Below the pieces are notes generated by a model that did not search any database, had not been told where the DNA came from, and saw only the letters and a list, made by a program, of their open reading frames with translations. From positions 5,638,546 through 5,702,545 of the forward strand of contig OZ005706.1 in assembly GCA_963930775.1 (NCBI GenBank): a stretch of 64,000 nt of DNA, in the 5' to 3' direction. Each line of letters begins with the position of its first letter. Position 1 is the first letter of the stretch. Shown here piece after piece: positions 1 to 64,000 of this stretch. Origin of the DNA: Cliona cf. orientalis. Lineage: Eukaryota > Porifera > Demospongiae > Clionaida > Clionaidae. The translations under genes and the position numbers were made by a program.

Positions 1-13725
<13,725 letters not shown>

Positions 13726-13760
13726 ATTGTATTATAGAGATACCGTATAATACTGTGTGT

Positions 13761-13766
13761 AATAAA
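13761..13766 (+). terminator. Candidate polyadenylation signal of the adhesion GPCR
   Basis: An AATAAA hexamer lies 36 bases after the stop codon at 13725. No other coding signal follows for several kilobases. Confidence 0.5.
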
Positions 13767-14007
13767 TTAATACAGAGTAAATTGTGTATGAATAATATTA
13801 TTGACTCTTGAATGCTGCTCAGCTGTTTATGAGATGCATATAATATACTTTAGATTTATAAGATCGGAGTTTTTGTTATTAATTCTATTATTTTTAATGA
13901 ATAAACTGACGATGGAATTTATTGCAGTAGTTACAAGAATAAGTGGGGAAGGGGGGAATAGTCTAAGAATTATTATTATAGATAACACAGAATTGTACAG
14001 TAGATAT

Positions 14008-14497
14008 AGCTTAGGGGCCTTGTCCAAAGTCCTCGTGGAAAAATTAACTTCATTATGACGTTAACATTTTACCCCCCTCTCTCTTAGCATCACAGCATTT
14101 CAGCATAGATTCAACACTGAAATTCGTTCTGATTCTACTCCATTTAGCTAACATGAAGCTATTCTACAGTACAAGTGTTAGCTAGATATATCTTCATGGA
14201 TTCATTGCATACCTGTGGCACTGCTTCTTTGACAATTTCTTGCTTGCCTGTACCTACGTGTACACTTTTAGCTACATAGTGCTTAACACATCTGTCACTA
14301 ATTAAAATGCAAATTTTGACATTGCAGGAGGCATATTCAACCACAAGAATGCATAATCACAGCTGAAGTCTGCTGACAATGCAGTTGTAAAACATCATGG
14401 ACCAAGACCCCTCCCCCCTGCCCCCCCCCCCCCCCCCCGCCCACGTCATAATCATGTCAATTTTTCCACAAGGACTTTGGACAAGCCCCTTAGAATA
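14008..14497. mobile_element. Noncoding MITE with internal poly-C tract
   Basis: The arm at 14010-14060 (GGGGCCTTGTCCAAAGTCCT, CGTGGAAAAATTAAC) recurs inverted at 14440-14494. The interior holds no open frame and a run of about 17 C within a 30-base C-rich tract at about 14408-14440. It lies just downstream of the adhesion GPCR gene. Confidence 0.7.
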
Positions 14498-14994
14498 GTA
14501 ATTTACTGCGTAATAATTACAATGCACTCACTGATAACCCAATATTATTGCAACTCCATATTCGGGATGCTTATACCCTTAGCTAGCTACAGTAACTGTC
14601 TTCGATTCAATCATACGTTTTGTGATCATCTTCAGACACATGTTTAGCTAACTAGCTAACATCTCCAGCAGCTTCCCCAGCGAGCTGCTCAGCTTCTCGA
14701 AGCATGGTCAGTCCTCATGCAGGGCTGAGCTCAAGGGCCCAACATTTCATCATCATGACTTGTGTAGCTACCTGTAGCTATCTAGCTATTTTTTGCCATA
14801 TGTATGATAGAAAGATGCATAGCTACTTGTGGTCATTAGATCTTTACATAAAAGTAGGAAAATTGCCATGATTCTATCATGGGAAGATTTTATGTGACTT
14901 GTCCCTTGGGTTAATCATGGGGAGATTTTACGTGACTTCTGCCATGATCTAGCTAATCATGGGAGGATTTTACGTCACATGTAAAATATGCAGC

Positions 14995-15116
14995 CCGCCT
15001 CCCTCCTCCCTCCCTCTCTCTCTCGTCCCTCTCCTTCTCTCTCTCTTCCTCCCTCTCTCTCTCCCACCCCCCCCCTCTCCCTCCCTCCGTCTCTGCCCAC
15101 CTGTCTGTCCTTGGTC
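14995..15116. repeat. Polypyrimidine (CT-rich) tract
   Basis: About 115 bases of almost pure C/T (CCCTCC, TCTCTC) on the + strand. No gene is seen in 14500-15330 apart from this low-complexity tract and scattered TAGCTA motifs. Confidence 0.85.
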
Positions 15117-15330
15117 AGACACTGACACAAATACATAGCTAGTCTCCTTTGAGCAGCTCTAGCTCATCATCTTTTTGAGGAGAGTAGGCAAATAACACTT
15201 TGTACAACTGTAAAGTAAAAATACACAACTTTGAAATTCCTGTACAGGAGGTACATATAAATAATAATGGCTATTATCCTTTGTGCATGAAGTGACATTA
15301 ATTGTTCTCAGTCACTATATCTGCATAGAA

Positions 15331-15476
15331 ACAGCTAAGATTCTCTGCAGACAACTAAATCGTTCAATAAATTTGGCAATGTTTCAACTAGATATTCTAG
15401 TCATCCTCAGGGCAAAAGAGCATCTAGTTAAAACATCGGCAAGTTTTACTGACAGCTAAGTTCAAGAGAATCTGTA
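15331..15476 (-). repeat. Repeat with hammerhead-ribozyme-like core, copy 1
   Basis: Read on the minus strand, CTGAGGA (15410-15404) is followed by a short hairpin (ACTAGA/TCTAGT) and then GAAAC (about 15385). This order resembles the CUGANGA, stem II, GAAA core of hammerhead ribozymes. Stem III and the cleavage triplet could not be assigned. The flanks form an imperfect inverted repeat (AGATTCTCT...AGAGAATCT). A related copy is at 45690-45850. Confidence 0.4.
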
Positions 15477-15733
15477 TTGTTTCAATTTTCTTGGTCTTTG
15501 TGTGCACTATAAAATTTCTTCCCATGTGCATAGAAGCCATGCCAGCCAATGGTCTCTGGAGTAGAGTCTCAGCTCCCACTTGGTGGGCGCCTGGGAATCG
15601 ACCTTTAACATGAAGCTGTCTACAATGAGGATCAACTATAACACCTGAAGGAGGAAGGGATGTATTATTATAATTACATTACATTGTAAGCTGCTTATAC
15701 ATAATCTCCAAATTGCAATTATAGGTAATGGTT

Positions 15734-15754
15734 CCCCCCCCCCCCCCCCCCCAT
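15734..15754. repeat. Poly-C run
   Basis: Roughly 18 consecutive C in an otherwise AT-rich intergenic stretch. Its length is likely polymorphic and prone to assembly error. Confidence 0.8.
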
Positions 15755-15879
15755 ACTGTAAATCGCTTACACAAGCTTGCCAATTATAATATCCCAATTA
15801 CATGTAAGGGTCCCCCCTTACATTGTAAGCCGTTTACACCAGCTTGCGGTAATACCAACAATTACATTGACATGTACGG

Positions 15880-16335
15880 AGAATGCACAAGACACAGAGA
15901 ATGCACAAGATACTGGGAATGCAGAAGACACGGAGAATGCACAAGATACAGAGAATGCACAAGACACAGACAGAGAATGTACAGAATGATACAGAGAATG
16001 CACAAGATGCAAAGAATGCACAAGACACAGACAGAGAATATACAAGATACAGAGAATTCACACTGAGACACATGCAGAGAATGCACAAGATATACTGGGA
16101 ATGCAGAAAACACAGAGAGTGCACAAAATACAAAGAATGTACAAGACACAGACAGAGAATGTACAAGATACAGAGAATGCACAAGATACAAATTTAAGGA
16201 CACGGAGAATGCACAAGATACAGAGAATACATACATAATTTAAAAATTTTATGCACAAGATACATAAGATATGGGAGAATGCACCAGACACAGAGAATGT
16301 ACATAAGATACACAGAATACATAATTATAAGATAT
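15880..16335. repeat. 18-bp minisatellite (ACAGAGAATGCACAAGAT-like unit)
   Basis: About two dozen imperfect units built from GAGAATGCACAAGA(T/C)ACA with small insertions. Because the unit is a multiple of three, every frame stays open, giving spurious Cys-rich minus-strand and Asn/Glu/Arg-rich plus-strand peptides. I treat none of these as genes. Confidence 0.9.
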
Positions 16336-16379
16336 GGAGTAAATATAAAATAAAAATTGAGCAGTAGCTATGTTGTGTG

Positions 16380-17505
16380 GCATATATAATGTTAGCTTAT
16401 TTTGTGTCAAAATAATGATTATACTCAATGTGACCTGCAAACAACAATGTAACCTCCTAATTTCAGTTTTTACTGAATGTGAAAATTTGTGCAAATTTTG
16501 ATGCAATGTGGCCTCCAAATATGAATGTAATCTACAAACATAAGCTTAGAATGCATGCAGCATTTTGGGCCGTCTCTGTTGTGAAGTTCACTGCAAACTT
16601 TTTTTAAGTTTGAGTTGACATTTAGCAAACTTCAATGATATTTCCTGTAAACTTCAATGCCTCTCAATGACATGTGAACTTTATGTAATTAAAACATCAA
16701 TGTGAAGTTCCATGCAAACTCTTATGTGAACTTTCATGCGAACTTTATGGTGATATTTCATATAAAATTAAGTGAAGTTTTAACTTTCATGTGAACTTAG
16801 CTAAAATTAATTGTCAGCATGCTTGGCTTATTTCATTTTCATTATGTTTTCTGTAATGCATGTAGCTAGAAGCAATTAATCCTCAGACAACAGGAAGATG
16901 GTGTGTTCATGCTAAGGACAAAAGTGTCTGTTTCCAGATAGCTAGTTTCGATACCATGGTTTGCATTACCACTTCAGCGGCTCTAGGCACTACTAACACC
17001 AGACCACACCCCCTCCTGCTGTCGTCCAAGCAAACAATGTTGATTATTACTTCACAGTTAGCTAAGTTTGTGTGCAAGTTAACATTTTTGCACAAAGTAT
17101 CAATATCAGTGATATAGTATTATAGTAAACTTTGCATGAAAGAGTTTGCATAGAACTTCACATTGATGTTTGCATCAAAATTTACAAAATCATTGAAATA
17201 AGTTGCTAAGTGTGCATTTATGTCAACTCAAATTTTGGAAATTTGCATCAGTGAACTTCATGATTAAACTGTAGCAGAAACTGCCCAAAATGCATTCAAA
17301 GCTCATGTTCGCAGGTTACATTCATGTTTGGAGTTCACATTGCATCCAAATTTGCACAAAATTAATTTTCATTTTGAAAACTGAAGTTAGAAGGTTACAT
17401 TGTTGTTTATAGGTCACATTGAGTATCATTATTTTGACACATGCAAAATAAGCTTCCTAGAATATCATTATTTTGACACAAAATAAACTTCATGGTTACA
17501 GTATT
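16380..17505. mobile_element. 1.1-kb foldback element, noncoding
   Basis: The left arm 16380-16570 (TTAGCTTATTTTGTGTCAAA, then GTGACCTGCAAACAAC, ending CATTTTGGGC) reappears inverted at 17280-17500 (GCCCAAAATGCATTC ... TTTGACACAAAATAAAC). The interior also pairs loosely (TTTGAGTTGACAT at ~16607 with ATGTCAACTCAAA at ~17220) and is rich in AACTTCA/TGAAGTT motifs. No protein-coding frame is convincing. Confidence 0.7.
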
Positions 17506-17572
17506 GTTATTTTTATATGAATATTCAACTTTCACTTTCTAGATACAACTTACATAAGCTCACTACCTTCTT

Positions 17573-17835
17573 TCTTGCCAGCGAAGCAACAGGTGAATTC
17601 TAGCTCGTGTCTCTGTAATTAGCTAACGCAATCTGTGTCTCAGTGAAGTTCTTTCGCATTCAGTGACCTCTTAGATTGTCTACATCCTTTTACCATATCA
17701 CGCCAGTATTGATGATCTGTACGCTAGCCGCAGTGGAGTGGAGTGATAGCGAGAGATAAATTAAACATCCACCATCTTGTTCTTCCTAGAGTTAGCTACA
17801 AGTGTCATTGATCTGCTGGTGGGTCTATCTGTCGT
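17573..17835 (+). promoter_or_regulatory. Conserved 5' region of the death-domain/ankyrin array, copy A
   Basis: A block running TTCTTTCTTGCCAGCGAAGC ... CGCTAGCCGC.GTGGAGTGG ... CATCCACCATCTTGTTCTTC is conserved in front of copies A, B (20288-20500), D (38108-38930) and E (46433-46700). The CC(A/G)CCAT.TTGTT core resembles animal YY1-type initiator motifs; that reading is inference. Relative to E, copy A carries three 4-base AGCT insertions here (about 17604, 17622 and 17797). Confidence 0.45.
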
Positions 17836-19192
17836 CCAGGCTCCGCCCAACTTTCTCCTTGTCCAATCAGATTGTCATCTGATCATGTGGAAAGAGACAC
17901 AGAGAGGTTAAAGGTGACAACAAGTGATATCCAAGAGTCTAAAGGTTAGCTACAATAACAGCATTAATCCAGCAATTAATTTCATCCATGTGTATACCGC
18001 CATTTTACAGATAGCGGTAATGCTACAAGATCGCCTGATGCTGGTACACAGCCTGCTGATAGTGGAGGGGCTACAGTGGAACACCAAGGTACATCTTTTT
18101 TGTGTGAACTTTCGGCCGACAGTGATGGTGTATTATGATGTGTAGCTGGTGCAATGAGTGATGGAGCACATCAAACTGAAGAGATGTCCAATCCTATGGC
18201 AACCGCCACCTCTCAGTCCAAAGGTTAGCCATAATACTATCATTCAGTATTCTTTGTTCAGTTGTTGAGTATAGTGTCTGTACAAAATTTAATATCAGAG
18301 TCTCCTGATGCAACTCCAACTGCTGGCAGTAGGTTTCCCATTCTCAGTCCTGACAAACTGTGCAAGGAAGAAAAGGAGCAGCTTCACCAAAAGCTATACA
18401 CCGACTCGGAGGAGCTGATGTACAAGTTTCAAGAGATCTTTGCTGCCATGAGAGACTCACTGAAGAGTAGACTCATCTCCATCGCAGAAATATCCAGCCA
18501 CTTGGACATACTCGGCCCAATAAAACCGACCTACCACGATTCCGGCCTGCCTCCATTACACCACCAGCTACCAGGACTAGCTGACGCTAAGACTGTCGAT
18601 GCTGTCATGTCCGTCGTCAAGGACAACTGTTCGTTCTTCAATTATCGTATGCTGGAGCACCTGGTGAACAAACTAGGAACAGAGCAAGACAAAGAGAGGC
18701 TAGCCAGGTACAAGGAGGACTTTGCTAAGTACGGTGAGCGCCGCGTATTTGAGTGTCCTCCAAAAGTTGGTGAAATGAGGGAAGAGGGCTACGCCAACAT
18801 GATTGTGATACTGGATGATGCTTTTGATAATTGTAGCACAAACCATATCCATAGCTTCATTGGCAATTTGCAGAAGACGCTAAATATAACACATCTGAAG
18901 CTTTGTCGCATTAATCTCGGAAGCATCAAGCTGATCTTTCAAATCCCTCTTTCTGTCCAGCAAGCCATCTTTCCTCTCTCCAGTGAGCAGGAAGCAGAGT
19001 TATCCAGTCTAGGTGTTGTACAGCTCTCCTGTGGGGACTACCAGTTCACTCCACAACAGACTGAGGTAAAGTTAACAGATCCAAGTGGATGGATTTGTTG
19101 AGTAGCTCCATTTTCTGTGTTTCCTAGGAAGTGGTAGAGGAGCCAGTGACTGATGGAGACTCAGATGTCCACAGCAACAACACATGTGAGTT
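17836..19192 (+). pseudogene. Array copy A: middle domain only, 2A, death domain and ankyrins lost
   Basis: Exons corresponding to copy D are 17888-17943 (partly deleted), 18011-18090, 18150-18225 (an extra exon), 18296-19063 (complete middle domain, 256 codons open) and 19127-19184 (linker). The exons for the leader-2A, the second exon and the death domain are missing: sequence jumps from the promoter-proximal CAGATCA of copy D (38962) to GGATCATGTGG (40664) across a shared GATCA. The linker-2 and ankyrin exons are also absent. The middle domain remains intact, but I see no good start codon or 3' end. Confidence 0.7.
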
Positions 19193-19374
19193 ACTTGTCA
19201 CTAGGTGTAATAGTACTAGATGTACAAACCATTGTTTGGAGCATACCCTTGACAGTGGAGCCTGAGTGAGCCTAAAATAATTATTATTAATGATGCATCC
19301 ATACATCCAGCATGCAACATATGTACAGTGTTGATAAACATAGGGTTATTACCTATTGCCTGGTGAAGGCAAAG

Positions 19375-19643
19375 ATGTTAACAGGCATGAGAGGAAAGAA
19401 GTGCTGATCCTGGAAAAAATTCCAGGATCCAGCCGAGATTCGAACTCGGGACCTTCTGATTACTAGCTAGTCAGACACTCTTACCACTGAGCTACTGGAC
19501 CCAGATGGCAGCAGAGTGTAGGATGATGGTATTTCCCTAGGACCTCATTCGAATCAAGGCTACACTTCTCTCCTCCCTAGGTGGTGATCCTGTGGAATTT
19601 TTCCAGGATCAGCACTTCTTTCCTCTCATGCCTGTTAACATAT
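19375..19643. mobile_element. Foldback MITE carrying a tRNA-like sequence
   Basis: The arm ATGTTAACAGGCATGAGAGG (19374) continues AAAGAAGTGCTGATCCTGG and recurs inverted at about 19603-19642. The ends contain TTAA (piggyBac-like target, inferred). The tRNA-like segment lies inside, at 19426-19501 on the minus strand. Confidence 0.75.
19426..19501 (-). tRNA. tRNA-Thr(AGT)-like sequence, probable pseudogene
   Basis: On the minus strand: a 7-bp acceptor (GGTCCAG/CTGGATC, one G-U), D arm GCTCAGTGGTAAGAGT, anticodon stem TCTGA/TCAGA, T arm CCGAG-TTCGAAT-CTCGG. The A and B boxes are recognisable. The anticodon loop is 11 bases (CTAGCTAGTAA) instead of 7. Removing one AGCT gives CTAGTAA with anticodon AGT (Thr) and a 72-base molecule. 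The extra bases lie 5' of the anticodon, not at the usual intron site, so the molecule is probably non-functional. It lies within a foldback element. Confidence 0.6.
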
Positions 19644-20048
19644 GTACAGTGTATGGTGGTACAATCATCAAAATAGTGTGACTCTACAGATATATGCAAA
19701 ATAGTCTTTTGCGTATTCAAATGCCCCATACCACTCTAATTTATGTTAGTTTTATGCTGGACTTTATGGGTGGACGTGTCAGAGAAACTAAATTTTGCTT
19801 GGTATATTAAACTTGGAGCTCAAGTCTGCATGCACCAGTACTCGGCTGATCTTTTTTTCACATCCGCTATTGTGGCCACTCCTCAGGCCAGTTAAGGACT
19901 GGGACCAGCTAAATTTTACTGTTTTTACCATGTCTTGTAAGCATAGTTACAGCAAAATGAAAAGTAATGAAGTAATGTGACAGTTATCCCAGGTTCTTCA
20001 ACCTTTGATGACACCTCTTTTAGCCCCGCCCATCAAACCGCAACGGCC

Positions 20049-20175
20049 ACACCTCCATTTTCGTGGAAGCAAACTCCCTCGGCACCACACTAGCCACTCA
20101 AAGAGCCCGTTCTCGATCCTCAGCTTGATGCTTGGGTCCTGGAGACCTTGGACCAAGGAGATGGAGAGTTGAAGT
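20049..20175 (-). pseudogene. UBASH3-like phosphatase fragment (unit A)
   Basis: The minus strand encodes DPSIKLRIENGLFEWLVW, aligning to the middle of the UBASH3 histidine-phosphatase domain, then runs into unrelated sequence at about 20049. The upstream edge ends at the same CCAAG junction as fragments C and D, so they share one founding breakpoint. No catalytic His motif is present. Confidence 0.7.
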
Positions 20176-20287
20176 CGGGACACCTAAAGATGTGCTGAAT
20201 CAGCATAACGAGCCCCACCCACTTTAGGAGACAAGATGAGCCACTCCCACTTTAGGTTTACAGATCTCAGTAATCTCATCACTAGAA

Positions 20288-20500
20288 TTTCTTTCTTGCC
20301 AGTGAAGCAAACAAGTGAATTTTCGTGCCTCTGTAATCGACGCAATTCACGTCTCAGTGAAGTTGTTTCGCGTTGACCTCTTAGATTGTCTACATCCTTT
20401 TACCATTTCACAGCAAGTAAGTCAGTATTGTAGTCTCGTTACCCAGCCCCCTGCATGCACGCTAGCCGCGGTGGAGTGGGGTGATAGTGAGAGATCAACA
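20288..20500 (+). promoter_or_regulatory. Conserved 5' region of the array, copy B
   Basis: The same block as at 17573-17835 and 46433-46700 (TTTCTTGCCAGTGAAGCAAA ... CTTAGATTGTCTACATCC ... GCTAGCCGCGGTGGAGTGG). A half-element (TAGTCTCGTTACCCAGCCCC, ~20430) replaces a few bases. After 20500 the sequence leaves the unit; the leader, 2A, death-domain and middle exons are absent from this copy. Confidence 0.4.
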
Positions 20501-20835
20501 TGGATCAGCTTGGCGGTGAACTTCTCAGCCATGGATGAGCTAAATAGCCATAGTAGTAGTTTCTTACTTTGATTTATAACATTTTTGTCGTTTGCAATTT
20601 TTTAAAATGATTGTTTGGCAGAGAGAGGTGAAAATCAACAAAAGTGCCACTCCCACTTTCTGTTTAAAGCCTTCTTTTGAGAAACTGGAGGGGTAAGTTA
20701 GAAATTGCAAACGATAGATCTTTAGATATTACTTACATAAGTACTATGAGCGACAGAACTCGTCGAACCATCTTGTTCCAACACCCCGCTTAGCACAGTC
20801 TACGTATTCTCATAATATTATACTAGTCTCGCGCG

Positions 20836-21328
20836 CCATGGCCGGAAATTTTCGAGGGAGCCAATTTTCGCGGTTTTCGCGGTTGACTGGCGATCCACGA
20901 AAATTAAATCCGCGAAATAAAAGGCCTAAACGCACGCGCGATAACAGGGGGCGTGGCCATCGTGGTGCATGCCGCTTCTCAGCTGGATTGATCTAACAGC
21001 TGGTTTACTTCACACCAGTTCATTATTGTTGAGCTTCTTCTGCATAAGTGTCTCTAGCCTCGATCATATGCTACTCTCGTGCCATTTCTCGATCTCTGCT
21101 AAGTACAAGGACGATCGATCGATCGCTTGCTGCTTTTTTTTTCGGCCGGTTCCAACAAGCCGCGGCGCGCGCAGTATTAGAGCTAGAGGTTCTAGGTGGA
21201 GCCGGACGGATATTGTGGGTGGAGCAACCCTGGAACCTCCATCCGCGAAAATTAGATCGCGAAATCTTTGAAGATGGGCCTTCCGCGAAAATTGGATCCC
21301 TCGAAAATTTCCGGCCATACGGTATACT
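20836..21328. mobile_element. GC-rich MITE with GGCCGGAAATTTTCGAGGG ends
   Basis: The arm GGCCGGAAATTTTCGAGGGA (20840) plus CCAATTTTCGCGG recurs inverted at 21275-21318. Open frames here (for example 21048-21350) are by-products of the repeat. Fragments of the arm recur near 40190. Confidence 0.7.
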
Positions 21329-21929
21329 TCACTACCCGGGTGTATGTTAGGTCACATGACTTGTCAGTCAGAATCGCCATTCAGAACGTGTCCTACTAGT
21401 TGTACATGGATGAATCATTGATAAAGTCAAAGGATTATCACGTATGTACTGGATTTTCGGTGTAAAATTCATCGATCTGGGAGATAGCTGTGCGCCGGGT
21501 GGGCGGGGACCCTGCTATGAATATCATTATCGCGCGGGTCAAAGACCAGAGACTCTGACTTCGCTGTTCACGCTAGTCCATCGATCGGAGCAGGGCCAGG
21601 TATAGCGCTTTTTCGAAAACTCTAGGATGGTGAGTCGTCAGACAAGGTTTTGTCTTGGAGGGCCGCCATTAAGCGAGTCACGTGGCAGCTGAGCAGTAAG
21701 TTTTCATGTTCGCTTTCTGTTCGTGTATTAACTCGATAGAGTTCAAACGCTATACCTGGCCCTGTAGAGGCTCGTAAGCGTTTGTACATCATTACATAGA
21801 GGCTGTTTACCCTGGCAAAAACTGACGCAGGAAATTGCAAAACTTACCCGCGCTTGCAGACAGACAGTGGCAGGTTTGCTTTTCGTTTTTGTGGACCATG
21901 GGGCAGGCATCAGGAGAGCTACTTACCTG

Positions 21930-22320
21930 TAGCCTCGTTCCCAGGCTCTCCCCCTCCTCTTTATTTTATACGCGCGATTTTATTTACGTGAAATTATTGC
22001 ACGGTGCAGAGAGAAGGGAGGGGGAGAGCCTGGGAGGCTTTGATCACGTGCGGACACTGATGACGCGTTCAGTGTCCATTGTGCCCACGTATGAGAGTCC
22101 AAAAGAACGAGAAAGAAGCCCGGATCAGCGTGCTAGTAGGCTTTTTGGAGTGCTCTACAGATGGCTCGATCGATGGACAAGACTGCCAGCCAACTTTTTG
22201 ATGTCTCGCGCTCTTGAATCTCATACAGTGCCAGTGAGTTGGCTGCCATGATCCAATGATGATCGTTCTCAGAGATTCAAGAGCGCGAGGCGTCAAAAAG
22301 TTGGCTGGCAGTCTTGTCTG
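21930..22320. repeat. Two short foldbacks in unit B
   Basis: AGCCTCGTTCCCAGGCTCTC (21932) pairs with GAGAGCCTGGGAGGCT (22023). Separately, GACAAGACTGCCAGCCAACT (22179) pairs with the inverted copy ending at 22319. Both are noncoding; 20580-22690 otherwise holds no gene I can support. Confidence 0.6.
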
Positions 22321-22446
22321 AAACTGAAATAATATAACTGTCTCATTTATTATTCATGTGAACTTTGACCATGCGTGGGCGGAACACTATCCCGTAACCT
22401 TAACGCGCCTGAGTCAGGCATAGATATTATAGACTACATATGACTA

Positions 22447-22693
22447 TACCGTATATATAGCCAGAAAATTTGGCAGTGAATTAAATTTGGCAATGAATTA
22501 AATTTGGCAGTTTGGCGGTCTATATTACAACCGCCAAATTAAAATCCGCCAAAATTTCCAACTCGCATATAATAGCTACGTATGGCGATCCCGTACCGAA
22601 CCGCCAAATTTAAATCCGCCAATATTTTTGTAATAGCGATTTTGGACTCAACCGCCAAATTTAATTCCCGCCAATATTTCCGGCTATACGGTA
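22447..22693. mobile_element. MITE, TACCGTATAGCC family, copy 2
   Basis: TIRs TACCGTATATATAGCC and GGCTATACGGTA with internal AAATTTGGC arms, matching 9203-9437 and 30643-30858. It directly abuts the linker exon of array copy B and supplies the sequence upstream of its splice acceptor. Confidence 0.75.
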
Positions 22694-23930
22694 GGTAATT
22701 CTGAGTTGTCATCAATGGCTGCTGGACTGGCTGTGGGCAAACCTGGGGATACTGCCTCCATCAGTGCTGACTCAGCACTAGGGAGGAGCAGTGTTATCAC
22801 TGGCACTACAGCCGGAGTGACACAGTTCAGTGAGGTGAGTCAGATCACTGACTGCTACTGCATGGTCTGGGCTGTTCTAATGTCCCATATTCGATTCCCA
22901 GGATCTGGTGGACAGAGAATTAGGTGATCTTGGAATGGGAATGGGACATGGTATAGCTGGTGCATCAACTAAAAATGAACTATTTCAAATATCAGCCAGG
23001 GGAGACTTGAAGAAAGTAAAAGAACTTATTGAGGAGAAGCAATTTGATCCACTACAGAAAAAAGGAAAGTTTGGAGCGAATGCTCTTCACTACTCAGCTC
23101 GATATGGACAGCTTGGAGTGCTGAGATATATCATCGAAGAGAGGGGATGTAGTCCAGCAAGTCAAGACAATCGAGCATGGACACCTCTTCATTATGCAGC
23201 TCTTGGTAAACATCTTGATATAGTCCACTACCTGGTTGCCGAGCAACAGATGGATCCACTGTGTTGTGATGACACTGGCACTACTCCACTACATACTGCT
23301 TCTGAGGGTGGGGACATTAATGTCGTGAGATATCTAGTGAATGAACTAAGCAAGTTTCTTCCACTCAAGGATATAGTCACTAGTAGAGGCAAAGATGGAG
23401 CAGCTCCTCTCCATCTCGCTGCTTTGTATGGACATTTAGAAATAGTAAAGTTCTTTGATGCTAATTTGAACTGTGATCCTAATATTGCTCTACCTGTTGA
23501 GTACCATGCAGGGTAGGACTACTGGACTTGGAGGTAGAATTGCTCTTCATGATGCTGCCCAACGAGGACATCTGCATGTCATCAAATACTTAGTAGAACA
23601 GTGTAACTGTAATCCATCACACTTGGACAGTGAGAGAGTAACACCGCTGCACCTCGCAGCTAAGTGTGGTCATCTTGAGGTATTACGGTACCTCACCCTG
23701 GAGCACTGCGGCACTGTGACCCACTATGTATGACCAAGAATAACAACACACCTCTTCATGATGCTGCCAGACGTGGCCACCTTCAACTTGTTAGGTTCTT
23801 CATTGAAGTGCTCCACTGTCCTCCTGATGTTAGAGGACAGCTAAACACGACACCACTGGAACAAGCACGTAGCCGAGGTCACCGCCATGTTGTACGATAT
23901 TTAGAATCCAGTCATCCTAAACTTCAGTAA
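22694..23930 (+). pseudogene. Array copy B: linker plus ankyrin repeats with two frame breaks
   Basis: Linker exon 22694-22833 (GLAVGKPGDTASISADSALG) is followed by ankyrin exon 22902-23930, aligning throughout with copies C and D. A 4-base insertion at about 23507 (ACCATGCAGGG versus ACCAGGG) creates an in-frame TAG. A 5-base excess at about 23705 restores the original frame. Nine ankyrin units are recognisable (TPLHYAALGKH, TPLHLAAKCGH and so on). No leader, 2A, death domain or middle domain precedes it. Confidence 0.75.
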
Positions 23931-23974
23931 ATTTTAATTTGTGTTCATCACTGCGTGTACATCTGTGGTATATG

Positions 23975-24985
23975 TAATAGTTATATCACGGGCGCGAGGG
24001 ATGTATGGCATTTATTGCACCGAAGCCCGAGGGCCTTGTGCCCGAGGGTTGAGGGCAATAAATGCCATGCATCCCGAGTGCGCGTGATATAACTATTTTA
24101 TATCCCGTGGGCATAGCTACCATGGATACGCATAGAACACTAGAAAATAAAGAAAAACAGGCTCGTCTCTTACTCGAAACAGACACACAAAGCCGCTCTC
24201 CGAGTGGGGTTCAGCTCGAACGCCAGTCGAACTTCTGATGGTCTCGTGACCGAGGGGTGTGGTCAAATCGACACGACCATCGAAGTGTGACCAAGCATCA
24301 TCGACTTTAGAAGCCAAGAAACAAAGCTCGAGCTGTTACTTATCCTAGAAACAAGTCTACGCATTTCCATGCTATTTAAAGTGGCTATACGCAGTAAGCG
24401 TACCTTTCAATCGATAGACGACTCCTCGAGCTGGACTCCGCCCTTCGCACCAAACCACTCAGTACTTCGATATCCTGCCGCCATATATACGCTCCTTTGA
24501 AACAGTTTACAGAGCACTGAGTCGCTGATCCTGGGACCGTTTTGCCTAGAGTACTTCATATTGCACTGTGGTTGCCTGTAGCTACTCATATTGCACTGTG
24601 GTTGCCCAAAGCTACTCATATTGCACTGTGGTTGCCTGTAGCTATTCTATATGGATTTTAATGCACATAGCAACAATGTAGTAACGGGATATAATTTGTC
24701 ATCCTGTATGCATGTCTTGTCATTCTTAGTCACTTCCCTTTTGTATGCATATTTAAGCTTCATGCATTTCCTGTTCTACACAGTCTACAGTCGAGTCTAG
24801 TCTGTCATCAGATTCCCTGTTTTGTGCTCTCTATCTGTATGTATGTCCTTGTGCATTTTTAAATAAAATATTTACCTACAGTGACAATGCTAGCTAGGAT
24901 AGACTTGCCACTTGCAAGTTAGTCAGTTAGTTAGCTACTTAGCAGTCTCTTCATTAGTGGTGCAATACACCACAACATCTTCTTT
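23975..24985. mobile_element. ~1-kb insertion in the 3' region of unit B with foldback start
   Basis: Compared with copy C (32656-32760), unit B contains about 1 kb of extra sequence. It opens with inverted arms ATAGTTATATCACGGGCGCG (23970) and CGCGTGATATAACTAT (24082-24097) around GGCATTTATTGC/GCAATAAATGCC. GTAACGGGATATAA at ~24680 may mark an outer end. No convincing protein frame is visible. Confidence 0.55.
24552..24648. repeat. Tandem repeat, ~30-bp unit, three copies
   Basis: CATATTGCACTGTGGTTGCC followed by (TGTAGCTACT or CAAAGCTACT) occurs three times in a row inside the unit B insertion. Confidence 0.85.
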
Positions 24986-25449
24986 CACTATTAATTAATT
25001 TTTATATCTGTCTCTATTGTTTTTTGATGATTAATTTTTGAGTCAAAAACGCACAACAGTGCTCATTGCTGATTGGATTGATGTTTGTGGTGGGTGGAGC
25101 CAGAGGTTGTATAATTTAATTAATCAGTTCCTTAAGCATTACATCATCAGACTCCGCCCCCAACACACACCACACACGTCACAAAATTAATTAAACATTT
25201 AGCCTGGCAAACAGTATGCACTAGAATAATATTATTATGACACATTTGTATGAGTTTCATTATTAGTGATTAGTGATTATGAGTCAAGTACCAGACTAGA
25301 CCAAACAATAATTATTACAGCATCACCAAAAATAATTATCAGTGAAACAAAAGAAAATTACCTCAGTAGTAACATTAAGTTTTATGATATAATTATGATG
25401 ATTGAGAAAATTCAACAATTATTGTATGTGGACAATAACTGCTGCATTA

Positions 25450-26990
25450 ATAAACTGAGTATGGACATACATGGCACAGAACTACGCAGAGTCTAACATC
25501 AACAATCACTGCAGGCATCTCCAATCAAATCGGATGTTTGCTGCGTGAGTGAGAGGTGGGATGTTCTTTCCAAACTCGCTCTAGACCTCCTGACACACAC
25601 AATGAGTAGGGGATCTTCTGGACAATCTTGGTCAGCTCCTGGGCAGTGCGGGGCTGAGCTCCAAATAGCTGCCTGGTACAAGCCTCCAGCGTAGCAGCGT
25701 GACCGACAAACATCACATTGCCAGAAGCTGGCCCAATCGTCTTCAGAATCAGCCGGGTAATGTTAACATTCTCTTGTAGAATTCCAAGTGCGTCTCGTTT
25801 GGTTTGAGGTCTTGAAGAGCGACCTGTGGCACATAACTGGTGTCCACGATTAGGTCACATTTGCTGAGCTCAGCAGGTGTCATGAATGTGGGGAAACTCC
25901 CTCGGCACCACGCTAGCCACTCAAAGAGCCCGTTCTCGATCCTCAGCTTGATGCTCAGGTCATGGGGACCTTGGATGATGGCGTTTGCTGTCTGGACACA
26001 GCGCAGTGCGGGAGAGCAGTAGATGTATTGGATCTGTATTCCTTGCTCTCTTATGCCTTCGCCCGTCAGTTGAGACTGGAAAAAACCAGTTTCTGTGATC
26101 GGAGAGTCCTTCATGAAGTCGCTTGGTCCTCCTTTGCGTTTTGGTATCTCCTTTGGCATGTTCAGATTTCTCCGGTGATAGCAGCCGTTTGTGTCAAATG
26201 AGAGCTGGATCCACTGCTTACCAAAAGTCATGTCGACTCTCTCTGCGTGTCTGAAGATAAAAAGCCGTCGTGGTCCGAAATCTTGAGGTGGGATGGGCGG
26301 AGCATTCTCCTCAATCGGGCTACCTCCGTCTGCGATGTAATTGGTCACATCATGATCATTTTTCTTGATTCGTGGTTTTTGCACTTTTGCGTAGAGTTCT
26401 TCGACATTTCCTTGATCGGGGAGCAGTCCAGCTGCATCGTCATAGCACTGTTCGTCTTCGGTCCTTCGTAGGGAGTCTTTTTGAGAGAGGGACGGGGGGC
26501 AGACGGATTTTGAAGGGAAGGGGAGAGAGTCACTCCCGGAGATTACCCATGACCTGTAGGGAGAGAATTTGGATAGCTGAGCACATTAGTATATTCAATG
26601 TCTGACGGTAGCAAATAATCAAAGGGGGTTACAAGTGTTGATGCCCCCTTTAATTTCTGACATAATTTTACATTAGATATCCCCCTATTCCATCTTCCCA
26701 TATTCGTACATTATACTATTCGGCCTTCAATGTACAATTTTGCAACTACACCACATATAATATGGGTGTGCGATTCATAGTATAAGCTATCCTCAGTTAC
26801 TATCGATTCAGAATCTATCATCATACTTAAATAGCCTATTGACTCTATTATTAATGTTAACCACATTGTAGCTACGTCTACCTGTGTAGAGTCTAGCAGT
26901 CTGAGTCTTTTGTCTTCTCGACGTAGTTGCCGGGATAGAGGCTGGACATGCCTGAGTTCTGAGAGGTACCAAAGAACCAACCTTCACTGT
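25450..26990 (-). pseudogene. UBASH3/STS-like phosphatase (SH3 and histidine-phosphatase exons), broken
   Basis: Exon 26990-26882 encodes the C-terminal half of an SH3 domain (SEGWFFGTSQNSGMSSLYPG). Exon 26553 to about 25450 encodes the phosphatase domain, starting with linker ELYAKVQKPRIKKNDHD and then LFIFRHAERVDMTFGKQW with the RH(G/A)E-type catalytic His. UBASH3 proteins dephosphorylate tyrosine-phosphorylated regulators of antigen-receptor and kinase signalling. Three faults are visible: TAG soon after the SH3 half (after DSDC); a 1-base deletion at ~25791 relative to fragment D, ending the frame at MLTLPG before the second catalytic His block (VGHAATLEACTRQL, out of frame); and a ~27-base deletion near 25555. 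No UBA or 2H exons were found upstream. It may be a pseudogene or contain assembly errors. Confidence 0.72.
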
Positions 26991-27644
26991 CTGTGAGTGT
27001 GTGAGTGTATGTGCACATGTGCATATGTGCATACAGTATTAATGGATGTTTGGTATGGTAAGGGTCAACAATAATGCATGTATACATGTAAGGGTCAACA
27101 GTTTCAGATACTAGCTAGCTATGACAATGCTTGCCTACTTGCTTGGACAATGACACATAATTGGCATACAAATGTTCCATATTATACCATATACATGTAC
27201 ATGTACATGTATATATGCATGTGATAGACGTGTAATCTAATTAGAGGTGGCACAGTTTGGCATTTACATCTTTCCTCAGATTGCTGGTGAGAGGCAGAGA
27301 GAGGTGATGGGGTGACCAGACCCAACACAAGATGGCGGGGTCACCTCTGCGGCCAATCAGACAGCCAGCCAAGCAGAACATCTACATCTACATGCCTGCC
27401 AACTGCAGACCAATGCCGACCACTGCAGCTTATAGTAGCTGCTATGTCTGTACGTGTAATACTGGCAATATAACTAGCAGAAGTATTTGGCTGATATAAT
27501 TATAGTTCCTCTCGCAGATTTATACCGGAAGATAAGCTTTTATTATTATAATATATTATGTATACGCACTTTGAACCCACATAATAAACTATCAGGTGCT
27601 GGTATCAATTGTGCAGAGTGTGCATATTAGCTAATCTAACCCAC

Positions 27645-28263
27645 CTCATTTTTTCCGACTACTTTAGAGCCGACGTAAGTTGCTCCAAACTGCCACTGAG
27701 ATGGCTGGACATCAGAGCCAAGTGTGATGGTGTGGGTGGTCTGGAAATATCTACTCAATCCTTTCTGGATGATGATCTTGGCTCCATCAAATACCTGCGG
27801 ATACAATTGCTCTGCAAGGGGGAGGAGGGGGGCTAGAGAGAAAGAAATCATTAGGACTCCACTGGATACATTGCATCTAAAATTTCATAATATAATTTAA
27901 AGCTTGATGCGCTCCATGAACTTATCACTGTCACTGTCTTTATTATCGTCACTGTCGTTATAATTCCTACCTTTTAATTTTCTTCCAATTTCTTCGTAGC
28001 TTCCTGGGTTTGATAGCACATTCTCTGCTGTGACCTCTACTGTCGCTTTGCTAGACGTGATATATACCCATAGCTCAGAAACAACCACGTGTAAATATTT
28101 GCTGAGTCAGCATCTTACACATGTGACTTACGAACCCCGCCCACTGCAGATGGGGATCCCCCCCTCCCCTTGCAGTGCCAGCAAAGCAGTTTTTACCGTT
28201 GTCCTCTGCAAGCTTGGAAACCTCCGTCTCGGTGAACAAATTTGTGATCGATCTACCAATCAT
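27645..28263 (-). pseudogene. TOMM40-like 5' gene fragment (three exons)
   Basis: Minus-strand exons 28263-28197 (MIGRSITNLFTETEVSKLAE), 28036-27971 (LSNPGSYEEIGRKLK) and 27811-27645 (QLYPQVFDGAKIIIQKGLSR, later WQFGATYVGSKV) join in phase. They align with the start of the Tom40 beta-barrel: NPG(T/S)(F/Y)EE, KGLS.HFQ..HT and FG.TYVG. Tom40 is the outer-membrane protein import channel of mitochondria. No further Tom40 exon is visible before the UBASH3-like SH3 exon at 26990, so only about 100 of ~350 residues are present. The exon 1 to exon 2 join is my inference. It is divergent to array gene C. Confidence 0.6.
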
Positions 28264-28404
28264 CTTTTAATATTCCTTCATTATTTTGTGGAACTGACAG
28301 CAAGAAAAGTCTCCCCGTAGCTACTCTGACGTGTATCGATAAACATCCATCCGCCATTTTGTTGCTTGTTGTACACCAGTCAACCTCCCATCACCAGTGC
28401 TCCG
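28264..28404. promoter_or_regulatory. Short bidirectional intergenic region between TOMM40-like fragment and array gene C
   Basis: Only ~140 bases separate the divergent start codons at 28263 (minus) and 28405 (plus). The region contains AAACATCCATCCGCCATTTT (28342), the same CCGCCATTTTGTT core found upstream of copies D and E. A shared promoter is likely but not shown. Confidence 0.45.
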
Positions 28405-31400
28405 ATGATGGATGGAGTTGATCTCGACGTTTCCCAGGCCTGTGTCGATCTTCTCCCTGAGAAGTATGATCGTCGCCGGATCAGCGGGGTCCTTGCAATT
28501 AGGAGGTTGTCCAGCCGTCACTACAAGAGGCAGATGAGCGAGGGGGACGTGTGTAGTGTATGGGTGCTACTGCTCCTTCTCGTCTGCTCCCTGCATCACG
28601 TGACTCACTCCAAGCAATGGCGGTCATTCAAGAGACGCCATTGGCTCCTTGTCTTCTTTGTCTCTTTGCCGCTGGGTTTTAGTTGGAAGATTGTAAAGAA
28701 ACTGTTGGCTGTGGTTTGTAAGATCGTGTTCGAACTGTTGGCTGTAGTTTGGAAGATTGTAAAGAAATTGTTCAAACTGTTGGCTGCAGTGTGTGGTACA
28801 TTGGCTATCGGCTGCAAATTTTATTATCTTCTGTGGCTGTTTCTCAAATGGTATTTCCTAACGGCAGAACTCTGTAAACAGTTAGACTACAATGCCACTG
28901 ATATCGGACAGAGCAGTGATGTGGTGGGGTTAAAGGTCACCAAGGAGCCAGTTAGCCACGTTTCTTATGAGGTATTCATGTACTCTGACGTGGGGTGGGT
29001 GTGGTCTGGGTCAATCCAGCTTCGAGCAGCTCAGCTGGTCATACGTCAACAACTCATCTTGTCTGGAGATGTGGAACTCAACCCTGGACCTCTCGACCAA
29101 GGTATTCCAATCCTGTCCTTATAAGTTTTGCATAGATATGGTAGCGATTCTCAGTGCTTAACAAAATATTATTCTCTCTTTATTTAGATCAAAAGATTGA
29201 AGAAGTTCTTATGACCGTTGACAATAAAACTTTTGGTATGATTTCAATATTTGCCATCTGCAGCTGCCACGACTATGCGACTCATTTTATACCACTGCAG
29301 AAATAGAGGACTGGAATGTTGTGGTGATAGAGTGCAAGTCACTGGCTGCAAAGTGGAAAGAGTTGAGCATCTCCCTCGGCCTGTCATATGATGTGATCGA
29401 CAACATCAAGGGGTCTGGTGACAACTACCACTGTTGGAGTGAAGCCCTCAATCACTGGATCAAACAAAACTACGACACAGACACGTTTGGTAGACCTTCA
29501 TGGAGAAGTCTTCTCAAAGCTGTGGCAGAAATTGACAAGCTTTTATTTAAAAGAATGGCTGAAAAGCACTCTCAGTCTGGTATGTGTATGTGCAAAGTTG
29601 TAGTGCTTATCATAATATTCTATAATATTTGTAGCTTCCAGTAACGAACCAAAAGAAAGTAATAATTCTCAGGAAGAAGATGTTGCACACATACAAGGTA
29701 CTACATTGACCTTCTATAGTTGATTACAGGACTCATCAGTGTTCACATTAATTATTGTTTTTTCTGATAGACAAACCTGCTTCTCCCAGGACCAGTACAC
29801 CAGCTGCTGTGGTTGCTAGGCCTCGTTTCACCTTCCACTGCTTGAATTTGAAGGATATGAGTGATGAAAGAAAACAAGAACTGCACCAAAAGCTTTATGC
29901 CGAATCAGAAGATATGATATACAAATTCCAGGAACTATTTACGTCGACAACAGACTCTTTAGTGAGGAGAAACATTTCAGCAAAAACACTGGCTCGTCAT
30001 TTAGAGTGCTTGGGACATTTGAAGCCAACCTTTGATGATTCCAGGGAACCTGTTTTTAGACATCAATTGCCAGAACTAAGAAAATCTGAGTCTGTTGACG
30101 ACGCCATGTCAGTGGTCAATAAGTACTGTTCATTCTTTAATTATCGGATGGTGGAATTGATCATACAGAAGCTAGGAACTGAGCAAGACAAAGAGAAGTT
30201 AGCCAGGTACAAGGAGGATTTTACTAAGTACGGTGAGAGACATGTGTTTGAGTGTCCATCGGAAGTTGGTGAATTTTATGAAGAAGGACAAGCGAATATG
30301 TTTGTGATACTGGATGATTCATTTGACAAGTGCAATGGGAACCACTTGTCAGCGTTTGTTAGCAACTTGCAGAAAATTTTGAACATCTCCGATATATCGC
30401 TACGACTATGTCGCATTGGACCTGGAAGCCTGAAGCTCATATTTCAACTCTCTCTCATTGTCCAGCAAACCATCTTTCCCCTCTCCAGTGACCAGGAGGC
30501 TGAGTTAGTCTGCCTTGGTGTTATACAGCTCTCCTGTGGGGACTACCAGTTCACAGTAGACGATATGATGGTAGGTGTCATATTTGTGTTATTTTTCCTG
30601 TACCATGTGTGGGGAGTAGGTAAAGGTTTTCAGCTTGCTAGATTACCGTATAGCCAGAAAATATGGCGGTTTGCCGGTCTATATTACAACCACCAAATTA
30701 AAGTCTGCCAAAATTTCCTACTCGCATGTATACATATGGTGATCCCGTACCGAAATGCCAAATTTAAATCCGCTAATATTAAATTTTTGCAATAGCGATT
30801 TTGGACTCAAACGCCAATTTGAAATTTAATTCCCGCCAATATTTCCAGCTATACGGTACTTTACAGCAGCAAAGACTTAGCTACATACATGTACATGTAT
30901 GTCTCATGCTCAAACTTACGCCATAAAAATGCTATGTTCCTATAATATTGCTACATATATACCTTCAATTTTGTTGCAGGAAGTGGTACTAGAGGAGCCA
31001 GCTACTGATGGAGACTCAGACCACACTGATAGTGGAGGGAGTGTGGTGGACAGCATGGAGGCCTGTGAGTGATAACACTTTACTTCTTGTATAGCACTGC
31101 ATGACTCTCCTTGTAATCCGCAACCCCTGCCCCCCCTCCCCCCCTCTGTCTATGCCTCTCCTCTATGTTGAAACAAGCGACATCTATGTTACAACTAGTA
31201 TAGGTAGTTAAGAGAATTTATAAAGAAAGTTAGTGACATCCCATTGAGTGATGATTAGATAATTACTCCCAAAAGAGATTTAGTTTTTGAGAGTCTTCTC
31301 AAATTGCATGTCATGAAGTCTTGAATATCGAATATTGAATATCTATGACTCACTCATGTATGCACACTACAGGCATTCTGTGTACATTTCTTCCACGTAA

Positions 31401-32656
31401 CTACTTCATTTTCTCCTGTAGGTGATGCTGAGTCAGCAGTAGCTGTCCAGAATGCTAGGTATAGACTGGCTGTGGGCAAACCTGGGGATACGGCCTCCAT
31501 CAGTGCTGACTCAGCACTAGGGAGGAGCAGTGTTATCACTGGCACTACAGCCGGAGTGACACAGTTCAGTGAGGTGAGTCAGATTTCTGACTACTACTGG
31601 TCTGGGCTGTTCTAATTCCCCATATTCCATTCCCAGGATCTGGTGGACAGAGAATTAGGTGATCTTGGAATGGGAATGGGACATGGTGTAGCTGGTGCAT
31701 CAATTGAAAATGAATTATTTCAAGCATCAGGCAGGGGAGACTTGAAGAAAGTAAAAGAACTCATTGAGGAGAAGCAATTTGATCCACTTCAGAAAGAAGG
31801 CATGTTTGGAGCAAACGTTCTTCACTACTCAGCTCATTTTGGACAGCTTGGAGTGCTGAGATATTTCATCGAAGAGAGGGGATGTAGTCCAGCAAGTCAA
31901 GACAATCGAGCATTGACACCTCTTCATTATGCAGCAGGTGGTAAACATCTTGATATAGTGCGCTATCTGGTTGCCGAGCAACAGATGGATCCACTGTGTT
32001 GTGATGACAATGGCGATACTCCACTACATCTAGCTTCTCAGGCTGGGGACATTAATGTCGTGAGATATCTAGTGAATGAACTAAGCAAGTTTCTACCACT
32101 CAACGACATTGTCACTAGTAGAGGTATTCAAGGAGCAGCTCCTATCCACCACGCAGCGGCATTTGGACAATTACAAATAGTGAGATTCTTCACCATTGAA
32201 CTAAAGTGTGACCCTGCTATTGCTCGACCTGTCGTGTACCAAGGTAGGACTACTGGAGTTGGAGGTAGAATTGCCCTTCATGATGCTGCCCAACGAGGAC
32301 ATCTGCACATCATCAAATACTTAGTAGAACAGTGTAACTGTAATCCATCGCACATTGACAGTGAGAGAGTAACACCACTGCACCTCGCAACTCAAGATGG
32401 TCATCTTGAGGTAGTGCAATACCTCACCCTGGAGCAGCACTGTGACCCACTGTGTACTAAGAAGAATAACGACACTCCTCTTCATCATGCTGCCTTATAT
32501 GGCCACCTTCAACTTGTTAGATTCTTCGTTGAAGTGCTCCACTGTCCTCCTGACGTTAGAGGATGGCGCAACATGACACCACTGGAACAAGCACGTAGCC
32601 GAGGTCACCGCCATGTTGTACAATATTTAGAGTCCATTTATCCTAAACTTCAGTAA
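28405..32656 (+). CDS. Array gene C: leader-2A-death domain-middle domain-ankyrin protein (intact)
   Basis: Exons 28405-29101, 29188-29235, 29301-29579, 29635-29697, 29771-30570, 30980-31064, 31422-31573 and 31637-32656 join in phase without a stop. The leader (228 residues to NPG) has hydrophobic segments (VWVLLLLLVCSLHH) and amphipathic KIVKKLLAVV-type repeats, then LILSGDVELNPGP at the end of exon 1. Downstream of the 2A proline are 819 residues: an acidic linker, a death domain (EDWNVVVIECKSLAAKW ... SWRSLLKAV), a ~200-residue middle domain (KYCSFFNYRMVELI; QLSCGDYQF), a Ser/Thr/Gly linker and nine ankyrin repeats. Translation should release a membrane-associated leader and a soluble death-domain/ankyrin adaptor. 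A role in immunity or cell death is inferred from the domains. A MITE lies in the 30571-30979 intron. The ATG at 28405/28408 was chosen because the open frame upstream of it has no ATG. Confidence 0.85.
29068..29091 (+). other. 2A-like ribosome-skipping motif (gene C)
   Basis: Encodes DVELNPGP, matching the D(V/I)ExNPG|P consensus at which ribosomes fail to form the Gly-Pro bond. It is preceded by QQLILSG. The last Pro would start the downstream product. Confidence 0.88.
30643..30860. mobile_element. MITE, TACCGTATAGCC family, copy 3
   Basis: TACCGTATAGCCAGAAAATA (30643) and its inverted end CCAGCTATACGGTA (30845-30858), flanked by TA, in the intron between the middle domain and linker exons of gene C. 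Noncoding. Confidence 0.8.
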
Positions 32657-32864
32657 ATTTTATTATTTTATTTTATGTTCATCACTGCGTATAAATCTTT
32701 TTTCGCTATTAATTAATTTTTATGTCTGTGTCTATTGTTTTTTGATGATTAATTTTTGAGACTAAAACCACAAGCCAATAGTGCTCATTGCTGATTGGAT
32801 TGATGTTTGTGGTGGGTGGAGCCAGAAGGTTGTATAATTTAATTAATCAGTTCCTTAAGCATTA

Positions 32865-33048
32865 TGTATTGCGCGGTCTTCAGTACCGTTGACTATGATG
32901 CTAATAGATTAGCTCTCAACACACACTTCTTTAGCTACATAAGTTTCTGATGCTCCCCAGCACATGGCATGACATCATACATATTGCATCATACACATTA
33001 CATAAGTACACTCCATATATGGAGGTGCACAAATCACATAATACTACA
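32865..33048 (-). repeat. 3' LTR of the Ty3/gypsy element
   Basis: 184 bp with TG..CA ends in either orientation; identical to 37032-37215 by eye. It abuts the polypurine tract at 33049-33059. Confidence 0.92.
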
Positions 33049-33090
33049 TCTCCCCTTCTGGGAAATCAAAGAGTTCAAAACTGTTCACAG

Positions 33091-36000
33091 TTATGACCAC
33101 TTTGGGTCAAAGCGCTCTAGCGGGCGCGACACTCGACTACTTCGACGTACTGGTGGATTTTCACTATTTTGGTCTGATTCTGTTTCGTTTGTTTCCAGTT
33201 CCCCATCGCCTGGATCTTCTGGGACTCGTATGAGGTTTCTCCTGTTCCGGCGCAATGTACCTCCAGGAGTAGAAACATTATAAGAGCGTGGTGCTACTTC
33301 CTCTTCTACCACCGCTTCTGTTTCACGGTCAGGCATCCATACTAGATCTCCAGGAATCAACGGGGTTAGGTCTCGGACTCCGTGGTGTCTGTCGAAGTGT
33401 TTCTTTTGATCGTCTTTGAGTTGTTTTTCTCTCGCTTTTAGAGCTACCATATCTGGGACTTGTGGGGTCCGCTGTTCTCGAGTGATAGGAACGACTGTTC
33501 GTACTCTTCGGTTCATGAGTAGTTCCGATGGACTATATCCATTCTGTAAGGGAGTTGATCGATATGAGAGAAGTGCAAGATATGGATCTTTCTCTTTCTT
33601 CAGCAGGTTTTTCACTGTACCTACTGCACGCTCAGCTTCACCATTCCCTTGTGGATGGTAAGGGCTGCTGGTTACATGTTTAAAGTTGTACTCCATTGCA
33701 AACTGAGCGTATGATTCTGCACTGAATTGTGGACCATTATCTGATATCACCAACTCCGGGATTCCGTGTCTCGCGAAAGTGCTCTTCGTGTGTCTGATAA
33801 CTTCATCAGCTGACGTTCCCTTTAGTAGTGCTATTTCGATGTATCGTGAAAAATAGTCGACAATGAGGAGGTAGTTTTGGTGTTTCCACTCGAACAAATC
33901 GGTGGCAACCTTTTGCCAAGGCAACTCAGGAAAGGAGGATGTGATCAAAGGTTGTGCTCTCTGTTTTTGAGCTTTGGAACATTCAGGACAATTCTTAACA
34001 AGTTCATCCAGTTGTCGAGACAATCCTGGCCACCATATAGACTGCCGGGCTCGCTCACGGCACTTTGTGATTCCCTGGTGACCTGTGTGTACTTTGTCCA
34101 GCATGCTCAATTGCATTGATGCTGGAATGATGATTCTGCTCCCTCGTAGGAGTAGACCATTTGCTATCGATATCTCTGCTGATACAGAGTAGTAAGGTTG
34201 TACGGCTCCTGCTACTTCTTGTTTTGCGGGCCATCCTTCTCGACAATAACGCTTAATTTGGTTACACACTACATCTTCCTCCTGCTGTCGTTTGATTTCT
34301 TCCAACTGTTCATCAGTAGCAGGTAGTCCCTGGATCATGGTGTTTATGAAAATATTGGCTTCCTGGTGGAGGATGTGATCTACACCAGTTGGAGTATTGG
34401 TTGGGGCTCTCGAAAGCATGTCTGCTATGACCAATTCCTTTCCCGGAATATGTGAGATTGTAAATTGGTAACGTAACATGCGTAAGCGAAATCGCTGAAC
34501 TCGAAGTGGAAGCTCTTCAAGACTTTTTGAGCTAAATAACGGAACTAGTGGTTTGTGGTCTGTTTGGATGTGAAATACAAGACCGATCAAGTAATCAGAG
34601 AAACGTTCACATGCCCAGGTAAGCGCTAAGGCTTCCTTTTCAATTTGGGCGTACCTCTGCTCCGTGGGGGTCATTGATCGTGAAATATAGGCAACAGGCT
34701 TCATCTGGCCCTCAGGCTGCCTCTGAAGTAAGACTGCTCCGAGTCCAAATGAGGAAGCGTCGGCAGATACGACTGTGTCGAGCTGGGGATCAAACAAAGC
34801 GAGAATTGGACTCGTAGACAGCATTTGCTTGACCTGATTGAAAGCTCTTTGTTGTGGCTCAGCCCACACCCACTGGTTACCCTTCACGAGCAGGTCTCGT
34901 ATCGGTTTCGTGACGTCGGCAAGGTTCGGAGCAAATTTGCTCATCTGGTTTACGGTTCCGAGAAATCGGCGTACCTCTCCAACGTTGCTGGGAATTGGCA
35001 TGTTTCTGATCGCATTCACTTTCTCGGGGTCTGGTCGTACTCCAGACTCATCAATCACTTGGCCTAGGAATGAGACTGTGTTTTGGGAGAATTTACATTT
35101 CTCCTTGTTGAGCGTCAAGCCTTCTTGCTGAAGTCGGCAAAGTACTCGGTAAAGGCGATTGTCGTGCTCTTTGGGAGTCTTACCATGCACTAGCACGTCA
35201 TCGATCATGCAGACTACTCCCTCGATGTCACCCAGAAGCTCAGACATGCGGCGTTGGAAATGCTCGGGTGCGGAGGTTATGCCAAAGGGCAACCTATGAA
35301 AACAAAATCTTCCAAATGGTGTGATGAAAGTTGTAAGCGGGATTGACTCGGGGGATAGGGGTATTTGCCAAAACCCTGAATTGGCATCTAATTTAGAAAA
35401 TATTTTAGCACCAGCCAGCTGGGCAAGGATTTGATCTACAACCGGTAAGGGGTATCTCTCCCTACAAACACTGTCATTTAAACGAGTAAGATCGACACAG
35501 ATGCGTACCTTTCCATTGCCTTTCGGCACGACCACCATTCCTGCGCACCAATCAGTCGGTTGGTTGACTTTGGAAATAACTCTGAGCTTCTCCATACGCT
35601 CCAGCTCCGCCTTAACGGATTTCATTAGTGGAATCGGGACGCGTCGTGAGGTCGAGAGGGCATACGGTTTTGCTCCTTCCATTAGCTTGATGGTGTATTT
35701 GCCTTGCAGCTGTCCAAGGCCCGTGAAGAGATTCGGAAATTGTTGAATTGGGTTTAGTTGCTTTGCTTGTACTCCTCGAACTCGTTGTACTAGACCCAGT
35801 GCTTCTATGGCGGGTCGTCCAAGGAGGGGTTTATGTAGCTTTGCTGCCACATAGATATCCTGTTTGCTCTGTTGGCTGTCTCTGCTAAGTATGGCAGAAA
35901 ATAGACCTTTTACCGGCAGGACTGCGTTACTTGGTCCTCTCAAGGTCTGTTTGACTGGTGAGAGTGGAGGACTACCTATCTTCTTGTACACAGGCTCCGG

Positions 36001-36555
36001 GATCACACTGACTTCAGCACCCGTATCAATGTGGAATTCGACTGGCTTACCCTCCAGCTGTAGCGATATCAACCAGGGGTTGTCGTGTTCTGTATCCACT
36101 GATCCGAGAAATACGTCATCATACTCGTAGTCGTCGCATTCGTAATCGTTGCTTGCTGAATCGTGATAAACCTCCCCGACCTTTTTCTTAGATCTGCACA
36201 TTAATTTGTAGTGTCCACGCTTTCCGCATTCTCGACATGTAGCGTCTTTGGCCGGGCAGTGTTGACGATCGTGGGGTGGTGATTTGCCACATCGACCACA
36301 TACTGTCTTGTTGACTGGTTGTTTTGGTGCCCATCGGTGTTGGGGTCCCTGCTCCTTCTTGTTGGACCTCTTGTGGAGATTGCTCACGTTTGCTGTGGTC
36401 TCCTTTTGTGCCCCCCTTAACGTGGGCTGTTGCTGCTTTATTGTCTCCGCCTCACGAACTTGCATGGGTGATAGCTTTTTGGAGATCCAGCTTCTCGTCC
36501 AGCTGGAGTTTGAGCGAAAGATTCGAGTCGCGTAACCCAACGACGATACGATCAC
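33091..36555 (-). CDS. Pol of the Ty3/gypsy element
   Basis: A 1154-codon open frame; useful protein probably starts near 36459 after a +1 shift from Gag. Order: two zinc knuckles (CGRCGKSPPHDRQHC, CRECGKRGHYKLMC), aspartic protease (HIDTGAEVSVI), reverse transcriptase, RNase H (end region SHIPGKELVIADMLSRAP), integrase HHCC (HTGHQG ... CPECSKAQ) and DDE core (DYFSRYIEI, SDNGPQF, HPQGNGEAERAV), and a short basic C-terminus. The frame is uninterrupted. The RT-RNaseH-integrase order identifies Ty3/gypsy. Confidence 0.95.
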   Translation of the reverse strand: MIVSSLGYATRIFRSNSSWTRSWISKKLSPMQVREAETIKQQQPTLRGAQKETTANVSNLHKRSNKKEQGPQHRWAPKQPVNKTVCGRCGKSPPHDRQHCPAKDATCRECGKRGHYKLMCRSKKKVGEVYHDSASNDYECDDYEYDDVFLGSVDTEHDNPWLISLQLEGKPVEFHIDTGAEVSVIPEPVYKKIGSPPLSPVKQTLRGPSNAVLPVKGLFSAILSRDSQQSKQDIYVAAKLHKPLLGRPAIEALGLVQRVRGVQAKQLNPIQQFPNLFTGLGQLQGKYTIKLMEGAKPYALSTSRRVPIPLMKSVKAELERMEKLRVISKVNQPTDWCAGMVVVPKGNGKVRICVDLTRLNDSVCRERYPLPVVDQILAQLAGAKIFSKLDANSGFWQIPLSPESIPLTTFITPFGRFCFHRLPFGITSAPEHFQRRMSELLGDIEGVVCMIDDVLVHGKTPKEHDNRLYRVLCRLQQEGLTLNKEKCKFSQNTVSFLGQVIDESGVRPDPEKVNAIRNMPIPSNVGEVRRFLGTVNQMSKFAPNLADVTKPIRDLLVKGNQWVWAEPQQRAFNQVKQMLSTSPILALFDPQLDTVVSADASSFGLGAVLLQRQPEGQMKPVAYISRSMTPTEQRYAQIEKEALALTWACERFSDYLIGLVFHIQTDHKPLVPLFSSKSLEELPLRVQRFRLRMLRYQFTISHIPGKELVIADMLSRAPTNTPTGVDHILHQEANIFINTMIQGLPATDEQLEEIKRQQEEDVVCNQIKRYCREGWPAKQEVAGAVQPYYSVSAEISIANGLLLRGSRIIIPASMQLSMLDKVHTGHQGITKCRERARQSIWWPGLSRQLDELVKNCPECSKAQKQRAQPLITSSFPELPWQKVATDLFEWKHQNYLLIVDYFSRYIEIALLKGTSADEVIRHTKSTFARHGIPELVISDNGPQFSAESYAQFAMEYNFKHVTSSPYHPQGNGEAERAVGTVKNLLKKEKDPYLALLSYRSTPLQNGYSPSELLMNRRVRTVVPITREQRTPQVPDMVALKAREKQLKDDQKKHFDRHHGVRDLTPLIPGDLVWMPDRETEAVVEEEVAPRSYNVSTPGGTLRRNRRNLIRVPEDPGDGELETNETESDQNSENPPVRRSSRVSRPLERFDPKWS

Positions 36556-36958
36556 GAATCATCTCCTCCTTTAAGGCACCATAATTGCAGTGCTCTGACA
36601 GAGTATACAAGGCAGTGATGAATGTATCTACACTCTCACCTTCTTCCTGCTTGCGCCTATTAAACACGGCGCGCTCATAGATAATATTCTTTCTCTTGAC
36701 AAAGTGCGAGTCGAATTTATTCTTGACGGTTTCATACTTTTTCTTGTCTTCATCTGATAGATCGAAGGAGTGAAATATGTCATCGGCTTTCTCGCCCATC
36801 GTGTAGATGAGTGTGTTCACTTGAGTCTCCTCTCCCTTTTCCTCGAGACCAGAGGCTGCTCTAAAGCGTTCGAATCGTCGAATCCATCGTGTCCACTCGT
36901 TAGGACTGCTGAAATCGAAAGGCTGGGGAGGAACAACTTGGTATGTGGCACTTGCCAT
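36452..36958 (-). CDS. Gag of the Ty3/gypsy element
   Basis: 168 codons, beginning MASATYQVVPPQPFDFSS and containing the capsid-like WTRWIRRFERFRAASGL and ADDIFHSF segments typical of gypsy Gag. It ends with TGA at 36454-36452, just before the zinc-knuckle region, which lies in the overlapping pol frame. Gag packages the element RNA. The end CAT-GCA-AGT-TCG-TGA overlaps the pol frame by about 100 bases, implying a frameshift to make Gag-Pol. Confidence 0.9.
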   Translation of the reverse strand: MASATYQVVPPQPFDFSSPNEWTRWIRRFERFRAASGLEEKGEETQVNTLIYTMGEKADDIFHSFDLSDEDKKKYETVKNKFDSHFVKRKNIIYERAVFNRRKQEEGESVDTFITALYTLSEHCNYGALKEEMIRDRIVVGLRDSNLSLKLQLDEKLDLQKAITHASS

Positions 36959-37031
36959 ACTCAGATTCAGCGAGAAAAGTGTTTATCAACATCTAACGGC
37001 AAAATGATAGTGGATCCCGCCGCTGCCACCA

Positions 37032-37215
37032 TGTATTGCGCGGTCTTCAGTACCGTTGACTATGATGCTAATAGATTAGCTCTCAACACACACTTCTTTA
37101 GCTACATAAGTTTCTGATGCTCCCCAGCACATGGCATGACATCATACATATTGCATCATACACATTACATAAGTACACTCCATATATGGAGGTGCACAAA
37201 TCACATAATACTACA
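37032..37215 (-). repeat. 5' LTR of the Ty3/gypsy element
   Basis: 184 bp, identical by eye to 32865-33048, followed on the minus strand by the primer-binding site beginning TGG at 37031. Confidence 0.92.
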
Positions 37216-37499
37216 CATTACATCATCAGACTCCGCCCCCAACACACACCACATGCGTCACAAATTAAACATTTAGCCTGGCAAACAGAGCAGTATGCAC
37301 TAGTATGTATGAGTGTCAGTAATTATTGTAATTCAGTTGCACTTTAGTGATTATGAGTAAAGTACCAGACTAGACAAAACAATTATACAACATCACCAAA
37401 AATAATAATTATCAGTGAAACAAAAGGAAATTACCTCAGTAATAATATTAAGTATTATGACATAATTGTGATGATTGAGAAAATTCAACAATTGTATGT

Positions 37500-37985
37500 G
37501 GACAATAACTGCTGCATTAATAAACTGAATATGGACATACATGGCACAGAACTACGCAGAATCTAACATCAACAATCACTGCAGGCATCTCCAATCAAAT
37601 CGGATGTTTGGTGCGCAATGGTGCGTGAGTGAGAGGTGGGATGGGAGGATCGATAAAGTCCCAAGTGCTGTTCTTTCCAAACTCGCTCTTCTGACACACA
37701 CAAAGTCCACAGTGCGTCTCGTCTGGTTTGAGGTCTTGAAGAGCGACCTGCGACACATAAGTAGTCTCGTGACCCAGCCCCTTATTCGCGTGCGTTTTAG
37801 GGGGCTGGGTCACGAGACTAAAGTGGTGTCCACGATTAGGCCACATTTGCTGAGCTCAGCAGGTGTCGTGGATGTGGGGAAACTCCCTCGGCACCACGCT
37901 ATCCACTCAAAGAGCCCGTTCTCGATCCTCAGTTTGATGCTCGGGTCCTGGAGACCTCCGACCAAGGAGATGGAAAGTTCAAGTC
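37500..37985 (-). pseudogene. UBASH3-like phosphatase fragment (unit C)
   Basis: The minus strand encodes LQDPSIKLRIENGLFEWIAW and nearby phosphatase C-terminal sequence, then, after an internal deletion, DPPIPPLTH-type C-terminal sequence in another frame. A 57-bp foldback (37763-37819; AGTCTCGTGACCCAGCCCC arms) interrupts it. The upstream edge shares the CCAAG breakpoint of fragments A and D. Confidence 0.75.
37763..37819. mobile_element. Tiny foldback insertion in UBASH3 fragment C
   Basis: Arms AGTCTCGTGACCCAGCCCC and its inverse around a ~19-base loop. Units B and D have the uninterrupted sequence. A half copy lies at ~20430. Confidence 0.75.
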
Positions 37986-38202
37986 GGATCACCTGAAGAT
38001 GTGCTGAATCAGCATTACGAGCCCCACCCACTTTAGGAGGCAAGATGAGCCACTCCCACTTTAGGTTTACAGAGCTCAGTAATCTCATCGTATACTAGGA
38101 TTTCAAGATTCTTTCTTGCCAGCGAAGCAAACAAGTGAATTTTCGTGACTCTGTAATCGACGCAATCCACGTCTCAGTGAAGTTCTTTGCGTTGATCTCT
38201 TA

Positions 38203-38476
38203 GGCCACTCCAAATAAATTTCCTGTTTCCCGTCCTGGAAACAACTAATGTAGTATGCGGGCGGGCGGTAAATTCCATTATTTACATAGTAGCAAGGCCT
38301 ACAGGAAACACTTAAACTAATTAATTATCACTCACTTGAAGCAGGTATACTACGTGTACAAAAGTAAATGCGGGTATTGCATACGTGCAACAGTACTAAT
38401 AATGGAAAAAATTTGTGACATGCCAGAAAAGGATGCGGGCGGTGGACGGGAAACAGGAAATTTATTTGGAGTGGCC
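38203..38476. mobile_element. Harbinger-type MITE 1 (TTA target duplication)
   Basis: Arms GGCCACTCCAAATAAATTTC and inverse GGAAATTTATTTGGAGTGGCC, flanked by TTA on both sides (38200-38202, 38477-38479). The empty site CTCTTAGATTG is seen in the other copies. A 3-bp TWA duplication fits PIF/Harbinger. Confidence 0.85.
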
Positions 38477-38574
38477 TTAGATTGTCTACATCCTTTTACC
38501 ATTTCACGCCAAGTAAGACAGTATTGACGATCTGTACGCTAGCCGCGGTGGAGTGGAGTGATAGCGAGAGATAA

Positions 38575-38846
38575 GGCCAGTAGTAATAATATCCTTGTTT
38601 CCCGTCACCATCAAGATGCCAAGAGTATGCGGGCGGGCGGTTATTATCTATTATTACCTAAAAAATAATTATTCATAGGCCACAATACTGCAGAATTATT
38701 ATACGACTGCTTCCTCCATGAATATCATTAAGGGCCACCTGCTAATGAGATTCATAAGCCTGAAAATTCAATAATAATTGTAGATGCGGTGGCCTAGAAA
38801 GGATGCGGGCGGGTGACAGGAAACAAGGAATCTACAAAGCTTGGCC
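38575..38846. mobile_element. Harbinger-type MITE 2 (TAA target duplication)
   Basis: Begins GGCCAGTAGTAATAATATCC and ends GCTTGGCC, flanked by TAA (38572-38574, 38847-38849). The empty site GAGAGATAAACATCC is seen in copy E. It shares the GATGCGGGCGGG interior with MITE 1. Confidence 0.82.
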
Positions 38847-39116
38847 TAAACATCCACCATTTTGTTCTTCCTAGAGTTACGAGTGTCGTTGATCTGCTGG
38901 TGGGCCAGGCTATCTGTCGTCCAGGTTCCACCCAACCTTCTCCCTGACCAATCAGATTGTCGTCAGATCAGCCACGCCCTCCTATTTTCATTTTTGATCA
39001 ACAATAATTAATATCAGCTGATGTGTGATTTGTGTGTTGTGTGGTGGGCGTGGTTTGGGTCACTCCTGCTCGGAGCGGCCTGGTTGGTCATTGCCCTGCG
39101 TCTCATCATGTCTGGA

Positions 39117-39140
39117 GATGTTGAGCTCAACCCTGGACCT
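39117..39140 (+). other. 2A-like motif (copy D)
   Basis: DVELNPGP at codons 33-40 of a leader that starts at ATG 39021, preceded by a hydrophobic signal-like stretch (AWLVIALRLIMSG). Confidence 0.88.
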
Positions 39141-39377
39141 ATCGACCAAGGTTGGTATCTCAGCAATGCCTGCCATCAGTGCCGTTAACGTTCATTAATG
39201 ATATTCATGATATTATTTTTATAGAAGATCAAGATATTCTCTCTAAAGTGGATGACACAACTTTGGGTATGTAATTATGTGATAAGGTACCCCGTTGTAG
39301 CTAGCTAATGTATAGCTAAAATTTTTTGAGGGATACAATTTTTTCTCAATACTTGAAAAGTTTGATACAACAAAAGG

Positions 39378-39802
39378 ATGCATACAGGAACTAGAGCTCT
39401 ATAGAGCACATACCCCGCCCGCCCTATAGCGTAATAATTATAGCAACACTATGAGGCACACATGTAGTGGTTTCATGACGTGACGACCCTTTCCAACACA
39501 GTGCTTGAGCATGCGCAGTCGCATCCGCATACTATTATGCTAAAAGAGTGGGTGTGGTCGATAAACCACAGGCATGCTGAACAGAAAATGCACGATTTGT
39601 AGCACTAGTAAGCCTTTTTGAGAAATTCGAAGCGCGTACGAACCATTTTTTCACCGATATCTATCGATTGGTTGTGCACACAGACGCCTAGAACTCGAGA
39701 TCTGGCGATTTTCGTGCCGACGACGACAACGACAACGACAACAACAACAACAGACGTACAAACCGATTGCTTTACCCCTAGCGCATGCGCGCGGGGTAAT
39801 GA
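39378..39802. mobile_element. Repeat with GAACTAGAGCTCT end and ACAACGACAA microsatellite, copy 1
   Basis: Found inverted at 42857-43256 (shared AAAATCGCCAGATCTCG, CAGCATGC and TGCGCATGC segments). It lies in the copy D intron before the death-domain exon and is absent from copy E. Its ACG/ACA microsatellite gives a spurious Thr-rich frame. Confidence 0.7.
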
Positions 39803-42800
39803 CAAGGTTGCAATAGCTAATAATTAAGCCAATCCAAACAAAAAAAAGAGGAAACGAAAAGTACATTTAAAGGAGACAAGTACAGGGGATGATAAGGAGA
39901 TGAAAAATAGGTTTCAAGGAGACAAGTACATACTAGGGAAAATAATAATAAGATAAAGGGTAAATAAGATAAAGGAGGAATAAAAGGGATTATGGGGCAG
40001 ATGAATAATGTTTAGAGATGCAAACTTTGAAGGAAGATGCACTGGGACTATTTACAACATAAAGAGAAAGTGCTGTTTTCATGAATAACTGAGCAAAGTA
40101 CGAAAATCAGACCTCCAAATAGCGTGATTATACGATTTGTATGATGAGCAGTGAAAACCGAAATTGCATAGATTGCCTATATTCGTCAAAATTAAATCCC
40201 TCGAAAATTTTCCACTATATATAGCATAATTATACTATTATGTGAGCTAATGAATATTGATAATAATATTTATTCATTGCTTTTTCTTCCCAGAGGAGGA
40301 TGACTGGAACATAGTGATTGATGAGTGCAGCTCAGTGGCTGCTAAGTGGGAGCAGGTCAGTGGGTTCCTTGGACTCCGTCTCTCCCTCATCGACACCATC
40401 AAACAGAACCACCCTGGAGACAACGTTGGCTGTTGGAATGATGCCCTTAAGCACTGAATCAAACACAACTATAACACAAGCAAGTTCCATGAGCCATCGT
40501 GGAGGTCTCTGCTCAAAGCCATCGCTAGGGTCGACAGGGCACTCTTTAAAAAATTAGCTGCTGAGCACCAAAGTAAGCATAAACTGAGTTCGATTTTTAG
40601 TACATTTTTGAAGAGAGAAAAATTATTTTATATCTGTTGCAGTGAGTGTAAGTGTTGAAGTGGATCATGTGGAGAGAGACATGGAGAGGTTAAAGGTGAC
40701 AAAAAGTGATTTCCAAGAGTCTAAAGGTCAGCTACAATAACAGCATTAACTCAGCGAATACTTTCTTCAATGTGTACTGCCATTTTACAGATAGCGGTAA
40801 TGTCATAAAGTCGCCTGATGCTGGTACACAGCCTGCCGACAGTGGAGGGGCTACAGTGGAACACCAAGGTACGTCTTTTTGCGTAAGAATTCTTACAAAC
40901 TAGCTTTATTGCTTGTATGACCTGTCTAATTTACTATTTTATCATCTTCGTGTTTTATCCTCTCAGAACCAATTTCTGAGTCAGACCCAACAGTACCCAC
41001 TGTATCTCCTCAACAAAAGGAGCAGCTTCGTCGAAAGCAATACTTCGAGTCCGAGCAAATGATGTACAAATTTCAGAAGCTTTTCACGGACACAAAAAAG
41101 TCACTACGAGAGGAAAAAGTTCCCGTTGATGAGCTAGTTGGCCATTTGGAGTGTTTGGGCTACATCAAACCAACGTTCACTGACTCTGGTCTTCCATCTT
41201 TACGCCACCAGCTACCAGGACTAGCTGAAGCTAAGACTGTCGATGCTGTCATGTCTGTTGTCAAGGACTACTGCTCCTTTTTCAACTACCACATGGTGGA
41301 GCACATCATTGATGAATTCGGGATGAAGCGAGACAAGGAGAACATGGCCAGCTACAAAGAGGACTTCACCAAGTATGCCGAGTGCTGCATTACACCGTGT
41401 CCTTCAGAAGTTGGGAAAATGAGTGAAGAGGGGTGCGCTAACTTATTCGTAACACTGGATGATTCGTTTGACAATTGCGCCGTCAGTCACCTCAATGTAT
41501 TCATTGGCAACTTGCGGAAGATCTTGAAGATTCCATCTGCTATTGTGCTCAGGCTGTGTCGTGTTAATCTCGGAAGCATCAAGCTGATCTTTCAAATCCC
41601 TCTTTCTGTCCAGCAAGCCATCTTTCCTCTCGCCAGTGAGCAGGAAGCAGAGGTATTCAGTCTAGGTGTTGTACAGCTCTCCTGTGGGGACTACCAGTTC
41701 ACTCCACAACAGACTGAGGTAAAGTTAACAGAGCCTAGTGGATGGATTTGTTGAGTAGCTCCATTTTCTGTGTTTCCAGGAAGTGGTAGAGGAGCCAGCG
41801 ACTGATGGAGACTCAGACCACACTGATAGTGGGGCAACTCTCGACAGCAAAAACACATGTGAGTTAGCGTAATTTGTTTGTACTCTGGATCATCCATGTT
41901 TTCAATGCTACATGTAGCTAAATGCAGTTTTAAAGATGTGGGAATGGGCCTGGGGACAATAGGCACTGATCCAAAAATTTTGCATGGAAGGTGGCTACCA
42001 CTGGTAAAGATAAAATTATACTGGTGCAAGGGGGTGGCTGATTGATAAATAAATGGTGGACGTCTCCAACACTATTACTTACGTTTCGGTTTGGCTAGCC
42101 ACTCTATCTCTATCTACCTCCCTGGACTAGCACCTGGATGGGCCTTCATTTTGATTCCACAATCGTGTACATGCACAGGTATGGCACTAGATGTACAAAC
42201 CATTGTTTGGAGCATACCCTTAACAATGGTGCACCCCTCTCTCTCTCAAATTAGACAGCGATAAACATTTATTCATCCTTTAATTAGTGTTCGCCATGAT
42301 GCATCTATACATCCAGTGTGCAACACATGTATGGTGGTGCAATCATCAAAATAGCTTAGTATTGCTCTACAGATATTATTGTGAAATAGTCTGTTGCATA
42401 TTAATTCAAATGCCCCCATACTGGTGAGCGTGTCAGAGAAACTAAATTTTGCTTGACTTATTAAACTTGTAACTCAAATCTGCACTAGTACTCAGCGTTT
42501 TCTTCACATCTGCTACATATCGTAGCTGCTCAGGCTAACCCCCACTATATTAAAGGCCCTGCATATTTCTATACTTTGTGTGACAGACAGACAGACAAGC
42601 ATAATGGATTGCTTTACTCCTTGCTGCGCATACGTGTGCGGGGTAACAATTTCTGGAGCATTCCCTTATAAATTATGGTTTAAGGCTTCAGTTTTGACAA
42701 TCTAGCCATATTATTATGCATTTTAATTACACAGTGATAAATATCTCTTTATCCTTTAATTGGGTAGTACCTGTCTGTGACTTTAGTTCTCTCATCCACT

Positions 42801-42856
42801 ATCCTCGATTTCTACTCTACTCTACTATCTGCCTCGCTGCATGATCTATCATGGTA

Positions 42857-43258
42857 CTTTTTACCCCGCGCGCATGCGCAAGGGGTAAAGCAATCGGTTT
42901 GTCTGTCTGTCGTCGTCGTTGTCGGTACGAAAATCGCCAGATCTCGCTTTCTAGGCATCTGTGCGTGCTGTAAGCACAACCAATCAGTAGATATCGGTGA
43001 AAAACTGATTTGTACGTGCTTCAAAGTGCTCAAAAAGGCTTACTAGTGCTATAAATCGTGCATTTTCTGTTCAGCATGCTTGTGGTTTATCGAACACACC
43101 CAGCATAATAGTATGCTAATGTGACTGCGCATGCTCAAGTTCAGTGCTGGAAGGGTCGTCAAGTCATAAAACGGCTATAATATGCCGCAGAGTGTTGCAA
43201 TACAGTGACTACAGAGCGCGCGGGGTATGTGCTCTACAGAGCTCTAGTTCTAATCTGT
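42857..43258. mobile_element. Same repeat family as 39378-39802, inverted copy 2
   Basis: Starts ACCCCGCGCGCATGCGCAAG (42863) and ends ATGTGCTCTACAGAGCTCTA (43229). It lies in the copy D intron before the linker exon. Confidence 0.7.
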
Positions 43259-45065
43259 TGTCCCACTAGCTGCTCCTGCTTATGATTGTCGAACTCAGAC
43301 TTCCGCTATAATATACAGGCCCTGCATGGCACTAGTCTATTATTTTGTGTGATTATAGGTGATGCTGAGTTGTCATCGATGGTTGCTGGACTGGCTGTGG
43401 GCAAACCTGGGGATACTGCCTCCATCAGTGCTGACTCAGCACTAGGGAGGAGCAGTGTTATCACTGGCACTACAGCCGGAGTGACACAGTTCAGTGAGGT
43501 GAGTCAGATCACTGACTGCTACTGGTCTGGGCTGTTCTAATGTCCCATATTCCATTCCCAGGATCTGGTGGACAGAGAATTAGGTGATCTTGGAATGGGA
43601 ATGGGACATGGTACATGTATACCTGGTGCAGCAACTAAAAATGAACTACATCTAGCATCAGGCAGGGGAAGTTTGAAGAAAGTAAAAGAACTCATTGAGG
43701 AGAAGCAATTTGATCCACTACAGAAAGAAGACCGGTTTGGAGTGAATGCTCTTCACTACTCAGCTCGACATGGAAGGCTTGGAGTGCTGAGATATTTCAT
43801 CAAAGAGAGGGGATGTAGTCCAGCAAGTCAAGACAGTCGAGCATTTACACCTCTTCATTATGCAGCTCTTGGTAAACATCTTGATATAGTCCGCTATCTG
43901 GTTGCCGAGCAACAGATGGATCCACTGTGTTGTGCTGATGATGGCACTACTCCACTACATCTAGCTTCTCAGGCTGGGGACATTAATGTCGTGAGATATC
44001 TAGTGAATGAACTAAGCAAGTTTCTTTTACTCAAGGACATAGTCACTAGCAGAGGCAAAGATGGAGCAGCTCCCATCCACCTTGCAGCTTTGTATGGACA
44101 CTTAGAAATAGTAAAATTCTTCGCCGCTGAACTTAAGTGTGATCCTACTATTGCTCTACCTGTTGAGTACCAGGGTAGGACTACTAGACTTGGAGGTAGA
44201 ATTGCCCTTCATGATGCTGCCCAAGGAGGACATCTGCACATCGTCAAATACTTAGTAGAACAGTGTAACTGTAATCCATCGCACTTGGACAGTGAGAGAG
44301 TAACACCGCTGCACATGGCAGCTCAGTATGGTCATCTTGAGGTAGTGCAGTACCTCACCCTGGAGCAGCACTGTGATTCACTGTGTATGGCCAAGAATAA
44401 CGACACTCCTCTTCATGCTGCTGCCTACTGTGGCCACCTTCAACTTATTAGATTCTTCGTTGAAGTGCTCCACTATCCTCCTGACGTTAGAGGATGGTAC
44501 AACATGACACCACTGGACACTGCAAGGTCACCGCCATGTTGTAAAATATTTAGAGTCCATTCATCCTAAACTTCTGTAAATTTTATTTTAATTTGTGTTC
44601 ATCACTGCGTGTAATTCTTCTTTCGCTATTAATTATTTTATGTCTATGTCAATTTTTTTTTTGATGATTAATTTTTGAGCCAAACACACGACAATAGTGC
44701 TCATTGCTGATTGGATTGATGTTTGTGGAGGGTGGAGCCAGAGGTTGTATAGTTTAATTAATCAGTTCCTTAAGCATTACATCATCAGACTCTGCCCTCC
44801 AACACATACCACACGTGTCACAAATTAAAAATTTAGCCTGGCAAACAGTATGCACTAGAATAACATTATATTTTCAGTAATTTGTAATTCAGTTATACTT
44901 TAGTGATTATGAGTCAAGTACCAGACTAGACCAAACAATAATTATTACAACATCACCAATTATCAGTGAAATTAAAGAAAATTACCTCAGTAATAAGTAT
45001 TATGACATAATTGTGATGATTGAGAAAATTCAACAATTGTATGTGGACAATAACTGCATGCTGCA

Positions 45066-45625
45066 TTAAAAAACTGAGTATGGACATACATGGCACAGAA
45101 CTACGCAGAGTCTAACATCAACAATCGCTGCAGGCATCTCCAATATTTCAAATCGGATTTTTGGTGTGTGAGTGAGAGGTGGGATGGGAGGATCGATAAA
45201 GTCCCAAGTGGTATTCTTTCCAAACTCGCTCTCCTGACACACACAAAGTCCACAGTAGGGGATCTTCTGGACAATCTTGGTCAGCTCCTGGGCGGTGCAG
45301 GGCTGAGCTCCAACTAGCTGTCTGGTACAAGCCTCCAGCGTAGCAGTGTGACCGATAAACATCACGTTGCCAGAAGCTGGCCCAATCGTCTTCAGAATCA
45401 GCCGGGTGATGTTAAACATTCTCTTGTAGAATTCCAAGTGTGTCTCGTTTGGTTTGAGGTCTTGAAGATCGACCTGCGACACATAACTAATTAGGCCACA
45501 TTTGCTGAGCTCAGCAGGTGCCATGAATGTGGGAAAACTCCCTCGGCACCACGCTAGCCACTCAAAGAGCCCGTTATCGATCCTCAGCTTGATGCTGGGG
45601 TCCTGGAGACCTTGGACCAAGAAGA
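45066..45625 (-). pseudogene. UBASH3-like phosphatase fragment (unit D), longest open C-terminus
   Basis: The minus strand reads DPSIKLRIDNGLFEWLAWCR, then NVMFIGHTATLEACTRQL (second catalytic His block), KIPYCGLCVCQE and WDFIDPPIPPLTH, aligning continuously with the C-terminal half of UBASH3 phosphatase domains. The N-terminal half with the RH(G/A)E motif is missing. The left edge is the same CCAAG junction as in fragments A and C. It shows what the ancestral frame was at positions where 25450-26990 is broken. Confidence 0.8.
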
Positions 45626-45689
45626 TGGAGAGTTCAAGTCGGGACACCTAAAGATGTGAAGTGACATCGTTATCAGTTGCTCTGCATGA

Positions 45690-45852
45690 ATAAACGAAGA
45701 TTCTTTTCGGACAACTTAACTGTTCGGTAAAACTTGCCGACGTTTCGACTAGATGCTCTAGTCATCCGGCTGATGGCACATTTAGCAGTCATCCTCAGGC
45801 AAAAGTGAAGCGAGGTGCGAAAAGGGTGGTGCTCTTATAGGCGTGGCTGCTG
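45690..45852 (-). repeat. Repeat with hammerhead-ribozyme-like core, copy 2
   Basis: On the minus strand CTGAGGATGACTGC, then GGATGACTAGAGCATCTAGT (hairpin), then CGAAACGTCGGC. Related to 15331-15476. It lies immediately upstream of the copy E promoter block. Confidence 0.4.
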
Positions 45853-45966
45853 AATCAGCATTAGCTACGAGCCCCACCCACTTTAGGAGACAAGATGAGC
45901 CTCTCCCACTTTAGGTTTACAGAACTCAGTAATCTGATTGTATACTAGAATTTCTAGATTCTTTCT

Positions 45967-46426
45967 AGTCTCGCAAGCCAGACCCTCACACTCCACAGCG
46001 TTTTAGTTCTTTCAGGAAAAACACGCGGAGGGAGGGTCTGGCCCACTGCCTATACCCGTTTGGATCCAGCCAGACAAGATGTTGTCTGGCCAATCAGATT
46101 CGTGGAAAATATGATTACGTCACGTTCAATGTTTATCCTGCGTATAGCTGGTGAACGGCGAGGTTTTTTGGAAGTTGACTTACCGTTTGGGCATTTTCTA
46201 CTATCGAAAAAGTAGCGTCGCTTGTTCAAGTTGTTTCTTTGTGCTTCCGTGGCTACCATTTTCGAGCGAGATTTTGAATTACATCACGCAGTTGAACGTC
46301 ATGTGTCGCAATGTTACGAAATCATGGATCCAAACGGGCATAGGCAGTGGGCCAGACCCTCCCTCCGCGTGTTTTTCCTGAAAGAACTAAAACGCTGTGG
46401 AGTGTGAGGGTCTGGCTTGCGAGACT
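45967..46426. mobile_element. Foldback element with 11-bp target duplication
   Basis: ~110-bp arms begin AGTCTCGCAAGCCAGACCCT and recur inverted up to GGCTTGCGAGACT (46426). AGATTCTTTCT flanks both sides (45956-45966 and 46427-46437) and is present once in copy D. Long arms and an 8-11 bp duplication fit a Mutator-like foldback (inference). No transposase frame. Confidence 0.85.
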
Positions 46427-46432
46427 AGATTC

Positions 46433-46700
46433 TTTCTTGCCAGCGAAGCAAACAAGTGAATTTTCGTGTCTCTGTAATCGACGCAATCCACGTCTCAGTG
46501 AAATTCTTTCGCGTTGGCTTCTTAGATTGTCTACATCCTTTTACCATTTCACACCAAGTAAGTCAGTATTGATGATCTGTACGCTAGCCGCGGTGGAGTA
46601 GAGTGATAGCGAGAGATAAACATCCGCCATTTTGTTCTTCCTAGAGTTACGAGTGTCGTTGATCTGCTGGTGGGCCAGGCTATCTATCGTCCAGGCTCCG
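46433..46700 (+). promoter_or_regulatory. Conserved 5' region of the array, copy E
   Basis: The least interrupted version of the block: TTCTTTCTTGCCAGCGAAGC ... GCTAGCCGCGGTGGAGTA ... CATCCGCCATTTTGTTCTTC ... ATCTGCTGGTGGGCCAGG. The leader ATG is at 46791. Confidence 0.45.
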
Positions 46701-46886
46701 CCCAACCTTCTCCTTGACCAATTAGATTGTCGTCAGATCAGCCACGCCCTCCTATTTTCACTTTTCATCAACAATAATTAATATCAGCTGATGTGTGATT
46801 TGTGTGTTGTGTGGTGGGCGTGGTTTGGGTCACTCCTGCTCGGAGTGTCCTGGTTGGTCATTGCCCTACGTCTCATCATGTCTGGA

Positions 46887-46910
46887 GATGTTGAGCTCAA
46901 CCCTGGACCT
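46887..46910 (+). other. 2A-like motif (copy E)
   Basis: DVELNPGP in the leader exon, preceded by VIALRLIMSG. The peptide is identical to that of copy D. Confidence 0.88.
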
Positions 46911-47274
46911 ATCGACCAAGGTTGGTCTCTCAGCAATGCCTGCCATCAGTGCCATTAACGTTCATTAATGATATTCATGATATTATTTTTATAGAAGATC
47001 AAGAGATTCTCTCTAAAGTGGATGACACAACTTTGGGTAGCTATGTAATTATGTGATAATAAGATACCTGTGATTTAATACACTGTAGCTAGTTAGCTAC
47101 TGCATAGCTAAACTTTTTCGAGCGATACAATTTTTGCTGATTTCGTGAATTATTGAGCACAGAACTAAAATCAGACCCCCCAAATAGCACAATTGTACCA
47201 TATTATGTATGATGAGCAGTGAAAATTAAATCCAAAATGGTATAGATCGCCTATAGCTATCCGTGAAAATTGAA

Positions 47275-47492
47275 TACCATAGGTAGGGTTTTAATTGTGA
47301 GTATCTATTAATTGCGAATTGCGAGCTTTTCTACATTTTGCAATTAATAGATTCGCAAACATAAACATGCACATATACTACAGTACGGTACGGGGTCACC
47401 TATCGCAATTATTGGATTCGCAATTTGGCCTGACTTGACTAGAACGCAATTATTAAACTACGCAATTAAAACCCGTCGTACGGTAATCATTT
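47275..47492. repeat. Inverted-repeat element with GGGTTTTAATTG ends
   Basis: GTAGGGTTTTAATTGTGAGT (47285) pairs with GCAATTAAAACCCGTCGTAC (47463). AATTATTG/CAATTAATAGAT motifs repeat inside. It sits in the copy E intron before the death domain; noncoding. Confidence 0.6.
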
Positions 47493-49155
47493 TCCACTAT
47501 ATATGGCATACTATTGTATGAGCTGATGAATACACTCATTGATATTCATATTTTTTTTCTTCCCAGAGGAGGATGACTGGAATATAGTGATTGATGAGTG
47601 CAGCTCAGTGGCTGCTAAGTGGGAGCAGGTCAGTGGGTTCCTTGGACTCCGTCTCTCCCTCATCGACACCATTAAACAGAACCACCCTGGAGACAACGTT
47701 GGCTGTTGGAATGATGCCCTCAAGCACTGGATCAAACACAACTACAACACAAGCAAGTTCCATGAGCCATCATGGAGGTCTCTGCTCAAAGCCATTGCTA
47801 GGGTCGACAGGGCACTCTTCAAGAAATTAGCTGCTGAGCACCAAAGTAAGAATAAACTGAGGTCGATTTTTAGTAGATTTTTGAAGAGGGAAATTTCATT
47901 TATATCTGTTGCAGTGAGTGTAGCTAAGTGTTGAAGTGGATCATGTGGAGAGAGACATGGAGAGGTTGAAGGTGTCAACAAGTGATATCCAAGAGTCTAA
48001 AGGTTAGCTACAATAACAGCATTAACTCGGCGAATACTTTCATCAATATGTACTGCCATTTTACAGATAGCGGTAATGCCATAAAGTTGCGTGATGCTGT
48101 TACACAGCCTGCCGACAGTGGAGGGGCTACAGTGGAACACCAAGGTGTGTATTGTGCTTAAGAAATTCTTACAAACTAATTGTATTACATTAGCATGATT
48201 CTAAAGGTTTGTATGATCTGCCCAATCTACTATTCGTGTTTTATCATCTCAGAACCAGTTGCTGAGTCAGACCCAACACTACCTTCCATATCTCTTCAAC
48301 AGAAGGAACAGCTTTGTGAAAGAAGATGCTTTGAGTCCGAACAAATGATGTACAAATTTCAGAAGCTATTCACAGACACAAAACGGTCACTACGAGGGAA
48401 AAAAGTTCCAGTTGATGAGCTAGTTGGTCATTTAGAGTGCTTAGGATCAATCAAACCAACATATGTAGATATTGGTCGATCTCCACTGCGAAGCCAGCTA
48501 CCAGGACTAGCTGATGCTAAGACTGTCGATGCTGTCATGTCTGTTGTCAAGTCAAGGACTACTGTTCATTCTTCAACTACCACATGGTGGAGCACATCAT
48601 TGACGAATTCGGGACGAAGCAAGACAAGGAGAACATGGCCAGCTACAAAGAGGACTTCACCAAGTATGCCGAGTGCTGCATTACACAGTGTCCTTCAGAG
48701 GTTGGGAAAATGAGTGAAGAGGCGTGCACTAACTTATTCGTAACACTGGATGATTTGTTTGACAATTGCGCCGTCAGTCACCTCAATGTATTCATTGGCA
48801 ACTTGAGGAAAATCCTGAAGATTCCTTCTAATATGTCGCTCAGGCTGTGTCGCGTTAATCTCGGAAGCATCAAGCTGATCTTTCAAATCGCTCTTTCTAT
48901 CCAGCAAGCCATCTTTCCTCTCTCCAGTGAGCAGGAAACAGAGTTATCCAGTCTAGGTGTTGTACAGCTCTCCTGTGGGGACTACCAGTTCACTCCACAA
49001 CAGACTGAGGTAAAGTTAACAGACCCTAGTGGATGGATTTGTTGAGTAGCTCCATTTTCTGTGTTTCTAGGAAGTGGTAGAGGAGCCAGTGATTGATGGA
49101 GACTCAGACCACACTGATAGTGGGGCAACTGTCAACAGCAAAAACACATGTGAGT

Positions 49156-50287
49156 TAAGTGGAAATCGGAAACGGAAAAGCTGAAATTGGGAAGTGGTCG
49201 TCAACATTCGTTGCGCTAATGGCATCTTTTGCGCATGCGCGATCTATTTGGAATGGCATTGCCTAGCCTCGTTCCCAGGCCCCTGCCATGTTTTCAATGT
49301 CTTGCGTGCGTTGAAAAGATCGGGGAGACTGGGGACGAGGCTAGCATTGCCAGTGTCTTTCTCTCGACATCTATCAGCATAGCCTGACAGCTGGATACAA
49401 GATTACTGGCTCGACCTAAGCTTGAGATACTAATAGTGACCCACTGACGAGAGATAGAGGTCTAACAGCCACACCACCTCCCATGCACCGGGTGAATAGT
49501 TACTACAAACAACAGGAAGACTCCAGTATGGCACCCAGACTCTGGGCCAGAGTACAAGATGCTGAATGTTATAGAGACCAGGCGGTAGAATTTTGAAGTT
49601 GGTGAAGGAAGTCCAGAGTGACAAACTAGATATCAGTACTCAGTGGCTGAGAGGTGATTATGGCCCTTGTTCAACGTTAAAAGTGGCTCAAATTCTGCTA
49701 TTATTATTCAATTTATTACCATGCTAAGCAGTAAACTATCAAGTAAAGAATCACACTGTAGCCAATAGCTACTAGTCTAACTACTTCAGGCTTGGTACAG
49801 TAACTGTTGATGAGCCTAAAGGCTCACAAAGTAGCTGTACTCTACAATCACAACTCGACATCAATGGAGCACTTACTGAATCAGATATCAATACAGGAGT
49901 CCATTAGTAACATAGTCTCATCGCCAGGCCCCTAGGGACGAGGCTAGTAGTAACATTAACTAAATTTTTGCTACAATTGCACTGGTGGTGCTATAATAAC
50001 TTATCACGGCCCTCAGATAATGATCACCGACAATACATTAATATTACTGGGATGTTTTACAAGGTCTTCACACTAGCTGCAGGGAACGAATAATACATCA
50101 ACCTTCATTAATTTTCTTATGCATGGCCAGATATCAAAGATACTAGCTCAATGCGTGCTCAACGCCGTTTATTTTTCTGACGATCACTACCAATTTTCAG
50201 CTTTTCCGTTTCCGCTTTCCGCTTCAGTTTTCCGTTTCAGCTTTCCGTTTCCGTTTTTCGTTTCCTCCGTTTCCACTTGCCCATTTT
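49156..50287. mobile_element. 1.1-kb foldback cutting off array copy E
   Basis: The left arm GTGGAAATCGGAAACGGAAA (49159) continues GCTGAAATTGGGAAGTGG. Its inverse lies at 50205-50280 (CAATTTTCAGCTTTTCCGTT ... CCGTTTCCACTTGCCC). A nested foldback lies at 49262-49345 (TAGCCTCGTTCCCAGGCCCC). It begins about ten bases after the linker-exon donor of copy E, where homology to the array ends. The interior has no supported gene. Confidence 0.65.
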
Positions 50288-50446
50288 AGACTATGCCTGC
50301 CTCCGTTTTTCAGGCAGGAAAGAGTGTACCCTCGTGCCTGTTAGTGTAGTTTTATCCACCCTCGCAAATACGGGTGGGTGGAGCTAAAAATCGCGATCAT
50401 CGTCTCGCTTCACGTTCGGGAGCACGGACGTACTACTATATCATCT

Positions 50447-53400
50447 ATGGCCGTACAAAAGATGATTCCTAGCAGAAGTTTGGTGCTGCTACTTATCGCT
50501 GAATTGCCAATTGTAAGTTGTCAACCATTCGATTTCCCCTCATCTCCCTCTCGATCACCCGGTCTTCAAGTGGGCGAGAATGGAAAGATCTACACAGCAG
50601 CGGGTAGCCAGTTGTATCGATTGAACAGCAGCCTTGGACTAGAAGAGACAAAAGAATTGAAAACTGAGGCTGTGAATATTTCCCTGAGCAGTGACGGTAG
50701 ATGGCTGGTAGTGTGTCTGACTGATTTCTCTTGTGAGGTCTACAACGCCAACAACTTCTCTGCTGGACACATCTTCAGGAGAGAAAATGCTGTTAGATCT
50801 ATAATGAATTTAGCATTATTCGCTGCTGAAGATAGCTTTTATGTTGGAAGTATCATGTCAAATAATGGAGTACAAAATAAGATGACTCTCAGTCAGTACA
50901 GATTTATTGCAAATCGAGAAGATAATAGTAAAATTGTTATGACAACATCTGCCACCTACGCTATCACCAGGAGGAAATTCGAAAGAAACTTTTACAGTGG
51001 TTTTGTGAGGGGTAGCTATGCTTATTACATTGCTAGTGATAATAATCCTCGAACAGACCGAGTTCACAGCTTCAAAGTGATGCGTGTGTGTCATGACAGC
51101 AACTTCAGTGCCCTCTATGAATTATCATTAGTATGTGTAAGCGCCCCCAGTGGTGATGTTAGGATCAGTGGAGTATCAGTGATGAATGAGGATTTTGGTG
51201 GACTTACAGGACCTGTAATAATCTTATCAAGGAATCGACCAAATTCACGACAAAATCAAGTCTGCCTCTACAGTCTTGTAGATATTGATAGAAAAATGCA
51301 AGCCAAGTATGATTCTTGCTCAACTGCCACTAGTGCCTCTTTTGAAGAAATTGATCTTGCATGGAGAGGGTCACGAAACTTTTGCTCCTTTTCAATGGTG
51401 AGCATTTGATCATGATTTGATACTATACTCATAGCTACTGTAGCTACATTATTGCATACCTTTGTTCTCTAATTTGGCAGTTCTCTCAAAGTCCAACTAT
51501 ATGCCAGTTTGGATCTGTTTCTCCTCTAGCACTGGATGATATTGTCAATGAGAATATTCAGGGTGAATTCAGAATCAATCTTGGCAGAAACTTTATCACA
51601 GCCTCTGTTGCAGTTATTGTGGACTCTTTTTCATTAGTGTTTGTAGCTTATGTGAACATAAATGGCTCTTTCATAACTGGGGTAAGCAGCTGCTGCTTCA
51701 CTGCATAATTATAGTCATTGATTGTCTTGATCCATTTTCATGCACGTTTTACGTTTAGTTTGATGTCACTGCTGATGTTAGATTGTTGGAGAGTGATGGT
51801 TTTGATATGTGGCTCATACCCAATGGACCTGCATGTGAGTCAACTTCATTGGCAGAATGAAACAGAGTTATTATATGCAGTCACCAGTACTTCTGTAAGT
51901 CTTAATCTGAATCACTGGTCCAATATTGGGATTTCGTACTAAAAATTAGTGTAGAAAATGTGTAGTGGACATGAGTATTAGATTTCATGCATCTGAAATT
52001 CGAAGAAAATTTGACATTGCCAACACATTTCTGTAACATCAGTAAATTTGATACGATGTGCTGCAGAAAACATGAACAGGATGTGATCTGTTATTACACA
52101 TTTTCTTTGGTGAAGGAAATATGGTCCGTCATGCTCTATACAAAATTTGATGTCCATAAAATTTGCTGCCAGTGCCACGGGTCGCTAGCATACTGTAATT
52201 ATTTCAATGATAGTAAAAATAATTATTATTATATAACTCATTATGCAATGCATGCGCATGCAGAAGTACTAGTGCATAATAATATTATTATAATAATACA
52301 CGTTAAAAATCAATACAAGGACATACAACTAAAACTGTTTCATCATTAATTTTACTTAGTACAGATAATCCACGGGAGTTTAAAAATTGTATGGGTATGA
52401 TATGAGAGCCTCCTTCAAAAAGATCATGGCACCAAACAGAGAGAGGCTTACCAAAATAGTCCACTTGAGGATGAAATTGAAACCATGAAAGTGATACAAG
52501 TATATGATTTAGATTAGTGCCACCAAGGGTAATGGTATGTGACAAAAAAGAGTTTATTCTTGCAGGACGTACAATTTCATTGTTGGTAACTGGTATCAAA
52601 ACGGGACCGAAATATTTACAGTTCCAAGTAACAAAAACTAGGGACGATGAATCTGAACGGCTTCTGTGGCTACCAAGCAATTTTTCATTATATCTTAATG
52701 ACTGATATTTCCAGCAAAAGCTTGGTAGCTCAATACTGGTAGATGGTGTGCCATAGAGTTCAGAGTAGAGGCGAAGTAGCGTTTGACATTGTACATCGTC
52801 TAAGATATATCTTGAGCGTGATGATGGTAGCTGTAAGTACCTTGGTATAGTCCATGGAGAGGAACTTTCGATTTGAATTGTACTTGGTGCTAATGTATCG
52901 GCGACTGATCCAACAAACCGCGAAGAATGCGACACGCTTGAAAAGTGTCTTTTAAACTCCTCTTGAAATTCTAATGGTAACTGTTCTGACATGACACTAC
53001 TGTCGTGAACAAAATGATCCATCAATTGGATTTCAATTGATCTCTTATTAGTAGGTGCACTGCCTAAAATTCCATTGTAGCGCTCAAAAGCATACAGCCA
53101 GAACCCATGTAGTGGCCCATAATCCTCAATGCATGATTTTAGATGACAGTGGAGGTGCATGTTCGGAGTAATGACTTCTTTTCCATATAGGCGCTCTGTT
53201 CGTCGACAAAATTGCATTAGTAAAGCATCTCCCAACTGAATGTTAGTTTTGGTAAGTTGTTTACAACAAAGTTGATGACACGCTAACACAAAATGTCGCC
53301 AGCACTCCAAATCTTCTCCAGTGATCATATCTTGTATGGAAAGAAGGGAGTAGTACAACACCCAGTTCTTCCACTGATCTGCTGTAAACGCAGAAAATCC

Positions 53401-56400
53401 TGATCGTATCTTATGGGGAATTCTACCCATACCTGTTGGTATTCTAATAGAGTCGACTCTCTGTTGGATTACATCAAATGAACTTTCTGGAATAATACCT
53501 TTATCTATCCATATATCTTTCAGGAAATGTTTAGCACTACCAAGAAATAAGTTGTGCATGGGGTCCACTATTGCCATCCGTGGGGCATCAAAGTATGGCA
53601 GTTTGACGAGTACAGAATATCGACAACCTGATTCGGACTCCTTTTTCTCCAGTTCGCTTAATGTTGTAGCATTTAGTAGTTGGAGGGAAGCCCGTCTGTG
53701 CTCAGGACCTGTTCTAAGTGTCCAGTTGTGCCGGTCAAAACCTGAATAGTCCAGTGCTCCAAATCCTCCTGGAAACCACTTGAAACACTTTGAACATGCA
53801 TAATGAGCTTTGTAAGACAAAAATCCACATACTTTCCTACATGCTGGAATGTCACATGCTACACATAGCAAGGCTGTTCGAAATGTTTTGTGTTCTCCAC
53901 CTGATACAATCAGCTCAACACCATCCCAAAATTTTAATAATTCACTGACTAGTGGGTCTAGGTAGGTGTTAATATGAAGCTCTGGCTCATGTGGTCCAGG
54001 GATAAGACCAACGAGTATCACATTCTCTTGCTTGTATCGCAAATTACGAGGTAAGTTCAAAATGGTTAAGTATATGGCACCGACAGAGTATTGTACATGT
54101 TTATATGGTCGAAAAAAATCCATATTCATCATAAGTGCAAGATTATTTGGCATTTGAAGAAACGGAACTCCATTGTGGACTAGAAATTCTTTCCAAATCT
54201 TTCCATCGTGTACATCATTGTAAATATCATCAGTATGCTCCAAATTTCTCCACTCTTCACACTTTTCAAGGAATCCAGGGCGATTAATAAAGCTTTGAAG
54301 AGATATTTCGAGGCTAAGATAGCAGTAAGTTACAAACGGGTACAATATACGTCGTCCACCAGATAGTTCCACAGTTTTGAGCAACGGGCAGGCACAGGCA
54401 GCTCTCATCCTTCGTTGTCGGTGATGGGGAAAGCGCTGAAATGAACAGAGTTTGGTTCTTTGAGCTGAACCACAACCATCAATGGAATCTTTAAGAAAAG
54501 ACAATCTGTGACACTTACGACATACAACATATCGTCGTAGCTTGAATCTATGAGAGTATTTATTTTGTGCCGAAAATAATGTACGAGGAAAAATCTGTGC
54601 CATTTCTTTGCACAAATCACTAAAACGTCCCAGAACAACTAAGAAAGTTGACAAAAATCCAAAAAGCAAAGACACTGCAGTATTTGACAGATGAAATGCA
54701 CCTTGTAAAGTGAGTAAGAACAGAGTCAACCATTGTACCAATGCTGTCGCTGTGGGAGATATGTTTACAAAAGCAATCTCTCCATCTTCGGGTTCACTGT
54801 CATCACTGATATCATTGCTTACGCTATCATTTTCCCATTCCTCCACACTCTCGTCTGAATTCATCAGGTCAATATCTGAATCAGGGCTAGAAAGTTCAGG
54901 AGACTCGGTACTGTGAAAATCACCCAGAAAATCACCATGACTGGAAGATGGCGGTGAGGAGGTTACAGACCCTCGTCGTGGCTTTTTGGTAGCGGCAAAC
55001 AGATCTGAACAGGAAGGAGGAGACTCTTCATCCGTATCACTAGATAACTGAGTATACCATCTTTCATTCGCCTGTATAGTGTTTACATTTTAATAAAAGT
55101 CAAGTTGATGGCGACTACTAAGTCAATTCATTAATATTATGGAACCTACCTGGTTGTAGTACAGTCGCTTATGGGATCGAAAAGTCTTGATTGTGACTGA
55201 TTGATTGCAATGTGGACATAGTCTGCGAGGGTTCCTACCACGCGTGCTGGTGGGCCTCTCGTCTTCACTTGAACTCCGCTCAGACATTGTTTTCTTATTG
55301 GCGCACATCAACAATGTCATGTGACTGGGGTCAAAGGTGAATTATTTCAAGTTTGGCGCCCTAACACGTGGTGCAAGATGGCGATGGACAGCTACACTGG
55401 CTACAGCGATCTAGAGGGCGAAACTGGAAGCCATGATGAACAGTTGTCTTCTTCATCTTCAGGATCTGAAGCATCTGACGTAGAATTGCCGTCCCGTGTT
55501 CGCGACAAGACTAATTATTCCACTGACCAGGTACTCGACGATTTGTTCCGTTTCGATACGGGAGGGATAAGAAAGAAAAGGTATCGAACGCCCTCAGATA
55601 GCGTCGATAAAGGTCAACCTTCTAAGCAATCTAGGAGCAGTCTACCCTCTAATTTTGGTCATGAAAAACGATCGAAGAAGACGGCAACTCCTAAGACGCC
55701 CTCTCGTACGCCACAACCTATTAGAAGGAATCCCTTAGGAAACAAGACCAACCCTAAACCTACCCAGGATTTTCAAGCTAGTGCACACAAAACTGGTGGG
55801 AAGGAGAGCAGGAAACAGCCACCGAACATTGGCAATTCATCTGATGAACAAGTTGATAATGAGCAATCACTGACCTTCCAGGACCAAGGAATCGCTTCTG
55901 CACTTGGCGAACTAACAAACACCTTGAAAAAGGTTGTGAAGCAGTTAGAGAAGCAAGAGTCACGACTAGATTCTGTTGAGAAAAAACTTTCCTCTCCTGC
56001 GGTATCAAGTTCCAGTAGTTCTGGAGACAGAAAGAAGCCCAAGATTTCTTTAGTTGTAAAGGTAAAGAGTGTAGCACCTGGTTGATGTGATATATTGAAA
56101 TATTCACATTCTATGTGCAGGCTGAAGTACGCCGTATATATCGTACTCTTCTGGAACAGGATGAAAACTTCACTGGTTTTGATACTGAAAAAGGGTACGA
56201 TTTTTGTATTACCGTAGTTTCCCGGGTAAGTGTATACTTTTGGCCAACATGGGTGGTTGATTTACCCCATGAAATATATATAGTGCATGTGTGGTTATCT
56301 GGGAAACTTTGATATTAAATATTACATGTCTTAGTGACATACTCAGGGAGAATTTTTGCCATGGGGAGGTGGGGTGGGAATATGTATAATTTGTACATGC

Positions 56401-59400
56401 TATGTATGATGTCAGAGACTGAGAACTGAATCATTTAGTTTTAGAGAGGGGCATCCCATTTTGCATCACCTGTACATATATATACAATTTTGCACTCTAC
56501 TAATCTGTCTCTCTCTCTCTCCCTCATGCACACATACTAGGTCTTCATTTAAAGATTCTGTAAATTCAAGGATTGTGGAAAGATTGATAAAAGAGGTCAA
56601 AAGTGCAAATCCAGCATTTGCTGCCGGAGAAATAAGAAGTTAGTGCTAATAAATTAAAGTGTGTTAATTACCAAGCAATTTGCATGACAACTTCCCAGAA
56701 GCACGTCATGTACATGTAACAATGTTAACTAAAATTGTTCACCCCACTCTCACCTTCTTTACAACTCTTTCTATCACAGGTGCTAGCTATGGTCATTATC
56801 GGTCCATCTGTCAAGAGGAATCTCTTAAACGAAGAGGAAAACACACCGAAAGAAATGCTGTACGGCGTCGAAAGGAAAGACTAAACCGGGTATGTTGTGT
56901 TATTTAGTTCTAATTAAGGTAGGGTCGGAACAGTGGGTGCCATAGTAAGGTTTGTGAACATGCGGTAATTCCAATTTCCACAGGGAAAGGACCATGAATA
57001 TTGTTAAGTGCCTTGATAGCACAGTGGGGTACCTGCCATACTCTCGTATTCTTGGTCTGTAAATACTTGTCTGAGAGCTCCCTGTTCCTGCTACTCATGG
57101 CACGTACATGTGTAGTGAAACCTCTGAATAGTTGACGCATCGGGGGGTTAATCTGATCCAAATTAAGTAGTTTTCAGTTTCAATCATTGTCCATTTTAAT
57201 TTAGGTTATTTTGTACAGTCTGGGGTAATGTTGGGTGTCCATTGCCCAGAATAGAGAGGTGTCTGCTTCTCAAAGTTCCAAATGTCTATAGGAGGAGCAA
57301 TCAGGGGGCATGAAAGTTGTCCACCACTAGTACATGTAGGCTGTATGCTAATATGTTCCAATTAAAGCACACTCATAGTTAGACACACATCCTTAAATGC
57401 ATGGATGCTTCTTGTAGTGGAGCTATAGGCATTGTGCATATTACATGACATTGTGTGGACCTAATGATGCAATAGTACGTACATTATACAAAATCTTGAG
57501 TGTGCAGTGTCAAATTCTGTATACAAATGTTGATAGTACCCTTTGTATCACTTACTTATGCAGAAACTGACTAATCGCTTGGCTGCATTGGAACGGTCTA
57601 CCGTAAATGACCATCAGAAGAGCAAATATTTGGCAGTTCTAGTACCAGAATTCATGTCCAGTGAAGAGAGTGGAGAGGATTCAGAGAATGAAGACACATA
57701 CACTGTACGTGCAATCCCTTGGCGATCATCTCGAGTAGATAACTTGTTTGATCAACTGGATGGGGAAGTTTTGCAGTCAATGTCTAAACAGTCCAAGCGA
57801 CAACTAAAGAAACGCATACTCTCTGAAGAGCACTCTGATCGTCCCATTCCATCCGGAAAATTCCCATCTTGGGCGTTTGCTGAAGCTCAGTGACGTATGA
57901 CATTATTGCTACTATTATACCTTTGCATTACTAAGGGCAAGAATTAGACATACTAGGATCTAGTAATCATATTATTATCATTGTACTGTGTGATCATTAA
58001 ATTAATATTATTGTATTATGTGCAGTGATCTTGAATTCATAATATCGAATTCTAATCTCATGGAATTATGCTTCACATCTTATTATAATAGATTATATTA
58101 TTAATTTTGACAATGTGCCCATGCATATTGTGCTTGAATGATAATCACATTTTCATCTGTTGGTTATCTGTAGGATTTGTGACATTTCTTACAGATTTAT
58201 TTATCCGAAATGTTGCCCTATCCGCCACCAAAAATTTGATACAAAATCTCATAAAACCTACAGTCCAAAAATGTGTCATGTATGTCAAATGTACTACACA
58301 TTTGTGGTACTTATCCTGCACGTTGAAATGTCATTACTTGACCAGTGAATGTATACCGATATTTATCATAACTGAGAGTAATTACCTCTTTCAGGTAATA
58401 CAAATCCCAGTTGCTAACTGTTCTTCTCGGACTGATTGCTCCAGTTGCCTTGATAATAATAACCCCCTGTGTGGCTGGTGTGTAGTAGAAAACAAGTGCT
58501 CAAAGAGAACCCAGTGTCAGAATCCTGATTCCAAGTGGATCCAAGCTACTAAAGATCCAAGCCAGTGCCCAACAATCACTGTATCTCCTCAGCAGTTTGA
58601 CCTTGAAGATCCACAAAATGTAGTAAAAATTGTTACTATCCTACAGAGTGTACAAAATAATTATCCTTATGGTATACATGCACAGCTGACCCTAACTCTC
58701 TCTCAGCCTCTCCCTCCTCTGCTAGTGAATGAGACTTACCTCTGTCACTTTACCAGTGGCACAGTACAGTTCACAGTGGAGGCAATGGGCTCTGGAACAA
58801 TTTATACTTGCAATATCACTGGAGTGATCCCATCCGAATTTGATAGATTATTAAGTACAGGTGAGTAATACCTCTCATACAAAGGTATATGAAGTCTGAT
58901 ATATTAATAACTTAGCAGTTGTCGATGTCATTCTTGCCAGCTCTCAGTTTCAAATACCCTTCAGTACAAGTCCTGGTGCTCTCACTATAATTCAGTGTGG
59001 TCAAGCTATGAGGTAGGGAATAGAATATACAGAAAGGAATGGGGGTCATTTCCATGCAGATAATATATATTATAGCAGTGCAGTATTAATATGTAATAAC
59101 ATGTAATGACATGATAATATTATAATAATAGCTGTAGCCAGTGTCTTCAAACTGACATCTGTGGATGGTGTGTATACAATAAAGTGTGCAGTGGAACAGC
59201 AACCCCTTGTATCAGTGGAGCAGAGAACTTTCTCCAGGTTACTTTGTGATTTACTAAAAACACTTACAGTACTACTATACTATTTCTATAGCTGGCTGTG
59301 GGTCAAAACTACACTGATGTATGTCCACTATTGGATCGTCCATCTGGAGATGGAGATAACTATCTTCAACCAGTCCAAGTGGCCAGAAATATTGAACTAG

Positions 59401-62400
59401 TGACAAAAAATCTTCCCCCTGAGGTAAAAGAAATAAGTATAGCTGCTTCATTTTGAATTTCAGTACTGTATTTATTTTGTAGATTTCTGGTTTTAGTTAC
59501 ACATGCTATGTGAATGGAATGAGATTATCAGCTACCTACAACAGTGAATCATCTCTAATATGTACAGTTAATGCAGGCCAAGTGAGTGATATGATTTTTT
59601 AGCATAATAATATTATTTAATAATTATGTGACCTGCTCTGAGAAAAGGGACCATGCACTTGGGATATTTGAATTCATAAAAATTGAGCTTTTATCATGGA
59701 CTGATAGGTTTATGTATGCTGAATCCAATGGTACAAATTTCATGAAAAAAATATCGATCATAAGTGGATCGAGTTATGACCATTTTTATACACGCAGGTA
59801 GATAATATTCGTTTTTTGGAAAATGCAGTACGTTGTATGTGTCTGAGCAATTGTTTGCACCCATTACAATAGTCTACATAGTATATATTATTATAGCGAA
59901 TACATAAACAATATGAAGCTAAAATTCTATAATATTATACATTTTCTGGTAGACTAAAATACAGAAAAATTATTTTCCCCACATTTTAGCAGCTAGTAAT
60001 TTTATCTCAAGTGGTCCCTTTTCTCAGAGCAGGTCACATAATAATAATTATTTTATTATTCATTCTCTATAATTATAGCTCACACTGCCTGGTGGAATTA
60101 GCATGCAAATGGTGACTGTAGCTATTCAATGGATGGGACAAAGCTCTGAAGGGAGAAATATCAACCATACTATTGATTTTGTTATGATGCCAGCCAAAGG
60201 TAATTTTGTATGACTATTAGATTAGAATATTTTATAGACTCTTATTATACTTATATTAGCAGCCATGGATGTAAGTTTTGTATGTCTAATGTTTATGTAG
60301 TGCTACTCTACAACTGTCTTGAAGTGGCTGGTAGTTGTTCCTCTTGTATTGGTAGGAGCATGTTAAGTGGATTGGAGTGTGGGTGGTGTGACAGACCTAA
60401 TGGAATGACTGACACCTGTTCATTTACTGGAGACTGTGCATCACAAAGATTAAATTTTAGTCTTGCCACTACTGGCTCACAATGCCCTATGCCCACAATA
60501 ACAGACTTTACTCCTAAATTTGGCCCCCCTGAAGGGGGAACTACCATCATCATCACTGGTACAGATCTGGGAGTCTCTTTTAGTGATTTTGCAGAAAACT
60601 CCATCCAAGTGGGAGGCACTAATTGTATACCTGAAGATTCTGACTACATGCCTGGTCGAAGGATAAGTTGCACAACGACCAACAGTGGAATGTCTACAGC
60701 TATCATGATCACACTACCTAACAATAGAGATGCCAGTTCCGTTGAAACATTCACTAGAGTGTCTCCTCAGGTCATAGGAGTATTTCCACTTCGTGGCCCA
60801 CAGGCAGGGGGTACCAACTTGACTGTGTATGGGACTAACCTCGATATTGGGAACACTGTCAATACTATGATCACCCTTGTTGGGGGAACAGAGTGCACTG
60901 TCAAGTAAGTGCTGCCTCAGTTTCGATTCAATAATATATGGTCTTTTGGGATTGAATTATGTGTATACTTTGGACCTAATTACCTGTCTAGAATGTCCTC
61001 TGCTATTTTATGATGTTATTGTGTAATCTTTACAGCCGAGCCAGTATCCAGGCTACCAGCATCAATTGCACTACTGCAGTATTCATTGACTCTGACCCTC
61101 CAATGAGTGGACTAGTGATGGTGATGATTGATAATGCCACAGCCAATAATATCAGTGTCCAGTACAATTATACCCTCAATCCTGAATTCTACAATGTCAT
61201 TCCTTCAAGCACAATACTTGGGTAAGTTATTCACTGTCGTAAAAAGCACCAGATTCCACTGTCATAATAATAATCATAATTATGATACTACAACATTAAA
61301 TGTTATGAGTCTGAATGCAATGCTGCACAATCATTATTAGGCTAACAAGGTTACAGTAGAGGTAGTTTAGCGAAGCCATGCATCACTCTGTCTCACTCAT
61401 TTAGAGATGCATGTACATAAACATGCTCATGCTGAATTTATATTTAAAAGGGTGCCACAGTCAGTTGAGAGAATTAATTTTGTGTACATACAAAATATCA
61501 TGTGACCACATGTACAGATATCTGATCGATAAGTTATAGTTAGACTATAGCCTTGAGTGGTTTATTTGAATTGTACGTGAGAGGTGGGCATTTAAACCAC
61601 GAGGCGAAGCCGAGTGGTTTAAATGCACGCCTCGAGCGTACAATTCAAATAAATCACGATTTTATAAGGCTATAGTCTACCATGGCTGTGGTTACTCCAC
61701 AGTTTGCACAGTGGGCAGACAGTGGCTTATGTTGTATATACTACAGGCGGTGCCTTTGATCTTTACTCTAGTCATAGTACAATGATTTATAAACACTTGT
61801 ATAATATTATTTATCAGTGGTGGCTCCAGGGGGTGTTTCTGGGATTCCTGAAACTGGTCAGCCTTCCTATCAGAGCAATTATGAATTATTATAATATGCT
61901 GCAGCTAGCACATGCCGCAGTGTGGGCATACTCTTGTGACGACCTTTATCATGGGGCTATCAAAATAACCATAAAAGGAGAATGCTTAGCTACAGAACCT
62001 AGAGTAAACGTAACATAACATGATGTTATTGATAACTATATATATGCCACTGAAAACACATATTCATCTACAGCACAACTAGGTATATATTTTTATTTTG
62101 CAAAACACCTTTCACTCCGTGGGTCTTCATTGGCCTCTGCACAACTGACTAGTACTCTAGTAGACAGTGTCACCAGAAATTAATCAACAAAAGTTTAGGA
62201 GCCAACCATGATTATTATATTATGCATTCAATATACAATGTATTATACTCAATATTATGTCACATACATGCACACACACATACTCCCTCACATACAATTT
62301 GGCTGATATGCACAGAGGAGGTATCGTGCTCACGTTTAGTGGTACTAACTTGGATGTGGTACAGAATCCTAGCTATGCTAGTTATCGCTGATCCCCAGTA

Positions 62401-63830
62401 CCTGATTGAGGCTAACGTGAGTGCAATGACAGTATTATCAACTATTAATATAATATTCTCATGGTTTTGTAGAGTACAAGATGTACTGTGATCAACTCCA
62501 CATCAATAAGCTGTGTGACACCGCCCCTCAATCAGATACAGCCAGGAGATATTGATGGAATTGCCTATACCATACGAGTCGATAATGCCTCAGGGCCTGA
62601 TCCTCAGACCAACGTCAACCTATACGGATCAGCGTGCTACCAAATCCTGATAATTTCATACTCATTGATTCCATCTATTCCATTCAAAACATTGAGACAA
62701 GTAGTCCCATCAGAATCGAGGTAATTATTTTAAACTTCCATTAATCGTTAAGCAGCTGTACAGTGTTGCTATAATATTATGCAGGGAGAGAATCTTAATT
62801 CTTTGAGTATGGCCTTCTACTCAGTAGCGGTTGGGAGAGGATCATGCTCAATTAGTTTCATAACTGATACACAGGTAGTACTTTATAATATGATGATAAT
62901 TATTATAATCTATTTTAATGATCATGAACAGGCATAAAGCAGTGGGATATAGGCATACATGGTATTGAGTATTCATAATGTTTAAATTATAATAATATAG
63001 ATCAACTGTATTCCACCTGCTAATCCTCCTGGAGGTGTTGCAGAAGCTACAGTCACTGTAAGTTTGAGATAGTGCACAGTTCACATCTTTGTATATATTA
63101 TGGGACTCAACTGCTATGTACTAGCTTCTATATGTATTCAGGTTTTTGTTGGTGAATATCTGATTTACACTCTGGATGATAAACTGGTCTATGAAGATGT
63201 CATTGTCAGTCAGAACCCATCAAACCTTTTGACTATTGTTCCAGTCATCCTAGTTTCTTTGCTGGTGGTCATCATTGCCTTAGCTGCACTTATTGTTGGT
63301 GTATTCTACTTTAATGTGATAAGGACAAAAAGGACAGTAAATCTTGTCAATGAGATGATTGGTGAAGGAGGTGAAAGGTATTATGTTGTACAAGTTACAT
63401 GTACTTAAAACATTGATAATGTTATAATAATATTATTTATAGCAAAGCCAATTGTGCTGCAATGTCTTCACTTCTACAGCCCTCGAACTTACAAATCATG
63501 CGTAAGTAAGAATTAACAACGTGTACATGTATGGCCATGGCCATAATAATAAGCATTTCAAGAGTCAACTCAATTATGATCAATTTCATTTTTCAGAGGA
63601 AGAATTAATAAAACAGGTGCCCAAAACCTTTATCATTCCCAGCAGCCAACTTCAACTGGTGCATAACCAGACAATAATTGGTCAAGGTGAGCTAGTGACA
63701 TTAATTTTTCCATTTGCTCAAATTAGCTAAACTTCGATTTTAGGTGAATTTGGAATTATTTATAAAGCTCAGCTGATCAACTGGCAAGGATGTAGCCTGC
63801 CTCTCCCAGTTGCAGTGAAAACACTTAAAG
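50447..63830 (+). CDS. MET-like receptor tyrosine kinase (Sema-PSI-IPT-TM-kinase), 3' end outside window, frame-damaged
   Basis: Start ATG 50447 with signal peptide MAVQKMIPSRSLVLLLIAEL. Sema domain exons are 50447-51397, 51481-51681 and 51759-51894. PSI and linker exons are 58395-58860, 58919-59012, 59132-59237, 59292-59423, 59483-59581 and 60079-60199. A further PSI plus IPT/TIG repeats are at 60301-60904 (FGPPEGGTTIIITGTDLG; LRGPQAGGTNLTVYG), 61036-61221, 62316-62416, 62473-62720, 62785-62874 and 63001-63057. The transmembrane exon is 63142-63377 (VPVILVSLLVVIIALAALIV), then juxtamembrane exons 63443-63501 and 63597-63686, and the kinase P-loop exon 63744-63830 (IIGQGEFGIIY; VAVK lysine). 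MET-family receptors bind ligand through Sema and signal by tyrosine phosphorylation. Exons 51759-51894, 62316-62416 and 62473-62720 are 1, 4 and 8 bases too long for their phases, so this allele appears broken. Confidence 0.85.
52303..55287 (-). CDS. EnSpm/CACTA transposase
   Basis: Two exons: 55287-55150 (46 codons, MSERSSSEDERPTSTRGRNP, with a CPHCNQ zinc motif) and 55071-52303, joining in phase for 968 residues. An acidic N-terminal part (SPDSDIDLMNSDESVEEWEN) precedes the animal EnSpm core: YVVCRKC, FPHHRQRRMRAACACPLLKT, VGLIPGPHEPELHINTYLDP, ACDIPACRKVCGFLSYKAHY, DAPRMAIVDPMHNLFLGSAK and FERYNGILGSAPTNKRSIEI. These blocks match tnp2-type transposases, which cut and paste elements with CACTA/CACTG ends. 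No stop or frameshift was seen. ATG 55287 was chosen because it begins a phase-0 first exon with a good donor. Confidence 0.9.
55378..57893 (+). CDS. Second (accessory) gene of the EnSpm element
   Basis: Divergent from the transposase with 90 bases between start codons. Exons 55378-56061, 56121 to about 56196, 56541-56638, 56780-56889 and 57564-57893 join in phase; the stop ends at 57893. The N-terminus is Ser/Pro/Lys-rich and disordered (SSSSSGSEASDVELPSRVRD), followed by a coiled coil (LTNTLKKVVKQLEKQESRLD), a small helical region (RIYRTLLEQDENFTGF), an Arg-rich segment (RRGKHTERNAVRRRKERLNR) and a conserved-looking C-terminus (PEFMSSEESGEDSE ... AIPWRSSRVDNLFDQLD ... FPSWAF). I do not recognise a named family. 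The context suggests a DNA-binding or assembly partner of the transposase, comparable in role to TnpA of plant En/Spm; that is inference. Confidence 0.75.
59628..60044. mobile_element. MITE, family with GTGACC..GAGAAAAGGGACC ends, copy 2
   Basis: Left end ATGTGACCTGCTCTGAGAAA (59627) and inverted right end GGTCCCTTTTCTCAGAGCAG (60014) match copy 1 at 9543-9928. It lies in a MET-like gene intron; noncoding. Confidence 0.82.
61535..61692. mobile_element. Foldback MITE in a MET-like gene intron
   Basis: GACTATAGCCTTGAGTGGTT (61543) through AATTGTACG pairs with CGTACAATTCAAATAAATCA (61640) through GGCTATAGTC (61669). The loop reads CGAGGCGAAGCCGAG. The rest of the 61222-62315 intron holds no supported feature. 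Confidence 0.7.
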
Positions 63831-64000
63831 GTAACCTAACAGACATCTACTCTTACGCATATCGGGTCGACAGAGCAGCATTGACGCGCGCTATGCTATT
63901 GACCCTTTACCTCATAATAAAGCATACAGCATACGTTATGCTGTAGTACTCAGCACATCCTGTACACATTTATCATTTTACATTCCTCCTAAGGTCTCTT

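Follow-up and report, generated by a model that had tools for sequence, protein, structure and literature searches.

A candidate StopGo/2A module ahead of death-domain genes across a demosponge genome

Results

Three first exons ending in a 2A motif

We analyzed a 64,000-nucleotide stretch of the genome of Cliona cf. orientalis (the window), which contains several copies of a gene with Death, TRADD-N-like and ankyrin exons. Three exons of the window, at 28405-29101, 39021-39150 and 46791-46920, terminate in SGDVELNPGP-(L/I)DQ, at the coordinates given in the original prediction. In all six frames of the window, DVELNPGP occurs at 29068, 39117 and 46887 only, always on the plus strand and each time closing an open exon. 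As judged from exon anatomy, the 2A exons join in phase 1, via a mini-exon, to the Death, TRADD-N-like and ankyrin exons. The copy starting at 28405 is the only intact one among the window copies, the other two of the three 2A copies being broken. Its GT-AG spliced model (plus strand, exons 28405-29101, 29188-29235, 29301-29579, 29635-29697 and 29771-30570) is open for 629 residues, from the ATG through the TRADD-N-like exon, and so stops short of the ankyrin exon, which is itself open; the earlier figure of 228 residues to NPG is correct for this copy. Its features are:

28405..29101, plus strand: long leader exon, 228 residues to NPG, with hydrophobic segments, ending ..LILSGDVELNPGPLDQ G|GT (phase-1 donor)
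29062..29091, plus strand: 2A core SGDVELNPGP, predicted skip between G and P
29188..29235, plus strand: mini-exon, phase 1 to phase 1, DQKIEEVLMTVDNKTF
29301..29579, plus strand: Death-domain exon, by model and fold match; Pfam Death E 0.0026, under the curated cut-off
29635..29697, plus strand: linker exon of the spliced model
29771..30570, plus strand: TRADD-N-like exon; PF20694 E 0.008, under the cut-off
31637..32656, plus strand: ankyrin-repeat exon, open over 31637-32653

The other copies comprise:

18301..19050, plus strand: TRADD-N-like exon of the first copy (17836)
22884..23927, plus strand: ankyrin region of the first copy (17836), frame-broken
39021..39150, plus strand: short, signal-like N-terminal 2A leader exon, MCDLCVVWWAWF..SGDVELNPGPIDQ
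39224..39268, plus strand: mini-exon of the 39021 copy, EDQDILSKVDDTTLG
40290..40568, plus strand: Death exon of the 39021 copy, with one in-frame TGA at 40455
41002..41703, plus strand: TRADD-N-like exon of the 39021 copy
43541..44573, plus strand: ankyrin exon of the 39021 copy, with a frame break close to the exon end (~44525)
46791..46920, plus strand: short, signal-like N-terminal 2A leader exon with the third 2A
46994..47038, plus strand: mini-exon of the 46791 copy, EDQEILSKVDDTTLG
47566..47847, plus strand: Death exon of the 46791 copy, open
48276..48994, plus strand: TRADD-N-like exon of the 46791 copy, with a frameshift near 48551

The leaders at 39021 and 46791 run for 39 residues from an ATG start to NPG and, given that an in-frame stop lies four codons upstream of the ATG, these short leaders may be true N termini. 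PF20694 scores 24.4 bits over 48521-49042, compared with a cut-off of 23.7, and no ankyrin match was found within the window downstream of the TRADD-N exon of the 46791 copy. For the 17836 copy, a leader, a 2A and a Death match were looked for in the window and none was found.

Domain identities

The exon that follows the motif had been read as a death domain, an identity that its AlphaFold model (pLDDT 85.6) probably confirms by matching solved death domains. The top nine Foldseek rows are all death domains, with probabilities of 0.89-1.00, TMq values of 0.57-0.71 and a best E of 0.06; for both models, the E-values are not significant on their own. With Pfam Death, the window copies fall under the cut-off, while loci L062 and L063 are just over it. 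The middle domain common to the copies, previously noted as shared, is TRADD-N-like, and the genome holds 142 TRADD-N-like matches. With a Death-like domain, TRADD-N, ankyrin repeats and a large sponge expansion, these genes belong with the Death-TRADD-N-ankyrin family, which forms tandem arrays on C18, C13 and C5. Silicatein-type genes, recognized by their motif, also occur in this genome and mark the host as a siliceous demosponge.

The motif lies upstream of many death domains across the genome

The D(V/I)ExNPGP-type DNA pattern has 152 matches in the 217-Mb genome, where ~0.18 would be expected by chance (independent bases, window composition), and the reversed pattern has 0. Merging gave a set of 150 2A sites, 136 from pattern lists and 14 by similarity; 16 of the 152 exact matches lay outside the pattern lists, and two of these (L080 and L084) were recovered by similarity. 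Six of the 14 similarity-only sites were read, two being exact, two GNIELNPGP (N at p12) and two GDVELHPGP (H at p16), and 2A variants with N at p12 or H at p16 are active above 95% according to the relevant passages of PMC12846837. The sites carry the core octapeptide of StopGo/2A elements, D(V/I)ExNPGP. The hexapeptides 5′ of the core (QLILSG, RLIMSG and LLLISG, with G at p11) fit by eye the LLLLSG-like class, which the same passages describe as an active 2A class.

A genome search for the motif ahead of death domains bears out the original prediction, with 92 of the 150 2A sites lying at most 3 kb before a Death exon. Conversely, 53 of 138 TRADD-N loci and 91 of 208 Death loci have a co-oriented 2A no further than 3 kb upstream, the other orientations giving 0, 1 and 0 in each case; for a limit of 5 kb, the same holds for 16 of 103 NACHT loci (those scored out of 490 candidates), the other orientations giving 0, 0 and 0. 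The Death loci derive from two single death-domain queries with 150 scored candidates each. Family loci without a 2A within 3 kb form the majority (85 of 138 TRADD-N, 117 of 208 Death), and the true 2A share of Death loci is lower than 91 of 208, because a public ORF, P0149, used as query finds many further Death loci outside the 208, many of them with no 2A among those listed and largely on C8, which has one 2A among the matches listed.

The 39 2A sites with neither Death nor TRADD-N linked to them inside 6 kb include 17 on C1 beyond 18 Mb; a Death-like ORF is present by inspection at three of the 39 (L062, L068 and L076), and at L070 and L073 the nearest TRADD-N or Death lies 8-10 kb off. 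Death domains linked to a 2A were missing near the top of the ranking in a Pfam Death search, and 46 of its 150 matches were checked for a 2A within 8 kb, with none found.

The 2A also stands ahead of Death-NACHT, Death-TRADD-N-NACHT and Death-GTPase-like genes. The proposal of a sponge death-domain family using 2A is supported but too narrow, since in this genome the same module is found before NLR (NACHT) genes and GTPase-like genes as well.

Exon phases match between 2A and Death exons

In-phase splicing between the 2A and Death exons had been predicted, and exon anatomy at dozens of loci agrees with it, from which we infer that the two are joined in vivo. The best donor is in phase 1 at 57 of the 62 2A sites whose flanks were read, in a scan that admitted D/N at p12 and N/H at p16 and could not show other variants. 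One of these 57 sites is retroelement-like (L075), and at four (L069, L071, L074 and L077) no Death domain was found. Phase 1 is also that of the Death-exon acceptors for 54 of 57 rows, corresponding to 41 of 44 distinct starts.

Among public sequences, the 629-residue model has four matches, each covering at most 42% of it; the three that were read do not join leader or 2A to Death, and the fourth, P0056, has 42% coverage, as does P0055. Six joined leader-2A-Death queries gave 329 matches, the motif being present in 4 of the best 120. The sequence of P0059-P0061 runs through the stretch between 2A and Death, and in P0149 leader, 2A and Death are continuous in one frame; this ORF, which may be genomic or transcript-derived, has its best match in the sponge genome at 53%, over the Death part.

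Leader and motif are conserved

Within a set of 20 leaders, which keeps L057 (in-frame stop) and L052 (divergent start), SGDVELNPGP has undergone zero amino-acid change (pN 0), and leader regions have a dN/dS of 0.27-0.63. At the level of codons, these values indicate purifying selection on leader and motif, as anticipated for the motif; the motif is not the sole fixed part, given that invariance extends to 89 of the 226 well-covered leader columns. The uninterrupted invariant block, which is short, starts at SGDVELNPGP, and leader residues 1-90 are kept nearly as well as the motif. Gene conversion among the paralogues may possibly have contributed. A wider collection of 40 leader rows consists of 24 long rows reaching the motif, all 24 with exact DVELNPGP by eye, 12 short partial matches around it and 4 that end short of it. 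Two long-leader groups have no detectable similarity after removal of the motif, the third leader being too short to judge. By hydropathy, the leaders are hydrophobic and the short ones resemble N-terminal signals; at L064, 29 residues lead to NPG if the first ATG is the start.

Discussion

A predicted StopGo switch

Taken together, we consider it likely, with a probability of about 75%, that in these demosponge host genes a StopGo/2A element serves as a constant N-terminal module. Such a module, conserved genome-wide on death-domain genes, would represent a variant of known 2A use, with recoding predicted from sequence. The mRNA would encode a hydrophobic leader (29 to ~250 residues) that runs into (L-rich)(S/C)GDVExNPG|P. 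A Death domain would begin 0-4 codons past the motif, on the far side of a phase-1 exon junction and in some cases of a mini-exon, and would lead on to TRADD-N and ankyrin repeats, to NACHT or to a GTPase-like domain. Most ribosomes would skip the peptide bond at NPG|P, freeing a membrane-type leader and a cytosolic death-domain adaptor or receptor with Pro first, while non-skipping ribosomes would produce a leader-fused form directed to the membrane or ER. In the manner reported for a 2A signal sequence of a sea-urchin NLR, a single mRNA would thereby yield two products, with free and tethered adaptor in a fixed proportion; dual targeting and an immune role are presumed.

Some features of the genome point elsewhere. 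A 2A is also present in retroelement-like stretches (L065, L072, L078 and L080), with PHD fingers at L078 (Pfam) and L080 (by eye), an endonuclease-like appearance at L072 by eye, where Pfam gave nothing, and weak HTH matches at L065, similar cores being scattered on C1; the cores of such stretches resemble those of the immune genes (LLLAISGDIEVNPGP). The 2A exons could accordingly be non-LTR retrotransposon relics that were co-opted as first exons and have persisted through recent duplication, with no StopGo function. We regard this as improbable, since the best donor at these four sites is not in phase 1, unlike at the immune sites, the 2A is strictly co-oriented with Death exons, and leader and motif are under purifying selection. 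An origin from retroelements is possible and would be compatible with a present function.

The hydrophobicity of the leaders, and the likeness of the short ones to N-terminal signals, would also suit a motif conserved within a signal peptide or membrane anchor, with no recoding. However, the leader groups have in common the (L-rich)(S/C)GD(V/I)ExNPGP ending and little else, and the unbroken invariant block begins at SGDVELNPGP, which makes this explanation very unlikely; signal peptides are not known to feature NPGP. The arrays on C18, C13 and C5, together with several broken window copies, could instead mean that 2A and Death exons belong to separate or decaying, unspliced genes, their proximity reflecting tandem duplication of one ancestral arrangement. 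This is hard to credit given that donor and acceptor phases match across differing leader and Death subfamilies, that the mini-exon preserves phase and that the P0149 ORF is continuous.

To our knowledge, 2A elements are very rare in animals' own genes, and the sites described here span several gene architectures in a lineage distant from sea urchins. If the StopGo module is active, it would open many natural cellular 2A elements to testing, flag first exons that may be overlooked in gene models, and make testable the reason for having skipped and fused forms of death-domain immune adaptors. More speculatively, and with considerable doubt, sponges or early animals may have evolved a general StopGo switch placed before immune receptors and adaptors that carry a death domain and have several architectures, giving a membrane leader and a free cytosolic signaller from one ORF; a ribosome-state-dependent ratio of skipped to fused product could then report translational stress, for instance viral takeover, and move the death adaptor to the membrane. 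A full-text search of the literature did not turn up any description of 2A in death-domain genes of sponges; a systematic 2A survey of viral and cellular proteomes, cited as Rao et al. (Cell Reports, 2025), may include sponge genes, so that priority is uncertain.

Comparison with known systems

SpNLR2A is an N-terminal 2A signal sequence of sea-urchin NLRs with dual targeting, as described in passages of Roulston et al. 2016 (PMC4981915). On that description, the sponge genes have in common with it a hydrophobic 2A at or near the N terminus, ahead of a death-type domain and, for some genes, of NACHT, and would share its dual-targeting logic. They differ in phylum and, in the window, in being Death-TRADD-N-ankyrin genes rather than NLRs; several sponge leaders are of a 195-250-residue membrane type, compared with a 26-residue signal in SpNLR2A, and the sponge 2A, unlike SpNLR2A, closes an exon with a phase-1 donor. 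A short N-terminal 2A of the SpNLR type, right after Met, is seen at 39021, 46791 and L064, if their first ATG is the start, but not in the intact 28405 copy (228 residues). Downstream of the 2A, the window copies have TRADD-N and ankyrin instead of a NACHT-LRR protein, NACHT being found at other loci.

Death-TRADD-N genes are also expanded in Amphimedon, according to passages of Kaur et al. 2021 (PMC8195603), with the same N-terminal Death-like domain, TRADD-N, variable C terminus (mostly ankyrin or SH3-LRR) and very large sponge expansion; the 2A leader of the genes described here is absent from the Death-TRADD-N passages of that paper, a comparison by description only. In the searched portion of a Dysidea avara NLR paper (PMC12909245), the terms 2A-like, TRADD and leader did not occur.

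The 2A of non-LTR retrotransposons (Odon et al. 2013, as cited in passages of PMC4981915) has the same octapeptide and an L-rich stretch upstream, and retroelement-like examples exist in this genome. At four of the retroelement-like sites the motif is not followed by a phase-1 donor, and no death domain comes next, while in the window copies the 2A is followed by Death, TRADD-N and ankyrin exons instead of an endonuclease or reverse transcriptase ORF. With viral StopGo/2A, as presented in passages of PMC12846837, the sponge elements share the core octapeptide, the LLLLSG-like upstream class and the variants N (p12) and H (p16); unlike their viral counterparts, they lie in chromosomal, intron-bearing host genes.

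Architecture of the gene copies

The window (C18:5638546-5702545 of the 216.8-Mb assembly) carries four related gene copies on its plus strand, named here by position, and three of them have, as originally predicted, leader exons ending in SGDVELNPGP-(L/I)DQ.

Features in the window
25525-26585, minus: histidine-phosphatase-type ORF
29068, plus: 2A core, 28405 copy
31637-32653, plus: ankyrin exon of the 28405 copy, after its TRADD-N-like exon
33091-36982, minus: Ty3/Gypsy-type LTR element
39117, plus: 2A core, 39021 copy
45066-45647, minus: histidine-phosphatase-type ORF
46887, plus: 2A core, 46791 copy

In the 28405 copy, leader (228 residues to NPG, as predicted), mini-exon, Death, linker and TRADD-N-like exons follow one another, separated by GT-AG introns; the four junctions are all phase 1 and the joined frame, from the leader through the TRADD-N-like exon, is open for 629 residues, so that the anticipated in-phase splicing agrees with the genomic sequence. 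In the 39021 and 46791 copies the leader runs 39 residues to NPG and begins at its own ATG. The original prediction gave Death, middle domain and ankyrin repeats to all three copies; downstream of the leader, these two are broken. The 39021 copy has a TGA in its Death exon and loses frame late in its ankyrin exon, and the 46791 copy has a frameshift in its TRADD-N exon, after which no ankyrin match was found in the window. For the 17836 copy, the window yielded no match to a leader, 2A or Death.

A mini-exon of 15-16 residues lies between 2A and Death (39224-39268, 46994-47038), and NLR-type sequences (locus L066 and public ORFs P0059-P0061) have a similar DLDYxSVDAxQILG-like stretch at this place. 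The LTR element, recognized by eye in the ORF list, lies between the 28405 and 39021 copies and has long, open pol and gag-like frames. The two histidine-phosphatase-type ORFs, which we take to be UBASH3/TULA-like, are related to each other, lie between array genes and may have been duplicated together with them.

Domain identities

The predicted death domain was recovered in a structure model of the Death exon of the 28405 copy, a helical bundle (pLDDT 85.6) for which the top nine Foldseek rows are all death domains, among them those of ankyrin, p84, RIPK1 and TNFR1 (TMq 0.57-0.71, best E 0.06). With Pfam Death, the window copies fall under the cut-off and two relatives, L062 and L063, just over it. 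TRADD-like_N matches the middle domain above the cut-off in one copy and below it in others. The C-terminal half of the middle-domain model (mean pLDDT 70 across the entire model) is RRM/ferredoxin-like, the fold reported for TRADD-N in PMC8195603, and no TRADD-N structure is among the structure matches listed for it. The same paper describes 357 TRADD-N proteins in Amphimedon; in most, a Death-like domain stands at the N terminus, and ankyrin or SH3-LRR is the commonest C-terminal part.

Public ORF P0057 fuses TRADD-N to ankyrin repeats, and C3:6081578-6082360 holds an open frame of 579 residues with an upstream leader matched in two pieces; this arrangement is perhaps a retroposed copy. A public Death-SH2 ORF (P0166, on a 2.3-Mb contig) places a related death domain in another adaptor architecture.

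2A sites precede particular death-domain genes

Searching the genome, we obtained 152 matches to the octapeptide DNA pattern vs 0 for the reversed control, with 0.18 expected from base composition. The merged set comprises 150 sites, 136 exact among the matches listed and 14 found by similarity. Among the matches listed, a co-oriented 2A lies no more than 3 kb upstream of 53 of 138 TRADD-N loci and 91 of at least 208 Death loci (from two 2A-linked death-domain queries), against 0, 1 and 0, for each family, in the upstream-opposite, downstream-same and downstream-opposite orientations. Within 5 kb the figure is 16 of 103 scored NACHT loci, with none in other orientations. Conversely, 92 of the 150 sites lie ≤3 kb (75 ≤1 kb) before a Death exon among the matches listed, many at about 200 bases; of 150 Pfam Death hits, the 46 tested had no 2A within 8 kb. 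Because of tandem duplication, these loci are not independent; they are spread over many contigs and several gene families.

At these ranges 2A is absent from 85/138 TRADD-N, 117/208 Death and 87/103 NACHT loci among the matches listed, and a search with P0149, a public ORF, added many further Death loci; most of these are on C8, a contig with one 2A match. As most loci of these families lack 2A, the genomic matches indicate that it marks particular branches among death-domain genes.

The best-scoring splice donor is phase 1 at 57/62 2A sites with flanks read, the five others being four retroelement-like sites and one without a Death domain. At Death-linked sites this donor falls 0-4 codons past NPGP, and the intervening residues vary (LDQ, LT, LDH, VG, GRYP, none). 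Death-exon acceptors at fetched loci, some not linked to 2A, are phase 1 in 54/57 rows (41/44 distinct starts by our count). Architectures preceded by 2A elsewhere in the genome include Death-Death-NACHT (L063, L066) and Death-NACHT (L064); L062 has Death-TRADD-N-NACHT, its TRADD-N recognized by alignment, and L068 has Death-Death-GTPase-like, with a weak match to Roc. Without the motif, long leaders form two groups with no detectable similarity between them; L064 has a third leader, too short to judge its likeness to either.

P0149 reads leader-..LLLSGDVELNPGP-LTVDDLKAV..Death in a single open frame and, whether transcript or intronless gene, shows at the sequence level that leader, 2A and Death can form one coding unit. 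Its best match in this genome covers the Death part, residues 126-221, at 53%, which makes another species its probable source. Several of the 54 public leader relatives are 99-100% identical to loci of the genome studied, and others 41-94%. The survey of eukaryotic 2A sequences by Rao et al. 2025 may already include some of the 2A sites described here.

Selection on leader and motif

All 24 long-leader rows reaching the motif in the leader search have exact DVELNPGP, compared by eye. A codon-level selection test on 20 leaders, fetched by leader similarity, revealed no amino-acid change in SGDVELNPGP and some synonymous change (pS 0.03-0.20); leader regions have dN/dS of 0.27-0.63. The original view that NPGP was kept while leaders diverged holds in part: the motif is unchanged, and the C18 and C13 groups are strongly divergent in the middle and pre-2A parts of the leader (pN 0.34-0.40), but the first 90 leader residues are well kept too and 89/226 well-covered columns are invariant, showing that both leader and motif are under purifying selection. 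Gene conversion may contribute to this conservation.

Six of the 14 similarity-only sites were fetched: two are exact, two are GNIELNPGP (N at p12 of the core; C2) and two GDVELHPGP (H at p16; C5 and C13). According to PMC12846837, a 2026 study, N-at-p12 and H-at-p16 variants have activity >95%, and an LLLLSG-like upstream context belongs to an active 2A class.

2A outside death-domain genes

D(I/V)ExNPGP also occurs in five retroelement-like stretches (L065, L072, L075, L078, L080), four without a phase-1 best donor and one, L078, with PHD fingers (Pfam); a single genome may therefore, judging by these motifs, use 2A in mobile elements and immune-type genes alike. At L079 (C17:639417), a 2A-bearing ORF, we found no Death domain and no nearby Pfam family above cut-off; 8 kb from it, at C17:631204, there is another exact match to 2A. 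A silicatein-type pattern has three genome matches, two of them neighbours on C12 (..DWRTKGAVT.VK.QG.CGASYAFSA.GALEG..) and the third with Cys replacing Ser; the genome is very probably that of a siliceous demosponge.

Proposed mechanism

Skipping, localisation and an immune role are what we infer for the sponge 2A genes. The leader would be translated first, its hydrophobic segments suggesting membrane insertion by hydropathy; at NPG|P most ribosomes would skip the bond, yielding a free Death protein beginning with Pro, and those not skipping would make a fused product directed to membranes. For a sea-urchin NLR 2A, PMC4981915 gives ~80% recoding, a qualitative estimate from one sequence, and shows a dual-targeting logic; we propose the same logic for the sponge genes.
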